Positions 1 to 64,000 of a DNA stretch of 64,000 bases are shown here, one piece after another. Origin of the DNA: Alistipes sp. (GTDB lineage Bacteria; Bacteroidota; Bacteroidia; Bacteroidales; Rikenellaceae). The notes under the pieces are model-generated. The model searched no databases and was not told the DNA's origin. It saw only the letters and a program-made list of their open reading frames with translations. The stretch's first letter is position 1. The number at the start of each line of letters is the position of its first letter. The translations under genes were made by a program, and so were the position numbers. The DNA lies in contig JAGBEH010000007.1 of NCBI GenBank assembly GCA_017937125.1, forward strand, positions 1 through 64,000, given 5' to 3'.

Positions 1-285
<285 letters not shown>

Positions 286-394
286 TTTCTTATTGGAATT
301 ATCTCATTTCCTGCTTCGGTCAATACTTTACCGAGTGCGACGGGTCGTATCGAGAGATACTCGCACGGCTTCAGCAAGAAGCCAGACGTTCTTT

Positions 395-505
<111 letters not shown>

Positions 506-508
506 TTC

Positions 509-538
509 AAGGTCAGTCCGAAAGGACTGACCTTTTTT
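509..538 (+). terminator. rRNA operon intrinsic terminator
   Basis: An 11-bp perfect stem (509-519 with 524-534) closes a GAAA tetraloop and runs into a T-tract, directly after 5S. This is a textbook rho-independent terminator. The 210 bases after it, up to the gene at 750, show no recognisable gene. Confidence 0.93.
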
Positions 539-749
539 GTTCGGTTATGCGCGGAATTGACTTTTTTATTTCGGTGTTTGCTTAAAATAAGCAATCGGTG
601 TCGTCATTCGGACAGGCGGGATTTTTAATGCTCCGATACGCGATGCCGATTCGGTTTTTATGCCGCCGCCGTTTTGTTTCTCGCATCGATTGTTCTCCCG
701 TCTCGATTATTTTCTGTATCTTCACATCGTTGGAGAATTATTAACGGTG

Positions 750-1250
750 ATGAAAATTATATTGTTTTTATATTGTTTATTATTTACAATATGTTGCAGT
801 TCATCCCACAAGCCTGTGAACTGTGTTTTGCTTACCAGTGATTGTTACACAAAAATATTCGATAGACCTAATGGTGCAATTGTAGATAGCATAGTAAACA
901 GCCCTGCTATTGATGAATTATATGTAATGGATATTGTAAAATGCAAAAACGAATGGTTTTTTGTTGAAGTATATCTTCCTATATCAGACTCAATAAGCCA
1001 TATAGGTTGGATTAGATATCCGAATGTCGGCATATATATGAAGGATCTTCATAATGTTAAATTATATGATCGGCCATCATATGAATCATCTGTAAAATTA
1101 GAAATTGAAAATGCAGAGTGGGGGCCTTATGTCGTTACAGGATTTTATGGCGAGTGGTTGCAGATAGAATTGAACTACTTTGGTGTAAAAGTACATGGCT
1201 GGTTACCTCCGAATAATCAGTCATCTAATCCATATACTACAGGATGTTGA
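750..1250 (+). CDS. Exported SH3-like domain protein (putative lipoprotein)
   Basis: About 166 residues. The start at 750 is chosen because a hydrophobic signal segment (MKIILFLYCLLFTICC) begins there; the frame is open further upstream but that extension does not look like a signal. The paired cysteines suggest a lipoprotein, although the lipobox is not canonical. The mature part has two stretches of bacterial SH3 type: KIFDRPNG followed by EWFFVEV and GWI, then KLYDRPSYE followed by GEWLQIE and GW. Such domains often bind peptides or cell wall. It sits at the edge of an AT-rich island with an RHS toxin fragment, so an accessory or immunity-type role is possible but unproven. Confidence 0.7.
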   Translation: MKIILFLYCLLFTICCSSSHKPVNCVLLTSDCYTKIFDRPNGAIVDSIVNSPAIDELYVMDIVKCKNEWFFVEVYLPISDSISHIGWIRYPNVGIYMKDLHNVKLYDRPSYESSVKLEIENAEWGPYVVTGFYGEWLQIELNYFGVKVHGWLPPNNQSSNPYTTGC

Positions 1251-1366
1251 TAAAACATACGAATTAGATTATAATGTGTGGATGCTTACTTCATTAAATG
1301 TATCATTTATGTAGATTTAATGTATAAACATTGATGGATATCAATATTGGAAAGAATTCAATTGCA

Positions 1367-1885
1367 ATGAGAATTAAAATATTAATAATACTTATATTTA
1401 TATTTTGTGGCAAATTATCAATCAATTCGTTTGCCCAATCTGTCAATATATGGGATATAACATTTAACTTTTTGGTCGAGAATGGATATATGTCGCCGGA
1501 CAATTACGGCAGACCGACTAAAATCAAAGAAAATCATATCGTATACCCGTATTTTATTTTTTGCGGACCGGACGGACGAATTGACGATCCTGATTTTATT
1601 ATACCTAATCGTAATGAATTAGACAGTTATAGTTTTGGCAGTATATTTAGACAATATCATACACATTTATTGTTTGTTAAGAGTGGTAAATGGCGAATAA
1701 TTGATATGGGAAAATCTTTGTTAGATATTATTATGCAATGTCATAATTTATGTAAAGATTTTGGATTGGATGATAATGAATCAATATATGTCCTAACAGA
1801 AGCGATTCGATATTATGAAAATTATAAAAAGGAGTTGTCTACTATGGGTGTTCCAATTATAACTGATTCCATTGGTGTTAATTGA
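1367..1885 (+). CDS. Exported protein of unknown function
   Basis: About 172 residues. The start at 1367 begins a typical signal peptide (MRIKILIILIFIFCGK, ending near NSFAQ). An ATG at 1334 and a TTG at 1331 in the same frame would only add a polar leader. The mature protein has no motif I recognise; it is acidic, with aromatic residues and a short basic segment (KSGKWRIIDMGKS). Codon use is AT-rich like its neighbours and unlike the rest of the window, which suggests acquired DNA. It ends just before a strong two-way hairpin. No function is proposed. Confidence 0.6.
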   Translation: MRIKILIILIFIFCGKLSINSFAQSVNIWDITFNFLVENGYMSPDNYGRPTKIKENHIVYPYFIFCGPDGRIDDPDFIIPNRNELDSYSFGSIFRQYHTHLLFVKSGKWRIIDMGKSLLDIIMQCHNLCKDFGLDDNESIYVLTEAIRYYENYKKELSTMGVPIITDSIGVN

Positions 1886-1903
1886 TAAATAGGTATGTTG
1901 TAA

Positions 1904-1949
1904 ATAAACCTTGTCTGTGAGTAAAACAAACTTTGCAGACAAGGTTTAT
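1904..1949. terminator. Bidirectional hairpin terminator
   Basis: A perfect 14-bp inverted repeat (1904-1917 with 1936-1949) sits just after the stop of the preceding gene. It is AT-rich at its base, so it can act in either direction. It separates the two small exported genes from the RHS fragment. Confidence 0.7.
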
Positions 1950-2041
1950 ATTTATATGTTACTTTTCATCTTTCTTCAATTTATTACTTTTTTACTTATT
2001 CATCTGCCATTCAGCACGGTCTCAATATTCGTTATAATCAC

Positions 2042-3193
2042 TTGAATTTGCCACGAAAAATCAGCCGCGGTGATGATATTTTGGTAAATTATGTTTATCT
2101 TGCCGACGGAAGCAAGTACTCCGCTCTCAAAGGCGACGGTACGGGCTTCGTTTACGAGGGTTCTTTCATATACAGCAAAGATGTAGACGGCAACTTGAAA
2201 TTGGAGAGCATTCCGTTCAACGGCGGTCGGTTCATCTCCAACTCTAACGGCGAACTTTTGCCTCGCTACTTCATTACCGACCACTTGGGCAGCGTTCGCG
2301 GGATTTTGAACGAGAACTTTGACTTCGAGGAACAGAACGACTACTACCAGTTCGGCAAACATATCGACGACCCGAACTCTCAACTTTCCGACAACCGTTA
2401 CCATTACAACGGCAAGGAAAATCAGGAGTTTTTCGATTTGCCTTATTTGGACTACGGTGCTCGTCTTTACGACCCGCATATCTGCCGGTGGCTATGTATC
2501 GACCCAATGGCAGAAATATATTATCCGATTTCGCCTTATGTGTATTGTGCCAATAATCCGATAAATATAATTGATCCTAACGGTATGGACATTTATCGTT
2601 TTGATAAAACAACTGGAGAATTGTTTTTGCATACAGAAACTGATGATGATTTTGATCAAATTGGGAAATTTGTATATAATAAAAAATCAGATACATATGA
2701 ACTAAAAACGGATAAGAAAGGAACTGCTAAAATTCTTATAGATAATATAGAAAAAGGTATATTAAGCGATGGATTGAATCTGAAAACAAATAGTAATACT
2801 ATTAATGTAAATGGAAAGGATGATTCATTTATTTCTAGATTTGAGAATTTTATTGTACAATTTTCTGATATGATTGGACGAGAAATATCTGGATATTATT
2901 TCAATAACAATGAATCTGGACGGATAAATGAGATTTATATTGGTAGATATGAGAATAATACTTATAATGAATCCGTTAAAGGTACCTCAGCAAAAAATTT
3001 ACCATTGGGGTTCTTTAATAATAAAAGTTTCCAAACAGATTGGCATACACATCCATCTGATGCTCCTGATATAGCCCGATTGCGTCCATCTAGTAAAGAT
3101 ATCGAATCTCGTAATAATACTAAAAATAAGTATGATATTAAAGAATATGTAATATTAACTAATGGACATAGAGTTTGTTATACCAATTGGTAG
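2042..3193 (+). CDS. RHS-family C-terminal fragment with JAB/JAMM-like toxin domain (5' truncated)
   Basis: About 383 residues counted from a TTG, but RHS-like coding continues upstream in frame to about 2021 (LNIRYNHLNLPRK) with no convincing start, so this is the tail of a larger RHS protein. The first 180 residues are RHS core: ITDHLGSVRGIL, NRYHYNGKENQEF, DYGARLYDPHICRW and a junction at DPNGMD near 2575-2592. After that junction base composition becomes strongly AT-rich and the sequence changes to a variable tip. The tip has a JAMM-type metal motif, HTHP at 3044-3055 followed by an SxxD (SSKD), with a candidate Glu upstream (GREISG). This matches the Toxin-JAB1 class of polymorphic toxins. 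Without the 5' part it is probably a silent cassette. Confidence 0.8.
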   Translation: MNLPRKISRGDDILVNYVYLADGSKYSALKGDGTGFVYEGSFIYSKDVDGNLKLESIPFNGGRFISNSNGELLPRYFITDHLGSVRGILNENFDFEEQNDYYQFGKHIDDPNSQLSDNRYHYNGKENQEFFDLPYLDYGARLYDPHICRWLCIDPMAEIYYPISPYVYCANNPINIIDPNGMDIYRFDKTTGELFLHTETDDDFDQIGKFVYNKKSDTYELKTDKKGTAKILIDNIEKGILSDGLNLKTNSNTINVNGKDDSFISRFENFIVQFSDMIGREISGYYFNNNESGRINEIYIGRYENNTYNESVKGTSAKNLPLGFFNNKSFQTDWHTHPSDAPDIARLRPSSKDIESRNNTKNKYDIKEYVILTNGHRVCYTNW

Positions 3194-3195
3194 TT

Positions 3196-4170
3196 ATGAT
3201 TAAGCAAAAAATATCGTTTATCGCTCTATTTGCAATATTATTATGCAACCAGAGTTATGCGCAGCAGAATGTTTTGAACGATGCGGTGAATATTGCCATA
3301 GATGATTTCACCAAAATACATAAATTTAGTGCCGGAAAATATTCGGCATTTGATGTAGATGCGAAAGATTGTGGCAATTTCTGGAAAATATATATTACCG
3401 GAGAGTTGAACAAATTGCCGGTTTACGACGAACGTGTGCAAGGCAAATATCCGACACGTTACAGAATCGTAAACAATCATCTATATTATTGGCAGGATTC
3501 CGAATGTTCGGTTTCGGATGAAATGGTGCGGGTGTTGGCGGATTTCGATGTAACGGACTCGTTGTATTATGAACCGTCGCATTATTCGGACAGATATATC
3601 GACGACGGAGATTGCGGACGTGTCTATTATATATGCAAATGCAATATAAATAGATACAAACGACGTCGGGTAAACTCTTTGGAAGGGCATTATAACGAGC
3701 CTAATTTAAGATGTTGCGGATTGCCGGTTCATACGGAGCGACCAAGATACACGATGAAAAAGGATGGCAGATATTTGCGCAAAGAGTTAAAAATAATAGA
3801 TAATTATTCGCGCATTCGCAATTTTGAATATGATGCTCGAAACGATACCATATTGTTGGTACATCTGCATTATAACGATAATGATGGAAAACGTGTAGAT
3901 GAAATCATTATTAAATCATCGAAATCCGAGAAATTATGTATTCGTAATAATAAGTCATATATCAAAAAACAGACATTAAATGATTATTCGCATTTACCGT
4001 TGCATTTGTTGAATGACGGCGATATAACGGTATTCCGAGATAAATTCAACGAAATTTGCGATAAAGATGCTCTGCCAGAATTCGGGATTGATCGTACTAT
4101 GACTAAGATCTTGACTGATAGTAAAGAATGTGGAGGAGGAATATGGTATTTTAATGATTTCAAATTATAA
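3196..4170 (+). CDS. Exported protein next to RHS toxin tip, possible immunity protein
   Basis: About 324 residues. The ATG at 3196 lies 2 bases after the RHS stop and begins a clear signal peptide (MIKQKISFIALFAILLCNQ, cleavage after YAQ). This spacing is what is expected of an immunity gene for the toxin tip. The mature protein is basic and tyrosine-rich with several cysteines (ICKCN, LRCCGLP) and no catalytic motif I can name. Codon use is AT-rich. An immunity role is inferred from position only; a periplasmic neutraliser of a JAB-type toxin would fit a signal peptide, but an unrelated orphan gene cannot be excluded. Confidence 0.6.
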   Translation: MIKQKISFIALFAILLCNQSYAQQNVLNDAVNIAIDDFTKIHKFSAGKYSAFDVDAKDCGNFWKIYITGELNKLPVYDERVQGKYPTRYRIVNNHLYYWQDSECSVSDEMVRVLADFDVTDSLYYEPSHYSDRYIDDGDCGRVYYICKCNINRYKRRRVNSLEGHYNEPNLRCCGLPVHTERPRYTMKKDGRYLRKELKIIDNYSRIRNFEYDARNDTILLVHLHYNDNDGKRVDEIIIKSSKSEKLCIRNNKSYIKKQTLNDYSHLPLHLLNDGDITVFRDKFNEICDKDALPEFGIDRTMTKILTDSKECGGGIWYFNDFKL

Positions 4171-4612
4171 CATTGACGATAATGGTATGTGTAATATTGT
4201 TGATGTTACATCCACATATGGAGTATCAGAGTCTGAAATGATAAATATATATTATAATAATATACATCATACTGTTTTTTCAGGATCTCCTATTGAGCCT
4301 AATAGTTATGAAAAACGATTGACCTTAACTGCTCCAGATTCTGTTAATATTGTGAATAATTATATTAAAGAACTATTTCATTCGAGTGAATGTGAGGATG
4401 TAAAATCGGATGCAGATATTATGATTGTGAGTTATGAAAATTTCGATACATTATATCTTAGCCGTAGTCCTTATAGCTGTATTATGCATACATCTCCATT
4501 CGTTAATGATCATTATAATTGTATTGAAGTAGATACGGTTTTTTATAAGTTAATATATGATGTAATAAGATCTAAAGACACTTATTTTGTGCAAGATACA
4601 ATTCGGCATTAG
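4154..4612 (+). CDS. Hypothetical protein of the RHS island
   Basis: About 152 residues from ATG 4154, overlapping the 3' end of the previous gene by 17 bases. A GGAGGAGG sits at 4132-4139, 14 bases upstream; GTG 4130 is an alternative start adding 8 residues. There is no signal peptide or recognised motif. The protein is acidic and rich in Asn, Ser and Tyr, like other small island genes. A hairpin terminator follows. The tight overlap suggests co-expression with the preceding gene. No function can be assigned. Confidence 0.5.
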   Translation: MISNYNIDDNGMCNIVDVTSTYGVSESEMINIYYNNIHHTVFSGSPIEPNSYEKRLTLTAPDSVNIVNNYIKELFHSSECEDVKSDADIMIVSYENFDTLYLSRSPYSCIMHTSPFVNDHYNCIEVDTVFYKLIYDVIRSKDTYFVQDTIRH

Positions 4613-4632
4613 ATTGTACTGCTGGCTGTTTT

Positions 4633-4665
4633 ATACGTCGAAGACCATCGTCTTCGGCGTATTTT
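4633..4665 (+). terminator. Hairpin terminator at end of accessory island
   Basis: A 13-bp stem with one wobble pair (4633-4645 with 4650-4662) and a CATC loop is followed by a short T run. It marks the right edge of the AT-rich island. Confidence 0.65.
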
Positions 4666-4704
4666 ATATTCGTGATTAATCTGCAATATTATTTGATGAT
4701 TTAT

Positions 4705-4941
4705 TTAATTTTCTATTCTTCCCATCTCTTCTTCCACAATCTGCAATACTTCCGCTTTGATCTTGTCATAGTTTCTCTGTATCTGCTGCTTCATAATATC
4801 GTTTCCGTCCTCATCAAGAAACCGGTTTATTACCGGTATCTTCTTGTACTGCTTTTCCTCGTCCGACACTGCTTTGCTATCCACTACTATTCGGGCGTGA
4901 AAAATCTTCTGGTCGATCTCTTCTCCGAAATTATCCGCCAT
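4705..4941 (-). CDS. Small acidic hypothetical protein
   Basis: 78 residues on the minus strand starting MADNFGEEIDQKIF. It is charged and predicted helical, ending in EEEMGRIEN, with no membrane segment. It lies 11 bases after the stop of the broken ferredoxin fragment and on the same strand as the LPS-kinase-like gene, so it may have belonged to that operon. Composition resembles a real coding frame more than the opposite strand does. I do not recognise a family. Confidence 0.45.
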   Translation of the reverse strand: MADNFGEEIDQKIFHARIVVDSKAVSDEEKQYKKIPVINRFLDEDGNDIMKQQIQRNYDKIKAEVLQIVEEEMGRIEN

Positions 4942-4952
4942 ATTATCTGCCG

Positions 4953-5141
4953 TTACAGTTTTTGGTCGTTAGCCGTCTTTATATCCATCAACGAGATATG
5001 TTCGTTGCGGTAACGGGCGTCGGGGGTCACTTCCGTTCCGTTCGGAAAAGACCCGTCTTCCGATTGGATGAAACGTATGGCTTTCTGCGGACAGTTCTGT
5101 ATGCAGGCGAAACAGTATTCGCAGCCGCCGATAATATGATG
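4953..5141 (-). pseudogene. Remnant of an EFR1-type flavodoxin/ferredoxin protein (C-terminal tail)
   Basis: Read on the minus strand immediately after the stop of the kinase-like gene, in the same frame, a 62-codon open stretch encodes GGCEYCFACIQNCPQKAIRF, a [4Fe-4S] ferredoxin motif (CxxCxxCxxxCP), then ARYRNEHISLMDI and a stop at 4953-4955. This tail resembles the end of EFR1-family ferrodoxins. No start codon precedes the cysteines and the flavodoxin half is absent, so it is a truncated remnant. Confidence 0.65.
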
Positions 5142-5888
5142 CTATCCGATATGCAGGATTTTTTTCAACAGGCGCCGTATGCGTACCTTAAGGTTTACGC
5201 CCTGCTTTATCAGAACGGCTCCGTTGAGAATCTTCCAGTTCCAACCGCGCAGCCGTGCATATTGCGATAGAAAATATCCTGTTTGCTGCGGATTGAGGTT
5301 CAGGCATTTGAGAACCTGGACGGATTGTTCGCGTATGAGGGGATAGCGGTAGAACTTCATTCGGTTGATGTCTATAAGCGCGAATTTCCATTGTCCCGCA
5401 TCTTTTCGGAACATTATGTTGCCGACATTGAAATCGTAGAAATAGATGCCGTGCAGGTGCATATCGACCGTGAATGCGGCCAGTGAGTACAGAATTTCCG
5501 ACTGTTCGGCCTGCGGGTGCTCGTCTATGCGGCTCAAAACCTCATACGGCAGCCATTCGCAGATATAGTATCCCGTGTGGAAGATTCCGTAGCGGGATTG
5601 TTCTATGTAGGCTATCGGTTGCGCCGTCGCGTAACCCATTTCGGCCAAACGTTCGGCATTCAGGTATGCACGCGCCGCTTTCGTCTTGCGGAAGCAGGTG
5701 TAAACTACCCGATTGAATGCCGTCGGGCACTTGAACTGTTTCACTACCCACTTCTCGCCGTCGATATCTATGCGCGTCAGTATGTTCCGATTGTCTGCCA
5801 GTACCGTCCCGTCGAGTCTGCCGCGGGTAGGTATGCTGCGTATGAAATCGGTGCGGTGTGCATATTCGGGTGTTACGACGACTTTCAT
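5142..5888 (-). CDS. Lipopolysaccharide kinase-like protein (Kdo/WaaP family fold)
   Basis: 248 residues. The protein has a kinase-like layout: a candidate ATP-binding lysine in KWVVKQF (about residue 50), the catalytic-loop motif HGIYFYDFNVGNI (about 146-158, with Asp152 and Asn157) and a DIN metal motif near 173-175. This fits the Lipopolysaccharide kinase (Kdo/WaaP) family, which phosphorylates the inner core of LPS at the cytoplasmic face of the membrane. The basic C-terminus (RIRRLLKK) could bind membrane. It is not next to other LPS core genes; upstream is the terminator of the CoA-transferase operon. The exact acceptor sugar is unknown. Confidence 0.75.
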   Translation of the reverse strand: MKVVVTPEYAHRTDFIRSIPTRGRLDGTVLADNRNILTRIDIDGEKWVVKQFKCPTAFNRVVYTCFRKTKAARAYLNAERLAEMGYATAQPIAYIEQSRYGIFHTGYYICEWLPYEVLSRIDEHPQAEQSEILYSLAAFTVDMHLHGIYFYDFNVGNIMFRKDAGQWKFALIDINRMKFYRYPLIREQSVQVLKCLNLNPQQTGYFLSQYARLRGWNWKILNGAVLIKQGVNLKVRIRRLLKKILHIG

Positions 5889-5978
5889 TCTTTACGTACT
5901 TTTCCGATGATAAAAGTATGAAGAATATGCCGTTGTTCGATTACCGTAATATCTTCACGAATGTTGTAAATGTCGCAT

Positions 5979-6012
5979 AAAAAACGGTCGGAACCTGCAT
6001 TCCGACCGTTTT
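5979..6012 (-). terminator. Terminator of the rimP-nusA-infB-CoA transferase operon
   Basis: A 13-bp perfect inverted repeat (5981-5993 with 6000-6012) lies just past the CoA-transferase stop. Read on the minus strand it ends in a T run (plus-strand A run 5979-5984). Confidence 0.85.
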
Positions 6013-6029
6013 TGCCGATAAAATGTTCT

Positions 6030-7349
6030 TTATTTCCCCATATATCCTTTGACATAGTGGTGATGCGAACCGTAGCGTTCGAATGCCGCGCGGTCGAGTT
6101 CCTCCTGAGCCGAAGGGTCGGCAACGGAGATAATCAGTCGCGCACGCTCCTGAAGCGTTTTGCCGTACAGGTCTACCGCGCCGTTTTCGGTAACGAACCA
6201 GTGCATATGGCTGCGGGTCGTAACGACGCCTGCGCCCGTATTGAGCACTGGGGCGATCTTCGATATGCCCTTGTTGGTGATCGACGGCATTGCGATAATC
6301 GATTTTCCGCCCTTCGACAGCGATGCGCCGAATACGAAATCGACCTGACCGCCGACACCCGAGTAGAATTTCGTACCGAGAGAGTCGGCGCATACCTGAC
6401 CCGTAATATCCACCTGCAAAGCCGAGTTTATGGCCGTAACCTTGTCGTTCTTGGCGATGATGTACGGGTCGTTGGTGTAACCTATGTCCATCATCTTCAC
6501 TGCGGGGTTGTCGTCGATGAAGTCGTAAACCGCCTGCGAGCCCATCAGGAACGACGATACCATAATACCCTTGTCGATATTCTTCGCAGCGCCGTTGATT
6601 ACGCCCTTCTCATAAAGGCCCAGTACGCCGTCGGCGAACATCTCGGTATGGATACCGAGGTTCTTGTGGTTGCCGAGCTGCGCGAGAACAGCATTGGGAA
6701 TCGCTCCGATACCCATTTGGAGCGTCGCGCCGTCTTCGATGAGCTCGGCGCAGTTGATGCCTATGCGGGTCTCGATTTCGTTAGGCTGGGCGAATTTGGC
6801 CTCTTCGAGCGGTTTGTCGTCCTGCACGAAAATATCGATGGCCGACATCGGTATCATCGCATCTCCGAATGCGCGCGGCACATACTTGTTGATTACCGCT
6901 ATGACGGTATCCGCCGTCTCCACGGCTGCCAGCGTAGCGTCTACCGACGTTCCGAGTGAAACGTAGCCGTGTTTGTCGGGCGTGGAAACCTGCACCATAG
7001 CCACGTTGCAGGGAATTACCCCCGTACGGTACAGACGCTGCGTCTCGTTCAGGAAAATGGGAATATAGTCCGCATAGCCGCTTTGCGTAACGGGACGTAC
7101 GTTCGCCCCGACGAAGAACGAGTCGAGTTGGAAAATACCCTCGAACTTGGGGTCCGCATAGGGTGCGGGACCTTCGGTGTGGAGGTGGTGGATATGCACG
7201 TCTTTGAATTCGTGGCGCTCGCCGCGTTCGCACATCGCCTTGAGCAGACACTGGGGTGTGGATGCTACGGCGCTCAGGTGGACGTGGTCGCCCGACTTGA
7301 TAACCTTTACGGCCTCTTCGGGTGTCGTGAATTTGATTTGGTGATTCAT
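6030..7349 (-). CDS. Acetyl-CoA hydrolase/transferase family CoA-transferase
   Basis: 439 residues, the usual length for the 4-hydroxybutyrate/butyryl-CoA:acetate CoA-transferase group. The catalytic glutamate that forms the CoA thioester is in GIHTEMFADG (Glu236). Conserved segments include HHLHTEGPAPY, GGQVDFVFGAS and the C-terminal GAGVVTTRSH. The enzyme moves CoA between short-chain acids in the cytoplasm, for example in acetate, propionate or succinate fermentation; which acid cannot be read from sequence. It starts 23 bases after the infB stop on the same strand and is followed by a terminator, so it probably shares the infB transcript, an unusual partner for that operon. Confidence 0.88.
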   Translation of the reverse strand: MNHQIKFTTPEEAVKVIKSGDHVHLSAVASTPQCLLKAMCERGERHEFKDVHIHHLHTEGPAPYADPKFEGIFQLDSFFVGANVRPVTQSGYADYIPIFLNETQRLYRTGVIPCNVAMVQVSTPDKHGYVSLGTSVDATLAAVETADTVIAVINKYVPRAFGDAMIPMSAIDIFVQDDKPLEEAKFAQPNEIETRIGINCAELIEDGATLQMGIGAIPNAVLAQLGNHKNLGIHTEMFADGVLGLYEKGVINGAAKNIDKGIMVSSFLMGSQAVYDFIDDNPAVKMMDIGYTNDPYIIAKNDKVTAINSALQVDITGQVCADSLGTKFYSGVGGQVDFVFGASLSKGGKSIIAMPSITNKGISKIAPVLNTGAGVVTTRSHMHWFVTENGAVDLYGKTLQERARLIISVADPSAQEELDRAAFERYGSHHHYVKGYMGK

Positions 7350-7372
7350 ATTTATTTAAGGTTTGAGTTGTT

Positions 7373-10153
7373 TTATTTGCGTTTTACTTCTACCTGTTCG
7401 TATCCCTCTACGATGTCTCCTACACGTATGTCGTTGAACGACTCGATGTTAAGACCGCAGTCCTGACCCGATACGACCTCCTTGACATCGTCCTTGAAAC
7501 GCTTGAGCGAGCCGAGCTTGCCCGTGTAGATGACGATACCGTCGCGGATTACGCGTATGGGAGTGTGCCGCGAGAGCTTGCCTTCGCGGACGATACATCC
7601 CGCAACCGTGCCGACTTTCGAAATCTTGAATATCTCCAGAACCTCGATCGAGCATACGATCTCCTCCTTCATCACGGGTTCGAGCATACCTTCGATAGCA
7701 TCCTTGATGTCGTTGATAGCGTCGTAGATTATCGAGTAGAGACGTATTTCGATCTCCTCCTGCTCGGCCAGCTTGCGCGCCGTCACTGACGGACGTACCT
7801 GGAAGCCGACGATAATGGCATTCGATGCGGCCGCCAGCAGGACGTCCGATTCGGAAATCTGGCCTACGGCAGCGTGAATGACATTGACCTGTACGGTCTC
7901 TTTCGAGAGCTTGATAAGCGAGCCCGACATAGCCTCTACCGAACCGTCTACATCGCCCTTGACGATGATGTTCAGCTCCTTGAACGAACCGATTGCTATG
8001 CGGCGGCCGATTTCGTCGAGCGTTACGTGCTTCTGGGTCATTATGCCCTGCATACGCTGCAACTGTTCGCGCTTGTTCGCGATTTCGCGTGCCGAGCGGT
8101 CGTCATCCATCACGTTGAACGTGTCGCCCGCCTGAGGCGCACCGTTCAGACCGAGCACCTGCACGGGGGTCGAGGGGCCTGCCGCTTCGACCTTCTTGCC
8201 GTTCTCGTCGAACATAGCCTTGACGCGGCCCGTGTTGGTTCCCGCCAGCAGCACGTCGCCTATGCGGAGCGTACCGCTCTGCACGAGTATCGTGGAGACA
8301 TAGCCGCGGCCCTTGTCGAGCGTCGATTCTATGACGGCACCCGTAGCTTTCTTGTTCGGGTTGGCCTTGAGGTCGAGCAGTTCGGCTTCGAGCAGCACCT
8401 TCTCGAGCAGCTTGTCGAGGTTGAGACCCTTCTTGGCCGAAATATCCTGACTCTGGTATTTACCTCCCCACTCTTCGACGAGGAAGTTCATATTCGCGAG
8501 CTGCTCCTTGATATGGTCGGGGTTGGCGTTCGGCTTGTCTATCTTGTTGATGGCGAATACCATCGGAACGCCTGCCGCCTGCGCGTGGTTGATAGCTTCG
8601 ATTGTCTGGGGCATCACGCTGTCGTCGGCCGCCACGATGATTATCGCGACGTCGGTAATCTTCGCACCGCGCGCACGCATAGCCGTGAAGGCCTCGTGAC
8701 CCGGCGTATCGAGGAACGTGATTTTCTGGCCGTTGAGTTCTACGCTGTATGCACCGATGTGCTGCGTGATACCTCCCGCCTCGCCTTCGGTCACGTTGGT
8801 CTTGCGGATGTTGTCGAGCAGCGATGTCTTACCGTGATCGACGTGTCCCATAACCGTGACGATAGGCGGACGCGGCAGCAGATCCTCTTCCGAATCCTCG
8901 TCGCTCTCTATCGCCTCCTGTATCTCTACCGAGACGAATTCGACCTTGAATCCGAACTCTTCGGCAACGACGGCCAAGGCTTCTGCGTCGAGACGCTGGT
9001 TGATGGAGACCATAAGTCCCAGATTCATACAGGCCGTGATGACCTGCGTTACGGGAACGTTCATCATCGTCGCCAATTCGCTGACGGTGACGAACTCCGT
9101 GACCTTGAGCGTCGAACGTTCCATTTCGGAGCGTTCCATCTCCTCGTTCATACGCTCGGCTACGGCTTCGCGCTTCTCCTTGCGGTATTTCGCACCCTTG
9201 CTCTTGGCGCCTTTAGACGTCAGACGCGCGAGGGTGTCCTTTATCTGCTTCGAAACCTCCTCGTCGCTCACTTCGGGGCGTATTACCGGTTTCGGAGCCT
9301 TGCTGTGCTTGTTCTTGCCCTTTTTATTGTCCTGCTGTGCCTGACGGTTGCGGTCGTTGCTGTTCTGATTGCCGCCGCCGTTCTTCGGGCGGTTGCCGTT
9401 GCCGCCTTGCACATTCGCTTTGCTGACATCCACCTTCTCCTTGTTCAGACGCTTGCGTTTGTGCTTGCCGCCGGGAACCATTCCCGAAACGTCCATAGTG
9501 CCGAGAATCTGCGGCCCTGCGAGCGTCGTCGTGGCGGGGCGGAATATGTTGTCCGCAGGCTTCGGCTCCTCCGTCTGTTGCGGTTCCTCTTTGACCGCGG
9601 GTTTCTCCTCCTTTGCCTCGGCAGCCGCCTGCATCGGTTCCTCCGCAACGGGTTCGGCCTTGGGTGCCTCCTTCACGGCAGGCGCGGCGGCCTCCGCAAC
9701 TTTCGGCTCTTCCTTCGACGGCTCGGCTTTCGGGCTTTCCGCCTTGATCTCCTCGGTTTTGGGAGCCTCCTCGTTTTTCTTGGCTGCGGGTTTGTCGAGA
9801 TTTATCTTGCCGAGAATCTTGGGCTGACGGATTTCGTCCCGCACGTTGATCACGCGGCTTTTGATTACCACCTCCTCCTCCTCTTCCGCATCGCGCTCGG
9901 GCTTCGTCTGTTCGATGGTTACCGTAGCCTGCTTTTGCGAAATCTTCTCGCGTATCGTGGCGCGTTCACTGCCGGAAGTGCGGTTTGCGCCGAACTCCTT
10001 TTCGAGAATAGCGTACATTTCGGGGGTAACCTGCGTATTCGGCGAACCGTCGGTCGCGACCCCTTTCTTCTGCAAATAGTCCACGATGGTGTTAAGTCCC
10101 ACCTTGAACTCCTTTGCGACCTGAATGAGTCTTATTTTTCTTTCATTGTCCAT
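7373..10153 (-). CDS. infB: Translation initiation factor IF-2
   Basis: 926 residues. The N-terminal IF2 domain ([21 protein letters not shown]) is followed by a long Lys/Glu/Ala/Pro linker (about 85-320), a second small N-terminal domain ([17 protein letters not shown]) and the GTPase core with GHVDHGKTS (about 434-442), DTPGHEAF and NKID, then the C-terminal beta-barrel domains. IF-2 delivers initiator tRNA to the 30S subunit. It is the third gene of rimP-nusA-infB, 33 bases after nusA, the standard bacterial arrangement. The linker is charged and low-complexity, as in other Bacteroidetes. Confidence 0.98.
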
Positions 10154-10186
10154 TATCGTCTCCCTTCTTTTTCCGATTTTACAAAT

Positions 10187-11419
10187 TTACTCCTCGAATT
10201 CGGCTTTGAGTATGGCCACCACCTTTTCGGCCTGCTCCATTTCGAGGTCGGCACGCGCCGCTATCTCCTCTACGGGCAGTTCGAGTACGCTCTTGGCCGT
10301 GTCGCATCCGACCGCCTTCAGGGCGTCGATTATCCAGCCCTCGATCTCGTCCGAGAACTCCGTCAGGGCGACATCCTCCTCTTCGATTTCGCGATAGACG
10401 TCTATGTCGTAACCGGTCAGCATTTTCGAGAGACGGATGTTCAGACCTCCCTTGCCTATCGCCAGCGATACCTGGTCGGGCTTGAGGTATACCGATGCGG
10501 TCTTGCGCTCCTCGTCGATGGTGATGGTCGATATTTTGGCGGGGTTGAGCGCACGCTGTATCATCAGCTGCGGATTTGCCGTGTAGTTGATGACGTCGAT
10601 ATTCTCGTTGCGCAGCTCCTTGACTATGGTGTAGATGCGCGAACCCTTCATTCCGACGCAGGCGCCTACGGGGTCGATGCGTTCGTCGTAGGACTCTACG
10701 GCCACCTTGGCTCTCTCGCCTGGGATGCGCGCAATGGTCTTGATAGTTATCAGGCCGTCGAATATCTCGGGAACCTCCTGCTCGAACAGACGTTCGAGGA
10801 ACTGGTTCGCCGTACGCGACAGAATGATGCGCGGCTGGTTGTTGTTCATCTCCACGCTCTTGACGATAGCCTTGATGGTATCGCCCTTGCGGTAGAAGTC
10901 GTTGGGTATCTGCTCCGCTTTGGGGAGGATGAGCTCGTTGTCCTCGTCATCGACGATGAGAACCTCCTTTTTCCAGACCTGATAGACTTCACCCGTGATT
11001 ATCTCTCCGACCTTCTCGGAATATTTCTCGTAAATATTCGCCTTTTCGAGGTCGATGATGCGCGAGGCGAGGTTCTGACGGAGCGAGAGCACCGCACGGC
11101 GCCCGAACGATTCGAACCCTATGGCATCCGTGTACTCGTCGCCGACCTCGTACGAAGAGTCGAGCTTTTTGACCTCCGAGAGGGAGATCTGCGAAACCTC
11201 GTCCTCGAAATCCTCGTCCGCCACGACCTGGCGCGTACGCCATATTTCGAGGTCTCCCTTTTCGGGGTTGATGATGACGTCGAAGTTTTCGTCCGTGCCG
11301 TATTGTTTCTGCAAAGCGTGGCGGAAAACGTCTTCAAGAACGCCGATCATCGTGCTTTTGTCGATATTCTTCAACTCCTTGAACTCGGCGAAATTGCTGA
11401 TAAGATTGAGATTGTTCAT
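10187..11419 (-). CDS. nusA: Transcription termination/antitermination factor NusA
   Basis: 410 residues: an N-terminal RNA-polymerase-binding domain (to about 130), an S1 domain, then KH1 and KH2 (PVGACVGMKGSRI and LAIGKGGLNIRL are KH signature loops), and a short acidic C-terminal HhH-like tail (DALKAVGCDTAKSVLELPVEEIA). It modulates pausing, termination and antitermination. The gene lies 33 bases downstream of rimP and upstream of infB in one operon. Confidence 0.97.
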   Translation of the reverse strand: MNNLNLISNFAEFKELKNIDKSTMIGVLEDVFRHALQKQYGTDENFDVIINPEKGDLEIWRTRQVVADEDFEDEVSQISLSEVKKLDSSYEVGDEYTDAIGFESFGRRAVLSLRQNLASRIIDLEKANIYEKYSEKVGEIITGEVYQVWKKEVLIVDDEDNELILPKAEQIPNDFYRKGDTIKAIVKSVEMNNNQPRIILSRTANQFLERLFEQEVPEIFDGLITIKTIARIPGERAKVAVESYDERIDPVGACVGMKGSRIYTIVKELRNENIDVINYTANPQLMIQRALNPAKISTITIDEERKTASVYLKPDQVSLAIGKGGLNIRLSKMLTGYDIDVYREIEEEDVALTEFSDEIEGWIIDALKAVGCDTAKSVLELPVEEIAARADLEMEQAEKVVAILKAEFEE

Positions 11420-11452
11420 TTGTGCTTTATATTTTTAATTTTCGAATTTGTC

Positions 11453-11920
11453 CTATTTGAAATCGAGATACTCTTTGGTGTATTTTATCTCGTCGTAACC
11501 GAATGTCTTCACCACGTGCTGCAATTCCTTGCGCTTTTTGCCTTCGACTGAGACTTTCTCATCGTAAGAGAGGGTTACGGAATTTTCGTCGGCGGCATCG
11601 AGTACGGCAAGCAGCTTCACGCCGTTGCGGAGCAACACCTCCACGGGACTCCCGATGAGCTTGGCATATTGGCGCAGCACTTTCAGCTCCGAGCCTATGC
11701 CTGCCGAGGCCACCGTAAGCGAGAAATCCTCCTCGTCGCGGTCGAATGCGGCTTCTATCGTGCGGCTCAACTCCACGCAGGCATCTATCGATACCGACGT
11801 GTCGCTGTCGATGAGCAGCTCCACTTCGTTCGCGGGCGAGCAGGTGCACTCGACGACGAAAAGGTCGGTGCCTTTCATCGCCTCCTCTGCTATGTTCGTA
11901 ATCTTCTTGCAATCAATCAT
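11453..11920 (-). CDS. rimP: Ribosome maturation factor RimP
   Basis: 155 residues with the RimP layout: an N-terminal alpha/beta domain containing VELLIDSDTSVSIDACVELSR and the conserved DFSLTVASAGIGSEL, then a small C-terminal SH3-like domain (VEVLLRNGVKLLAVL). RimP assists late maturation of the 30S subunit. It is the first gene of the operon. The leader between promoter and start contains a GC-rich hairpin at 11963-11987. Confidence 0.93.
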   Translation of the reverse strand: MIDCKKITNIAEEAMKGTDLFVVECTCSPANEVELLIDSDTSVSIDACVELSRTIEAAFDRDEEDFSLTVASAGIGSELKVLRQYAKLIGSPVEVLLRNGVKLLAVLDAADENSVTLSYDEKVSVEGKKRKELQHVVKTFGYDEIKYTKEYLDFK

Positions 11921-11962
11921 ATTCGGATGAGTAAAAAATATTCGGTCGCGATAAACTACGAA

Positions 11963-11987
11963 ATAAGGGGACTGCCCGTCCCCTTAT
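11963..11987 (-). promoter_or_regulatory. Hairpin in the rimP leader
   Basis: A perfect 10-bp inverted repeat (11963-11972 with 11978-11987) lies between the promoter and the rimP start, about 40 bases before the ATG. There is no T run after it on the minus strand, so it is not a plain terminator. It could be a protein-binding or RNA-stability element. Confidence 0.45.
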
Positions 11988-12003
11988 CTCCTCTTTTCGA
12001 ATG

Positions 12004-12034
12004 CAAATATACGAAAATTTTCTTCGATACCAAA
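12004..12034 (-). promoter_or_regulatory. Bacteroidetes-type promoter for rimP-nusA-infB
   Basis: On the minus strand TTTG (12031-12034) and TATATTTG (12004-12011, matching TAnnTTTG) are separated by exactly 19 bp. This is the Bacteroidetes primary sigma consensus. It is placed to start transcription about 75 bases upstream of rimP. Confidence 0.8.
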
Positions 12035-12060
12035 TATTTAAGATAAATTAAGATAAATAA

Positions 12061-12360
12061 ATGGCCCTCGTATGCATTTTCGCGAAACCGCCCGACCGTT
12101 TGCCTTGCGGTGTTGTCGTTCGCCTGCGATGCCGACGTTCATTTGCCGCCCGCCGTTCGCTTTGCGGTGCTGCCGTTCACTTGCCGCCCGCCGTTCGCTT
12201 GTTGCTCGCCGTTTGACCGTTCGCCTGTTGTTCGCCGTTTGTCGCTCGCCGTGCTGTTTCCTGTTTTGCGGCGTCGCTGTTTGCCTGCGGCCTGCCGCCC
12301 GTCCTGCGGACATTCCGCAATCGCGTTTGGCCGTGCGGGCGTACGCTGGTCCAGTTGTCC
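12061..12360. repeat. Degenerate CGTTCGC/TTGCCG-type repeat region between lpxA and rimP
   Basis: About 300 bases made of imperfect short units built from CCGTTCGC, TTGCCG and TCGCCGTTTG. One 20-base unit is exact in two copies, at 12143-12162 and 12181-12200. Open frames through it on both strands are Arg/Cys-rich and low-complexity, so I do not call a gene. It lies downstream of lpxA and upstream of the rimP promoter. Confidence 0.65.
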
Positions 12361-12363
12361 GTG

Positions 12364-13149
12364 TCAGCGCGAGCTGCCGTACGGCTTGCATACGCCGCGT
12401 TTGGACGAGCGTATGAAGTTTATCAGATAGTCGCGTTCGGGTGATTGCGGCAGCTCCTGCTCCGCCTTTTCGCACGCGCTCAGATAGTTCAGGTCGCTTT
12501 GGAACAGGATGCGGCAGGTGTCGTGAATCGCCGTTATCTGCTCGGGGGTGAACCCGCGGCGGCTGAGCCCTATCTTGTTGATGCCCGCATAGCGCGACCC
12601 CTCATTGCTGACGATGATGTACGGCGGAATGTCCTGCCCCACCAAAGCGCCGCCCTGCAACATCGCGTGGTCGCCGATATGCACCCACTGGTGCACGGCG
12701 ACGTGGCCGCCGATCACTACCCAGTCGCCGACCTCGACCTCGCCTGCGAGCGATACGCGGTTGGCTATTACGCAACGGTTGCCCACTACGTCGTCGTGCG
12801 CTATGTGTACGTAAGCCATCAGCAGGTTGTTGCTGCCTACGACCGTCTTGCCTCGCGAGGCCGTTCCGCGCGAGATCGTCACGTACTCGCGGATGTCGTT
12901 GTAGTCGCCGATTTCGGCCGTCGTTACTTCACCTGCGAACTTGAGGTCCTGCGGCAGGCAGGCTATCGATGCCGCCGTATGTATCCTGTTGCCTTTGCCG
13001 ATGCGTGCGCCGTCGTGGATCACCGCACCGGGACCTATCCAACAGTCATCGCCGATAACTACGTCGCCCGCGATGTATGCGAACGGCTCGACGGTTACGT
13101 TATTCCCCAATTTCGCATCGGGGTGTATGTATGCCAAATTGCTTATCAT
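12364..13149 (-). CDS. lpxA: Acyl-ACP--UDP-N-acetylglucosamine O-acyltransferase LpxA
   Basis: 261 residues, the normal length. It has repeated hexapeptides of a left-handed beta-helix (IHPDAKLGNNVTVEP onward), the catalytic histidine in HIAHDD (His118) and a helical C-terminal domain after GLSRRGFTPEQI. It transfers a 3-hydroxyacyl chain to UDP-GlcNAc, the first step of lipid A synthesis in the cytoplasm. It starts 12 bases after the lpxC/fabZ stop, so the two are one operon. Confidence 0.97.
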   Translation of the reverse strand: MISNLAYIHPDAKLGNNVTVEPFAYIAGDVVIGDDCWIGPGAVIHDGARIGKGNRIHTAASIACLPQDLKFAGEVTTAEIGDYNDIREYVTISRGTASRGKTVVGSNNLLMAYVHIAHDDVVGNRCVIANRVSLAGEVEVGDWVVIGGHVAVHQWVHIGDHAMLQGGALVGQDIPPYIIVSNEGSRYAGINKIGLSRRGFTPEQITAIHDTCRILFQSDLNYLSACEKAEQELPQSPERDYLINFIRSSKRGVCKPYGSSR

Positions 13150-13161
13150 AATATGGTCGGG

Positions 13162-14550
13162 TTATTGGTTTTTCACGATTTGCGCCATCATCGTGGCTTC
13201 GCAGACGAGTTTGTCGCCGACGAACGCCTTGCCGGATGCGATTGCCAGACCGCGGCGTATAGGTTCTGATATGTGTATCTCGAACTGGAGCGTATCGCCC
13301 GGGACCACCTTGTGCTTGAAACGTACGTTGTCTATGCGCAGAAAATATGTCGAGTAGTTTTGGGGGTCGGGCACGGTGTTGAGTACGAGTATGCCGCTGC
13401 ACTGCGCCATAGCCTCTACTATCAGCACGCCCGGCATTACGGGTTCTTTCGGGAAATGTCCCTGGAAGAACGGCTCGTTCATCGTGACGTTCTTGATTCC
13501 GGCGACCGACTCCTCGTCCAGATGGAATATGCGGTCTACGAGCAGGAACGGGAAGCGGTGGGGCAGCATATTGCGTATGCCGTTGATGTCGTACAGCGGG
13601 GCTTTGCGGCAATCGTATTTGAATCGCGGTTTTTCGCCTTCGCTGCGAAGCGTGTGGTGCACCTGCTTCATAAATTCCGTGTTGGCGAAATGCCCGGGGC
13701 GCGTAGCCCATACGCGTCCCTTGATGCGGCGCCCGAGCAGCGCGAAGTCGCCGAGCAGGTCGAGCAGCTTGTGGCGTGCAAGCTCGTTGTTGGCGCGCAG
13801 TTCCAGATTGTTGAGGTAGCCGCCCGTAATCTTGATGTCCTGCTTGTTGAATACCTTCTTGAGGTGCTCTAACTGCTCGTCCGATACGGGGTTCTCGACC
13901 ACGACGATGGCGTTGTCCAAATCGCCGCCCTTGATGAGGTTCATCTTGAAGAGCGGTTCGAGCTCGTGCAGGAAGACGAACGTGCGGCAGGGCGCTATCT
14001 TCTCGGCATAGTCGTCGCCGGGGTTGAAGGTGGCATATTGGTTTCCGATGACTTTCGAATTGTAGTCCACGTGGACGGATACCGAGAATATGTCGTCGGG
14101 GTAAAGCACTATCGCCACGCCCTTCTCGGGAATCGTATAGACCATTTTCTCGGTTACCTGATAGTATTCGCGCTCGGCGTCCTGCTCTTCGAGTCCGGTT
14201 GCGATTACGGCTGCGGCGTATTCGCGTGCCGAACCGTCCATAATCGGGGTTTCGGGTGCGTCGATGTCTATTGTCGCGTTATCCACTCCCATTGTCCAGA
14301 GAGCCGACATAATGTGTTCTATGGTGCTGACTTTCGCTTCGCCTTTTGCGATCGTGGTGCCGCGCGACGTATCGACGACATACTCGCTGAGGGCGGGAAC
14401 CGTAGGCTGTCCTTCCAGATCGATGCGGCGGAAAACTATGCCGTTGCCCGGTGCTGCGGGATTGACGGTCATCGTTATGCTCAGACCGGTGTGGAGCCCT
14501 TTTCCGGTGAAAGCTATCGGTTTTTTTAATGTGTGTTGTTTTGATGACAT
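13162..14550 (-). CDS. lpxC/fabZ: Bifunctional LpxC deacetylase / FabZ dehydratase fusion
   Basis: 462 residues combining two enzymes. The N-terminal part (about 1-305) is LpxC, with zinc ligands in STIEHIMSA and in HKLLDLLGD; it deacetylates UDP-3-O-acyl-GlcNAc, the committed step of lipid A synthesis. The C-terminal part is FabZ, with [14 protein letters not shown] and the catalytic [19 protein letters not shown]; it dehydrates 3-hydroxyacyl-ACP. The fusion is known in Bacteroidetes and links lipid A and fatty acid flux. It is followed by lpxA. Confidence 0.97.
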
Positions 14551-14595
14551 AATCTCGTTATGTTAAAATTTGCTCGTAAAGATAGGCATTTTTTG

Positions 14596-15471
14596 ATGAA
14601 AAGTAGTATTTTTGCTCGAGAAAAGAGACTGACGGTGGCACGACGCGATTCAGACGACATATCGGAAAATAAAAACGGCGGGTCGGGCGAACGCCCCGCC
14701 GTAAAACAGCGGTTGCGGCTGCCGTTCGACGGGCGGCGCGACGATCCCGGCGCGTGGGCCTACGACCATCGTGCGGGGTTGGCCGTTACGCTTATCGTCT
14801 ATCTGCTCGTGGGCATATCTTTCGTTGCGGGCAAGATAGTCGTCGGACGCAAGCCGTCGCAGACCACTATGCTCGTCGATTTGCAGTCGCTCGAGCGTCT
14901 GGAGCAGGAGCGCGAACGTCTCGAGCGCGAGGTGCGGGAGCGTCAGCTCGAGCGGAATACCGATTGGCGGAGTATCCGCAATGCGGTTTCCAACGAGAAT
15001 GCGCTGAATGAAAAGCTCGTCGATGACCGCGGCACCAACACCGCACAGCTTAACGAGTCTGCGGACGATGTGGAGCGCAGGATGCGCGCCAACAGGAGCG
15101 CCTACGAGAAAGGGCTTGCCGAGGCGCGTGCGGCCGGCGAACGCACCGATAAGGATAAGGACAAGGGCGAACGTGCTGAGTCGGCAAGGCTGAAAGGCCG
15201 CGTCACGGTTTCCTATTCGCTGAATAACCCTCTGCGCCATCACCGCCATCTCGACAAACCCGCGTATAAGTGCGAGGGCGGCGGCGAGGTCGTCGTCAAT
15301 ATCGTAGTGAACAGGCTCGGTGAGGTTGTCGGGGCGAGCGTGGCGTCGGGCGGCGATGCGTGTATGCGGGAAACGGCGTTGCGGTCGGCGCGGGCGTCGG
15401 TGTTCAATGCCGACGACTCGGCACCCGCACGACAGTCCGGAACCATTACCTATGTGTTCATTCCGCAGTAG
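14596..15471 (+). CDS. Single-pass inner-membrane protein with TonB-like C-terminal domain
   Basis: About 291 residues from ATG 14596. It has a cytoplasmic basic N-terminus, one membrane helix (GLAVTLIVYLLVGISFVAG), a charged coiled-coil periplasmic stretch rich in Glu and Arg, and a C-terminal TonB-like fold (GGEVVVNIVVNRLGEVVGA, then GTITYVFIPQ). TonB-type proteins pass inner-membrane energy to outer-membrane receptors; no ExbBD genes are near. A TATTTTTG at 14607-14614 would put the transcript start near 14620, making GTG 14635 a better start; ATG 14560 is also open. The gene is divergent from lpxC. Confidence 0.78.
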   Translation: MKSSIFAREKRLTVARRDSDDISENKNGGSGERPAVKQRLRLPFDGRRDDPGAWAYDHRAGLAVTLIVYLLVGISFVAGKIVVGRKPSQTTMLVDLQSLERLEQERERLEREVRERQLERNTDWRSIRNAVSNENALNEKLVDDRGTNTAQLNESADDVERRMRANRSAYEKGLAEARAAGERTDKDKDKGERAESARLKGRVTVSYSLNNPLRHHRHLDKPAYKCEGGGEVVVNIVVNRLGEVVGASVASGGDACMRETALRSARASVFNADDSAPARQSGTITYVFIPQ

Positions 15472-15598
15472 CGGCGGGCGCTTTTCCCGATGCGGAAAGG
15501 CACCGTTTTCGCATATGTCGGTGCGAATATCGTGCGGCGGGACGGCCGTCTGCGGCAATCGGAATATTTAACGGAGATTTTATCGGGGGAATTGAATT

Positions 15599-17086
15599 AT
15601 GGCGGAAAGTGAAAATTTTTTGTTGGTCGGGGCCGTGCTGCTCATCATAGCCGTATTGGCTGGTAAGGCTGCATATCGTCTCGGTGCTCCCGCGCTGTTG
15701 CTGTTTCTCGGCGTCGGGATGCTGTTCGGATATAATTTCATATCGTTCGACTCTGCCGATCTGACGCAGTTCATCGGGATGATAGCGCTGTGCATCATCC
15801 TGTTTTCGGGAGGTATGGATACCAAGTTTACCGAGATACGTCCCGTTATCGCCCCCGGGGTGGTGCTTGCGACGGCAGGCGTTATGATGACGGCATTCAT
15901 AGTTGGCGGGTTCGTCTATCTGGTCTCTCCGCTGCTGGGACTCGCGATTCCGTTCCCGCTGGCGCTGCTGCTGGCTGCTACGATGTCCTCGACCGACTCC
16001 GCATCGGTGTTCTCCATCCTGCGTACCAAAAAGCAGGGGCTGCGCGAGAACTTGCGCCCGCTGCTCGAACTGGAGAGCGGCAGCAACGACCCGATGGCCT
16101 ACATACTTACGGTCCTGCTGGTCGGCATCTTGTCGGAGGGCAATTCGGAGCTGTCCGTAGGGGCGAGCATAGGGCTGTTCTTCGTGCAGATGATCGTCGG
16201 CGCCTTGCTGGGCTACGGCTTCGGCCGCGGCACCGTCTGGACGATAAACCGCATAGGCATCAATAACCCGTCGCTGTATTCCGTACTTCTGCTGGCCGCC
16301 GTGTTCCTGACCTTCTCGTTCACGTCGCTCGTCCAGGGCAACGGCTATTTGGCCGTATATATCGCCGGACTCGTGGTCGGCAACCACAAACTCGTGCACA
16401 AGCGCACGCTTACGACATTCTTCGACAGTTTCACGTGGCTTTTCCAGATAATAATGTTCCTTACGCTCGGGCTTCTCGTCAATCTTAACGAGCTGTTCGA
16501 CTATCACGTGGTCGTACTCGGTTGTATGGTCGGTGCATTTATGATATTGATCGCACGCCCCGTGTCGGTTTTCATATGCCTTGCTCCGTTCCGCAAGTTC
16601 TCGCTCAAGGCGCGCACCTATGTCGCATGGGTCGGGCTGCGCGGCGCCGTGCCGATAATATTCGCCACCTATCCCGTCGTGGCCGGCATCGACGGTGCGG
16701 ATTTGTTGTTCGACATCGTATTCTTCGTCACGATTATCTCGCTCGTCGTGCAGGGAACGACCGTCAGCGGTATGGCCAACCTGCTGGGACTGGCTTACGA
16801 GGAGCGCGAGACATCGTTCGGAGACGCCTTGCAGGACAGAATGAAATCGGCGTTTACCGAGGTCGAGGTGAACGATGCTATGCTCGGCGGCGGCAGCCGT
16901 CTGAGCGACATATCCCTGCCCGACAATACTTTGGTCGTGATGGTCTGCCGCGACGGCGATTATTTCGTGCCGCGCGGAAATGCGGAGCTGGTTGCGGGGG
17001 ACAAACTGCTGGTGCTCTCCGACCGCAACGAAGAGTTGCAGACGCAGTACAAGGAGTTCGGCATCGACGAGGTTATGAACTTCTGA
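15599..17086 (+). CDS. K+/H+ (or Na+/H+) antiporter, NhaP2/CPA1-type with RCK_C tail
   Basis: 495 residues. About 12-13 hydrophobic segments include the conserved STDSASVFSIL and LESGSNDPMAYIL motifs of the CPA family, whose acidic residue carries ion and proton exchange. A cytoplasmic C-terminal domain (from about 410; SLPDNTLVVMVCRDGDYFVPRG and LVAGDKLLVLSD) is a TrkA_C/RCK_C domain. It exports K+ or Na+ in exchange for H+. It converges with cdaA, 18 bases apart; RCK_C domains of potassium antiporters are known c-di-AMP receptors, so the pairing may be functional. Ion specificity is not decided by sequence. Confidence 0.9.
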   Translation: MAESENFLLVGAVLLIIAVLAGKAAYRLGAPALLLFLGVGMLFGYNFISFDSADLTQFIGMIALCIILFSGGMDTKFTEIRPVIAPGVVLATAGVMMTAFIVGGFVYLVSPLLGLAIPFPLALLLAATMSSTDSASVFSILRTKKQGLRENLRPLLELESGSNDPMAYILTVLLVGILSEGNSELSVGASIGLFFVQMIVGALLGYGFGRGTVWTINRIGINNPSLYSVLLLAAVFLTFSFTSLVQGNGYLAVYIAGLVVGNHKLVHKRTLTTFFDSFTWLFQIIMFLTLGLLVNLNELFDYHVVVLGCMVGAFMILIARPVSVFICLAPFRKFSLKARTYVAWVGLRGAVPIIFATYPVVAGIDGADLLFDIVFFVTIISLVVQGTTVSGMANLLGLAYEERETSFGDALQDRMKSAFTEVEVNDAMLGGGSRLSDISLPDNTLVVMVCRDGDYFVPRGNAELVAGDKLLVLSDRNEELQTQYKEFGIDEVMNF

Positions 17087-17104
17087 TTGCGGCTTGCGGG
17101 ACCG

Positions 17105-17902
17105 CTATTTGGACTTGTCCGCCTTTTCGTTCTGACGCGTGTTGGCGTTGATGTAGCGGTTGATCGTCTGCGCCAGCCTGTTGGGGTCTATGTCGCGGCG
17201 CAGCTGCCCGTTATGCGCTATGGATATCCCTCCCGTCTCTTCGGATACCACGATGATTATGGCGTCCGAAATCTCGCTCATTCCTATTGCCGCACGGTGG
17301 CGCGTGCCGTACGATTTGGGCACGTCGCTCTGGGTTACCGGCAATATGCACTTCGCGGCTACTATGAGATTGTGCTCGATGACTACCGCACCGTCGTGCA
17401 GAGGCGCATTCTTGAAGAAGATGTTCTTCAGCAGCGACTGCGACAGGGCGGCGTTGAGGGCGATGCCGCCTTCCGTTATCAATTTCAGGTCGCTGCGCTG
17501 GCCTATGACTATCAGTGCGCCCGTCTTCGTTTCGGACATATCCTTGCAGGCGGCGACTATGGGCGATATGTTCAGCTCTTCGCGGTGATGCTGGCTGAAG
17601 ATGCGGGTTATGAACCGCAGCTCTTTCTGACGCATACCTATCATTTGCAGGAATCGCCGTATTTCGGGCTGGAACACTATGAACAGGGCTATTACTCCGA
17701 CGCTGATTATCTGCCCGAGAATCCCCGAAAGCAGCTCCATATTGAGAGCGCGCACGATCACCCACGCCAGATATATGAAGATTATGCCCGTAAGGATGTA
17801 CGGCGCATTCGTCCCCTTGGTGGCGCGGTATATGCCGAACATAAGCGCGGCGACCAGCAGAATGTCGATCAAATCGATCAATGAAAAAGGAATGAATCCC
17901 AT
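17105..17902 (-). CDS. cdaA: Diadenylate cyclase CdaA (c-di-AMP synthase)
   Basis: 265 residues: three N-terminal membrane helices (to about 85), then the DAC domain with the DGA motif (LHDGAVVIE) and the GTRHRAAIG motif that bind ATP and metal. It makes cyclic di-AMP from two ATP at the membrane. C-di-AMP controls potassium transport and envelope stress in other bacteria. A consensus-like promoter precedes it at 17923-17953. The convergent gene is a potassium-type antiporter. Confidence 0.95.
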   Translation of the reverse strand: MGFIPFSLIDLIDILLVAALMFGIYRATKGTNAPYILTGIIFIYLAWVIVRALNMELLSGILGQIISVGVIALFIVFQPEIRRFLQMIGMRQKELRFITRIFSQHHREELNISPIVAACKDMSETKTGALIVIGQRSDLKLITEGGIALNAALSQSLLKNIFFKNAPLHDGAVVIEHNLIVAAKCILPVTQSDVPKSYGTRHRAAIGMSEISDAIIIVVSEETGGISIAHNGQLRRDIDPNRLAQTINRYINANTRQNEKADKSK

Positions 17903-17922
17903 TTACCCGAAAATTATTTGTG

Positions 17923-17953
17923 CAAAGGTAATAAAATTGTAAAATATATTCAA
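17923..17953 (-). promoter_or_regulatory. Promoter of cdaA
   Basis: The minus strand carries TACCTTTG (17923-17930), a perfect TAnnTTTG, with a TTG at 17951-17953 spaced 20 bp upstream. The predicted start is about 10-15 bases before the cdaA ATG. Confidence 0.7.
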
Positions 17954-18215
17954 TACCGTTATTCGATACGTGCGGCCTTATACGGGCCTTGTATTTTCGG
18001 TAACTGTATACTACTTTACTCCGAATCGATTTTAACAGCCCGTTCTTTCACCCGTTTGTCGTATCGCTCGCGGCAGAGCCGTGTTTACCCCCCCCCTGTG
18101 CTCCTCCCCGAACCCCGCCCCAAACAGGGGCTTAAGGGGAAAACCGCAAGGAGGCAGTGCTTTGGGAGACAGTCGGAGCAAAATCGTATGCGATTCCCTT
18201 TTTTCTGTCCGCCGC
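17954..18215. other. Intergenic region with C9 tract and GC-rich inverted repeats, no gene
   Basis: This stretch is between cdaA and the OmpH-like gene. It contains a run of nine C at 18088-18096 followed by CCCGCCCC and AGGGGCTTAAGGGG segments that can fold. Open frames here are short and compositionally unlike genes. I see no tRNA, riboswitch or coding signal. Confidence 0.4.
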
Positions 18216-18248
18216 AAAAAAGAACCGACCGCGATACCCGCGGTCGGT
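18216..18248 (-). terminator. Terminator of the OmpH-like gene
   Basis: A 10-bp perfect stem (18224-18233 with 18239-18248) with a 5-base loop; on the minus strand it runs into T6 (plus-strand A run 18216-18221). It starts about 24 bases after the stop of the OmpH-like gene. Confidence 0.85.
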
Positions 18249-18271
18249 CGTAGTGCTGAGCGTCGCCGCCG

Positions 18272-18856
18272 TTATTTCTTCTTCTCGCTCTTTTCCGCAG
18301 CGTAAAGCTCGTTCATCTTGGCGAGGACGGTGTCCGAGATGTCGAGTGCCATATCGGCATCGAGCAATGCCGAGGCATTGAGTACGAGTTTGTACTGCTT
18401 GTCCGCATTGACGGCCTCCACGGCGCGCAGGAGCAGGTCCTGCATACGGTTCGTGAATACGAAATTCTCCTCATCGAGGGTCTGCGCCTCTTTCTGGAGC
18501 GCGGACTGATGGTTTGCGGCCTTCTTTTCGAGAGCCTCCTGCTGTGCCTGGGCGTCGCGTGTCGTGATCAGCCCCTTCTGGTATTTTTCCTGCAACTGTG
18601 CGGCTTCGTACTGGAGATTCTTCTCCTTTTTCGCCCAACTCTGCTGTGCCTTTTCGGTCTTGTCCTTCAGCGTTACGCCTTCGCTTTTGTAGAGATCGCT
18701 CTCGGCGATTACCTTGTCGGTATTGACGAATGCGATGTCGCCGCCGCTGATCGCCGTTTTCTCTACTTCGTTTTCCGCCACGGCGGTTTTACCGTTGTTC
18801 TTGCAGGCCGCAAGACATAAAGCAGCCGCCATTGCGACAAAAATGATTCTTTTCAT
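18272..18856 (-). CDS. OmpH/Skp-family periplasmic lipoprotein
   Basis: 194 residues. A lipoprotein signal (MKRIIFVAMAAALCLAAC) is followed by IAFVNTDKVIAESDLYK, the typical start of the OmpH/Skp fold, then a long helical coiled coil (about 55-150) and a C-terminal strand segment (YKLVLNASALLDAD). Skp-like proteins chaperone outer-membrane proteins in the periplasm; a lipidated form would stay membrane-attached. It stands alone, with a TACCTTTG promoter at 18901-18908 divergent from ruvA. Confidence 0.85.
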   Translation of the reverse strand: MKRIIFVAMAAALCLAACKNNGKTAVAENEVEKTAISGGDIAFVNTDKVIAESDLYKSEGVTLKDKTEKAQQSWAKKEKNLQYEAAQLQEKYQKGLITTRDAQAQQEALEKKAANHQSALQKEAQTLDEENFVFTNRMQDLLLRAVEAVNADKQYKLVLNASALLDADMALDISDTVLAKMNELYAAEKSEKKK

Positions 18857-18900
18857 ACAGGTTTATCGTTTTTTGTTATATAAATTCAAGCGTCAGACCA

Positions 18901-18908
18901 CAAAGGTA
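18901..18908 (-). promoter_or_regulatory. -7 element for the OmpH-like gene
   Basis: On the minus strand TACCTTTG matches TAnnTTTG, 44 bases upstream of the start codon. No clear -33 TTTG is visible at standard spacing. Confidence 0.6.
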
Positions 18909-18920
18909 GGAAAATTTCTT

Positions 18921-18928
18921 TATTTTTG
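18921..18928 (+). promoter_or_regulatory. -7 element for ruvA
   Basis: TATTTTTG matches TAnnTTTG, 27 bases before the ruvA ATG, with no obvious -33 box. It lies back to back with the promoter of the OmpH-like gene. Confidence 0.5.
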
Positions 18929-18955
18929 TCATCCGTATAACCATATTTTGAACTT

Positions 18956-19540
18956 ATGTACGAATACATACGCGGAACGGTCGCGGAGGCGACACCCGCC
19001 TATGCCGTGATCGATGTCGGCGGAGTGGGGTATATGCTCAACATCTCGCTGCATACGTTTTCGCAAATAGAACATACCGACGAGGCCAAACTTTTCGTTC
19101 ATTACGTGGTGCGCGAGGATGCGCAATTGCTTTTCGGCTTCGCCACCGAGACGGAACGTGAATTGTTCCGTATGCTCATAAGCGTCTCGGGCGTCGGCGG
19201 CAATACGGCTCGGATGATACTGTCCACCTATTCCGCGGAGGAGCTGCGCAATATCATCGCCACGGGCAATGCCGTGCTGCTCAAGAACGTCAAGGGGCTC
19301 GGGCTGAAGACGGCGCAGAAAATCATTGTCGAGCTGAGCGGTAGGATGGTGGACCTGGGTGCTTCCGAAAGGCAGGTCGCGGCAAAGGGCGGCAATGCGG
19401 TGTACGACGAGGCGCTTGCGGCTCTCGGGATGTTGGGGTTTGCGAAAGGCGCATCGGAAAAGGTGCTCCGCCGGCTTTTCGGGGAGCGGCCGTCGATTAC
19501 GGTAGAGGATGCCGTACGCGAGGCCTTGAAACGGTTATGA
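18956..19540 (+). CDS. ruvA: Holliday junction branch-migration protein RuvA
   Basis: 194 residues. It has an N-terminal OB fold (MYEYIRGTVAEATPAYAVID with GGVGYML), tandem helix-hairpin-helix motifs (LISVSGVGGNTARMIL and LKNVKGLGLKTAQKIIVEL) and a short C-terminal domain (ALAALGMLGFAKGASEKVL). RuvA tetramers bind four-way junctions and load the RuvB motor. ruvB is not in the window. Confidence 0.97.
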   Translation: MYEYIRGTVAEATPAYAVIDVGGVGYMLNISLHTFSQIEHTDEAKLFVHYVVREDAQLLFGFATETERELFRMLISVSGVGGNTARMILSTYSAEELRNIIATGNAVLLKNVKGLGLKTAQKIIVELSGRMVDLGASERQVAAKGGNAVYDEALAALGMLGFAKGASEKVLRRLFGERPSITVEDAVREALKRL

Positions 19541-19584
19541 TGATAATAGGCCGGAAAAATGATGGCCGTATGCAATAAAATGCC

Positions 19585-19592
19585 TATTTTTG
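19585..19592 (+). promoter_or_regulatory. -7 element for the FKBP-like lipoprotein
   Basis: TATTTTTG lies 14 bases before ATG 19607. It supports that ATG rather than upstream in-frame starts at 19559 and after. Confidence 0.5.
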
Positions 19593-19606
19593 TACGTTTA
19601 CAGAGA

Positions 19607-20215
19607 ATGAAACCGATTTTCGCCATATTGTTTTCGTGCGTCGGGCTTCTGGCGGGATGCAAGCAGGACGATACCGTGCTTACGACCCAGCAGACCTCGA
19701 CCGTCCGCTATCTCGAGTCGGGACATACTCCGCGCCTGATGTCCGAGGATGCCGCGAAGGAGAGCATCGACGAAAATCCGGAATATTACACGGTTTATGG
19801 CCACGGCGAAGCTTACCGCTATATAGCGACGATGTACGACGAGGGGCGCGATGCCCGTACCGAAATCGAGGCGGGCGATACGGCGGACATATATTTCGAT
19901 GCCTATGTCTTCAATTATGCCTCCTTGGCTAATGCGGCGCCGTACTGGTCGAATCGTGAGGAGACTATCGCCGCGCTCGAACAGACGGGCGGCGGACTGA
20001 ATATCGAATACTGGTCGGTCGATCCGCTGGCATTGCGTGCGGGAGGCCGCGCACTGAAGGGCATCAGCCGTGCGCTGATAGGCTGCCGCGAAGGCGACAG
20101 GGTAGAGGTGTATATGACCTATAAGGCCGCATACGGCAGCGGTATCGTCGGCGTCGTGCCGAAGGAGTCGCCCGTGGCGTGGTTCTTTACGGTCGAAAAG
20201 GTTACGAAACATTGA
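19607..20215 (+). CDS. FKBP-like peptidyl-prolyl isomerase family lipoprotein
   Basis: About 202 residues from ATG 19607, where a lipoprotein signal begins (MKPIFAILFSCVGLLAGC). The C-terminal half follows the FKBP pattern: GDTADIYFDAYVF, LKGISRALIGCREGDRVEVYM, KAAYGSGI and SPVAWFFTVEKV. FKBP proteins isomerise prolyl bonds; several aromatic active-site residues are not obvious, so activity is uncertain and a chaperone role is possible. The stop overlaps the next gene start (TGATG), so they are translated together. Confidence 0.75.
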   Translation: MKPIFAILFSCVGLLAGCKQDDTVLTTQQTSTVRYLESGHTPRLMSEDAAKESIDENPEYYTVYGHGEAYRYIATMYDEGRDARTEIEAGDTADIYFDAYVFNYASLANAAPYWSNREETIAALEQTGGGLNIEYWSVDPLALRAGGRALKGISRALIGCREGDRVEVYMTYKAAYGSGIVGVVPKESPVAWFFTVEKVTKH

Positions 20216-21801
20216 TGATTATGAGATATGCAATACGCTATTTAACGATGGCGGCGGTCGCGGTCTCCGCGATGCTCGCTACGTCGTGCGTAAACGAGGA
20301 GGATATGCCGTTCAAGGAGGTCGAGAACAGATCCCTGAAAGCGTGGATGGATAAGAACCGCCCCGATCTGGCGGGCAATTATCAGGAGGATGGACGCTAT
20401 TACGTCGAGGTGCTCGAGGCGGGCATAGCCGACAGCGTCTCCATAAACTCCGTGCTGTCCGATGACAAGCAGGGGCAGTGCTGGGTATTCTTCAACGTCA
20501 CGGGGCGCGATCTCCACGGGCAGGTGTGCCTGACCAGAAGCGAAACCGTGGCACGTATGCAGGGGACATTTACCAAATATACCCATTACGTTCCCTATAT
20601 GAGATTCATCGGCGAAAATAACGTGTCGCTTATGGAGGGTACGTATCTGGCTATGAAGAATGTGCTGACCCTCGGCGAGGACTATGCCGCCGAACACGGA
20701 CTGCCTCGGTCGCTGGAGATGCGCTGCGGCACGAAATTGCGTCTGTACCTGCCTTCGTCGATAGTGAACGGAGCGGGAGGATTGTCGGGCGACGGCGGTT
20801 ACGAGGGCGATTTCGTCCTCGACGGTAATCGTCCGATGATTATGGATATCGAGATTACGGACCGCGTGAACAACCCGTTGGCTCACGAAGGGGATATGGT
20901 GGATGCTTTCGGCGAAGCGAACGGCGGCGTCTCTCCCGTCAAGGACAAGGAGGACGGGGAGGATGAGGACAAGACGTCGGCTTTGGCTTCTGTTCGCCGT
21001 TCATTGACGCGGGCCGATGAGGAGACGGGCGAAGAGGAGGCGGACGACGGAATGTACTGGCGTCACGCTTACGACACCATCCGCGGTTTGTTGGTCTCCA
21101 AAAAGTATGTCCCCAATGCTGAGGGCGGTTTCGATTTCGCGTTCCGTTATCCTAAGGGCGGTGATGCCGAGCATCCCGTTTATGCCGTGAATAAGGTATA
21201 TACCGACTCGGGCGTATATGCGGGCGGTGCTGCGGAACTCGACAGGAAGATAAACGCCGCGCTTATAGAGCGGTTCGGCGAGGGCGTGACCGACGGCGAG
21301 AAGGTCGGGGATAAGGGCACTGCGCGTGTGTGGTATATCTGCCGCTTCCTCGACGGGTTCGTAATCGATACGAATATCGACGAGGTAAAGGAGCTGGTCT
21401 ACGGCAAGATCGACAGTGCAGGCTCCGTGCTGAGCTACTCGGTTACGAGCAACAAGGATGATTACATCACGGCCTGGTATTATGTCATCCCCGAATTGAA
21501 ATACGGCCAGTGGGCCACGTTCGTCACGACATCGAGTTTCGCATACGGGGCGACGGGTATGACCGGTTCGAGTTCCACATCGTCTTCGGGGTCGTCGTTC
21601 AGCTATTATCCGTACTACAACTTTTACAACTATTATAACAGTTATTACGGCAACTCGTATTACGATATGTACTATAACAACTACTATAACAGTATGTTGT
21701 ACGACCAATCGACATCTACGACCACGAAAACGACGATTACGACTGAGATTCAGCCGTATATACCTCTTGTTTTTCAGGTTTTCATCGAAAAGAAGAGTTG
21801 A
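20215..21801 (+). CDS. Large lipoprotein with Tyr/Asn/Ser-rich tail, function unknown
   Basis: About 528 residues from ATG 20215 (ATG 20221 is equally possible). It starts with a signal and lipobox-like cysteine (AVSAMLATSC). The N-terminal 200 residues (SLKAWMDKNRPDLAGNY, then paired segments ending in RPMIMDIEITDRVN) resemble the FKBP-like fold of the gene before it. The middle has an acidic linker (DKEDGEDEDK) and a second domain of similar feel. Near the C-terminus, from about 21541, there is a Ser/Thr stretch and then about 35 residues made largely of Tyr and Asn (YYNFYNYYNSYYGNSYYD), before a final beta segment. The tract is low-complexity and of unknown role. Confidence 0.7.
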   Translation: MIMRYAIRYLTMAAVAVSAMLATSCVNEEDMPFKEVENRSLKAWMDKNRPDLAGNYQEDGRYYVEVLEAGIADSVSINSVLSDDKQGQCWVFFNVTGRDLHGQVCLTRSETVARMQGTFTKYTHYVPYMRFIGENNVSLMEGTYLAMKNVLTLGEDYAAEHGLPRSLEMRCGTKLRLYLPSSIVNGAGGLSGDGGYEGDFVLDGNRPMIMDIEITDRVNNPLAHEGDMVDAFGEANGGVSPVKDKEDGEDEDKTSALASVRRSLTRADEETGEEEADDGMYWRHAYDTIRGLLVSKKYVPNAEGGFDFAFRYPKGGDAEHPVYAVNKVYTDSGVYAGGAAELDRKINAALIERFGEGVTDGEKVGDKGTARVWYICRFLDGFVIDTNIDEVKELVYGKIDSAGSVLSYSVTSNKDDYITAWYYVIPELKYGQWATFVTTSSFAYGATGMTGSSSTSSSGSSFSYYPYYNFYNYYNSYYGNSYYDMYYNNYYNSMLYDQSTSTTTKTTITTEIQPYIPLVFQVFIEKKS

Positions 21802-21953
21802 TGCGGATGGTCGCAGCGATCGGGTCGGGGAGCGGTCTCCGACCTTTTTTCATAAAAAACACCCCGAAATTTGGCGGAATGAAAAATTATGGTTAATTTA
21901 GTAGTGCATAAACAGGCCCGAAAGAAAATATTGAACTCTTAAACCATACGATT

Positions 21954-22196
21954 ATGATTATTACATTTAATGAATTGCGCAGAATCAAGGACAGATTGCC
22001 GAGCGGAAGCTCTCAGCGTATTGCAGACGAATTGGGTATCGATGTCGAAACGGTACGCAATTATTTCGGAGGAAAACATTTCGATGCGAAGGAGGGTGCC
22101 GGAGTTCACTTCGAACAGGGGCCCGACGGCGGGGTGGTTACGCTGGACGATACGGCTATTCTCGACGCGGCGATGCGCATTCTGAATGAAAAATAA
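21954..22196 (+). CDS. Small helix-turn-helix DNA-binding protein
   Basis: 80 residues. ITFNELRRIKDRLPSGSSQR is followed by a compact helix-turn-helix (RIADELGIDVETVRNYFGG). Proteins of this size and sequence type are common in Bacteroidetes and annotated as DNA-binding; the target is not known. A 150-base gap precedes it and a strong terminator follows, so it is its own transcription unit. Confidence 0.75.
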   Translation: MIITFNELRRIKDRLPSGSSQRIADELGIDVETVRNYFGGKHFDAKEGAGVHFEQGPDGGVVTLDDTAILDAAMRILNEK

Positions 22197-22218
22197 CGGA
22201 TTAATTCCGGTTTCATAG

Positions 22219-22245
22219 GCCGAACCGCAACGTTCGGCTTTTTTT
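22219..22245 (+). terminator. Terminator of the small HTH gene
   Basis: A 7-bp stem (22219-22225 with 22232-22238) followed by seven T. Confidence 0.88.
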
Positions 22246-22275
22246 ACGATGCTTACTTTAATATCCGATTATAGA

Positions 22276-23379
22276 ATGAAATCTTTGAAATTCACCTTGT
22301 CGGCCGTCTGCCTGCTGATATTTGCGGGCTCGTATGCGGCCGAGATAAAGTATGTGGATGCCCAGACGCTTACGCATATGGGAAAATTGTGCAAGACTAC
22401 GAATCCCTATCACCGTGTCGAGGTCGAGGCATATCCCGAACTCAATTCCACCGAGGCCAATTTGCTGCGCAACACCGCAGGCGAAGCGCTGCTTTTCGAA
22501 ACCGATTCCCCGACCGTGTGGGTCAGGGCCAAGTACGGTATCGCCCGCTGCCCCGGCAGTATGCCCATATATGCGGCTTGCGGCTTCAACCTGTATATTC
22601 AGACCGAGGACGGCTGGCGCTGGGCTGCGTCGCGTTCCAACTCTATGGGCAGGGATAAGGACGGCAACAACAAGCTGGATAAGCCGTTGATGCTTGTCGG
22701 TCATATGGATAAGTCCGCCAAGGTTTGTATGCTTTATCTGCCGCTGTTCGCCGAACTTACGGAACTCGAGATAGGCGTTGCCGAGGATTCGTACATCAAG
22801 GCTGCCGAGAACCCGTTCCGTCACAAGATAGCCATTTTCGGTTCGAGCTTTACGCATGGACACGGTGCCACGTGTGCAGGTCAGACCTATCCCGCGTTCC
22901 TGCAACGTGCCACGGGACTCGATTTTTACGGGTTCGGAATGAGCGGCAACAGCAAATTGCAGCGTGTTATGGGTGAGATATTGGCTTCGACCGACGCCGA
23001 GGCATTCGTCTGCGATGCGTTTTCGAATCCCACCGTCGAGGAGATAGGTGAGCGCATACGTCCGTTCATCGGCGAGATACGCGCCAAGCATCCGAAAGCC
23101 CCGATCATCTTCCTGCGCACGATATATCGCGAGCGCCGCAATTTCGACCGCCGCACGGATGCTGCGGAGCAGAAGCGTATTGACTATGTCGATGATCTTA
23201 TGAAGACGATCGTCAAGGAGTTCGATGATGTTTATTACATATCCGTCGCCGACCAGACGGGTGACGACCATAATACCTCGGCCGACGGCACCCATCCCTG
23301 CTCGTGGGGATATGAGCGTTGGGCGAATTCCATTCGCAAACCCCTTGTCAAGATACTGGCCAAATACGGTATAAAGTAG
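22276..23379 (+). CDS. Exported SGNH/GDSL-type esterase with GxDLY-type N-terminal domain
   Basis: About 367 residues from ATG 22276, which begins a signal peptide (MKSLKFTLSAVCLLIFAGS, ending SYAA). Residues 25-170 form the all-beta SGNH N-terminal domain with GFNLYIQTEDGWRW. The hydrolase part has GSSFTHG (nucleophile Ser191), the block II glycine in GFGMSGNS, DAFSNPT near block III, and DGTHPCSWGY with the Asp-x-x-His pair. Such enzymes remove acyl groups from sugars or lipids in the periplasm. The substrate is unknown. A bidirectional terminator follows. Confidence 0.85.
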   Translation: MKSLKFTLSAVCLLIFAGSYAAEIKYVDAQTLTHMGKLCKTTNPYHRVEVEAYPELNSTEANLLRNTAGEALLFETDSPTVWVRAKYGIARCPGSMPIYAACGFNLYIQTEDGWRWAASRSNSMGRDKDGNNKLDKPLMLVGHMDKSAKVCMLYLPLFAELTELEIGVAEDSYIKAAENPFRHKIAIFGSSFTHGHGATCAGQTYPAFLQRATGLDFYGFGMSGNSKLQRVMGEILASTDAEAFVCDAFSNPTVEEIGERIRPFIGEIRAKHPKAPIIFLRTIYRERRNFDRRTDAAEQKRIDYVDDLMKTIVKEFDDVYYISVADQTGDDHNTSADGTHPCSWGYERWANSIRKPLVKILAKYGIK

Positions 23380-23460
23380 GCGTATGTTTGCGGGAATGAC
23401 CCCGTATATATAAATAGGTCTATTGCGGACCGCTTGAGCGCATTCCGTATACGGAAAAAA

Positions 23461-23496
23461 CGAACCCCGATGAGACTCTCATCGGGGTTCGTTTTT
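23461..23496. terminator. Bidirectional terminator
   Basis: A 14-bp perfect stem (23461-23474 with 23478-23491) is flanked by an A run before and a T run after, so it can stop transcription from the SGNH gene and from the tRNA on the other strand. The 150 bases after it hold nothing I recognise. Confidence 0.88.
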
Positions 23497-23641
23497 CGAA
23501 GGCGGGACAGTACGTTGCGATTTGCATCGCCGACCGGTGCGGTTCGTCCTGCGGCGCTCGTTTATCGTCGGCAGGTTCCGTTTGTCTATCCCCTCCTATT
23601 CATTGTATCCCTCGGCCGCTTTCCGCCTGTCGGGAACCGTG

Positions 23642-23712
23642 TTGAGCTATCGGGACTCGAACCCAAAACGACAGAACCAAAATCTGCTGTGTTACCATTA
23701 CACCATAGCTCA
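23642..23712 (-). tRNA. tRNA-Gln (anticodon UUG)
   Basis: On the minus strand the acceptor ends TGAGCTA and TAGCTCA pair perfectly. The D arm (GTGT/ACAC), anticodon arm (GCAGA/TCTGT) with loop TTTTGGT giving anticodon TTG, and T arm with TTCGAGT are all present. Length is 71 nt with the discriminator. CCA is not encoded. Confidence 0.95.
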
Positions 23713-23795
23713 ATCCGTTGCTCGAAAGCGTTGCAAAGATATTATTTCTTTTTAGAAATGCCAAATTTTGAACCGTAAATCGTTTTTGCGCAGAT

Positions 23796-23829
23796 AAAAA
23801 TCCCGACGTCGCAGAACGGCGTCGGGATT
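23796..23829 (-). terminator. Terminator of the OmpA-family gene
   Basis: A 12-bp stem with one wobble pair (23799-23810 with 23818-23829); on the minus strand it ends in a T run. It lies 21 bases past the OmpA stop. Confidence 0.85.
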
Positions 23830-23850
23830 GCCATACGGCATATATCGCGA

Positions 23851-25098
23851 TCAATATATCACCACTACTCTGTTGTGGAGCGACGCATTGTCGCCGAACG
23901 GCAGATTGTCCACACCTCCGTTCTTGTATTGCAGACGCTCGGCGGGTATGCCCTTCGAGAGCAGATACTCGTATGCGAGGCGTGCGCGTTTTTCGGCCAA
24001 ACGGATGTTGCACTTTTCGGAACCCGTGTCGGGATCGGAGAATCCCTCGACGGTATAAACCTTCTTGTCCGAGTCGGTGATCTCTTCGGCCAGCGTGTCG
24101 AGACGCTTTTTGTGGTTGTCAGTAAGCACACCGTAACCCTTGGTGTAGAACAGTATCGCATCTACGCCCTGCTCCACGGCCTCTTTGGCGTTCTTGGGCT
24201 GATGCGCAGCCTTGATTTTCTTCTCTGCTTCCTTTATTGCCGCCGCTTGCATCTCGGCTTCTCTTTGTGCCGCAATCTCGGCAGCTTTCTGTTCTTCGCG
24301 TTTCCTGTCGTCCAGCTCTTTGCGGAGAGCATCGCGCTCCGATGCGGCTTTCTCCGCCAGATTCCTGTATGTCTCCAGCGTGTTGTTCAGCGCCGCCACT
24401 TCAGCCTCCGTCGCTCCCGTACGCTCGAAAGTGCGTTTGTTGAAGCGGTATGTCGCGCCGATCATAGCCGAAAGGGCGTGGAACTGTTTGCTGTCGTGCG
24501 CGTAAGACGGGCGGAACGTCGCTTTGGCGAGAGTATACTGTAATTGCAGGTCGATGCTGACGGCCTTGCAGACGTAAAAACGGTTTTGCAAACCGATGTT
24601 GCCGAGGAATTCGAACGTGCGGGCATCGGGCGAGTTAAGGCCTCCCGAGCCGACTCCGGCGCCGACATAAAGTACGGCATTGTATACGCGGTAGTCCTTG
24701 TATCCGCCTATCCAGTTGGAGAGGTTGATCATCACATCGGGATGTACGTAAAGGTAGCTCCATTTTACTTTGTAGTCGAGGCCGTAGGAAAGCTGCATAT
24801 ATTTGCCGCCCTCGACGTCGAGACGCAGACCGAATACCGGATGGAACCATTTCACCGCGCCTACGTGCGCTCCCGCCAAAACGGAATTTTTGAATCCGCT
24901 GCCGGTGCCGATGTTGAAATTCACACCCGCTCCCGCCTGGATTTCCCAGTTGCTTTTGAACGGATTCGAGACATAGCCCGCAATATGCGGCTTTTTTGCG
25001 TTTGCGGCGACATCCGCCTCGGCATTCGAGGCGTACGCCGTCCCTCCTTGTGCGGCGAACAGGCACAACAGAAAACAAGATAAGCAGATATTTCTCAT
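23851..25098 (-). CDS. OmpA-family outer-membrane protein
   Basis: About 415 residues from the ATG at 25098, where the signal peptide begins (MRNICLSCFLLCLFAAQGG, cleavage near AYAS). An earlier in-frame ATG at 25152 would only add a polar leader. Residues about 40-220 alternate in the manner of an 8-strand beta-barrel (AGAGVNFNIG, FGLRLDVEGG, WSYLYVHPDVMINL). A coiled coil (about 230-300) leads to an OmpA-like peptidoglycan-binding domain (LTDNHKKRLDTLAEEI, TVEGFSDPDTG, NIRLAEKRARL). It anchors the outer membrane to the wall. A TATATTTG promoter element lies upstream. Confidence 0.9.
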   Translation of the reverse strand: MRNICLSCFLLCLFAAQGGTAYASNAEADVAANAKKPHIAGYVSNPFKSNWEIQAGAGVNFNIGTGSGFKNSVLAGAHVGAVKWFHPVFGLRLDVEGGKYMQLSYGLDYKVKWSYLYVHPDVMINLSNWIGGYKDYRVYNAVLYVGAGVGSGGLNSPDARTFEFLGNIGLQNRFYVCKAVSIDLQLQYTLAKATFRPSYAHDSKQFHALSAMIGATYRFNKRTFERTGATEAEVAALNNTLETYRNLAEKAASERDALRKELDDRKREEQKAAEIAAQREAEMQAAAIKEAEKKIKAAHQPKNAKEAVEQGVDAILFYTKGYGVLTDNHKKRLDTLAEEITDSDKKVYTVEGFSDPDTGSEKCNIRLAEKRARLAYEYLLSKGIPAERLQYKNGGVDNLPFGDNASLHNRVVVIY

Positions 25099-25127
25099 AC
25101 TGTCAGTTATATTTGAATTTCTCTGCG

Positions 25128-25135
25128 CAAATATA
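25128..25135 (-). promoter_or_regulatory. -7 element for the OmpA-family gene
   Basis: TATATTTG on the minus strand matches TAnnTTTG, 29 bases before the start at 25098. The -33 region is unclear. Confidence 0.55.
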
Positions 25136-25407
25136 AGTATTTTATTTGGCAATTAGATACAATCATACCCTGACTTTCTCTCGAAATCCTGCTGCTTTGC
25201 GGGTCTTACCCGTAGTCTTTTCCCGAAGGAGGAGTGTACGGGAGCGTGCGAAAGCGCACATTGGCGGCAGATACGTGCAGGGGCATACAATGGTTTGCAG
25301 GTATGTGCAGTGTCGTGTATGGGCAGGGTGCACAGGGGTGACAGAGAGAATAGAGACGGCAGGGTGCATAAGGATGAGCAGAGACGGCCCTCCCCGAACT
25401 GGTGCCG

Positions 25408-25983
25408 CTACGATAATTTCAGATCGTCGCGTTGAGTGTACCCGAAATGGCGTCTGTACTCTACGACGGAATTCTGGAGATGTTTTTCGACCGCCCGCGT
25501 GGATATGCCGAGCTTGTCGGCGATCTCCTTGTGAGTCATACCCTCTATGCGGCTCATGTGGAAGATCTGGCGCGTGCGCTCGGGCAGCTTCGACGAGTAG
25601 GCCAGTATGTCGTATATGTCCGTAGTTCCGTCGGCGCCGCATTCCGATGTGCGGTCGGCGATATCGGCGGCCGCCAGCGTCTCCCAGGCCGAGGCGGCTA
25701 TGGAGTCGAGACTTACGGAGTCGTTTTCGGCAGAGTGCCGCATCTTCAGGTTGAGGCACGCATTGCGTACCGCCCGATATATGTATGCCGCTGCCTTGCT
25801 CTCGGGAATGGGTGTGCGCTTGTCGAGAAAACGGCATAATGCGTCGTGGAAGATGTCTTCGGCCCTATCCGAAAATCTCCCCCCCCCGAGTATTCCGCGT
25901 ATGTAGGCGGTTACGCGAGGGTACAGCTTGAGTACCAACTCGCGCACGGCATCATCGGAATATGTGAACAGTCGCTCGCTCAT
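25408..25983 (-). CDS. ECF-type RNA polymerase sigma factor
   Basis: 191 residues. Region 2 lies in the first 85 residues (AEDIFHDALCRFLDKR), and region 4 near 125-180 (LPERTRQIFHMSRIEGMTHKEIADKLGISTRAVEKHL), with a DNA-binding helix-turn-helix. It is divergent from fecR and the SusCD locus, the usual setting for a sigma controlled by a FecR anti-sigma. A run of nine G in the coding strand (25879-25887) encodes Gly-Gly-Gly inside region 2 and could make expression phase-variable. A consensus-like promoter lies at 26000-26030. Confidence 0.92.
   Translation of the reverse strand: MSERLFTYSDDAVRELVLKLYPRVTAYIRGILGGGRFSDRAEDIFHDALCRFLDKRTPIPESKAAAYIYRAVRNACLNLKMRHSAENDSVSLDSIAASAWETLAAADIADRTSECGADGTTDIYDILAYSSKLPERTRQIFHMSRIEGMTHKEIADKLGISTRAVEKHLQNSVVEYRRHFGYTQRDDLKLS
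25879..25887 (-). repeat. G9 homopolymer inside the sigma factor gene
   Basis: Nine consecutive G on the coding strand, in frame as three glycine codons (ILGGGRF). Gain or loss of one base would frameshift the sigma factor within its first third. Confidence 0.85.
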
Positions 25984-25999
25984 AATCGGAATCGGATGA

Positions 26000-26030
26000 C
26001 AAAGATATTATTTTTAGGAACCATTTACAA
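26000..26030 (-). promoter_or_regulatory. Promoter of the ECF sigma gene
   Basis: TATCTTTG on the minus strand (26000-26007) is a perfect TAnnTTTG, with TTG at 26028-26030, 20 bp upstream. It lies 17 bases before the sigma ATG. No equally good plus-strand promoter for fecR is seen in the 185-base divergent gap, which fits fecR being read by the alternative sigma. Confidence 0.65.
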
Positions 26031-26168
26031 GTCCGTATTTGCCTTATTCCTCCGATCTCGGGATAATAACGTAAAAAAATCGAAAACAAGTGTTCGGGTT
26101 TGTGAAAAAATGTGTTTTAATAAGTAGAGAGAAAAATGTGGAATCGGTAATGGAAAATCTTTTTTCTG

Positions 26169-27239
26169 ATGACTGAAACGGACAAAGATATTGATTTACT
26201 TATAAGTAAGTATGCAGACGGAACATTGACGCCGGTCGAGGCGATCGGTTTGGCCGAATGGGTCGAGCGGTCGCGGCAGAATGCCGTGCGTTTCCGTCGT
26301 ACGCTGCGGGCGATAGAGGATAAGGGTACGACGACGTCCGATGCCGTGTCGTTCTGGCAGCGTTTGTCGCAGGAGCGGCAGCCGTCGCAGAGGACTGTCG
26401 GCAGGTTCGCGGCAATGGCTGCGGCGATGAAGCGGGCGGGCGGTGCGATGTTATCGGCGGCAGCTGTCGGCGCCGTCGTATGCGTATCGGTAATCGCGGC
26501 ATATCTCTTCGCGGAATACGGAGGGGCGTCGTCGCACTCCGCGTCGTTGAAACCCGTCGCAGACGAGCGTCTCGCCGAGACGGTTTATAAGGCCCCTTGC
26601 GGCGAGAGACTGACGGTCGTGCTGCCCGACAGCACGAAGGTGGTGCTCAACTCCGAAGCGAAATTGACGCTCGACGGCAGTTTCGGCACTTCGGACCGCC
26701 GTGTGAAGTTGGACGGCGAGGCATATTTCGATGTGGCGAAGAATCCCGCCAAGCCTTTTGCGGTGGAATGCGGCGACAAGGAATACATCGTGCGCGGCAC
26801 GTCGTTCAACATCGTTTCGTATGCCACGGACCGATATTCCGTCGTGACGTTGCATACGGGGTGCCTCGAGGCTCATATTCGCGAGGATGTCATAATGCTC
26901 AACCCCGGAGACGAACTGCGTGTGGACGACTGGCTGGGGCAGATCTCCAAGCGGACGGTAAATCTGTCGGATTCGATAGAGTGGATAGAGAGCAACAGTT
27001 TGAGTTTTACGGAGTATCCGTTGAAATTGGTCGCCAACCGATTGGCGCATAAATACAATGTCAAGATAAACATACACTGCTCGATAGAGAACATACTGTA
27101 TGACGGCCGTATCGATAACGAATCGCTGGAGGAGACGTTGAGGCTGCTGACGGTGACATCTCCCGTCCCGTTGGCTGTGACGGAGTTCGACGGAGAATAC
27201 TATGTATCGAAACGCGAGACAGTTAAAAAACGGAAATGA
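26169..27239 (+). CDS. FecR-type anti-sigma factor
   Basis: 356 residues. It has a cytoplasmic N-terminal sigma-binding part (DIDLLISKYADGTLTPVEA), one membrane helix near 95-118 (AAAVGAVVCVSVIAAYLF), a periplasmic FecR domain (PCGERLTVVLPDSTKVVLNS, GEAYFDVAKNPAKPF) and a C-terminal DUF4974-like domain ending before VSKRETV. FecR proteins sense occupancy of a SusC/TonB receptor through its STN domain and release the sigma. It is followed 32 bases later by a SusC with an STN domain, so the trio is complete. Confidence 0.95.
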   Translation: MTETDKDIDLLISKYADGTLTPVEAIGLAEWVERSRQNAVRFRRTLRAIEDKGTTTSDAVSFWQRLSQERQPSQRTVGRFAAMAAAMKRAGGAMLSAAAVGAVVCVSVIAAYLFAEYGGASSHSASLKPVADERLAETVYKAPCGERLTVVLPDSTKVVLNSEAKLTLDGSFGTSDRRVKLDGEAYFDVAKNPAKPFAVECGDKEYIVRGTSFNIVSYATDRYSVVTLHTGCLEAHIREDVIMLNPGDELRVDDWLGQISKRTVNLSDSIEWIESNSLSFTEYPLKLVANRLAHKYNVKINIHCSIENILYDGRIDNESLEETLRLLTVTSPVPLAVTEFDGEYYVSKRETVKKRK

Positions 27240-27271
27240 CTTTTGAAATATATTAACCAAACCTTGAATTT

Positions 27272-30200
27272 ATGAGAAGTTTTGCAAAAAGTGTGCAACG
27301 GGGATTTGCGATATTGCTCGCTGCGGTTTGTCTCATATCCGTACAGACGGGATATGCGGCTGCACCGCAGGGCGACCGTAAGATCTCCGTTTCGGTTAAG
27401 GATATGCCGTTGCGCGAATTTCTTGCCGAAATCGAACAAAAGAGCGGCTGCTCGTTTTTCTACAGCAGCTCCGTCCTCGATAACGCGCGCAACGTGACTA
27501 TCGATGCGAAAGACCAACCGCTGAACGATGTCCTGCATCGTGTTTTCGACGGCACGGGACGTACTTTCGAGTTTGTCGGCGACAAGATCGCCATAAAGCC
27601 CGTCGCGCATCCCGAGCAGCAGGCTGCCGCCGCTGTCGATACGGGTGTGCCGACGTCCGACAAGTCGGTGAAAGTGCCCGAGAAACCGCATACGGTGACG
27701 GGTACGGTGCTCGACGAGAAAGGCGCTCCGATGGGCGGAGTCGGCGTCCTGATAGTGGGAACGTTGCAGGGTGTAGTCACCGATATTAACGGAAAGTATT
27801 CGATCAAGGCGTCGCCCAGCCAGGAACTACAGTTCAGTTTCCTCGGTTATAAGGACGAGATAGCGAAGGTCGGGTCGCGTACCGAGATCAATATCTCTAT
27901 GGTAGACAGTGCGCAGGCTTTGGAGTCGGTGGTGGTTACCGCTCTCGGTATGAAGCGCGACGAAAAGTCTCTCGGTTATGCCGCCACGAAGGTGGACAGC
28001 GAGCGCTTCTCCAATGCCGCCACCTCGTCCAACTGGCTCAGCGGCCTTTCGGGACAGGTTGCGGGTCTGGCTATCGACAAGTCCAACTCGGGCCCAGGCG
28101 GGTCTATGCGCGTTACGCTTCGCGGCGAGTCGTCGGTGGATCTGACGAACAACGGCGCGCTGTTCGTCATCGACGGCGTACCTATGTATAACACTTCGAC
28201 CGCATCCACGGCCGGCGGCGACGATTCCACCTTCGCGATCGACTACGGCGACGGTACGAGCGACGTGAACCCCGACGACATAGAGTCGGTGACGATCCTC
28301 AAGGGACCTGCCGCGACTGCGCTTTACGGTTCGAATGCCGCCAACGGCGCCATTATCATTACGACCAAGTCGGGCGAGAAGCAGGAGTCGTCGCTGAGCG
28401 TTTCGTACACCGCAAGCGTGATGTTCGAGACCGTCGCCACCTCTCCCGATCTCCAGTACGAGTACGGTCAGGGGTCCACTCCCGATTATTACTATTATTT
28501 ACGCAATGCAGATGCGAACCGCGGTTCGGGTTATCATCCCGTGCCTGCCTACTCTTCGACGGCGAGCCTCGAATCGTGGGGCCCGCGTATGGACGGATCG
28601 TTGCAGTACCAGTATTACGACGACAGACGTATGATCGGCGGATCATTGGACGAAAACGGTGATTTCCGCCGTACGGCCACGCCGTACGTAAGCCGCGGCG
28701 ACTGGTTCAAGGACTATTTCCAGACGGGCTATACGGTGACCAACACCGTGTCGCTGTCGGGACGCATAAACAAGAACAATACGTTGCGCGTGACGCTGAG
28801 CGATTACCGCAACGAGGGCATAGTCCCCAATACGGCCAACAACAAGCAGTTCATATCGTTCAAGACGAGCAGCAAGATTACCAAATGGTTCTCGGCTTCC
28901 ACATCGCTGAACTATCGCCGCCAGCATTGCGACAACATCCCCACATCGTCGGGATACGGTTCTACGGCCATAATGTACGGCTTATGGACTTATGCGCCCA
29001 ACGTCGATATGAGATGGCCGAGCCGCTATTGGCTTGAGGGACAGGAGAACATCCAGCAGGACACGTCGTTGTCGGGAGGCAAGAACAATGCCTATTTCCT
29101 TGCGAACGAGTGTATCAATACGCAGGCTCGCGACCGTGTCTACGGAAATGTCAAGTTCGATATTACGCTCTACAAAGGGCTTACGCTGATGTTGCGCGGA
29201 GGTATCGATACCAACAAGGATTTCCGTACGCAGCGTCAGGCGACCTCCACGCAGGCCAATCCCGACGGCTGGTATCGCGAGCAGAACATCTCGTCGATGC
29301 AATATACGGGAGATTTCCTCCTCAAATACGACCGCCGTCTGGGTACGGAGTTCAATATCACGGCCAATTTGGGAGGCAGCATCCTGAACCAGACCTATCG
29401 CCGTCAGGCGCAGACCGCCGACAAACTCAAGCAGGCGGGCGTATATACGCTGGCCAATTCGCTCGGCGAGATCAAGGTAGACAATTACGGCTACGAGCGC
29501 CAGACGAACTCGCTCTATGCCCTCGTCCAGTTCTCGTGGCGCAATGCGCTGTTCATCGATGTCACGGGTCGAAACGACTGGTCGAGTACCCTGCCTGCGG
29601 GCAACCGCTCCTATTTCTATCCTTCGGTTTCGGGCAGCGTCGTGCTGAACGACCTTTTGGATTTCGGAAAGACGGGCGGCCTCATCAACCTTATGAAGAT
29701 TCGCGCTTCGTGGGCGCAGGTGGGACACGATACGGCTCCTTACCGTATCGCCGACTATTTGTTGAGCACCAAGTTTCCCGGCGGTTCGACCACTCCGACC
29801 ACCAAGTCCAACAGCGACCTCAAGCCCGAGATAGTTACCTCGTGGGAGGTGGGTTTGGATTTGAGGATGTTCCGCAACCGCTTGAGTCTGGACGTGGCCT
29901 ATTATGACGGCAAGTCCAAGAACCTGATCGCCAATATGCCGCTGTCCTATTCCACGGGTGCGAGCAGCGTCTATACCAATGCGGGTACCATCCGCAACTA
30001 CGGTGTCGAGGTTACCGCTTCGGGTACGCTCATCAAGACCAAGGATGTGGACTGGCGCGTGGGCGTAAACTGGTCGATGAACCGCAACAAGGTCCTTTCG
30101 CTGGGCGAGGGCATAGACCAGTGGATCGTGGCTCGCTACTCTTCGCACGCGCTGATGACTGCCTACAAGGGCAGCTCGCTGACGTCTATGTACGGCAAGG

Positions 30201-30883
30201 GTTACAAGCGCGCTCCCGAAGGCTCGTATGTTATCCAAAGCGACGGAAGTATGAAGGACGTGTCGGGACAGATCGTTATGGACAAGCAGGGCAAGCCTCT
30301 GACGGACGAGGAACTGACATACATAGGCGATTGCAGCCCGAAATGGCGCGGCGGATTCAACACGTCGGTAGCGTGGAAGGGATTGAAGGTGTCGATAGCG
30401 TTCGACGGACAGTTCGGCGGCCACGTGTTCTCCTACACCAACTGGGTGCTGAACTATCGCGGCAAGGGTACTGCGACGCTGGCAGGCCGTGAGGGCGGTA
30501 TGGTTGCCAAGGGCGTGGTATTGCTGCCCGACGGGAACTACAAGATTAACGACTATGCTATTCCGCGCAAGGATATTTCGGAATATTACCATTCGGCTTA
30601 CAGCAACACCAATGCCGAGGCCAATTTCGTAAGCACGCAGTTCCTCAAGTTGCGTGAGGTGCGTGTGGAATACGCTCTGCCCAAGAAGGTGCTGGCCAAG
30701 ACGAAAGTCATCAAGGGGCTGACCGTGGCGGTGTTCGGCAACAATCTGGTTTGCTGGAGCAAGTTCCCCGGTTGGGATCCCGAGGGTGTGTCGATGCGCG
30801 GCAGCGCCATCGTTCCCGGTTTCGAGATCCTGCAAATGCCCTCGGGCGCCCAGTACGGCGGAAGCATAAAGATCACATTCTAA
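27272..30883 (+). CDS. susC-like: SusC/RagA-family TonB-dependent transporter with STN signalling domain
   Basis: 1203 residues. Signal peptide (about 1-29), STN domain (about 35-105, KISVSVKDMPLREFLAEIEQ), a carboxypeptidase-regulatory-like domain (about 138-215, VTGTVLDEKGAPMGGVGVLI), the TonB plug (VVVTALGMKRDEKSLGYA; ESVTILKGPAATALYGSNAA) and a beta-barrel ending in an aromatic residue (SIKITF). It imports oligosaccharide-sized ligands across the outer membrane with the SusD partner downstream. The STN domain fits signalling to FecR. Confidence 0.97.
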   Translation: MRSFAKSVQRGFAILLAAVCLISVQTGYAAAPQGDRKISVSVKDMPLREFLAEIEQKSGCSFFYSSSVLDNARNVTIDAKDQPLNDVLHRVFDGTGRTFEFVGDKIAIKPVAHPEQQAAAAVDTGVPTSDKSVKVPEKPHTVTGTVLDEKGAPMGGVGVLIVGTLQGVVTDINGKYSIKASPSQELQFSFLGYKDEIAKVGSRTEINISMVDSAQALESVVVTALGMKRDEKSLGYAATKVDSERFSNAATSSNWLSGLSGQVAGLAIDKSNSGPGGSMRVTLRGESSVDLTNNGALFVIDGVPMYNTSTASTAGGDDSTFAIDYGDGTSDVNPDDIESVTILKGPAATALYGSNAANGAIIITTKSGEKQESSLSVSYTASVMFETVATSPDLQYEYGQGSTPDYYYYLRNADANRGSGYHPVPAYSSTASLESWGPRMDGSLQYQYYDDRRMIGGSLDENGDFRRTATPYVSRGDWFKDYFQTGYTVTNTVSLSGRINKNNTLRVTLSDYRNEGIVPNTANNKQFISFKTSSKITKWFSASTSLNYRRQHCDNIPTSSGYGSTAIMYGLWTYAPNVDMRWPSRYWLEGQENIQQDTSLSGGKNNAYFLANECINTQARDRVYGNVKFDITLYKGLTLMLRGGIDTNKDFRTQRQATSTQANPDGWYREQNISSMQYTGDFLLKYDRRLGTEFNITANLGGSILNQTYRRQAQTADKLKQAGVYTLANSLGEIKVDNYGYERQTNSLYALVQFSWRNALFIDVTGRNDWSSTLPAGNRSYFYPSVSGSVVLNDLLDFGKTGGLINLMKIRASWAQVGHDTAPYRIADYLLSTKFPGGSTTPTTKSNSDLKPEIVTSWEVGLDLRMFRNRLSLDVAYYDGKSKNLIANMPLSYSTGASSVYTNAGTIRNYGVEVTASGTLIKTKDVDWRVGVNWSMNRNKVLSLGEGIDQWIVARYSSHALMTAYKGSSLTSMYGKGYKRAPEGSYVIQSDGSMKDVSGQIVMDKQGKPLTDEELTYIGDCSPKWRGGFNTSVAWKGLKVSIAFDGQFGGHVFSYTNWVLNYRGKGTATLAGREGGMVAKGVVLLPDGNYKINDYAIPRKDISEYYHSAYSNTNAEANFVSTQFLKLREVRVEYALPKKVLAKTKVIKGLTVAVFGNNLVCWSKFPGWDPEGVSMRGSAIVPGFEILQMPSGAQYGGSIKITF

Positions 30884-30896
30884 TTCGGAGGAGGAT

Positions 30897-32564
30897 ATGA
30901 ATATGAAAAAATATATTGTAAAATCGATTATGGCTGCCGTTGCGCTGACTGCGGCGGGATGTGCCAATTTCGACGAGATGAACGAAAACCCGTATGCGGT
31001 CTACGATGCCCCTGCGGAGTCGTTCGTGCAGCCTATGCTTTATAATACGGAGTACGCACTCGTGCAGCGGACGTACGACCTCGTTGCCGAACTCGTTCAG
31101 TACAGCGTGAACCGAAGCACCGAGATAACTTCGCAGATGAACTACAACTACTCCATCACCGAGTCGGTAGTGGCGTCGCTGTGGCAGAATCTCTACCTTC
31201 AGGCAGGAAATGCCGAGTATATGCTCGAAACCGCCGAAAAGGAGAGCAACCCTGCGATGAAGGGTGTGGCTATGGTTATGAAGGTGCTGATTATGTCGAA
31301 CATAGCCGACACGTACGGCAATGTTCCCTATTTCGACGCCGCTAAGATCGCGTCGCATAAGGGCGACATATCCTACACCACGACATACGACGAACAGAAC
31401 CTGATATACGCCGATATGCTGCGTCTGCTGGAGGATGCGAACCGCGCATTCGGCGAGGCGAACGAATTAGTGAGTGCGGGGACGCTCAGCACGGCCGATT
31501 TCAGCCCTCTGTGCGATTATATGTACGAAGGCGATGTCGATAAGTGGCGCCGCTTCGGCAACTCGCTCTATCTGCGGCTGCTTATGCGCGTGTCGCTGAA
31601 GGTGGAGGAAGAGGGCGGACTCATATCGCTGGGCGAAGAGTACGGCGAGATGAACGTCCGCAACAAGATAGCAGAACTTTACGACTGCTTCCTTTCGGGC
31701 AGCGGCGATTATCCTATGATGCGCGGGCGTTCCGATGCGGCTCTGGTAGGGTTCAGCAAGTACAATTCCGCGCTTTACACGCCGTTCTATTCGACAACGT
31801 CGGGTATATGGAACAGCGTGGTCGCCTGCAATACGCTTGTGGATAAGATGTACGACAAGGCTGCCGGTTTCGAGGACCCGCGTCTGAATTTCTATTTCAC
31901 CAAGCCGATGGGCGCTCCGACGCAGTGGCTTAAGAGCGACCTCGACGAGTTTATGGAGACCAACGTCTCTTCGCTGGGCAACTCGCTCGTGGGACGTTAT
32001 CCGCGCGGCATAAAGGTTACGGGCGATTATATCTCCGATTTGCAGAATGCCGACCACTATGCCCTGATGAACTACTCGGAGCTGCTCTTCATCTTCGCCG
32101 AGGCCGGGCAGCGCGGATGGCTCAACATAGCCTATCCGCAGGTCAAGCAACACTACCTGCGCGCCGTTACCGAGGCCGTGCTCGAATGGCACCCTTATGT
32201 CACCGAGTCGTCGGAGAATGTCGTCAAGTTCATCGATACGCTCTCGTCGGAGATCGATGCCGACAATGCGTTGGACAAGATTCTGACCCAAAAGTGGATT
32301 TCGCTCTTCTGGGTGGGCATCGAATCGTGGTGCGACTATCGCCGCACGGGCTATCCGTTGCTCAAGACCAACGGACCCGCTGCCGAGAACAACGGTATCC
32401 TGCCTACGCGTATGCGTTATCCTGCCGATGAGAAATACCGCAACCCGAACAGTTATGCCGATGCCGTAGGCGGATGGCTCGGCGGTTCGAACAATATGCA
32501 GACGGATGTTTGGTGGGCTTCGACGGCCGAGAGCCGTGCGATGCGGTTGAAAGGACGTCAATAA
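30897..32564 (+). CDS. susD-like: SusD/RagB-family surface lipoprotein
   Basis: 555 residues. A GGAGGAGG lies 4 bases before ATG 30897. The lipoprotein signal (MAAVALTAAGC) is followed by NFDEMNENPY, typical of the SusD-like-2 group, and TPR-type helices (SLWQNLYLQAGNAEYML; VLIMSNIADTYGNVPYFDA). It captures ligand at the cell surface as lid of the SusC barrel. It starts 13 bases after susC. SusD-like-2 proteins are often found in loci for non-plant or host-type substrates, but ligand cannot be read from sequence. Confidence 0.95.
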   Translation: MNMKKYIVKSIMAAVALTAAGCANFDEMNENPYAVYDAPAESFVQPMLYNTEYALVQRTYDLVAELVQYSVNRSTEITSQMNYNYSITESVVASLWQNLYLQAGNAEYMLETAEKESNPAMKGVAMVMKVLIMSNIADTYGNVPYFDAAKIASHKGDISYTTTYDEQNLIYADMLRLLEDANRAFGEANELVSAGTLSTADFSPLCDYMYEGDVDKWRRFGNSLYLRLLMRVSLKVEEEGGLISLGEEYGEMNVRNKIAELYDCFLSGSGDYPMMRGRSDAALVGFSKYNSALYTPFYSTTSGIWNSVVACNTLVDKMYDKAAGFEDPRLNFYFTKPMGAPTQWLKSDLDEFMETNVSSLGNSLVGRYPRGIKVTGDYISDLQNADHYALMNYSELLFIFAEAGQRGWLNIAYPQVKQHYLRAVTEAVLEWHPYVTESSENVVKFIDTLSSEIDADNALDKILTQKWISLFWVGIESWCDYRRTGYPLLKTNGPAAENNGILPTRMRYPADEKYRNPNSYADAVGGWLGGSNNMQTDVWWASTAESRAMRLKGRQ

Positions 32565-32582
32565 CAGTTAAAATTATTGGAT

Positions 32583-35500
32583 ATGAAACGATATATAACG
32601 GGAATATTCCTTTTGGCAGTCTCGCTATTCGCGGCAGGCTGTACCGATGATACGACCGCATCCGACAGCGAGCGCGAGTGGGTCGATATCTCTATCGCAT
32701 ATACTTTGGACGGAAGCGAGGTGCGCTCGCTGCCGTTCAATTCGTCGAGCCGAAGCGTCAGAATCGACGTCGAACTCAACAACCAGAATCTGTATTGGAC
32801 CGTAGAGTCCGATGCGGACTGGTGCTCGGTAGTCGAGGAGACGCACCGCGGCAACGGCGGTTTTACGATCAACATACAGGCCAACGAAGAGTTCTCCGAC
32901 CGTACTCCCGCCACGCTTACGTTCGTCGCGGGGCAGTACCGCGGCCATACAATTTCGGTTACGCAGTCGGGTAACGTCTTCATCCTGAATCAGATTTACG
33001 CCATAGGCTCGAAACTGACGGGCAGCACCGAAATCAGCGTCTCCGTTCAGGAGGGCGTTGAATGGGATGTCGTCGCGGAACCGTGGCTCAAGGCCGTAAA
33101 GGGCGATTCCGTATCGGAGAACGGTATGGTGACTACGGCTCTCAATATCGAATGGGAGGCGAACGGCTCGTCGTCCCGTTACGGTTCCGTAGGACTCATC
33201 CGTAACGGCGAGGAGGAACCCGATTCGCAGTTCAACGTTTTCCAGTTCGGCGACGAGATGCCCTACGATGACGAGAACGTGATTCTGCTGCCTTCGAAAA
33301 GCGCCGGGGCTTTCGAAATCAAGGTGCCGGCACGCAGCGTCGAGAGCGTGGTATGCCCCTCGTGGATTACCTGGACTGCGACCGATAATGCCGACAATAC
33401 GACCTCTTATATCTTCACATCCGAAGATAATCCGAGCGATACGCGCAACGTTCGCGAGTCGAATATCTCCCTGAAGATTCAGGACAAGGAGGGCGCCGTC
33501 GCTCTGCCCCTCGTGAAACAGGAGTTCTATTCGGTGCAGGGCATAACTTCGGCGAACGGCCTTAAGCTTTTCTCGCAGACCGTGAATGCGGGCGGCGATA
33601 CGAGCGATTGGGTCAAGGACGGAAAAGCCGTACTGCTCAACAATATCGATATGTCGCAGCTGACGGGCGAATGGGTTCCGATAGGTACTGCCGAGAATCC
33701 CTTTACGGGCGTATTCGACGGCCGGTACCGCAAGATTATGAATCTGACCTCTTCGAGCCCGCTGTTCGGCGTGTGCGAGGGCGCGGAGCTGAATAACATC
33801 ATCATCGACGAATCGTCGGTGTTCGTGTCGAACGAAGAATACACTTCCGATTATGTCTTGGCGCCGTTGGCGAGGTCTTTCGCCGACTGCACCGTTACGG
33901 AATGTTCGAATTATGCCGCCGTTACGATGAACGGAACCACGGGTAATTCCAATACGAATACGTATGTGAGCGGATTGGTAGGCCGCACGTATGACGGGAC
34001 TACGTTGTCCAAATGCGAGAACTACGGCCGTGTCGAGATTTCGGACAAGTGTATGACTGCATTCCAGAGCGGCAATTTCTATCTGGGCGGCATAGTCGCC
34101 TCCAACGGCGGCGTCATCGAGGAGAGCAACAATTACGGAGCCTTGTCGGATGCGGGAGCCACCCGCGACCATTATATCGGCGGTATCGTGGGACTTTCCA
34201 CGGGTGCCGTGCGTTCGTGCGTGAACGGCGGCGCGCTGTCCGTATCGGCGCATCGTACGGTGAACGGACAGCTTGACCATTGCCGCTGGATATATATGGG
34301 CGGTATTGTCGCTCGTCAGAATGCCGGCGAGGTATCGGGCTCGAAGAACGATGCTCCGCTGAAATCGACGTCGGATGTCAAGATGCAGAAGCTGGGCGGC
34401 GTGATAGGCTATATCGCGGCCGCGAACCCTGTCTTGGCCGATAATACCGATACCGAGAAGGGAACCGTTTCGGTGGACGGTACAGGCACCCAGCACGGCG
34501 GCGGTCGTGCCGTATCGATAGGCGGTCTGTACGGAGAATTGTACAATCCTTTGACTTTCGACTTCTCTAACGATAAGAGTTCTGCCGCAGGGGCGATAAC
34601 CTGTGCAAACGTGGAGCCTTCGACAGGTACGTCGAATATATTTGTCGGCGGACTCATAGGCTTGGTCACTATGCCCGATGAAACGCCGAACGATGTCGCT
34701 CCCGTGACGATTATCAAGCCGTCGTGGTCGTGCAGCATAAAATTCGTTTTCTCGAAAGTCAATACGGGAATGTTCGTATGGGGTGCCGGCGGCATACTCG
34801 GCGGCGCGAAGCGTGAAATAATCATTCGCGATGCGGTGTCGTCGGGCGACATATCCGTTGCGACCAGCAAGAGTTATAACTTGCAGGGTAAGACTGCCGG
34901 TTTGGGAGGCATAATAGGATATGCGGCCGCAGGAGCGCGGATAAGCGGTTGCAGCAATGAAACACCCGTGCAACAAATAGTGGAATGCAAGAAATCCAAT
35001 TCGTATCCCCACTATTTCGGAGGAATCGTCGGTGTCGTCGTGAGCGGCCATTCGGAAATTACGAATTGTACGAATAATGCCGTTGTGGATAACCAGCATT
35101 ACAATAATAATCCCTACAACAATGCCTGCAATGCGTCGGGCGGTATCGTAGGCGGGTATTTGTCGAGCGATGCGGATGACGGAACTCTGAAGATCGCGGA
35201 ATGCGTCAATACCGGCGCCGTCAAATCGAAGCGCGGTATGGCGGGCGGCATAATCGGCTACGGCGTGAATGCGGATATCGAGAATTGCGAGAATACCGGC
35301 AGTATGGCCAACGGCGAACGTTCGTATATCGGCGGCATAGCAGGTGTGCTGGATCGCTCTTCGGTGAAAGACAGCAAGGCCGTTTGCGCCGTGGCGGGTT
35401 CTACCGCGGGTTCGGAAAAGTACAACGCGGGCGGTATCTGCGGTTTGATCGTACGTGCGACGACGCTCTCCGATTGCTCGTATTTCGGCAATGTGTCCTA

Positions 35501-35711
35501 CACGCCGTCGGATATAGCTCCCGCTATTCAGTCCGACAACTATGCTGGCGGTATCGTCGGTTCGACCACGGACGGCTCGACCTCGATTGCGAGATGCCGT
35601 TTCGGAGGAAGAGTGCTCGATAACAACATAGATGCCTCAAATTTCTCGTCGTTCATCGTCGGCACCAAACTTGTGACTCCCGACGGATGCAGCTATTGGG
35701 ACGGTAAATAA
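32583..35711 (+). CDS. Surface lipoprotein with BACON and GLUG-type repeats
   Basis: About 1042 residues from ATG 32583 (lipobox SLFAAGC). The first 350 residues hold BACON-like beta domains (NLYWTVESDADWCSVVEE; VEWDVVAEPWLKAV; VVCPSWITWTATD). From about residue 385 there are many GLUG-type repeats with GGIVG cores (YIGGIVGLSTGAV, MGGIVARQNAG, GGIIGYGVNA), which form a right-handed beta-solenoid. No catalytic motif is visible, so it is probably a surface glycan-binding protein of the SusCD locus. It follows susD by 18 bases. Repeats are shared with the genes at 35909 and 45125. Confidence 0.85.
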   Translation: MKRYITGIFLLAVSLFAAGCTDDTTASDSEREWVDISIAYTLDGSEVRSLPFNSSSRSVRIDVELNNQNLYWTVESDADWCSVVEETHRGNGGFTINIQANEEFSDRTPATLTFVAGQYRGHTISVTQSGNVFILNQIYAIGSKLTGSTEISVSVQEGVEWDVVAEPWLKAVKGDSVSENGMVTTALNIEWEANGSSSRYGSVGLIRNGEEEPDSQFNVFQFGDEMPYDDENVILLPSKSAGAFEIKVPARSVESVVCPSWITWTATDNADNTTSYIFTSEDNPSDTRNVRESNISLKIQDKEGAVALPLVKQEFYSVQGITSANGLKLFSQTVNAGGDTSDWVKDGKAVLLNNIDMSQLTGEWVPIGTAENPFTGVFDGRYRKIMNLTSSSPLFGVCEGAELNNIIIDESSVFVSNEEYTSDYVLAPLARSFADCTVTECSNYAAVTMNGTTGNSNTNTYVSGLVGRTYDGTTLSKCENYGRVEISDKCMTAFQSGNFYLGGIVASNGGVIEESNNYGALSDAGATRDHYIGGIVGLSTGAVRSCVNGGALSVSAHRTVNGQLDHCRWIYMGGIVARQNAGEVSGSKNDAPLKSTSDVKMQKLGGVIGYIAAANPVLADNTDTEKGTVSVDGTGTQHGGGRAVSIGGLYGELYNPLTFDFSNDKSSAAGAITCANVEPSTGTSNIFVGGLIGLVTMPDETPNDVAPVTIIKPSWSCSIKFVFSKVNTGMFVWGAGGILGGAKREIIIRDAVSSGDISVATSKSYNLQGKTAGLGGIIGYAAAGARISGCSNETPVQQIVECKKSNSYPHYFGGIVGVVVSGHSEITNCTNNAVVDNQHYNNNPYNNACNASGGIVGGYLSSDADDGTLKIAECVNTGAVKSKRGMAGGIIGYGVNADIENCENTGSMANGERSYIGGIAGVLDRSSVKDSKAVCAVAGSTAGSEKYNAGGICGLIVRATTLSDCSYFGNVSYTPSDIAPAIQSDNYAGGIVGSTTDGSTSIARCRFGGRVLDNNIDASNFSSFIVGTKLVTPDGCSYWDGK

Positions 35712-35744
35712 CGGAAATGTGTATAACCTGAAAATAACAACAAA

Positions 35745-35879
35745 ATGAAAACAGAAAAACTGAATGATGTATTACGGTATGTATCGCCGCAGATATATAC
35801 CCTGCCTGTTACGGTGGATGCGGGTTTTGCCGCAAGTGCCGAGACCGATCCTATGACCGAAGTCGATGGCGAATGGTAA
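35745..35879 (+). CDS. 44-residue peptide between two GLUG lipoprotein genes
   Basis: An ATG at 35745 opens 44 codons ending in GEW and TAA. The N-terminal part is mildly basic (MKTEKLNDVLRY) and the C-terminal part acidic (AETDPMTEVDGEW), with no signal peptide or cysteine. It lies 33 bases after one GLUG gene and 29 before the next, on the same strand, and has no competing gene. Similar short acid-ended ORFs beside surface-glycan loci are familiar from Bacteroidetes, but I know no function. It could be a small precursor peptide or a chance frame. Confidence 0.5.
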   Translation: MKTEKLNDVLRYVSPQIYTLPVTVDAGFAASAETDPMTEVDGEW

Positions 35880-35908
35880 TATGTCTAACCTGTAAAGAAC
35901 CGTAAATT

Positions 35909-38900
35909 ATGAGAAATTACATTGGATTTATGGCCGTCGGCGCTATGCTGCTCGCCGCAGGCTGTGCGAAAGACGATACTGTCGCTACGAACGTGGTCGG
36001 CGGTAAGACGATTATCGGTGCGGGAATCTCCGAAACCCGTACCTCTTTGGGCGAATCCGTAGACGGGTCGCGCAAGGTGTATTGGTCGAATGGCGACCGA
36101 ATCGCCGTAAACGGCACTGTGTCGTCGGCCCTTGAGAATGTGGCCGAGCAGTCCACGAGTGCCGAGTTCGTATTCGACGGCGTATTGTCATTGCCGTATA
36201 AGGCCGTTTATCCCGCTTCGGCGTATACCGATGCCAATACGGTCACGCTGCCTGCCGTGCAGGCCAAGGGCGACGATTCGTTCGGCCGGGATGCCGAGCC
36301 TATGGTCGCATATGCCGATGCAGGCAACAATCTCCTGTTCCGCCATCTGTGCGCCGTGGTGAAGATCTCGCTTACGGCCGACGCCGATGCCGATGAAATA
36401 GCGTATGTCGAGTTCAAGGGCAACGGTTCGGAGCAGGTGTCGGGTGCGTTCTCGGTAGATTACGAGAATGCGACGATTACGGCGGCTTCGACGGCCGAGG
36501 ACGATAAGACCGTACGCGCGAATGTCGAGCGCGCTTTGTCGTCCGACGGTGGGACGAACGTTTATGTCGTAGTACCTGCCGGTACCTACGAGAACGGATT
36601 CACCGTGAAAGTCGTGGATACGTACGGACATTATATGGAAAAATCGACGACTTCGGCGCAGACTCTGGTTGCGGGACAAATCCTCGCTATGCCTTCGTTC
36701 GCATTCGTACCGACAGGCACGATTACGGGTGTCGAAATCGGTTCAGCCGCGGAGCTCATCGCTTTTGCCAAAGCATACAACAACCTCGAGTATGCCGATG
36801 TCGATCCGCTGCTGGTGACCTTGACGGCCGATATTACGTTCGATGAAGCGACCAATGCCGCATTCGAGCCGATCGGCGGTTTTCAGGCCGACGGCGTTAC
36901 GACGAACTATTTCAACGGTCGTTTCAACGGCAACGGCAAGACGATAAAGAATTACGCGTCGGCATCTCCCGTCTTCGCATATTGCGGCAGCAACGGTATA
37001 ATTTACGACCTTACGATGGATAATACCTGTTCGATCGCGGTAGACAAGGCTCAGACGTATGTCGGCGCACTCGTAGGTTATCACAAGGGCGTGTTGAGAA
37101 ACTGCTCGAGCTCCGCAACGATAACGATAGGCGGCTTCAGCGCTGCCGAAAGTATGACTGTCGGCGGTCTTGTCGGCCGTCTGATCGAAGGAACCGTCGA
37201 GGAGTGCTCGATGAACGGCAGTATTGAAATACCTGCCGAGTTCAGTTCGGCTGCCGATGTGAATGTCGGCGGTTTTGTCGGTTACAACTCGAATGCGAAC
37301 GGCGTGGTGCGCAATTCGACATTCGCCGGATCTTTGAACTGGGAGGGAGTGCTCGTCCCGATCGAAACAGGCTCTACGGGTGTAACCAAGGGATGGCGTC
37401 TGTGTATGGGCGGTATCGCAGGGCGCATAGCAGGTCGTGTCGAAGGCTGTAACACTACGGCCGAAGCAATCGTCAATGCGTCCGGAAACAGTACGTATAC
37501 TACCGCTGTCGGAGGTATGGTCGGCGTGTCGAACGAGAATGCCGCCGTGGATCATTGCATCAACAATGCGAAAGTTACCACGAAGATGCAGCGCTCGAAC
37601 AGCGACGGCCTGAACGATGCTTCGCGTTATGAATATTTGGGCGGTATCGTCGGTTTGAACGACGGCAATGTCTCGAATTCGGAGAATACCGCATTCGTGC
37701 AGACACGTTCGGCTTCGAAGTCGATCTCCGTGGGCGGTGTAGTAGGATATGCCCGTGCGGCCGGAAGTGTGACCGGTTGCAAAAGCTCCGGTGAAATAAC
37801 GGCTCGAACGAGCGGCGAAAAACCTTACGGTTCCCGTTATCTGATACTGGGCGGCGTTATCGGCAGTGTCGCTACCGAGTCGATTGCGGATATTTCGAAT
37901 GAGGGTCCGGTTACCGCGGCGCGTCTCGAAAGTGCGTCGGGCGCTACTTTGGCCGTCGGCGGTTGCATCGGTCAGGCTACGGTGAATATCAGCGGAGCCG
38001 GCAAGATCCTGAATACCGGCAAGGTATCGATGGAGATCGAAACCACATCTTTTAATTGGCTCGCCGAAGGCGGTGTCATCGGCTATGCTACGGCCTCCGT
38101 ATCCGAGGTCGAAAATCGCGGAGCCGTCGAATTCAAACAGACCGGCATAATGAAAAACACCTATACGGGCGGTATCGTCGGTATGAATAACAACAAACCG
38201 ATTACGATCCGTTCGTGTACGAATTCCGGAGAGGTCAAACGCGTGATCGATGCTTCGGGTGTCAGCAAGAATTCCGGCAATTGTCTGGGCGGTATAGTCG
38301 GCGGTATAGTCGGAGTGGAATCCGCCGTTATGAATTGTACCAATACGGGTGCGATTTTTCAGGGTATGTGGAACAATAATCTTACTAATGCTATCCCGAC
38401 CACGACGGCTATTGCCGGCGGTATCGTCGGTGCCGCAACGGGTAAGGGAGATGCCGCCCGTGTTATGATATCAGGTTGCAATGCGACTACGGGAACGTTA
38501 TATGCAAAGCGCGGCTTCATAGGCGGTATAGCGGGTTATGCCCAGTATGTCAGCATAAATGATTGCCGAAACGAGATGAGTACCGCTTCGAATATAGCGG
38601 CATATACCGGCGGTATCGCCGCCTATCTCTTGTCTTCGTCGGTTGAGAATTGCGTATGTAAGGCTACGCTCAATTCTACGAGCGGATCGCCGTATCTTGC
38701 GGGTATCGCAAGCTATGTAGACGGGACGTCGCAAGTATCGTCTTCGAAATATTTCGGCAATCTGGTATCGGGGGTTGCGGCTTTGGTCGCAGGTGGCATA
38801 GCAGCCGATACCGTCTCGGGAGCCGTGATTTCGGATTGCGGTTTCGGCGGAACGATCGACGGTGTCGAGATGACGGAACTCTCGCAGGCGTGCGGCGATA

Positions 38901-38947
38901 GCGATGCGACGCTCGAGAACAACTATATTTGGGACGGCAACGAATAG
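35909..38947 (+). CDS. Surface lipoprotein with fimbrillin-like N-terminus and GLUG repeats
   Basis: 1012 residues. The lipoprotein signal (MAVGAMLLAAGC) is followed by about 240 residues that resemble a fimbrillin/Mfa-like module (GSRKVYWSNGDRIAVNG; LPYKAVYPASAYTDANTVTL; FRHLCAVVKISLTAD). From about residue 330 it is GLUG-type repeats (GGLVGRLIEG, YLGGIVGLNDGNV, GGIAGYAQYVS). It looks like a beta-solenoid on a fimbrillin base, displayed at the surface. It shares repeat architecture with the gene at 32583, so the pair may be paralogous binding proteins of one locus. Confidence 0.85.
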   Translation: MRNYIGFMAVGAMLLAAGCAKDDTVATNVVGGKTIIGAGISETRTSLGESVDGSRKVYWSNGDRIAVNGTVSSALENVAEQSTSAEFVFDGVLSLPYKAVYPASAYTDANTVTLPAVQAKGDDSFGRDAEPMVAYADAGNNLLFRHLCAVVKISLTADADADEIAYVEFKGNGSEQVSGAFSVDYENATITAASTAEDDKTVRANVERALSSDGGTNVYVVVPAGTYENGFTVKVVDTYGHYMEKSTTSAQTLVAGQILAMPSFAFVPTGTITGVEIGSAAELIAFAKAYNNLEYADVDPLLVTLTADITFDEATNAAFEPIGGFQADGVTTNYFNGRFNGNGKTIKNYASASPVFAYCGSNGIIYDLTMDNTCSIAVDKAQTYVGALVGYHKGVLRNCSSSATITIGGFSAAESMTVGGLVGRLIEGTVEECSMNGSIEIPAEFSSAADVNVGGFVGYNSNANGVVRNSTFAGSLNWEGVLVPIETGSTGVTKGWRLCMGGIAGRIAGRVEGCNTTAEAIVNASGNSTYTTAVGGMVGVSNENAAVDHCINNAKVTTKMQRSNSDGLNDASRYEYLGGIVGLNDGNVSNSENTAFVQTRSASKSISVGGVVGYARAAGSVTGCKSSGEITARTSGEKPYGSRYLILGGVIGSVATESIADISNEGPVTAARLESASGATLAVGGCIGQATVNISGAGKILNTGKVSMEIETTSFNWLAEGGVIGYATASVSEVENRGAVEFKQTGIMKNTYTGGIVGMNNNKPITIRSCTNSGEVKRVIDASGVSKNSGNCLGGIVGGIVGVESAVMNCTNTGAIFQGMWNNNLTNAIPTTTAIAGGIVGAATGKGDAARVMISGCNATTGTLYAKRGFIGGIAGYAQYVSINDCRNEMSTASNIAAYTGGIAAYLLSSSVENCVCKATLNSTSGSPYLAGIASYVDGTSQVSSSKYFGNLVSGVAALVAGGIAADTVSGAVISDCGFGGTIDGVEMTELSQACGDSDATLENNYIWDGNE

Positions 38948-38972
38948 TTCCGTCCGATTGTGAACCGAGGAG

Positions 38973-39006
38973 CATATCGGAGTGCCGCAGGCGGTGCTCC
39001 GATATG
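38973..39006. terminator. Hairpin between GLUG lipoprotein and transporter gene
   Basis: A 10-bp perfect inverted repeat (38973-38982 with 38997-39006), extended by a GC-rich inner stem, lies after the GLUG gene stop. There is no T run, so it may be an attenuation or RNA-processing point that sets lower expression of the downstream genes. Type is uncertain. Confidence 0.4.
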
Positions 39007-39098
39007 GCCTTGATAACGGTGCGACGGCGGGTACGATGCGATCCGTCTCTCTGCGGCAGAGCGTTGCGGCGGAGGCACCCGAAAGAAAACGACCCGAA

Positions 39099-40382
39099 AT
39101 GAATAAAATGGAACAAACACGACATACTCGCACCAAGTGGGCGGTATTTACGGCTGCGACCCTCGGCTACGGACTGTTTTATGTCTGTCGGCTGAGTCTC
39201 AACGTAGTGAAGAAACCGATAGTGGATGCGGGTTATCTTACCGAAACCGAGTTGGGAATCATCGGCTCGGCACTCTTCTTTTCGTATGCGATAGGCAAAT
39301 TCGTGAACGGATTTCTGGCCGACAGGGTGAACGTGCGCTATCTTATGGCGGGCGGTCTGCTCGTCGCCGCGCTCGTGAATTTCATACTGGGATTTGCCGT
39401 GCCTTTCTGGGCGTTCGTCATTCTGTGGGCGGTAAACGGCTGGGCACAGTCGGTGGGAGGCCCTTGCAGCGTCATAGCCTTGAACCGCTGGTTCGACAGC
39501 CGACAGCGCGGTACGGTATACGGATTCTGGAGTGCGAGCCATAATATCGGCGAAGCCGTGACGTTCATCGTAACGTCGTTCGTCGTGGGGTGGCTCGGCT
39601 GGCAGTGGGGCTTTATGAGCGCGGCATGTCTGGGCGCCGTCGGCGTGGCATTGATATTCGCCTTCCTCAAACCCTCGCCCGAAGGGTATGCGCCCGCGGC
39701 CGAAAGCGTTGCCGACGGCAAAGGCTCGTCGGTGAACGGCAGACAGCTGGAGGTGCTGAAGACCCCGATGATATGGGCACTGGCCCTTGCCAGCGGATTT
39801 ATGTATATCAGCCGTTATGCGGTGAACAGCTGGGGTGTCTATTATTTCGCCGCCGACAAGGGTTACGACCTCGTTTCGGCAGGCTCCCTTATATCCGTAA
39901 GCTCGGTGTTCGGAATCGTCGGCACCGTATTTTCGGGTCTCATATCCGACAAATTCTTCAACAGCGACCGCAACCTGCCCGCGTGCCTGTTCAGCCTGCT
40001 GAATCTGGTTTCGCTGGCGCTGTTCCTCTTCGGACCGAGCGGCTGCCATACGCTGGATGTCGTTGCAATGGTGCTGTTCGGTATCTCCGTAGGCGTGCTC
40101 ATATGTTTCCTCGGCGGATTGATGGCCGTGGACATAGCTCCCGAAGGCGCCACGGGTGCGGCATTGGGCATCATAGGCGTATCGAGCTATATGGCTGCGG
40201 GCTTGCAGGACATAGTCAGCGGGTTCCTCATCGAATCGCGCAAGACGGTCATCGACGGCGTTACGGTCTACGATTTCAGCGCTATGCGCCTGTTCTGGCT
40301 GGGAGCGGCCTGTATGTCGCTGCTGCTGTTGCTGCTGATACTCGTCGCTGCACGCCGTAAACGTAAAACACAATCGTTATGA
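39099..40382 (+). CDS. Major-facilitator transporter, GlpT/UhpT (organophosphate:Pi antiporter) type
   Basis: About 427 residues from ATG 39099. The frame is open further 5' but the signal and TM pattern begin here. Twelve hydrophobic segments are seen. The start (YGLFYVCRLSLNVVKKPIVD) and the segments GWAQSVGGPCSVIALNRWFD and SHNIGEAVTFIVTS are signatures of the organophosphate:phosphate antiporter family, which exchanges sugar phosphates or glycerol-3-phosphate for Pi. The two phosphate-binding arginines are plausible at YVCR and in the second half (YISRY). It is the head of a run of overlapping genes for phosphoesterase, epimerase and mutase, so a phosphosugar substrate is likely. Confidence 0.85.
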   Translation: MNKMEQTRHTRTKWAVFTAATLGYGLFYVCRLSLNVVKKPIVDAGYLTETELGIIGSALFFSYAIGKFVNGFLADRVNVRYLMAGGLLVAALVNFILGFAVPFWAFVILWAVNGWAQSVGGPCSVIALNRWFDSRQRGTVYGFWSASHNIGEAVTFIVTSFVVGWLGWQWGFMSAACLGAVGVALIFAFLKPSPEGYAPAAESVADGKGSSVNGRQLEVLKTPMIWALALASGFMYISRYAVNSWGVYYFAADKGYDLVSAGSLISVSSVFGIVGTVFSGLISDKFFNSDRNLPACLFSLLNLVSLALFLFGPSGCHTLDVVAMVLFGISVGVLICFLGGLMAVDIAPEGATGAALGIIGVSSYMAAGLQDIVSGFLIESRKTVIDGVTVYDFSAMRLFWLGAACMSLLLLLLILVAARRKRKTQSL

Positions 40383-41233
40383 AAGGGAAAACCATAATAT
40401 TGTTCTGCCTGTCGGTATTCGCGCTTGCGGTATCCACGGGCGAGGCGCAGGCCAGGCGACCCCGCGGTTGCGCCGTGAAGCTGTGTACCTACAATATCCG
40501 CGGCGATATGCCGCGCGACCGCAATACGGTCAATGCGTGGAGCCTTCGGCGGGATTCGTTATGCGGCATCATCCTGCGCAATGACTTCGACATCGTATGT
40601 ATGCAGGAAGTGCTGGCGGGGCAGCTGGCGGACATAGAGCGCGCTACGGGTTACGCCTTCGTCGGCAGCCGCGGATTTTACAACCCCGTTTTCTATAAGG
40701 CCGACCGTTTCGAACTGCTTCATACCGAGACCTTCTGGCTGTCGGAGTCTATGGAGCCGTTCTCGAAAGGTTGGGATGCCAAGTACGACCGTTATTGCAC
40801 GTGGGCGCATTTCCGCGACCGTCGCTGCGGCGAGGAGTTTATGGTGTTCAACACCCACCTCGACCATCGCGGCGCCGTGGCCAAGCGCGAAGGGGCGGCA
40901 CTGGTTTGCCGCGAGGCCGAACGTATCGCCGACGGCCGTCCGTTTTTCATCTGCGGCGATATGAACAGTTTCGACACTACCGATGCCTATGCGCAGTACA
41001 CGGAACGGCTGTACGATGCCCGCAAGGCGGCGGCGAACGTCTCGGGGCCTGTCGGTACTGCCCATAATTTCGGCAAGGTGGAGCCTGTGCGCATAGATTA
41101 CATATTCGTAAACGACCGCGTAAAGGTGATGTCCTATGACGCCGATGACGAGAGTTATCCGAACGGGATGTATCCGTCGGACCATTACGCCGTATTCATA
41201 GATGCGGTATTTACAAAAAAACATAAACGATGA
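40379..41233 (+). CDS. Exported endonuclease/exonuclease/phosphatase (EEP)-family phosphoesterase
   Basis: 284 residues overlapping the transporter by 4 bases (ATGA). A signal peptide (MKGKTIILFCLSVFALAVST, cleavage near AQA) exports it. EEP motifs are complete: LCTYNIRGD, CMQEV (metal Glu), NTHLDH, GDMNSFD, RIDYIFV and YPSDHYAV (catalytic His). EEP enzymes split phosphodiesters or phosphomonoesters with a metal; members act on nucleic acids, inositol phosphates, sphingomyelin or other phosphodiesters. In this setting it probably trims a phosphorylated glycan or glycerophospho compound in the periplasm. The substrate is inferred. Confidence 0.88.
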   Translation: MKGKTIILFCLSVFALAVSTGEAQARRPRGCAVKLCTYNIRGDMPRDRNTVNAWSLRRDSLCGIILRNDFDIVCMQEVLAGQLADIERATGYAFVGSRGFYNPVFYKADRFELLHTETFWLSESMEPFSKGWDAKYDRYCTWAHFRDRRCGEEFMVFNTHLDHRGAVAKREGAALVCREAERIADGRPFFICGDMNSFDTTDAYAQYTERLYDARKAAANVSGPVGTAHNFGKVEPVRIDYIFVNDRVKVMSYDADDESYPNGMYPSDHYAVFIDAVFTKKHKR

Positions 41234-41955
41234 TTGCAACTGATATTTTCGAAGGGCTGAAAGGACGGCTCATAGTGTCGTGCCAGGCGGAAGAAGGGTC
41301 TCCGTTCGATTCGCCCGAAGGTGTGTGCGCATTCGCCGAGTGCGCCGTTACGGGCGGTGCGGCCGCCATACGGTCGTGCGGAGTCGAGAAGACCGATTAC
41401 CTGATACGCCATATTCCGCTGCCCGTAATCGGGCTTACGAAGTCGCATTTCGACGACGGGTTCGTGCGCATAACGGGTTCGTTCGCGGAGGTGGAGCAGC
41501 TGATAGGGATCCGCACGCCGCTGATTGCCGTGGACGGAACTTTCCGCCCGCGCGAAGGGGCGCTGACGGGGCCCGAATACATCCGCACAATAAAAGAGCG
41601 GTGGCCGAACGTTAAGATAATGGCCGACATTTCTACCTCAGAGGAGGCCGTGGCGTGCCGACAGGCGGGTGCCGACTGCGTATCGACTACGCTCTGCGGA
41701 TATACGCCGCATACGGCGGCCGAGGCTGCGGGCGGCCCGTCGGTGGAGATGTTGAGACGCTGCGTCGAAGCGCTGCCCGGCTGTCCCGTCTTCGCGGAGG
41801 GGCGTTACAATACCCCTGCCGAGGCTGCTTCGGCTATCGAAGCGGGGGCGTGGGCCGTGGTCGTCGGATCGGCCATTACGCGCCCGCACCTTATTACGCG
41901 CTGGTTTGCCGACGCATTGGAACGGAGTAGAGGAAAAAACTTGCAGCAGTTATGA
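41230..41955 (+). CDS. nanE: N-acetylmannosamine-6-phosphate 2-epimerase-like (NanE)
   Basis: 241 residues, the standard length. It begins GRLIVSCQA and has GGAAAIRSCGV, VIGLTKSHF with the catalytic Lys71, MADISTSEEA, DCVSTTLCGYTP, FAEGRYNTP with catalytic Glu190, and VVGSAITRPHLIT. This is the full NanE signature. It converts ManNAc-6-P to GlcNAc-6-P in the cytoplasm. It overlaps its neighbours by 4 bases on both sides, so it is in one transcript with the transporter, EEP and mutase. No nanA or nanK is present, so it is not a sialic acid operon; the ManNAc-6-P may be imported directly. Confidence 0.92.
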   Translation: MIATDIFEGLKGRLIVSCQAEEGSPFDSPEGVCAFAECAVTGGAAAIRSCGVEKTDYLIRHIPLPVIGLTKSHFDDGFVRITGSFAEVEQLIGIRTPLIAVDGTFRPREGALTGPEYIRTIKERWPNVKIMADISTSEEAVACRQAGADCVSTTLCGYTPHTAAEAAGGPSVEMLRRCVEALPGCPVFAEGRYNTPAEAASAIEAGAWAVVVGSAITRPHLITRWFADALERSRGKNLQQL

Positions 41956-43388
41956 ATATTTTTTTCGGAACCGACGGTTGGAGGGCATTGCTCGACTCGG
42001 AGATCAACGCGGAGAGCGTGGCCGTCGTGGCTCAGGCTTTCGCCGATTACATAAATTCATCGTGCGGAAACGACAGTCCCGTGCGTGTGGCGGTGTCGTA
42101 CGATACGCGCCGCAACTCGCATCTGTTCGCGTCGATATTCGCCGAGGTGCTGTCGGGCAACGGCATAACGGCGTTGTTGTCGGACCGTGTTACGCCGACG
42201 CCCGTGCTGTCGTTCGCCACACGCACTATGGGGTGTGCGGCGGGTGTGATGATAACGGCGTCGCATAATCCGCCGTCGTATAACGGCATAAAGTTCAAAT
42301 CCCCGTTGGGCGGCCCGTTCTCGCTCGAACAGACGCGGGCGGTAGAGAAGTTCCTCGGAGCTTCGCAGATCGTGCGCTCGGACGCGAATGTGGCGGAGAC
42401 CGATTTTATGTCCGACTATACGGCACAGATAGAGCGTCTCATAGATTTCGGGGCCATTCGCAGGTCGGGACTTGCGGTATTGATCGACAGTATGGGAGGT
42501 GCGGGTCTTACGCTTACGCAGGAGCTGCTGCGCAAACACGGCTGTAAGGCCGATACCATCTTCGGCGAACCGTCCGAAACTTTCCACGGGCGGCTGGCCG
42601 AACCTATCGAGAAGAACCTGCGGCCTCTGTCGGAGGCGCTGCGCGGCGGCGGTTACGCTTTCGGCGCAGCTACCGACGGCGATGCCGACAGGCTGGGAGT
42701 TTGTCTCGATACGGGGGAGTGGCTGTCTGCGCAGAATACCATCCTGCTGATCGTCGATTATCTCAAGCGCGTGAAGCGTGCCGAGGGCGGCATAGTGAAG
42801 ACGTCGTCGGTGTCGGACAAGATACGTGTGGCTTTCGAATCGCCGCAGACGCCCGTTTACGACGTGCAGGTGGGGTTCAAGTACATAGCCGACATAATGT
42901 ATGAACATGAGATAGCTTTCGGCGGCGAGGAGAGCGGCGGCTTCGGCTACGGAATGCATATCCCCGAGCGCGACGGCATATTTTCGTCGCTGCTGATGCT
43001 TGAAATGCTGGCGGTGTCGCCTTATCGCAAACTCTCCGAATACCTTGCCGACCGTCGGCGCGAGTTGGGGGAGATATGTTACGACCGTATAGATATGCAC
43101 TATGACCGCGAGGACAAGAACGATCTGCTGCCGTGGTTGTGCGAAGACCGGCCGGCGTCGCTGTCGGGATTCGCGGTGCGCGATATAAAGACTTTTTTGA
43201 GCAGCCGCGGCATTGTGAACGGTGTGAAGATGATTTTCGAGGGGGATTGCCGCTGGCTGCTTATTCGCAGTTCCGAAACCGAGAACATAATACGTTTCTA
43301 TGCCGAAGGGCAGGACGACGCGGAGGTGGCGTCGCTGCTTGCGGAAGGCGGGAAACTGTTGCAAAGAATATCAATGTCAAAACGATGA
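41952..43388 (+). CDS. Alpha-D-phosphohexomutase (phosphoglucosamine/phosphomannomutase-like)
   Basis: 478 residues. The four functional parts are present: phosphoserine loop ITASHNPPS (Ser104), metal loop TDGDADRLG (about 241-249), sugar-binding GGEESGG (324-330) and the phosphate-binding loop RSSETENIIRFYAE. It moves phosphate between C6 and C1 of a hexose or amino sugar. Next to NanE the likely substrate is GlcNAc-6-P/GlcNAc-1-P or a mannose or glucose equivalent; specificity is not decided by these motifs. It overlaps nanE by 4 bases. Confidence 0.9.
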   Translation: MNIFFGTDGWRALLDSEINAESVAVVAQAFADYINSSCGNDSPVRVAVSYDTRRNSHLFASIFAEVLSGNGITALLSDRVTPTPVLSFATRTMGCAAGVMITASHNPPSYNGIKFKSPLGGPFSLEQTRAVEKFLGASQIVRSDANVAETDFMSDYTAQIERLIDFGAIRRSGLAVLIDSMGGAGLTLTQELLRKHGCKADTIFGEPSETFHGRLAEPIEKNLRPLSEALRGGGYAFGAATDGDADRLGVCLDTGEWLSAQNTILLIVDYLKRVKRAEGGIVKTSSVSDKIRVAFESPQTPVYDVQVGFKYIADIMYEHEIAFGGEESGGFGYGMHIPERDGIFSSLLMLEMLAVSPYRKLSEYLADRRRELGEICYDRIDMHYDREDKNDLLPWLCEDRPASLSGFAVRDIKTFLSSRGIVNGVKMIFEGDCRWLLIRSSETENIIRFYAEGQDDAEVASLLAEGGKLLQRISMSKR

Positions 43389-43395
43389 ATTTTAT

Positions 43396-45084
43396 ATGAA
43401 ACGCTTCTATTTGTCAATATTTTTCGTCCTGCTTCTCGTCTCGTGCGGCAAGGATACGGGCATCGATCCCGACGGCGGGGGCGTCAAGCCTGAAGGCGAA
43501 GTTACGGTCCGCGGAATAATTTACGACAACGGCGGCAACGTTATGCCGAACGTCGTCGTGTCGGACGGCTTGAACTGTGTCAAAACCAAGAGCGACGGAC
43601 GTTTCGAATTGGCGAGCGACCTTACGAAGGCCAAGTTCGTGTTCGTAGTGCAGCCGTCGGGATACAGGTCTGCCGTCGAAAAGGGCAGGGCGCAGTATTA
43701 CAAGCGGCTCGGCGAGGGAGATGCCCAGCAGATAAACGGAGTTTACCAGTTGCGCTTTACCCTCGAAAAGATTGCGGGCGATGCCGATCGCTTCACGATG
43801 GTTATGTCGGGCGACCCGCAGCCGCGGGCGCGCACGGCGGGGTACGATAAGATAGGATACCATTCGCTCGATTGCAGTGCCGATATGTGGCGCGATATGA
43901 AGGAGTATGCGGCCACCGTCACCGACCGTCCCGTCTACGGCGTGGTTCTCGGCGACCTGGTTCACGAGAATATGTCGCTGTATAAGGACTATCTCGACGG
44001 TATCGCCTCGCTCGACTATGCCACTTACAGCGTCATAGGCAACCACGACAACGATACGAATGCTGCCGACGATGATTCGGGAGCAGCCTATTTCGAGCAG
44101 AACCTCGGGCCGCGCAACTACTCGTTCAACGTCGGGCGGTTCCACGTAATCGTCCTCGACAATCTGATTATGAAGCTCGACGGCTCGAAGAAACTCAAAG
44201 AATACGATCAGGGGCTTACCGACGACATATGGACGTGGCTGCAAAACGATCTTAGATTCGTGGACCGTTCGACGCCGCTTATCGTCTGCTCCCATTCGCC
44301 TATGTTCAGGCTCGCGTCCGGCAGCGACCGCTACGCATCCTCGGGAACCAAACACGGCGCCGACTATGCCAATCTGCTGTCGAAATACAAGAAGGTGTAC
44401 GCGTGGGCGGGGCACGTGCACAATTCGTTCAACTTCGTGTATGACGATACGGCCGAATATCCCAATATCGAGGTACATACCGTTTCGAGGTCTACGGGTG
44501 CACTGTGGATAAACGAGTGGTTGTGCGAGGACGGCACTCCGCGCGGCTACGTGGTCGTGGACATCGACGGCGAGAATGTAGAGTGGAAGTTCAAGCCCGT
44601 CGCATACCAGAGCAGTACGGCTGCGGGCGCAACGCCGTCATACAAGTATCGCGACTTCGTATTTACCGACGGCGTCGCCTACCGCAACGGCAAGCGTCTC
44701 GATTCGTCATATCAGCTGCGTGCCTATCCGCGCGGCGCATACGGCGACAAATACGTCTATGCGAACGTGTTTATGTACGACGAGAAGTGGGGGCAGGTAA
44801 AGTTCACGTCGGAGTCGGGCGGCACGACCGTGATGACTAAAGTGCCCAAGGCAAGTGCCGCAGAGATCAAGAACGGCACCGCGAAGTCGTACGACGCGGC
44901 TTACAAAGAGGTCTTCGATTTCTATAAGACCAATAATTCGACGTTGAACGGCAACAGCGGTTTTTCGATGAGCTACGAACTGCCTCACCTGTTCCGATGC
45001 TATGCGGCCTCCGAGAGCGATCGCGGTACGGTTACCGTTACCGACCGTTTCGGCAACGAATATTCGACTACGGTGTCGTGGTAG
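43396..45084 (+). CDS. Calcineurin-like phosphoesterase lipoprotein with MetallophosN/C domains
   Basis: About 562 residues from ATG 43396, the start of a lipoprotein signal (MKRFYLSIFFVLLLVSC). Order: a small beta-sandwich N-domain (about 35-125, TVRGIIYDNGGNVMPNVVVSDG), the metallophosphoesterase core with SGDPQPR, VLGDLVHEN, IGNHDND, CSHSPMF and AGHVHNSF (about 135-345), and a C-terminal beta domain (RDFVFTDGVAYRNG, TVTVTDRFGNEY). The metal ligands of the fold are all present. It is lipidated and exported, so it acts on an extracellular or periplasmic phosphoester. It starts 7 bases after the mutase stop. Confidence 0.9.
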   Translation: MKRFYLSIFFVLLLVSCGKDTGIDPDGGGVKPEGEVTVRGIIYDNGGNVMPNVVVSDGLNCVKTKSDGRFELASDLTKAKFVFVVQPSGYRSAVEKGRAQYYKRLGEGDAQQINGVYQLRFTLEKIAGDADRFTMVMSGDPQPRARTAGYDKIGYHSLDCSADMWRDMKEYAATVTDRPVYGVVLGDLVHENMSLYKDYLDGIASLDYATYSVIGNHDNDTNAADDDSGAAYFEQNLGPRNYSFNVGRFHVIVLDNLIMKLDGSKKLKEYDQGLTDDIWTWLQNDLRFVDRSTPLIVCSHSPMFRLASGSDRYASSGTKHGADYANLLSKYKKVYAWAGHVHNSFNFVYDDTAEYPNIEVHTVSRSTGALWINEWLCEDGTPRGYVVVDIDGENVEWKFKPVAYQSSTAAGATPSYKYRDFVFTDGVAYRNGKRLDSSYQLRAYPRGAYGDKYVYANVFMYDEKWGQVKFTSESGGTTVMTKVPKASAAEIKNGTAKSYDAAYKEVFDFYKTNNSTLNGNSGFSMSYELPHLFRCYAASESDRGTVTVTDRFGNEYSTTVSW

Positions 45085-45124
45085 CGGAAAACTGTTTACG
45101 GACTATTCTAAATAACCGATTTAT

Positions 45125-47947
45125 ATGAAGAAATTATTTTTTAGTTTATGGCTTTCGCTCTGTATCGCCGCCGCCTATGCGGGCGGTATAGCCACGTCGA
45201 AAGATCTGGTTGCCTTCGCTGCGGCCTGCAATGCGGGGCAGAGTATCGATCAGTGGAAAAACAGCGAGGGCACGGTATGTCTCGAGGCCGACATAGATAT
45301 GGCTAAAGAGAAGAAATTCATTCCCGTAGCCTCGTTCGGCGGCGTATTCGACGGCTGCGGCTATGCCATTCTCAACTGGAAGGCACAAAAGGGATTGTTC
45401 TCGGAGGTCGCGGCGGGCGGTGTCGTGCGCAACCTGCGCATCGATGCGTCGTGCTCGATGAAGGCCGTGAACAAGTCCGAAGAGTATGCCGTGGGATTTA
45501 TTGCCGACATCAATTACGGCATAATCGAGAACTGCGAAAACCACGGGGCGATAACCCACAAGTCTACCTATACGGACAGCGACTCCTATATCGGCGGTAT
45601 CGTAGGCTCGAACAGGTTCTCGATACTCCGCTGCCGCAATTTCGGCGACATATCGTCGTCTGCGGTGTCTACGCTCCAGAAGGGTGAGATTGCCGCCCAT
45701 ATCGGAGGTATCGCCGGCGGCGGCTATGCGAAAACCGAAGCGGCTCCAGTGATCGCGTGGTGCGAGAATGCGGGCGACATAACGTACGACGGCGATTTCC
45801 CTGCTTGCAATGTGGGCGGTATCATCGGCTGCGGCTTCAGGGTCCCCGTGAAGTTTTGCGTAAATCGCGGCAATATCAAGGTCAATACGGTGCAGGGCGA
45901 ACCCAAAGATCCTAATGTTCAGCCGCAGGCGCGTACCGGCGGCATTGCGGGTTTGACTAAAGGCGATGTTATGTGTTGCGACAATTTCGGCACCGTTGCG
46001 TCGTCGGGTACGCACGCTCCCAATGTGGGCGGTGTGTGCGCTGTACCGCACGCGGCTGTAGTCGTGGGCGATTGCGTCAATTACGGCAAGGTCGTGGTTT
46101 CGAACGAAACGGCGGGAGCCGTAGGTGGCATATCGGGCGGAGTGAACCGTCCCGCACGTATTCGCGGATGCGTCAATCGCGGCGAGGTGCGTTTCGACGG
46201 TGCGAGTTTCAATAAACGTACATCGGTCGGCGGCATCGTGGGCGCCGTTACGGTAAAGCGTGATGCTACTGCGGGAACATACGTGCGCAACTGTGTGAAT
46301 TACGGCAAAGTGTCGAGTGGTGCAGGCGGCAATAATCTCGAAAACAACGACAAGGCCATACATACGGGCGGCGTTGCGGGCTGGATGTCGGGTTCGGCGC
46401 AGGCGACGGTGATAATGCGCGACTGCGAGAATTACGGGACGGTAACCTCCGAGGGCGGTCGCCGCGGAAACATATGCGGTGCATGCACGGGCGTGCAGAC
46501 GGGCGGCGAATATGTCGATTTCTCGGCCGAGAAATCCGAGCCTATGAGCGACGGCTCCAACATCTTCGGCCGCGTCACCACGGCTGCGGGCGAGCCTGTG
46601 GTCGGCGTCGTGGTCAGCGACGGCGAGCAGTGCGTGGCCACCGACGGCTACGGGTATTATTCTATGAAGAGCGATCTGTCGAAAAAACGCTTCGTCTATA
46701 TATCGGTCCCGTCGGAGTACGAGGTTCCGTCGCTTTACGGGACGCCTCAGTTCTTTCGCCGCATAGGTCGCGGCGAGAAGGCCGTTATGGCCAATTTCTC
46801 GTTGAAGAAGCGCGGGAAGGTCGCGGATAAATATACGGTGGCGATGCTGGGCGACCCGCAGATACGTCCGTACGGGATGGACAATTCCACCGAGACTTAC
46901 CGCGATTCGGTAGCGCCCGACGTGGAGGCACTGCGCAAGGCTGCCGAAGGCGAGTTCTATGCGATCAATCTCGGCGACCTCGTGTATAACTATATGGTGG
47001 CTTACGACGATTACATCGACATCACATCTACGATAGGCTGCACGACATTCAACGTTATCGGCAACCACGATTTCGATCAGACGACGATGTTCGACAGCAA
47101 GCTGGGTACGGTGTTCTTCGAAACCTACCTCGGTCCGGTGAACTATTCGTTCAATATCGGCAAGATACACTATATCCTGCTCGACGACATAGTCTACGGC
47201 CGCAGTTCGGCGACGGCCCGTTATCGCACGGGGCTGGAGGAGGAGACGATGACGTGGCTCGAGAACGATCTGAGTTTCGTCCCCAAGAATACCACCGTAG
47301 TCGTTTGCGCCCACTCGCAGCTTTTCAAGAAGCGCGGCTCGCATTCGACTAAGAATCTGAACTATGCACGTTATTGCGCGCTGTTGTCGCAGTACGACCG
47401 CGTATATTCGTGGGCGGGGCACAACCACCACAATTACAGCTACGACTATCGCGGCAAGGGACAAGGCAAAGATAACATCTCCTGCATAATCGTCTCGCGT
47501 GCCACAGGGGCGTTGCGTCTGAACAAATATCTGAATACCGACGGTACGCCGCAGGGATATATGGTGGTCGATGTCGATGGCGGAGAGATGAAGTGGTATT
47601 ACAAGTCTGTCGGTCGGGACAAGGATTATCAGATGCGCGTATATCCTCCTTTGCGCACCGACGGGCGTTATGTTATGGCCAACATATGGAACTACGGCGA
47701 CGGCTGGAGCAAGGCCGAGTGGTGGGAGAACGGCGTGAAAATAGCCGATATGGAACAGTTCGAGGCGTCGGATCCCGATTACGAGGCGCTGTATGCCAAC
47801 GTGACGAACAAGACGACGCGCAAATATTGCGCTCCGACGAAGACACCGAATATGTTCCGCGCGGTTCCGTCTGCGGGAGCGCATTCGGGAGAGGTGAGGG
47901 TTACCGATAATTTCGGAAACGTATTCGTCTCGAAGATAGACTGGTGA
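45125..47947 (+). CDS. GLUG-repeat / calcineurin-like phosphoesterase fusion
   Basis: 940 residues with a plain signal peptide (MKKLFFSLWLSLCIAAAYA) and no lipobox cysteine. Residues about 20-460 are GLUG-type repeats (SYIGGIVGSNRFS; NVGGIIGCGFRV; TSVGGIVGAVTV). About 477-560 is the same N-terminal beta domain as in the preceding gene (GSNIFGRVTTAAGEPVVGVV). About 570-770 is the phosphoesterase with LGDPQIRP, NLGDLVYNY, IGNHDFD, CAHSQL and AGHNHHN. The rest is the C-terminal beta domain. The phosphoesterase half is a paralogue of the gene at 43396. The solenoid may present or bind the substrate. It ends the locus. Confidence 0.9.
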   Translation: MKKLFFSLWLSLCIAAAYAGGIATSKDLVAFAAACNAGQSIDQWKNSEGTVCLEADIDMAKEKKFIPVASFGGVFDGCGYAILNWKAQKGLFSEVAAGGVVRNLRIDASCSMKAVNKSEEYAVGFIADINYGIIENCENHGAITHKSTYTDSDSYIGGIVGSNRFSILRCRNFGDISSSAVSTLQKGEIAAHIGGIAGGGYAKTEAAPVIAWCENAGDITYDGDFPACNVGGIIGCGFRVPVKFCVNRGNIKVNTVQGEPKDPNVQPQARTGGIAGLTKGDVMCCDNFGTVASSGTHAPNVGGVCAVPHAAVVVGDCVNYGKVVVSNETAGAVGGISGGVNRPARIRGCVNRGEVRFDGASFNKRTSVGGIVGAVTVKRDATAGTYVRNCVNYGKVSSGAGGNNLENNDKAIHTGGVAGWMSGSAQATVIMRDCENYGTVTSEGGRRGNICGACTGVQTGGEYVDFSAEKSEPMSDGSNIFGRVTTAAGEPVVGVVVSDGEQCVATDGYGYYSMKSDLSKKRFVYISVPSEYEVPSLYGTPQFFRRIGRGEKAVMANFSLKKRGKVADKYTVAMLGDPQIRPYGMDNSTETYRDSVAPDVEALRKAAEGEFYAINLGDLVYNYMVAYDDYIDITSTIGCTTFNVIGNHDFDQTTMFDSKLGTVFFETYLGPVNYSFNIGKIHYILLDDIVYGRSSATARYRTGLEEETMTWLENDLSFVPKNTTVVVCAHSQLFKKRGSHSTKNLNYARYCALLSQYDRVYSWAGHNHHNYSYDYRGKGQGKDNISCIIVSRATGALRLNKYLNTDGTPQGYMVVDVDGGEMKWYYKSVGRDKDYQMRVYPPLRTDGRYVMANIWNYGDGWSKAEWWENGVKIADMEQFEASDPDYEALYANVTNKTTRKYCAPTKTPNMFRAVPSAGAHSGEVRVTDNFGNVFVSKIDW

Positions 47948-48064
47948 CGGTCAGGTTAGGTGTGAGAGATGCGGGCGGTATTCGAAAGGGTATCGCCCGT
48001 GTCGTTTTTTTTCGCCGCAAGCGGGATGCGGCGGCAGGCTTCCGCTCATTTTACGGCGTGGCCG

Positions 48065-50902
48065 TTATCCTCGGCCGCATACGGTCTTATAGTCGCAGAA
48101 CCGACAGGTGTTCGTATCCTCGCATTGACGGAAAGGGATGTCGGTGTCGAACAATTCCGACAGCTTTCGGGCGACGGCGGCTTCGAATTCGTCGCGACAG
48201 ACGGAATACATTTCGCCCTCGCCGACGCCGTTTGCGCGTATGCGTCCCATATTCTTCAGCAGCGGCGAGTAGTCGTCGGAATGCATCGCCCGCACGTAAT
48301 AGAGCGCAGGCCTTACGTCCGCCTCTCCCGAGTGATACATCATCATAGCGTACAGGATCGTCTTGATGATGTTGGCATTGCGGTCGGCGGCCGTGCCGTC
48401 GAACAGCGAGTCCGTGTCGCGGTATTCGAGCTTCTTCGCCCCCGTTTTGTAATCCACTATGCGCACCGTCCCGTCTTCCATAACGTCTATGCGGTCCGAG
48501 ATGCCTTCGAAATGGACCTTCGCGCGCCTGCCTTTTATCTCGAACTCGAAGTCGCAGGAGATCTTGCTTTCGAGACTGCGCACCGCGAATCCGTCGTTCG
48601 CCGCATCGTAGTCGAGGATGTTGTTGAGGTATTCCGTCAGCACGTTCCTTATCAGCAGCAGGTCGCCGCCGTAGTCGTCTGCCGCGGCATTCCCGTCGTG
48701 CAGATATTCGCTGTCGATGGCGGCCGTCACGGCGTCCCCGACCCGTGCCTTGGCTGCGCGCAGCGCTTCGCCCGCGTGCAGCCGCCCGATAAATTCCGAG
48801 TAAACGGACTGTGCGGCGAGATGGAATATGTTGCCGAATATGCGGTTGTCGATCTCATCGCCTATTTCCTCTTCGGGGCGTATGCGCGCTATGTCAGCGA
48901 AGTAAAACATCAACGGGCAGGATACGTAGTGCGAAAAGGCCGTCGGCCATATGGTTTTGGGGTCTTCCTCGGCGAGATAGCGTTGCAGCGTCTCGAGAGT
49001 CGCACCGCGCTTGGGTATCTCTATGGGTTCGTTCTCGAAGAGATTGACATCCACGCCGACCTCCGTTTTCCTGACCTTGAATCCCGATTCTAACTCCAGC
49101 TGCCTGATGTAGCGGCTCGGCTCGCCCGTGCTTTTGTCGTCGGCGTGCGAGCAGTAGAGCATATACAGATTCTTGCAGCGCTGGATCAGTCGGTAGAAAT
49201 AGTATGCGTAGACGCCCTCGTGGTGCTCGGGCGTGGGCATCCCGTAGGCGAACCGCAGGTTATACGGTATGAACGACGACTGCATAATGCGGTTGCCCGG
49301 GAAATTGTCGTCGTTCATCGACAGGATGATTACGTTCCTGAAATCGAGGTTTCGCGTCTCGAGGATACCCATAACCTGCAACCCTTCGAGCGGCTCTCCG
49401 TTGAACGGTATGCGTACCGTCTGCAAATGGCGGCGCAGGAGCGACGCATATGTCTGTATGCCCATCTCTACGTCGCATCCGTCGGCCGAATTGCCGAGCT
49501 TGGCGATGTTCTCGGCCAGTACGGCGAGGAACTCGACCCTTCGTGCGGAGTCGTTCCCTTCGTATGGCAGACGCGCCACGGCCGCCACTGCATCCGACAG
49601 ATATTCCGACAGCTGCCTGCGGTCGTCGGCCTTGCGGAAAAGCACCGACATCAGTCCGTCGTCGGCCAGCATTTCGCGCGGGACCGTTATGCGGCGGTTA
49701 CGCCTTATTTCGCCCGCCAGTGCCGCACTTGCCGGCAGGTCGGCGATGTAGGGGTGGGAGAGCAGCCCCGTGACGTCCGAATGGTAGAAGTATGCCTGCC
49801 CGTTTTTCATCCTGCAACGGCTCTGCAATCCTAACAGCCTTTCCACGAACGAATAGGCGGGGCTCTGTACCAACGGGTAGCCCATAGTCACATTGACCTT
49901 GCCCGCCTCCTCGGGCAGGGCGAAGAGCAACGGCATAAGCAGGTTCTCGTCCGTGAGTACTATGGCCGTCTCCTTGTCCAAAGGACCTTCCGCCGAGAGC
50001 TTTTTCAATATCTCCGACACGTACTTGCACTGTACGGCGTTCGAAACGGCCGAAACGGCCGTTATGCCGGTTATGTGTCGGAAATTGTCGTGCGAGATTT
50101 CGTCGGCCGCGGGGAACATCGATATGTTCTCGCGTACGAACATCCCTGCCTCCTGCTCGGGGTTCGACACGTAATAGTCGTCGCTGTCCCAGTAGAAAGC
50201 CGTGTCGGCCGTCGCGGCGAGGTATTTGAACAGCCTTTTTTCGCAGGCCGACAGTGCGTTGAACCCCGCAATAATGTAACGTCGCGGTTTCAGTTCAGCC
50301 TTGCCCGCATCCATCAGCTCGGCCGCCGCGCGGTGAACCATACCCGTATAGGCCGTCCCCGTCTCGGCGAGCCTTTCGCGGAAGCGGCGGTATATTGGCG
50401 CGAGCGTCTTCCAGAGCGCGAGGAAATTGCGCTTTTCGGGCGAGAGGTCCGTATCGGAGAAGTTGCGCCAGAAATTCACTATGCGCAGCTGCTCGGGTGT
50501 CAGATACGACATATCGGCCTCCATCTCCCTGATGTCGGATATGTTGCGGAAAAGCATATCGGCATCGATGCGGTATTTGTCTATCGTGTCGAAATCGGCG
50601 AGCAGCATATCGCCCCAGAAATAGAACTTGTCGAACGGTTCGTCGTGGTACTGCGAGTAGACTTTGTACAGCTCCGTGATGAGCCGCAGGCGGTCGCCGA
50701 CGGCAAGCCCCGATATTTCGCTCATCAGCTCGTCTATCGTAAGCCATTCGGGCTGCCACAGCGGGCGTTCGGCTATGTCCGATAGCGCGTCGAGGAAGAA
50801 TACCCTTGCGCGGCGCGACGGGAACAATATGGACAGCGACGATATGTCGTCGCCGTGGCGGTCGTAAAGCTTGCGTGCGACTTCGTAGAGGAACGTTCGC
50901 AT
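48065..50902 (-). CDS. AddB-like helicase/nuclease subunit (PD-(D/E)XK)
   Basis: 945 residues. N-terminal helicase-like fold (LSILFPSRRARVFFLDAL, with a degenerate Walker A), a middle with DRLRLITELY and VNVTMGYPLVQSP, and a C-terminal nuclease core, GISDRIDVMEDG with VDYKTGAKK, which is the PD-(D/E)XK active site. The C-terminus has CEDTNTCRFCDYKTVCG, a cysteine set like the Fe-S cluster of AddB. AddAB processes double-strand breaks for RecA. The AddA-like partner is divergent at 51844, with a DUF2807 gene between. Confidence 0.85.
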   Translation of the reverse strand: MRTFLYEVARKLYDRHGDDISSLSILFPSRRARVFFLDALSDIAERPLWQPEWLTIDELMSEISGLAVGDRLRLITELYKVYSQYHDEPFDKFYFWGDMLLADFDTIDKYRIDADMLFRNISDIREMEADMSYLTPEQLRIVNFWRNFSDTDLSPEKRNFLALWKTLAPIYRRFRERLAETGTAYTGMVHRAAAELMDAGKAELKPRRYIIAGFNALSACEKRLFKYLAATADTAFYWDSDDYYVSNPEQEAGMFVRENISMFPAADEISHDNFRHITGITAVSAVSNAVQCKYVSEILKKLSAEGPLDKETAIVLTDENLLMPLLFALPEEAGKVNVTMGYPLVQSPAYSFVERLLGLQSRCRMKNGQAYFYHSDVTGLLSHPYIADLPASAALAGEIRRNRRITVPREMLADDGLMSVLFRKADDRRQLSEYLSDAVAAVARLPYEGNDSARRVEFLAVLAENIAKLGNSADGCDVEMGIQTYASLLRRHLQTVRIPFNGEPLEGLQVMGILETRNLDFRNVIILSMNDDNFPGNRIMQSSFIPYNLRFAYGMPTPEHHEGVYAYYFYRLIQRCKNLYMLYCSHADDKSTGEPSRYIRQLELESGFKVRKTEVGVDVNLFENEPIEIPKRGATLETLQRYLAEEDPKTIWPTAFSHYVSCPLMFYFADIARIRPEEEIGDEIDNRIFGNIFHLAAQSVYSEFIGRLHAGEALRAAKARVGDAVTAAIDSEYLHDGNAAADDYGGDLLLIRNVLTEYLNNILDYDAANDGFAVRSLESKISCDFEFEIKGRRAKVHFEGISDRIDVMEDGTVRIVDYKTGAKKLEYRDTDSLFDGTAADRNANIIKTILYAMMMYHSGEADVRPALYYVRAMHSDDYSPLLKNMGRIRANGVGEGEMYSVCRDEFEAAVARKLSELFDTDIPFRQCEDTNTCRFCDYKTVCGRG

Positions 50903-50906
50903 AGCG

Positions 50907-51650
50907 TCAATCCGTAACTTCCGTTATGTCGCCGCCGAAGAGCGACGAGCGTCCGCGAACGATTGCGGGCGAGCCGGTGTATGATATTTTGCCCGAAGTA
51001 GAGGTTACGGCCTCCAGCCGCTCGGAGACGGACAGCCTTACTTCGGCGCCGTGCGAGGCATCGGCTATGGTCGAGACTGTAGCGAGGCCCGACGCGTCGA
51101 ATTTGGCCGTCGAGATGTCGAGCCTCATATACCGCGCGCTGCCTTCGAGGACGACGCTGCTTTTCCCCGTGACCTCTGCGGCCAGATCCAGCACGTCTAT
51201 CTTCGCCGTGACGTTGGCACCGCCCGATACGTTGATGTCGAGCGTCTTGCCCGATATGACGTTCTCGCATACTAGGTCGGCGCCCGCGACCGTAAGCGAC
51301 GATATGTCGTTGCAGTAGATCGTCACCTCGGTAATCGTCGAGCGCTTGGCGTCTACGGGTTCATCGACTTTCAGAATCCCGTTCTTGTCCACGGCCGCCG
51401 TGAATTTGCCCGCCGTCACTCCTTTCGTGTCGTATGTTATGCGCGGCCCCTCCTCTTTGGCATTCTTGACGATGCGCACGTGCATAGTTCCCGAGACGGA
51501 TATGCCGTCGAACGAGCCGAGCCACTCGGAACGGGGGGCGGATACTATCTCGGCGAGACGGTTAGCACCCGATGTTTCAGGCTGTTGCGCCATAACCGCA
51601 AACGGTGCGGAGGCTATAAGTACGATCAGACTCGAAACCAATCTGTTCAT
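50907..51650 (-). CDS. DUF2807 (GIN-type adhesin head) exported protein
   Basis: About 247 residues from the ATG at 51650, which begins a signal peptide (MNRLVSSLIVLIASAPFAV, cleavage near MAQ). The mature protein shows the GIN-domain pattern of repeated beta strands with small turns (FDGISVSGTMHVRI; VTIYCNDISSLTVAGADLVC; LDINVSGGANVTAKI; AASHGAEVRLS-like turns). These proteins are periplasmic or surface beta-helices of unknown role in Bacteroidetes. It is 4 bases from the addB-like start, so the two share a transcript, an odd pairing. Confidence 0.8.
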   Translation of the reverse strand: MNRLVSSLIVLIASAPFAVMAQQPETSGANRLAEIVSAPRSEWLGSFDGISVSGTMHVRIVKNAKEEGPRITYDTKGVTAGKFTAAVDKNGILKVDEPVDAKRSTITEVTIYCNDISSLTVAGADLVCENVISGKTLDINVSGGANVTAKIDVLDLAAEVTGKSSVVLEGSARYMRLDISTAKFDASGLATVSTIADASHGAEVRLSVSERLEAVTSTSGKISYTGSPAIVRGRSSLFGGDITEVTD

Positions 51651-51670
51651 ATTTCCGTGTTTTTGAAAGA

Positions 51671-51701
51671 GCAAGATATGTTTTTTTTCTGAAAAATCCA
51701 A
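51671..51701 (-). promoter_or_regulatory. Promoter of the DUF2807-addB unit
   Basis: On the minus strand TATCTTGC (51671-51678), a near-match to TAnnTTTG, with TTG at 51699-51701, 20 bp upstream. The divergent addA promoter carries the same variant. Confidence 0.5.
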
Positions 51702-51791
51702 TTTCACGACCTTATTCGGCCTTTTTTGCGCCGTTTTCCGCATCTTCGGTTCCGTTTTCGGATACCTGTGCTCGGCAAAATAGCGGACGGG

Positions 51792-51823
51792 TTTGCTTTT
51801 ACCCCCGCTTATTCGTATCTTGC
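51792..51823 (+). promoter_or_regulatory. Promoter of the addA-like gene
   Basis: TTTG (51792-51795) and TATCTTGC (51816-51823) are 20 bp apart. The start of transcription near 51830 supports GTG 51844 as the translation start. Confidence 0.55.
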
Positions 51824-51843
51824 GACATCAAACCGAAACGAAA

Positions 51844-54800
51844 GTGAGAGCGAAGATATTGAGCGCGAGTGCCGGATCGGGCAAAACGTACAGGCTGGCA
51901 TACAAATATGTGTGCGACGTCATAGGCAACCCTTCGTCGTATCGCAATATACTTGCCGTGACGTTTACGAACAAGGCCACCGAGGAGATGAAATCCCGCA
52001 TAATCGACGAGATCCATCTGCTCGCATCGGGTGCGGCCAGCGATTATACCGTGTCGCTCTGCCGCGAGCTCGGCTTGGATGAGCGCACCGTGAGAGAGCG
52101 TGCGCGCGAGGCGCGTTCGAATATCCTGCACGACTATTCGCGCTTTACGGTTCTGACGATCGATACGTTCTTCCAGCGCATTCTGCGCGCTTTCATCCGC
52201 GAGTTGGGCATAGATCTCGACTATTCCGTCGAACTGGACGCCGTGCCCGTGCTCGAACGCAGTGCCGATGCCTTGGTGAAGGGTCTCGCATCCGATCCCG
52301 AACTGCAACAGTGGCTGACGGAATTCAACCGCGAGCAGCTCGATAACGACCGTACGTGGGATATCCGCAAAGGTATTCTGCGTTTGGGCTCGGAACTGTT
52401 CAAGGAGCGCAACAAGGAGCCGATACGCAATGCCGTGACGAAATCCGAGTTGAAAAAAATCGTCGGGGAACTCGTCGGGCGTGCCGAAGCGTCGAAAAAA
52501 CGTGTCGCGGAGCTGGCGCGTCGGGCGGCGGGGTTGATGCGCGAGGCAGGCGTAGAGCACGGCGATTTTTTCCGCGGTTTCACGAAGTGTTTCGATGATC
52601 TGGCCGATAATCCTGCGTGCGCGCTCAATAAGACCGTGCTCGAGAGGATCGGCTCGTCCGACGGATGGTTCGCGAAAAAGGGCGGGTCGGATGCCGCGCG
52701 TGCACTGGCCGAACCGTTGCGGCAGCTGTTGGAGCGGATAGAGGACATACGCGACGAAAATATGAAACTGTGGAACACCGAAACCCTCGTCCGCGACAAT
52801 TACCGCAGTTTCGCTCTGCTTGCCGACCTTTACGAAAAGGCTATGGCGCTGTGCGAGCAGGATAGGATGATGTTGCTGTCCGAGACCAAATACATACTCT
52901 CGCAGTTCATTACCGACAACGATGCCCCGTTCATTTACGAGAAGGTCGGCACGCGTTTCGACAAATATATGATCGACGAGTTTCAGGATACCTCACGAAA
53001 GGAGTGGGAGAATTTCCTGCCGCTGCTGAGGAATGCTATGTCGCAATCCGAGGACACCTCCGTGTTTCTCGTGGGCGATGTCAAGCAGTCGATATACCGT
53101 TGGCGCGGCGGCGACTGGAATATCCTGCGAAGCGCCGCTCCCGAGGCGCTCGGCCGACGCGATACGGAGATGGAGAGCCTGCGCGACAACTATCGCAGCC
53201 TGCCCGAGGTGGTAAGGTTCAATAACCGGATTATCGAAAATGCGGTGCGGTGCGATAACGACCTGCTGAACGCCGAACTCGATGCTGCCTGCGCGTCGGG
53301 ACGGATCTCGAAGGCGCTTGCCGCAGAGTTGCGCGATACGCTGGCGGAAGCATATGACGGCCATTCCCAGACCGCACGCAAGCACGCCGAGTATGACGGA
53401 TATGTCGATATTTCGCTCTTCGACAAGGAGCCGCCGATCGTGCGGCGCATTATGGATATTCTCGACAAGGGGTTCAGGCCCAAAGACATAATGATCCTTA
53501 CCCGTGACAGGGGCGACGGGGTGAAGGTGGCGGAGAAGCTGTTGGAATTCAAGCATTCGAACAGCGATCCGCGCTATCGCTTCGACGTGATGACGCAGGA
53601 GGCGCTGATAATAGGCTCGTCGCCTGTCGTGCGATTTGTTATCGCCGTGCTGTCGCTTGCGGTCGATGCCGACGACAGAATAGAGCAGGCCGTATATCGC
53701 CGCTTTTTCGGCACGGACGATTTTGCGACTCCGCTGTCCGAGGAGGAGACGGCGTTTTTCCGTTCGATACGTATGTTGTCGCCCGAGGAGGCGTTCGAGC
53801 GTACGGTTATGCGCTTCGGGCTCGACCGCCGTCCCGAGTACACGGCATACGTTCAGGCGCTGCACGAGCAGGCCGTGCGTTTCTGCACGGGGAGGTCGGC
53901 CGACCTGAAACTGTTTTTGGAGTGGTGGCGGGAGACGGGATGCAACAAATCGCTCAGCGTGGAACAGAGCGAGACGACGATAGAGATAACCACCGTACAC
54001 AAGGCCAAGGGACTTGAGAAGAAGGTGATTATCATTCCGTATTGCAACTGGAAACTCGACCCGCGCAGTTCCAACGGCTTTATCGATAATTACATATGGG
54101 CGCGTCCCGAGGGGGATGCCGCGGCCGAACGGCTCGGCCGCATACCCGTGACCGTGAAGTCGAATATGGCGGATTCGTTCTTCGCGTCCGATTATTACCG
54201 CGAGACGGTGTGGTCGCACGTCGATAACATCAATCTGTTGTATGTGGCATTGACCCGTGCCGTCGAGTCGCTGCACATATTCATCCCCGAGCCGTCGAAA
54301 AACTCCTCGCGTCCCGATACCGTCGGTAAACTGATACTGTCGGTATTGCCGTCCGACGGGTTTTCTGCGGCCGAGGACGGCACGCGGCACATCTCTTTCG
54401 GCAAGTTCGCGCCTCCGTGCGCCGATCGCAGCGGAAAGACGGATGCGGAGTATGCCGTAATCGGCGAATATCATACGCATGAAGCCGATATGCGTCTGCG
54501 CCTGCCGTCGCAGCGTTATTTCGAGGACGGGACATCGGCGGAACTTTCGCCGCGCAACCTCGGAATACTTATGCACCTCGCATTCGCGGGTGCGTCGTCG
54601 GCCGAGGACATTGCCGCTGCCGTGACAAAGATGATGCGCGATGCCGTAATTTCGCCGTCCGAAGCCGAGCGGCTGACGCGTGAGATAAACAAGGCGTTGG
54701 AGAACCCCCTCGTCGGAGGGTGGTTCGGCGGCGAATGGACGGAGGTGCGCAACGAGAACGACATAGTCGTGCCGCACGCGACGTCGGTGAAGCGTCCCGA

Positions 54801-54984
54801 CCGCGTGATGATAAACGGACGTCGGGCGACGGTTGTGGATTACAAGTTCGGGCAGGAGAAACGGGATGAATATGCGGCGCAGGTAGGGGAGTATATGGAA
54901 CTGCTGCGGCAGATCGGATATACCGATGTCGAGGGCTATATTTGGTATGTGAAACTCGGAGAGGTGGAGCGTGTCGGAAAGTAA
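51844..54984 (+). CDS. AddA-like UvrD-family helicase-nuclease
   Basis: About 1046 residues from GTG 51844. The in-frame frame is open 51 bases further up, but the promoter and family alignment favour this start (VRAKILSASAGSGKTYRLAY). Helicase motifs: Walker A SAGSGKTY, DEFQDTSRKEW (motif II), GDVKQSIYRWRGGDW (motif III), TVHKAKGLEKKVIIIP (motif V) and LLYVALTRA (motif VI). The C-terminus has VDYKFGQEK, the nuclease lysine. With the AddB-like protein it would make a two-subunit recombination nuclease. A UvrD/PcrA-only role is unlikely given length and nuclease. Confidence 0.9.
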   Translation: MRAKILSASAGSGKTYRLAYKYVCDVIGNPSSYRNILAVTFTNKATEEMKSRIIDEIHLLASGAASDYTVSLCRELGLDERTVRERAREARSNILHDYSRFTVLTIDTFFQRILRAFIRELGIDLDYSVELDAVPVLERSADALVKGLASDPELQQWLTEFNREQLDNDRTWDIRKGILRLGSELFKERNKEPIRNAVTKSELKKIVGELVGRAEASKKRVAELARRAAGLMREAGVEHGDFFRGFTKCFDDLADNPACALNKTVLERIGSSDGWFAKKGGSDAARALAEPLRQLLERIEDIRDENMKLWNTETLVRDNYRSFALLADLYEKAMALCEQDRMMLLSETKYILSQFITDNDAPFIYEKVGTRFDKYMIDEFQDTSRKEWENFLPLLRNAMSQSEDTSVFLVGDVKQSIYRWRGGDWNILRSAAPEALGRRDTEMESLRDNYRSLPEVVRFNNRIIENAVRCDNDLLNAELDAACASGRISKALAAELRDTLAEAYDGHSQTARKHAEYDGYVDISLFDKEPPIVRRIMDILDKGFRPKDIMILTRDRGDGVKVAEKLLEFKHSNSDPRYRFDVMTQEALIIGSSPVVRFVIAVLSLAVDADDRIEQAVYRRFFGTDDFATPLSEEETAFFRSIRMLSPEEAFERTVMRFGLDRRPEYTAYVQALHEQAVRFCTGRSADLKLFLEWWRETGCNKSLSVEQSETTIEITTVHKAKGLEKKVIIIPYCNWKLDPRSSNGFIDNYIWARPEGDAAAERLGRIPVTVKSNMADSFFASDYYRETVWSHVDNINLLYVALTRAVESLHIFIPEPSKNSSRPDTVGKLILSVLPSDGFSAAEDGTRHISFGKFAPPCADRSGKTDAEYAVIGEYHTHEADMRLRLPSQRYFEDGTSAELSPRNLGILMHLAFAGASSAEDIAAAVTKMMRDAVISPSEAERLTREINKALENPLVGGWFGGEWTEVRNENDIVVPHATSVKRPDRVMINGRRATVVDYKFGQEKRDEYAAQVGEYMELLRQIGYTDVEGYIWYVKLGEVERVGK

Positions 54985-55085
54985 CGCTCCTTTTTCTCGG
55001 AGGACGATGCCTTCCGTTTTCCGAACGCGGCGCCAGTCCCTCCGACGCTATAGGTCGGGGATGCCCGCGGCGGGCTGCGCGGGCG

Positions 55086-55328
55086 TTATTTCTCTATGTC
55101 GCAGGCCGAGCAGTTGCCGTGGCATCCGAGGTGTTCGCAATCGACCTGTCCCGAATCCTCGCGCGATTCCTGAACGGCGCATTTTATGCCTAACCGTTGC
55201 ATATTCTTGTTGGTAGAGATTTCACTGTCGATGAAATGCCCCTTTATCATAATCGTCAGCGACATCCCTATGACGAAAAAGGCGACGGCTCCGACCGAGC
55301 ACAATACCACTATCAACCACGCAGGCAT
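55086..55328 (-). CDS. Small membrane protein with C-terminal cysteines
   Basis: 80 residues. One N-terminal membrane helix (WLIVVLCSVGAVAFFVIGM), then a polar middle (FIDSEISTNKNMQRLGIKC) and a cysteine-rich tail (CEHLGCHGNCSACDIEK). The cysteines could bind metal or a cluster. The gene is divergent from trkA with an overlapping promoter. I recognise a pattern common in Bacteroidetes but no named family; a FeoB-associated Cys-rich protein is a loose comparison. Confidence 0.65.
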   Translation of the reverse strand: MPAWLIVVLCSVGAVAFFVIGMSLTIMIKGHFIDSEISTNKNMQRLGIKCAVQESREDSGQVDCEHLGCHGNCSACDIEK

Positions 55329-55352
55329 AATTCCCGAAATTTAAGGTTATAT

Positions 55353-55383
55353 TTTGTTTTCCGACGACAAATTTATACATTTG
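55353..55383 (+). promoter_or_regulatory. Promoter of trkA
   Basis: TTTG (55353-55356) and TACATTTG (55376-55383) lie exactly 19 bp apart. The transcript would start near 55390, giving an untranslated leader of about 150 bases to trkA at 55540. Confidence 0.75.
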
Positions 55384-55399
55384 TAAAATAATTTGCAAA
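55368..55399 (-). promoter_or_regulatory. Divergent promoter of the small Cys-rich gene, overlapping that of trkA
   Basis: On the minus strand TTTG (55396-55399) and TAAATTTG (55368-55375) are 20 bp apart. The -7 element directly abuts the trkA -7 element, so the two promoters overlap. Confidence 0.6.
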
Positions 55400-55539
55400 A
55401 GTGTTGCCGGACGGAACGGAATGTGCCCTGCGGAGAGGGTGCGTACCGATGCGCGAAGGGTGCGGAGACGCACCTCGGCGGTGCGGTGCGGCGATGTCCC
55501 GCCGCACGCGGGCGATGCCGTCGGCGGAGTATTGAGAAT

Positions 55540-56880
55540 ATGAAAATCGTTATAGCAGGCGTAGGCGAGATGGGCAGCCATCTGGCGAAGATGTTGAGCG
55601 GAAACGGCCACGATATTACCGTCATCGATTCCGACCAGAAACTGTTGTCGGACGTGAGCAGCCTGGCCGATGTGATTACGGTCGAGGGCGATGCCACGAC
55701 GTTCGCCGTTTTGCGCAAGGCGTCGGTGCGCAAATGCGACCTCTTCATAGCCGTGAACCATATCGAAAACGACAATGTCCTTGCGGCCATTATGGCCAAA
55801 CAGTTGGGGGCCAAAAAGTCCATAGCCCGCATAGACAACAACGAGTACCTCGAACCGAACAACAAGGAGATGTTCATAAATATGGGCATCGACTATCTGT
55901 TCTACCCCGAACAGGTGGCGGCGGGCGAGGTCATCAACCTGCTGGGGCATACGGCGACTACCGAATATGTCGATTTCTCGAGCGGCAAACTCTCGCTCGT
56001 CGTTTTCCGTCTGGAGCCTAACTCCCCGCTCGTGGGGCGCAAGTTGTCGGAGCCTGTGGACGACGAGAGCGTTCTGAGCTATCGTACCGTGGCCATCACG
56101 CGCGGCGGGCAGACCATAATCCCCAACGGCGACGATGAATTTATGGACGGCGATATGATCTATGTGATCACGCGTCAGGATACGCTGCATGAAGTTATGG
56201 CCTTGTCGGGGCAGACGGACGTGAGGGTGAAGAATATGATGATTCTCGGCGGGTCGCGCATAGGCGTGCGCATAGCATCCGCATTGCAGGATGAGATGAA
56301 TATCAAGCTCATCGATTACAATGCCGACAAGGCATACAGGCTGGCCGAGCTGCTCGACAAGACGTTGATAATAAACGAGGACGGCCGCAATACGGAGGCT
56401 ATGATGGAGGAGGGATTGTCGAATATGGATGCGTTCGTGGCCGTCACGGGGCGCAGCGAGACCAACATCCTGACGTCGATGCTTGCCAAACGTATGGGCG
56501 TGAAAAAGGTGATTGCCGAGGTCGAGAACCTCAATTATATAAACCTCGCCGAGAGCATAGGCGTCGATACGATAATCAACAAGAAGCTGGTTACGGCGTC
56601 GAACATCTTCCGTTTTACGATGTCTACCGACGTGCAGGCCATAAAGTGCCTTACGGGCAGTGACGCCGAGGTGCTGGAGTTCATCGTGAAGCCGAACTCG
56701 CCCGCCACGAAAAACCGCATAAAGGATATGGGGCTGCCGTCGGACGTGATCATAGGCGGCATAGTCCGCGGCGACAAGGTATTCATCGCCGTCGGAAATA
56801 CGGAGATCAATGCCTACGACCGCGTGGTGGTATTCGCGATGCCGTCGGCCATAGACAAGATAGGAGCATATTTCAATTAA
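55540..56880 (+). CDS. trkA: Trk potassium uptake protein TrkA
   Basis: 446 residues from ATG 55540; the frame upstream is open but the leader is Cys/Arg-rich and not protein-like. Two RCK_N-TrkA_C pairs: MKIVIAGVGEMGSHLAKML with the GxGxxG NAD-binding loop and Asp in VIDSDQK, then MILGGSRIGVRIASAL with IDYNADKA. The C domains include FRLEPNSPLVGRKLSEPV. It gates a TrkH/KtrB-type K+ channel by nucleotide binding. trkH is not in the window. It is one of two potassium-linked genes here, with cdaA and an antiporter. Confidence 0.93.
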   Translation: MKIVIAGVGEMGSHLAKMLSGNGHDITVIDSDQKLLSDVSSLADVITVEGDATTFAVLRKASVRKCDLFIAVNHIENDNVLAAIMAKQLGAKKSIARIDNNEYLEPNNKEMFINMGIDYLFYPEQVAAGEVINLLGHTATTEYVDFSSGKLSLVVFRLEPNSPLVGRKLSEPVDDESVLSYRTVAITRGGQTIIPNGDDEFMDGDMIYVITRQDTLHEVMALSGQTDVRVKNMMILGGSRIGVRIASALQDEMNIKLIDYNADKAYRLAELLDKTLIINEDGRNTEAMMEEGLSNMDAFVAVTGRSETNILTSMLAKRMGVKKVIAEVENLNYINLAESIGVDTIINKKLVTASNIFRFTMSTDVQAIKCLTGSDAEVLEFIVKPNSPATKNRIKDMGLPSDVIIGGIVRGDKVFIAVGNTEINAYDRVVVFAMPSAIDKIGAYFN

Positions 56881-56899
56881 CCCATAATTTATTGATACA

Positions 56900-57520
56900 A
56901 TGTATATAGCGATCGCGGGAAATATCGGGAGCGGCAAAACCACGCTTACCGAACTGCTTACAAGACGTTACGGAGCCAAAGCCTATTACGAGGATACGGA
57001 CAATCCGTATATCGGCGACTTTTACGAGGATATGAACCGTTGGGCTTTCCAGTTGCAGATATATTTTCTCGGCAGTCGTGTGCGTCAGACGCTGGATATG
57101 TTGTCCGACGGTGCCGACAATATCTTTCAGGACCGCACCATCTATGAGGATGCCTATATTTTTGCGGGCAACCTCCACCAGATGGGCCTGATGTCGGGTC
57201 GCGATTTCGATACCTATATGAAAGTGTTCGACGTCTCGTCGAGCCTTATTCCCAAGCCCGATTTGCTCATATACCTCAAGGCGAGCGTGCCTACGCTGAT
57301 AACGCAGATACAGCGTCGCGGCCGCGAGTACGAGCAGAATATCGACGAAGACTATCTCGGCCGTCTTAACGACAAGTACAATGACTGGATAGACAACCAT
57401 TACGACGGCGAGGTGATGGTCATAGACAAGGACAGGGACGATTTCGTCGAGCATCCCGAAATATTCGATAATATTTGCGAGCGGCTGGAACAGCTGCGCG
57501 CCGAACTGTCGAAAAAATAG
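56900..57520 (+). CDS. Deoxynucleoside kinase
   Basis: 206 residues. The P-loop is AGNIGSGKTT (about 6-15), with the DRT switch (FQDRTIYEDAYIFA) and a lid (RRGREYEQNID). It belongs to the deoxyadenosine/deoxyguanosine kinase group, which salvages deoxynucleosides with ATP. It follows trkA by 19 bases. Base preference cannot be decided here. Confidence 0.88.
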   Translation: MYIAIAGNIGSGKTTLTELLTRRYGAKAYYEDTDNPYIGDFYEDMNRWAFQLQIYFLGSRVRQTLDMLSDGADNIFQDRTIYEDAYIFAGNLHQMGLMSGRDFDTYMKVFDVSSSLIPKPDLLIYLKASVPTLITQIQRRGREYEQNIDEDYLGRLNDKYNDWIDNHYDGEVMVIDKDRDDFVEHPEIFDNICERLEQLRAELSKK

Positions 57521-57527
57521 TCTGCCG

Positions 57528-58898
57528 ATGGCTTTGCCGCTGCCCGAAAAGTTCGTAGCACGCATATTGCGCGATATGGGTGAGAGTGAGGGTCGCGCCT
57601 TGTGCGACGCGTTGCTCGGCGAGCCGCCGATAGCGGTGCGGCTGAATCCCTATAAGGACGGCGCGCGGTTGCAGGGGCACCCCATAGGGTGGAGCCGATA
57701 CGGTATCCTTCTCGACGAACGCCCGTCTTTTACGCTCGATACGGCATTCCACGCGGGGTGCTATTATGTACAGGAGGCGGGGTCGCAATTCGTCGGCCGT
57801 ATTCTCGAAACTACGGGAACGGGCGACGGGCGCATACTCGATATGTGTGCGGCGCCGGGCGGCAAGACTACTTTGTATTCGGCTCTCGTCGGCAAAGGGG
57901 GGCTTGTGGTCGCGAATGATCCCGTTCGCAATCGGGCGTCGGTGCTGGCCGACAATGTAAGGAAATGGGGCGTCGGCAATGTTGTCGTGACGTGCGAGGA
58001 GCCGCAGCGCATAGCCGCATTCGAAAATCGGTTCGACGTCGTCGCCGTGGATGCCCCCTGCTCGGGCGAGGGAATGTTCCGTAAGGACGAACGGGCGCGC
58101 GGGGAGTGGCGCGAAAACAATGTGCGCATCTGCGCTGCGCGTCAGTCGGAGATCCTCGGCAATGCGTGGCGGGCATTGCGCCCCGGAGGGGTTCTGATAT
58201 ACAGCACCTGCACGTTCAACCGTATCGAAAACGAAGGTGTGCTGCAAGAGTTCTCGGTACGTGTCGGCGACGAACTCGCAGAGGCCGAGGAGATCGTGTG
58301 CGAGGCGGCGTGGGGCGTGGCCGAGGGGCGCGAAGGCGTTTTCCGTACTTTCCGTTTCTATCCGCACAGAACCTGCGCCGAAGGGTTCTTCGTAGCCGTG
58401 GCGCGGAAAGCGCCGTCGGATGCGCGTGCGGGAGTGCCGAAGGCGCGCCGCAAGATAATGGCCGATGTCGGCGGGACGGCCGCCCGCGAGTTGTCGAGGT
58501 GGGTTCTGCAACCCGAAAATATGCGTTTCGCCGCGATAGGCGATGACTGTTACGGATATTATGCGGATGCTTACGATGAAGTCCGTGCGCTTGCCGAGAC
58601 GCTGAACGTCATATATTCGGGTGTGGCTATGGGACGTATTTACGACGGCAGGCTGAAACCCGACCACGCTTTGGCTGCATTCGCGGGGCTCGACCGCAGG
58701 GCTGTTGCCGTTGCGGAGTTGTGCCGCGAGGACGCCTTGCGCTATCTCCGTAAACAGGACGTCGCGGCTGCGGCTTTTGCCGAGGGTGTCAATCTCGTCA
58801 CGGCGGACGGTTGCGCATTAGGGTTTGCCAAGCGAATCGGAAACAGATGTAACAATATGTATCCCAATTCGTTGAGGATACTCAAAACAGATTTGTAA
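57528..58898 (+). CDS. RsmF/NOL1/NOP2-type rRNA cytosine-C5 methyltransferase
   Basis: 456 residues. An N-terminal RNA-binding part is followed by the SAM site DMCAAPGGKTT, the DAPCSGEGMFRKD motif and YSTCTFN carrying the catalytic cysteines. A PUA-like C-terminal domain starts near ALAAFAGL. Such enzymes make m5C in 16S rRNA. It starts 7 bases after the kinase stop. RsmF rather than RsmB is suggested by length and the PUA-like tail. Confidence 0.88.
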   Translation: MALPLPEKFVARILRDMGESEGRALCDALLGEPPIAVRLNPYKDGARLQGHPIGWSRYGILLDERPSFTLDTAFHAGCYYVQEAGSQFVGRILETTGTGDGRILDMCAAPGGKTTLYSALVGKGGLVVANDPVRNRASVLADNVRKWGVGNVVVTCEEPQRIAAFENRFDVVAVDAPCSGEGMFRKDERARGEWRENNVRICAARQSEILGNAWRALRPGGVLIYSTCTFNRIENEGVLQEFSVRVGDELAEAEEIVCEAAWGVAEGREGVFRTFRFYPHRTCAEGFFVAVARKAPSDARAGVPKARRKIMADVGGTAARELSRWVLQPENMRFAAIGDDCYGYYADAYDEVRALAETLNVIYSGVAMGRIYDGRLKPDHALAAFAGLDRRAVAVAELCREDALRYLRKQDVAAAAFAEGVNLVTADGCALGFAKRIGNRCNNMYPNSLRILKTDL

Positions 58899-58905
58899 AT
58901 TCTAT

Positions 58906-59463
58906 ATGGCAGAGAAACTTTTCTATTCGATGGGCGAGGTTGCCGAGATGTTCGATGTCAATCAGTCGCTGATACGTTACTGGGAGTCTCAGTTCGACAT
59001 ACTGCGTCCGAAAAAGAACAAGAAGGGCAACCGGATGTTCCGCCCCGAGGATATAGCGAACTTCAGAATCATATATCATCTGGTCAAGGAGCGCGGTATG
59101 ACGCTCGCAGGTGCCAAACGCGCTATGAAGCAGCGCGGAAAAGAGAGCGTGTCGTGCGATGCGGAGCTGATGGAGCGGTTGCAGGCCATCCGCTCGCTGC
59201 TGGTCGAGGTGCGCGAGATTCTTAAGGACGATGCCGCAGACGACGCGGAGTATTCGGCCGAGGCGGCCGAGACGGTGCGTCCGAATGCTCCGACATCCGA
59301 TGCCGACGAGGATGGTGCGGCCGACGGTTCTGCCGATGCGACGGATGCCTCGAAAAAGGCGGGCGGCAAGAAAGGCGTCGTGACGGTCATCGAATCTGAG
59401 CGCGAGCCCGACGGGGAGGAGAGACGCCCCGATCTGCCGTTTTACGAACAAACACTGTTTTAG
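58906..59463 (+). CDS. MerR-family transcriptional regulator
   Basis: 185 residues. A MerR-type winged helix occupies about 6-75 (YSMGEVAEMFDVNQSLIRYWESQF, FRPEDIANFRIIYHLV). The rest is a helix (MERLQAIRSLLVEVREIL) and an acidic, Ala-rich disordered tail to the C-terminus. No effector-binding domain is visible. It starts 7 bases after the methyltransferase and 3 bases before nif3, so it is embedded in that operon. Confidence 0.85.
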   Translation: MAEKLFYSMGEVAEMFDVNQSLIRYWESQFDILRPKKNKKGNRMFRPEDIANFRIIYHLVKERGMTLAGAKRAMKQRGKESVSCDAELMERLQAIRSLLVEVREILKDDAADDAEYSAEAAETVRPNAPTSDADEDGAADGSADATDASKKAGGKKGVVTVIESEREPDGEERRPDLPFYEQTLF

Positions 59464-59466
59464 ACT

Positions 59467-60279
59467 ATGACCGTCAAGGATATAACCGATGCCATAGAGG
59501 CCTTCGCTCCGCTGTCGTTGCAGGAATCGTACGATAATTCGGGGCTTATAGTCGGCCGCAGCTCGGATGAGGTGCATAAGGCGTTGCTGGCGGTGGACGT
59601 GACCGACGAGGTGATGGACGAAGCCGAGCGCGAAGGCTGCGATATGATAATTACCCATCATCCGATAGTTTTCCATCCGTTGAAGCGGTTCAACTCCTCG
59701 AATTACGTCGAACGATGCGTCGAGCGTGCGATTCGCAAAGGCATTGCCCTCTATGCCTGCCATACCAATCTCGACAGCGCGCCGCACGGTATGAGCTGGC
59801 GCCTTGCCGAGATGCTCGGGGTCGGCGATCTGCGGGTTTTGCAGCCTGCGGCAGGTGCGCAGGCCGGCGAAGGAGACGATGCGGGTGCCGTTGCGGGATT
59901 CGGCGTCGTGGGCGAACTTAAGGAGCCTGTGCCCGTTCTCGATTTTCTGCGGTACGTGGCCGAGGTTACGGGTGCCGAGGGCATACGGTACAGCGACATC
60001 GTGTCGGACAAGGTGCGCAGGGTGGCGGTCTGCACGGGTGCCGGCGCCTCGCTTATCGGCGATGCACGCCGTGCGGGAGCGGATGTCTATATTACGGCGG
60101 ATCTTAAATATAACGACTTTATGACTCCCGACGGGGCGCTTACCGTGGCCGACATAGGCCATTTCGAGAGCGAATATTGCGCAATTCGAATTTTATTTGA
60201 TATTTTATCGAAAAAAATGTTTACCTTTGCGGTTCGCAAGAGCGAACTCTCTCGGAGTCCGATCAATTACTTGAAATAA
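59467..60279 (+). CDS. Nif3-like dinuclear metal centre protein
   Basis: 270 residues of the short Nif3 form, without the long PII-like insert of some homologues. It starts MTVKDITDAIEAFAPLSLQ and has the ligand segments THHPIVFHP, HTNLDSAPHG and, near the end, DIGHFESE. The family has a metal pair and is often called a GTP cyclohydrolase 1-type/Nif3 protein; its reaction is not settled. A promoter for the next gene lies in its last 80 bases. Confidence 0.9.
   Translation: MTVKDITDAIEAFAPLSLQESYDNSGLIVGRSSDEVHKALLAVDVTDEVMDEAEREGCDMIITHHPIVFHPLKRFNSSNYVERCVERAIRKGIALYACHTNLDSAPHGMSWRLAEMLGVGDLRVLQPAAGAQAGEGDDAGAVAGFGVVGELKEPVPVLDFLRYVAEVTGAEGIRYSDIVSDKVRRVAVCTGAGASLIGDARRAGADVYITADLKYNDFMTPDGALTVADIGHFESEYCAIRILFDILSKKMFTFAVRKSELSRSPINYLK
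60196..60229 (+). promoter_or_regulatory. Internal promoter for the zinc-ribbon gene
   Basis: TTTG (60196-60199) and TACCTTTG (60222-60229) lie 22 bp apart inside the 3' end of nif3. This would give a separate transcript for the zinc-ribbon protein at 60294, with a leader that can form a small GTTCG/CGAAC hairpin. Confidence 0.55.
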
Positions 60280-60293
60280 TAAACTTAAAATAT

Positions 60294-61055
60294 ATGGCAG
60301 CACAGAAGAAGACAACGGAGGCCGATTACTCTATGCAGGAGAAGATCGCCGCGCTCTACGAGTTGCAGAAGATCGATTCGCAAATCGATGAAATCAACAA
60401 GATCAAAGGCGAGTTGCCTTTGGAGGTTCAGGATTTGGAGGATGAAATCGCAGGTCTCAATACCCGTATCGGCAATATCGAGGCCGAAATCGAGGAGTTG
60501 AACGCTCTTTCGAAGCAGCGTCGCCGCGAGACCGACAAGGCACAGCTCCAGATCGCCAATTACAAGGAGCAGCAGAACAATGTGCGCAACAACCGCGAGT
60601 TTGATGCCATTTCGAAGGAGATAGAGTATCAGGAACTCGAAATCGAGTTGGCCGAGAAACGCCTGAAAGAGTATGCCGCAGGTATCAAGGTGAAGAAAGC
60701 GTCGCTCGAGGAGGCTCAGGAGGTCGTCGCCGAGCGTACCGTCGATCTGAATGCCAAGAAAGCCGAACTGGAAGGCATCGAGGCCGAGACTGCCGCGCAG
60801 GTCGAGGAACTGGAGGCTAAGGCCGATATCGCGAAGAAAAAGATAGACGAGCGTCTGCTGTCGGCATATGCGCGCATCCGTAAGAACGTGCGTAACGGTC
60901 TGGCCGTAGTTACGGTTCGCCGCGATGCCTGCGGAGGCTGCTATAACCGCATCCCGCCCCAGCGTCAGGCGGATATCCGCTTGGGCAAGAAGTTGATCGT
61001 ATGCGAATATTGCGGTCGTATCCTCGTCGGCGGCGAAGAGGAGAGCGCCGAATAG
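60294..61055 (+). CDS. Coiled-coil protein with C4 zinc ribbon
   Basis: 253 residues. A long Glu/Lys/Ala coiled coil runs from about 15 to 195 (ALYELQKIDSQIDEINKI onward), then a C-terminal C4 zinc ribbon with ACGGCYNRIPPQ and VCEYCGRILV (two CxxC pairs). This is the zf-RING_7/YbeD-type ribbon family near Nif3 in many genomes, thought to bind nucleic acid; role unsettled. It ends at a strong terminator. Confidence 0.88.
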   Translation: MAAQKKTTEADYSMQEKIAALYELQKIDSQIDEINKIKGELPLEVQDLEDEIAGLNTRIGNIEAEIEELNALSKQRRRETDKAQLQIANYKEQQNNVRNNREFDAISKEIEYQELEIELAEKRLKEYAAGIKVKKASLEEAQEVVAERTVDLNAKKAELEGIEAETAAQVEELEAKADIAKKKIDERLLSAYARIRKNVRNGLAVVTVRRDACGGCYNRIPPQRQADIRLGKKLIVCEYCGRILVGGEEESAE

Positions 61056-61079
61056 GGTGGCCCTTGCGGGATGATTCAT

Positions 61080-61113
61080 TCCCGAACCGATTCGGTCGGT
61101 TCGGGATTTTTTT
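61080..61113 (+). terminator. Terminator after the zinc-ribbon gene
   Basis: An 11-bp perfect stem (61080-61090 with 61096-61106) and a 5-base loop followed by seven T. Confidence 0.9.
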
Positions 61114-61208
61114 GTGATTACGGTTGTGCAATTCGGCCGTTCGGCGCTCCGTCGGACGGCCGGGGGCGGAAAATCGTGTCTGAAAGTTATAATTTGTAAA
61201 ATTATAGT

Positions 61209-61216
61209 TACCTTTG
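61209..61216 (+). promoter_or_regulatory. -7 element for nadE
   Basis: TACCTTTG, a perfect TAnnTTTG, 33 bases before the nadE ATG. No -33 TTTG at the usual spacing. Confidence 0.6.
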
Positions 61217-61249
61217 CCGAATGTAAGAAAGGATATAAATTTCTCGTAA

Positions 61250-62836
61250 ATGAAGATTGCTCTTGCTCAATTGAATTACACCGTCGGCGATATAGACGGC
61301 AATGCCTCGAAAATCATCGGGGCCGTCGAGCGCGCCAAATCGGAAAAGGCCGATCTGGTGGTTTTCGCCGAACAGGCCGTCAGCGGCAGCCCTGCGTTCG
61401 ACCTTCTGCGTAAAACCACATTTCTGGAACTGTGCGAAGATTATCTTGAAAAGATAGCGTCCCATTGCGACGGCATTGCGGCCGTTGTGGGGTCGCCGAT
61501 GCTGATGTCGGACGGAACCATAAGTGCGGCCGCTTATATAGCGAACGGCAAGATCGAGCGGTGCATCGGGAAAAAATATATATCGGCGCGTCGCGAGATG
61601 GGTTACCTCGTGCCGTCGAAAGGGTACGAGTATGTCGGAATATGCGGTCGCAAGGTGGCGATAGTCGTGGGCGACGACCTCAGCCATATTCACGATATGG
61701 ACCGCGAGGCGGAAATGATCATAAGCGTCAATTCCCGCCGTTACGGCAAGGATGTCCTTGCCTATCGCTACGATTCGCTTCGCAAAACGGCATTCGTCGA
61801 GGGAAAGACGCTGCTGTTCATCAACAATGTCGGCGGTTCTGCCGAGATAGTCTATGACGGTACGTCGTGCGTGGTGGATTCACGCGGCGAGATTACGTTG
61901 ATGATGAAGAGTTTCGAGGAGGATTTCGCCGTTTACGATACGGCCGCCGAGTATGAACCCGTGACGGCGATGCCCTATTCTACCTGCAACGACCATACGC
62001 GGATGATGTACCTCGCGGCGTGTCTCGGTCTGAAGGATTATTTCGGGAAAAGCGGTTACTCGAAGGCCTGCATCGGCCTTTCGGGCGGTATCGACTCGGC
62101 TGTCGTGGCGTGCATCGCCGCCGATGCGCTCGGCCGCGAGAATGTTATGGCCCTGCTTATGCCGTCGCAGTTCTCGTCCGACCATTCGGTGGAGGATGCG
62201 AAGGCTTTGGCCGAGAATCTGGGCATACGTTACAGCGTGCTGCCCATAACGGAGGTATATAAGTCGGTGACAGATACGCTTAAGCCCATAACGGGAGGCA
62301 CGGAGTTCGACTCTACCGAGGAGAACATCCAGTCGCGTATCCGCACCATTATGCTTATGGCCTTGCAGAACAAGAGCGGATATGTATTGCTCAACTCGTC
62401 CAACAAGAGCGAAAATGCACTGGGATTCTGTACGTTGTACGGCGATACCGCGGGTGCTTTCAGCGTTACGGGCGACCTTTACAAGACCGAAATGTATGCA
62501 GTCGCTCGATATATTAACCGCGAATTCGGCAATGTTATTCCCGAGAGCACCCTCACCAAGGAGCCGTCTTCGGAGCTTCATCCCGACCAGAAGGACAGCG
62601 ATATACTGCCGCCGTACGATGTGGTGGATGCCATTCTGGTGCGTATGATAGACGAGGGGCAGCACCGCGAGGAGATAATAAACGCGGGATTCGATTCGGA
62701 GGTGGTCGAGAAGATACATTCGATGATTATGCGCAACGAGAAGAAACGCTACCAGTTCCCGCCTGTTCTGCGATTGTCGTCGTGCGCATTCAAGCACGAA
62801 CGCCTTATGCCGCTTATCAACAAATACGGATATTAG
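61250..62836 (+). CDS. nadE: NAD+ synthase, two-domain form with cysteine-less glutaminase domain
   Basis: 528 residues. The C-terminal synthetase has the PP-loop ACIGLSGGIDSA (about 273-284) and the downstream SSNKSE and KEPSSELHPDQ motifs; it amidates nicotinate-adenine dinucleotide to NAD+. The N-terminal nitrilase-like domain has Glu41 (VFAEQAVSG) and Lys109 (GKKYISARR), but the nucleophile position of the VAIVVGDD segment is Gly141 where glutaminase-active homologues have Cys (CEDxW). So the glutaminase half is probably inactive and the enzyme may use ammonia. Length is usual for the fused form. Confidence 0.92.
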   Translation: MKIALAQLNYTVGDIDGNASKIIGAVERAKSEKADLVVFAEQAVSGSPAFDLLRKTTFLELCEDYLEKIASHCDGIAAVVGSPMLMSDGTISAAAYIANGKIERCIGKKYISARREMGYLVPSKGYEYVGICGRKVAIVVGDDLSHIHDMDREAEMIISVNSRRYGKDVLAYRYDSLRKTAFVEGKTLLFINNVGGSAEIVYDGTSCVVDSRGEITLMMKSFEEDFAVYDTAAEYEPVTAMPYSTCNDHTRMMYLAACLGLKDYFGKSGYSKACIGLSGGIDSAVVACIAADALGRENVMALLMPSQFSSDHSVEDAKALAENLGIRYSVLPITEVYKSVTDTLKPITGGTEFDSTEENIQSRIRTIMLMALQNKSGYVLLNSSNKSENALGFCTLYGDTAGAFSVTGDLYKTEMYAVARYINREFGNVIPESTLTKEPSSELHPDQKDSDILPPYDVVDAILVRMIDEGQHREEIINAGFDSEVVEKIHSMIMRNEKKRYQFPPVLRLSSCAFKHERLMPLINKYGY

Positions 62837-62847
62837 TTCGCACATCG

Positions 62848-63270
62848 ATGAAGGGCGGTGACAGCATAGATCATATCGGTCGCGTGTCGGGTATCGACGG
62901 CAACAGCGTGTTCGTCAGGATTACGTCGCAAAGCGCATGCGGGACATGCGCTGCGCGCAAGGCGTGCGGGATGAGCGAGTCGGCGGAAAAGGTAATCGAG
63001 GTGGTGACCTCGTCCCCCGAGCGCTATTCGACGGGCGACGAAGTCGTCGTTTCGGTGCGCCGCCGTGTCGGCATTACGGCCGTGGCGATAGCCTATTTGG
63101 CACCGTTGGTCGTGCTGCTGTGCATCATTGCGGGTGCCGATACATTGGGTCTGAGCGACGGATGGGCTGCCGCATTGTCGTTGGGCGGTGTCGGCATTTA
63201 TTATTTTCTGCTGTGGGCCTTCAGGGAGCGGATTTCCAACAGGGTGAATTTTATTATTCATAAAATTTAG
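62848..63270 (+). CDS. rseC: SoxR-reducing system protein RseC family
   Basis: About 140 residues from ATG 62848, 11 bases after nadE. An N-terminal cysteine cluster (SACGTCAARKACGMSE) is followed by a beta segment (TGDEVVVSVRR) and two membrane helices (VAIAYLAPLVVLLCIIAGA; AALSLGGVGIYYFLLWAF). The RseC/RsxC-associated family acts with the Rnf/Rsx complex. The next gene is rnfB, which supports the role. Confidence 0.88.
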   Translation: MKGGDSIDHIGRVSGIDGNSVFVRITSQSACGTCAARKACGMSESAEKVIEVVTSSPERYSTGDEVVVSVRRRVGITAVAIAYLAPLVVLLCIIAGADTLGLSDGWAAALSLGGVGIYYFLLWAFRERISNRVNFIIHKI

Positions 63271-63280
63271 ATAACAGGTA

Positions 63281-64000
63281 ATGGATATTTTAATCTACAC
63301 AGTTTTAACGCTTTGCGCTTTGGGTGTGTTGGCGGCCGTGCTGCTGTACTTCGTAGCCCGCAAGTTCAAGGTGGAGGAAGACCCGCGTATCGACGAGGTC
63401 GAAAAGATGCTGCCGGGTGCCAACTGCGGCGGCTGCGGTTTTGCGGGATGCCGCGCGATGGCCGAGGCGCTGGTCGTACGCGACGATATTTCGGAGCTGT
63501 TCTGTCCTGTCGGCGGCGGCGATACGATGAAGAGCGTTGCCTCCTATCTGGGCAAGGCAGCGCCCGAAAAGGAGCCGCGTGTGGCGACGGTAAGGTGTGG
63601 CGGCACGTGCGAGAAGCGACCCCGTACCAATACTTTCGACGGAGCTTCGTCTTGTGCCGTGGCTTCGTCGCTTTATGTCGGTGAGACGGGATGCGCATTC
63701 GGGTGTCTCGGATACGGTGACTGCGAGGCTGCCTGCGCGTTCGACGCCATACACGTGAATCCCGAGACGGGACTGCCCGAGGTCGATGCCGATAAGTGCA
63801 CGGCCTGCGGTGCCTGCGTGAAGGCTTGTCCGAAAAATATAATCGAACTGCGCAAGAAGTGGCCCAAGAACCGAGCGATTTATGTGTCGTGCGTCTCCAA
63901 GGACAAGGGCGCAGTGGTTATGAAGGCCTGCAAGGCGGGATGTATCGGATGCGGCAAGTGCGTGAAAGTGTGCCAGTTCGATGCCATAACGCTCGAAAAC
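63281..64000 (+). CDS. rnfB: Electron transport complex subunit RnfB (partial, 3' end beyond window)
   Basis: The frame is open for 240 codons to the window end. It has one N-terminal membrane helix (MDILIYTVLTLCALGVLA), the cluster motif CGGCGFAGC with a further Cys, then ferredoxin motifs CTACGACVKACP and CIGCGKCVKVCQ. RnfB is the electron-input subunit of the sodium- or proton-pumping ferredoxin:NAD oxidoreductase. The remaining part lies outside. It starts 11 bases after rseC, as in Rnf operons. Confidence 0.95.
   Translation, partial: MDILIYTVLTLCALGVLAAVLLYFVARKFKVEEDPRIDEVEKMLPGANCGGCGFAGCRAMAEALVVRDDISELFCPVGGGDTMKSVASYLGKAAPEKEPRVATVRCGGTCEKRPRTNTFDGASSCAVASSLYVGETGCAFGCLGYGDCEAACAFDAIHVNPETGLPEVDADKCTACGACVKACPKNIIELRKKWPKNRAIYVSCVSKDKGAVVMKACKAGCIGCGKCVKVCQFDAITLEN

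Follow-up and report, generated by a model that had tools for sequence, protein, structure and literature searches.

A SusCD locus of Alistipes sp. is best explained as a phosphosugar-harvesting system built from two modules, a SusCD-GLUG-phosphoesterase part and a cassette of antiporter, EEP-family phosphatase, NanE and phosphohexomutase; we give this reading a rough probability of 45%. The locus under study occupies positions 26169-47947 of a 64,000-nucleotide stretch (the window) and comprises 11 proteins, from FecR through the metallophosphoesterase MPE2. In the proposed scheme, for which we infer the compartments, the substrate, the direction of flow and all catalytic activities, SusC, SusD and the GLUG lipoproteins would bind a phosphodiester-bearing glycan, with signalling via the STN domain, FecR and an ECF factor. 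MPE1, MPE2 and the EEP protein would cleave phosphoester bonds outside the cytoplasm to free a phosphorylated N-acetylhexosamine, for which ManNAc-6-P and ManNAc-1-P are the likeliest candidates, and the antiporter would import this sugar phosphate, probably in exchange for phosphate. The mutase would then interconvert the 1- and 6-phosphates, NanE would convert ManNAc-6-P to GlcNAc-6-P, and a NagB-type/PIG-L fusion protein would take GlcNAc-6-P on to fructose-6-P. Our best guess for the substrate is a phosphodiester-linked ManNAc glycan, the alternatives being phosphomannan and teichoic-type polymers.

The gene content and order, in window coordinates, are as follows.

25408..25983, minus strand: ECF sigma factor (Pfam Sigma70_r2 and Sigma70_r4_2), divergent from fecR; likely regulator partner
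26169..27239, plus strand: FecR anti-sigma factor (PF04773 and PF16344 above cut-off)
27272..30883, plus strand: SusC TonB-dependent transporter with STN, Plug and barrel (TIGR04056, 639 bits; cut-off, 368)
30897..32564, plus strand: SusD lipoprotein of the SusD-like_2 group (PF12771, 220.9 bits)
32577..35711, plus strand: GLUG1, BACON/GLUG lipoprotein, presumed surface glycan binder (PF13004 and PF07581; lipobox by eye)
35909..38947, plus strand: GLUG2, GLUG-repeat lipoprotein, presumed surface glycan binder (PF07581, 79.5 bits; lipobox by eye)
39099..40382, plus strand: MFS antiporter of the organophosphate:phosphate type (open reading frame opens at 38982; PDB match, GlpT 1pw4)
40379..41233, plus strand: EEP-family phosphatase, export assigned by eye (PF03372; PDB 3g6s and 4c1r)
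41230..41955, plus strand: NanE, predicted N-acetylmannosamine-6-phosphate 2-epimerase (NF002231; active-site residues)
41952..43388, plus strand: alpha-D-phosphohexomutase (PF02878-02880 and PF00408; NCBIfam)
43396..45084, plus strand: MPE1, lipoprotein metallophosphoesterase (PF16371 and PF16370 above cut-off)
45125..47947, plus strand: MPE2, GLUG-like repeats (by eye) plus metallophosphoesterase (PF16371 and PF16370 above cut-off)
47968..48003, plus strand: terminator-like hairpin followed by a T run (pattern scan)

All of the genes named in an earlier note on this DNA were recovered at their positions with Pfam and curated profiles, and its statements on what the locus lacks held as well: none of the 11 proteins matched a glycoside-hydrolase family (Pfam, E <= 0.001), and neither nanA nor nanK (lyase and kinase) was among the locus genes in Pfam. 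SusC and SusD are adjacent, the ECF gene, FecR and the STN domain on SusC make up a complete ECF/FecR/STN set, and MPE1 and MPE2 each carry MetallophosN and MetallophosC domains. A PDB sequence search with MPE1 gave no match at E <= 0.01. The GLUG-like repeats in the N-terminal half of MPE2 were seen by eye and not called by Pfam in the window protein, but Pfam does call them in the MPE2 relative of genome G046; export of MPE1, MPE2 and the GLUG proteins was likewise assigned by eye. The note's run of overlapping genes from the antiporter onward was borne out for antiporter, EEP, NanE and mutase, with spacings of -4, -4, and -4 bases, but not beyond: MPE1 probably starts at 43396 rather than 43300, so that it lies 7 bases past the mutase gene without overlap, and MPE2 follows after 40 bases. 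The antiporter start is probably the ATG at 39099 and not the GTG at 38982, since the B. nordii protein begins at the matching site (by eye). Gaps of 197 bases (GLUG1/GLUG2) and 151 bases (GLUG2/antiporter) leave space for inner promoters, and for this reason a single operon is likely and is put no more firmly. The hairpin downstream was the one found by a loose pattern over 401 bases for which shuffled sequences gave an expectation of 0.6. The G+C content (56.0% in the locus versus 53.2% in the remaining window) was not telling as a sign of foreign origin.

NanE passed NF002231 with 237.8 bits (cut-off, 189). Aligned to 5zkn, it retains Q19, R48, K71, D133, E190, and R218, which correspond in the same order to Gln11, Arg40, Lys63, Asp124, Glu180, and Arg208 of the Staphylococcus aureus enzyme; Y158 was matched, by position only, to Tyr149, which contacts the acetamide according to PMC8482478, the source also of the other active-site residues. 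All seven residues were invariant in the 12 aligned cassette NanEs of the 13 known, that of L042 being left out of the alignment. The active site thus appears intact, and the protein is predicted to be a ManNAc-6-P epimerase. In a tree made by a quick method, the 13 cassette NanEs formed a single clade (SH-aLRT, 95); L110 was excluded because of a stop inside the matched stretch. Partial matches only, with 24-30% identity in frames of 449-716 amino acids, were obtained from 34 of the 37 genomes matching NanE, and these were set aside as probable IMP dehydrogenases on account of the IMPDH similarity observed.

For the antiporter, the GlpT/UhpT-type assignment of the earlier note stands at the level of the broad organophosphate type and not at that of a named transporter. 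Its best PDB match was GlpT 1pw4 (E, 5.7e-40, over most of its length), but it fell under the curated cut-offs for GlpT (158.8 bits; cut-off, 632.55), UhpT (127.8; 497), and PgtP (135.1; 750) and so is the equivalog of none of the three. Two arginines and one histidine, which we take to be the phosphate-binding residues, are conserved in nine of nine aligned antiporters. In the PDB sequence search the EEP protein scored higher against 3g6s (157.6 bits), a record without a stated activity, than against 4c1r (114.2 bits). Of its solved relatives, 4c1r alone has a named activity; it was deposited as a mannosyl-6-phosphatase and is presumably an enzyme of the Bacteroides yeast-mannan polysaccharide-utilization locus (PUL). 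Mannan PULs depend on glycoside hydrolases; the present locus has the EEP-family phosphatase in common with that PUL but is free of such enzymes.

The mutase missed the GlmM model TIGR03990 (278.6 bits; cut-off, 439), and the window genome encodes two further phosphohexomutases, among its genes a separate GlmM (L023; 534 on the same model), which rules out the locus mutase as the sole or housekeeping GlmM of the cell. It carries a GEESGG loop, which is typical of glucose/mannose mutases and not of N-acetylglucosamine mutases. Outside the locus, the genome encodes a fusion of a NagB-type deaminase with a deacetylase-like (PIG-L) domain. This fusion matched in all 12 cassette genomes searched (as two frames in B. 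nordii); its presence is permissive and not specific, as the gene may be widespread among Bacteroidales. Canonical NagA scored above cut-off in 3 of the 12 cassette genomes, and only 7 of 14 control genomes passed the same cut-off. Two DHDPS-family genes elsewhere in the window genome both fell under the nanA cut-off, which 1 of the 14 control genomes passed.

Beyond the window, the cassette occurs as a unit in further Bacteroidales, among them Bacteroides nordii, B. salyersiae, and Paludibacter. The mutase adjoins NanE or sits one gene off in 13 of 13 cassette loci, the antiporter does so in 12 of 13, and the EEP gene in 8 of 13. In Paludibacter the combination is repeated, there with one MPE gene, three EEP genes, and one GDPD gene; GDPD genes also lie close to the cassette in L039 and L043. 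Linkage to the SusCD genes proved looser than the earlier note had supposed. SusC was present within the fetched flanks of 5 of the 10 informative cassette loci, window included (L029, L037, and L042 were dropped because their contigs were too short), so that the cassette was found unlinked from SusC in the other five, the outcome that the note had named as speaking against it; the other four cassette-linked SusCs are 24-30% identical to that of the window. G025 (the same as L037) carries the same SusC (82%), SusD (79%), and FecR on a different contig and MPE pieces on a third, and its locus is probably whole though spread over contigs. Five proteins scanned in the B. nordii/B. salyersiae locus for a hidden glycosidase gave none; they were SusD, an esterase of the AXE1 type, and beta-propeller/Ig-type proteins, some of which carry a secretion tail.

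A sister NanE-mutase cluster, found in other classes of the phylum, contains hydantoinase-A, GH38, GH94, and NAGPA-like genes, with GH38 in six genomes and a phosphodiester glycosidase-like gene in four. It shares NanE with the cassette, along with a mutase that is related to the cassette mutase (52-57% identical), whereas relatives of the antiporter and EEP were detected in the cassette and not in the sister cluster. The sugar-1-P there is probably made by a phosphorylase, and the GH94, GH38, and phosphodiester glycosidase-like genes fit the order sugar-1-P to 6-P to epimer.

The SusCD-GLUG-phosphoesterase part likewise recurs across the genus. Ten such loci were followed from SusD through to the last phosphoesterase, and none had NanE or mutase, which means that this part need not involve ManNAc chemistry; in 8 of the 10, no importer or sugar-converting cassette gene lay in that interval or adjoining it. 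In G053 and G857, two more genomes of the genus (Pfam was run for the latter), a phosphoesterase SusCD locus is joined by EEP and antiporter, without NanE or mutase. The mannose-6-P isomerase encoded close to the G046 locus was discounted as part of the chromosomal surroundings, since G056 has the same PALP-ManA pair next to its locus and lacks GH3 there. The window genome has a paralogous phosphoesterase locus, with genes 28-54% identical, that continues into GH3 and GH38 genes. The locus is a composite, since its two parts each occur apart from the other.

The presence of a phosphosugar cassette inside a phosphoesterase locus supports the main idea of phosphosugar uptake, with which the glycosidase-free SusCD genes, the phosphoesterases, the organophosphate-type antiporter, and the intact NanE site all fit; the earlier interpretation is to this extent partly supported. 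Arguing for the two-module phosphosugar-harvesting locus are the NanE residues and clade, the cassette linkage, the Paludibacter repeat, G053 and G857, the NagB fusion, the non-GlmM mutase, and the reaction order that the sister cluster fits. Against it stand the antiporter scores, the GEESGG loop, the SusC genes near only half of the cassettes and their divergence, the 10 phosphoesterase loci of the genus without NanE and mutase, and the GH3/GH38 genes after the paralogous locus. These last genes, together with the deposited activity of 4c1r, keep mannose-phosphate glycans a live, if unlikely, rival to a ManNAc or teichoic substrate. The esterases would in that case free Man-6-P or Man-1-P from phosphomannan or phosphorylated N-glycan, the antiporter would import it, the mutase would convert 1-P to 6-P, and NanE would have drifted to a hexose-6-P epimerase or would serve a minor amino sugar. 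GH38 in the sister cluster and the hexose-mutase-like loop also fit, but NanE retains all of its active-site residues as well as the tyrosine assigned to contact with the N-acetyl group, the locus itself has no glycoside hydrolase, and EEP is nearer to 3g6s.

Rather improbable is phosphate scavenging, in which SusCD and phosphoesterases would mine organic phosphate with the sugar incidental. The precedent is the Pus clusters of Flavobacterium, described in PMC8115612 as SusCD with phosphomono- and phosphodiesterases, without CAZymes, and as induced by phosphate depletion; the eight related loci without importer or sugar-converting gene are compatible with such a role. The importer and two cytoplasmic sugar-phosphate enzymes of the cassette suit carbon use instead, and the ECF, FecR, and STN genes are the usual substrate-sensing set, regulation being predicted from the genes. 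For a teichoic-acid locus, which we consider quite improbable, the esterases would cleave chains of glycerol phosphate or ribitol phosphate, the antiporter would take glycerol-3-P or sugar-P, and NanE and mutase would recycle ManNAc of the linkage unit, a ManNAc-GlcNAc-1-P structure that the NAGPA-like and GH94 genes of the sister cluster would suit. GlpT as the best solved match and the GDPD genes of L039 and L043 point the same way, but the linkage unit holds little ManNAc and, without a kinase, none as 6- or 1-phosphate, and Pfam found no kinase among the locus genes. PMC11488536 states that PhoD, a calcineurin-like enzyme, breaks down teichoic acid in Bacillus; the MPEs, however, match MetallophosN/C and not a PhoD family in Pfam. 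Salvage into UDP-GlcNAc, with imported ManNAc-6-P or GlcNAc-6-P passed to GlcNAc-1-P by the mutase and not burnt, would suit the pairing of NanE and mutase in every cassette locus and the nine cassette genomes with NagA under cut-off, but the NagB-type fusion could give a catabolic exit and GlmM is encoded separately, which makes this reading very improbable.

Among known systems, the Pus clusters (PMC8115612, as far as available) also have SusC/SusD beside phosphoesterases without CAZymes, so the claim of an undescribed type has to be qualified for that part; unlike Pus as described there, the Alistipes locus has ECF/FecR/STN genes, a sugar-phosphate importer, NanE, and a mutase. The NanE cassette did not turn up among the titles and abstract openings listed by literature searches that covered part of the matching papers. 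A SusCD polysaccharide-utilization locus shares SusC/SusD, but no degrading CAZyme was found here by Pfam. The sialic-acid NanE of S. aureus (PMC8482478) is of the same family with the same active-site residues, whereas the NanE partners here are antiporter, EEP, and mutase in place of the nanA and nanK of a nan operon. The NanO/NanU sialic-acid system, in the available part of PMC3969230, ties SusCD-like capture to an amino-sugar route, as here, but with a lyase where this locus has phosphoesterases.

Glycosidase-free use of phosphodiester-linked ManNAc glycans by gut Bacteroidales, with intact sugar-phosphate import saving a kinase step and a cassette that moves between unrelated SusCD loci, is a tentative and somewhat doubtful proposal. 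If it is true, gut Bacteroidales would live on phosphoglycans, such as capsules, teichoic-type polymers, and phosphomannan, by cleaving phosphoester and not glycosidic bonds, and CAZyme-based PUL prediction would overlook such loci. The cassette would be recognizable by its marker, a NanE of this clade near antiporter and mutase, and B. nordii and B. salyersiae are cultured hosts.

Pfam and curated models placed eleven plus-strand genes within the locus, which is real and well delimited, beyond a chance grouping. The gene content listed in the earlier note was borne out, with two start codons corrected (the MFS transporter probably starts at 39099 and MPE1, the first of two closing phosphoesterase genes, probably at 43396), as was its claim that no glycoside hydrolase is encoded (0/11 proteins matched such a family in Pfam at E ≤ 0.001).

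26169-47947, plus strand: fecR, susC (STN domain), susD, two GLUG lipoprotein genes (GLUG1, GLUG2), MFS transporter (antiporter), EEP-family phosphatase, nanE, phosphohexomutase, two MetallophosN/MetallophosC phosphoesterases (MPE1, MPE2)
47968-48003, 3' of the last MPE gene: hairpin followed by a T run
Divergent from fecR: ECF sigma gene

From the MFS transporter onward the genes were spaced by -4, -4, -4, 7, and 40 bases; the gaps preceding it were, in order, 32, 13, 12, 197, and 151 bases. Beyond the hairpin, the next Pfam-supported gene had the opposite orientation. By eye, a 44-codon open frame (35745-35879), possibly encoding a small protein, was seen inside the 197-base gap between the GLUG genes. 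The surroundings included a GxDLY/Lipase_GDSL_3 esterase gene upstream (22249-23379), a relative of which (26% identity) accompanies, in L031 and L033, the SusCD genes lying opposite the cassette; a PDDEXK nuclease gene (minus strand), a DUF2807 gene, and a UvrD-type helicase-nuclease gene (plus strand) downstream, in that order (48065-54984); and, at 1-507 and 23641-23712, a 23S rRNA gene end, a 5S rRNA gene, and a tRNA-Gln gene.

Judged by sequence, the locus enzymes look intact. NanE scored 237.8 bits, above the curated cut-off (189), and alignment to 5zkn placed Q19, R48, K71, D133, E190, and R218 at the six active-site residues defined for S. aureus NanE in PMC8482478, with Y158 matching by position the acetamide-contact tyrosine given there. 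All seven residues were invariant in the 12/12 cassette NanEs aligned. The mutase retained the motifs TASHNPP, DGDADR, and GEESGG, and we take the GEESGG loop to be nearer those of hexose mutases than those of N-acetylglucosamine mutases; the genome has two further mutases, one of which is GlmM above its cut-off. The best solved match of the MFS transporter was GlpT, and it fell under the cut-off of the curated GlpT, UhpT, and PgtP models. In PDB sequence comparison, 3g6s was the stronger match of the EEP protein and 4c1r, whose deposition names a mannosyl-6-phosphatase, the weaker. Inspected by eye, both the EEP and the MPE proteins retain the catalytic motifs of their families.

NanE was present in few genomes among the relatives searched. 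A scan of genome contigs with NanE gave 37 loci; among 101 genomes it was found in the window's own, G025 (86%), and G030 (37%), and 34 others had partial, IMPDH-like matches only. Across the order it occurred in 5/393 genomes (E ≤ 1e-10) and across the phylum in 21/395 (E ≤ 1e-30), the own genome being included in all three sets, and in the family of Bacteroides nordii 2/301 genomes matched, namely B. nordii itself and one partial match. The cassette was common to 13 Bacteroidales loci, window included, in hosts such as Candidatus Alistipes excrementipullorum, B. nordii, B. salyersiae, and a Paludibacter. The mutase adjoined NanE or lay one gene off in 13/13 of these loci, the antiporter did so in 12/13 (the exception being L044), and EEP was adjacent in 8/13; the 13 NanEs formed one clade (SH-aLRT 95, in a 52-row tree built by a quick method without bootstrap). 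In the B. nordii draft the cassette mutase is in two frames (L038:10729-12152), through draft error or real breaks. NanE relatives (51-55%) in L034 and L048 lay amid what look by eye like NeuB-type nonulosonic-acid synthesis genes, where NanE may work toward biosynthesis.

Each of the two portions, cassette and SusCD part, occurs without the other. The earlier note's central idea of a phosphosugar-harvesting SusCD locus was supported in part, the locus consisting of these two separable portions. SusC was present in five of the ten cassette loci with enough flank (the window, L038, L049, L030 with L031, and L032 with L033) and undetected in the other five (L039, L040, L041, L043, and L044, ~20 kb each). 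The surface receptor is not conserved among cassette loci, because the SusCs of the four others were 24-30% identical to the window's and the SusDs examined, from B. nordii and G269, best fitted another Pfam group. Conversely, the SusC-SusD-GLUG-MPE part recurred within the genus, with MPE1 matches in 18/268 family genomes (E ≤ 1e-60). Ten related loci were read from a whole or partial SusD to the last MPE (G046, G865, G870, G900, G921, G056, G926, G053, G857, and the own-genome paralogue on contig C4), and none of these stretches, some of which reach a contig end soon after, held NanE or the mutase; those of G053 and G857 had EEP and the antiporter at the end (by Pfam for G857). GLUG2 adjoined MPE1 in all eight related loci with two GLUG genes, and in the window this is precisely where the four cassette genes stood. 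On the simplest view, the lineage shared by the window and G025 acquired the cassette by insertion; the cassette may instead have been lost elsewhere in the genus.

Outside the locus, a NagB-type fusion protein (L076) scored 858.9 bits against NF002557 (glucosamine-6-phosphate deaminase-like; cut-off 384). Its C-terminal half, a weak match to BshB deacetylases, was taken as a putative PIG-L domain. The fusion gene had matches in 12/12 cassette genomes searched; that of B. nordii is in two frames (C92:68096-69996 of the draft), through draft error or real breaks. Canonical NagA was above cut-off in 3/12 cassette genomes, a cut-off that only 7/14 control genomes pass; the window's genome is ~90% complete.

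Most likely, a phosphate-bearing glycan would be bound at the cell surface, its phosphoesters cut by the MPEs and EEP, and the released sugar phosphate imported through the antiporter in the inner membrane; it would then be converted by mutase and NanE to GlcNAc-6-P, which the fusion protein would take to fructose-6-P. Import of a GlcNAc phosphate would make NanE unneeded; a catabolic NanE would therefore point to ManNAc-6-P or ManNAc-1-P as the imported species. Mannose glycans are candidate substrates as well, given GH38 in a sister NanE cluster and GH3 with GH38 behind the own-genome paralogue.

Sister cluster, conserved in other classes of the phylum (L045, L046, L108-L118, L120, L121, L124, L125): unknown transporter, hydantoinase-A, FAD oxidoreductases, NanE, mutase, protein with a weak HAD match, GH38, GH94, sometimes a NAGPA-like gene

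Hydantoinase-A accompanied NanE in 13/14 such regions read, all outside Bacteroidales, a relative of the window's mutase in 10/14, and often GH38 (six genomes, strong matches) and GH94 (eight genomes). A NAGPA-like phosphodiester glycosidase gene followed GH94 in four genomes, named by Pfam in L111 and located by tblastn in the other three (56-80% identity to the L111 gene), where a partial piece of one gave no Pfam match. A GH94 phosphorylase would supply a sugar-1-phosphate, on which the mutase and, after it, NanE would act in the step order of the window's cassette. The paralogous locus (contig C4, ~177464-201774; L166, L181) carries an ECF gene, FecR, SusC, SusD, two GLUG genes, and three MPEs, continues into GH3 and GH38 genes, and is possibly a phosphomannan locus.

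This import-and-conversion cassette was not described in the titles and abstract openings among the matches listed, a coverage outside which most subscription papers fall. The nearest known kind is the phosphate utilisation system (Pus) cluster of Flavobacterium, which, in PMC8115612, likewise joins SusCD to phosphoesterases without CAZymes and is induced on phosphate depletion; from Pus as described there, the locus sets itself apart by its ECF/FecR/STN genes and its import-and-conversion cassette.
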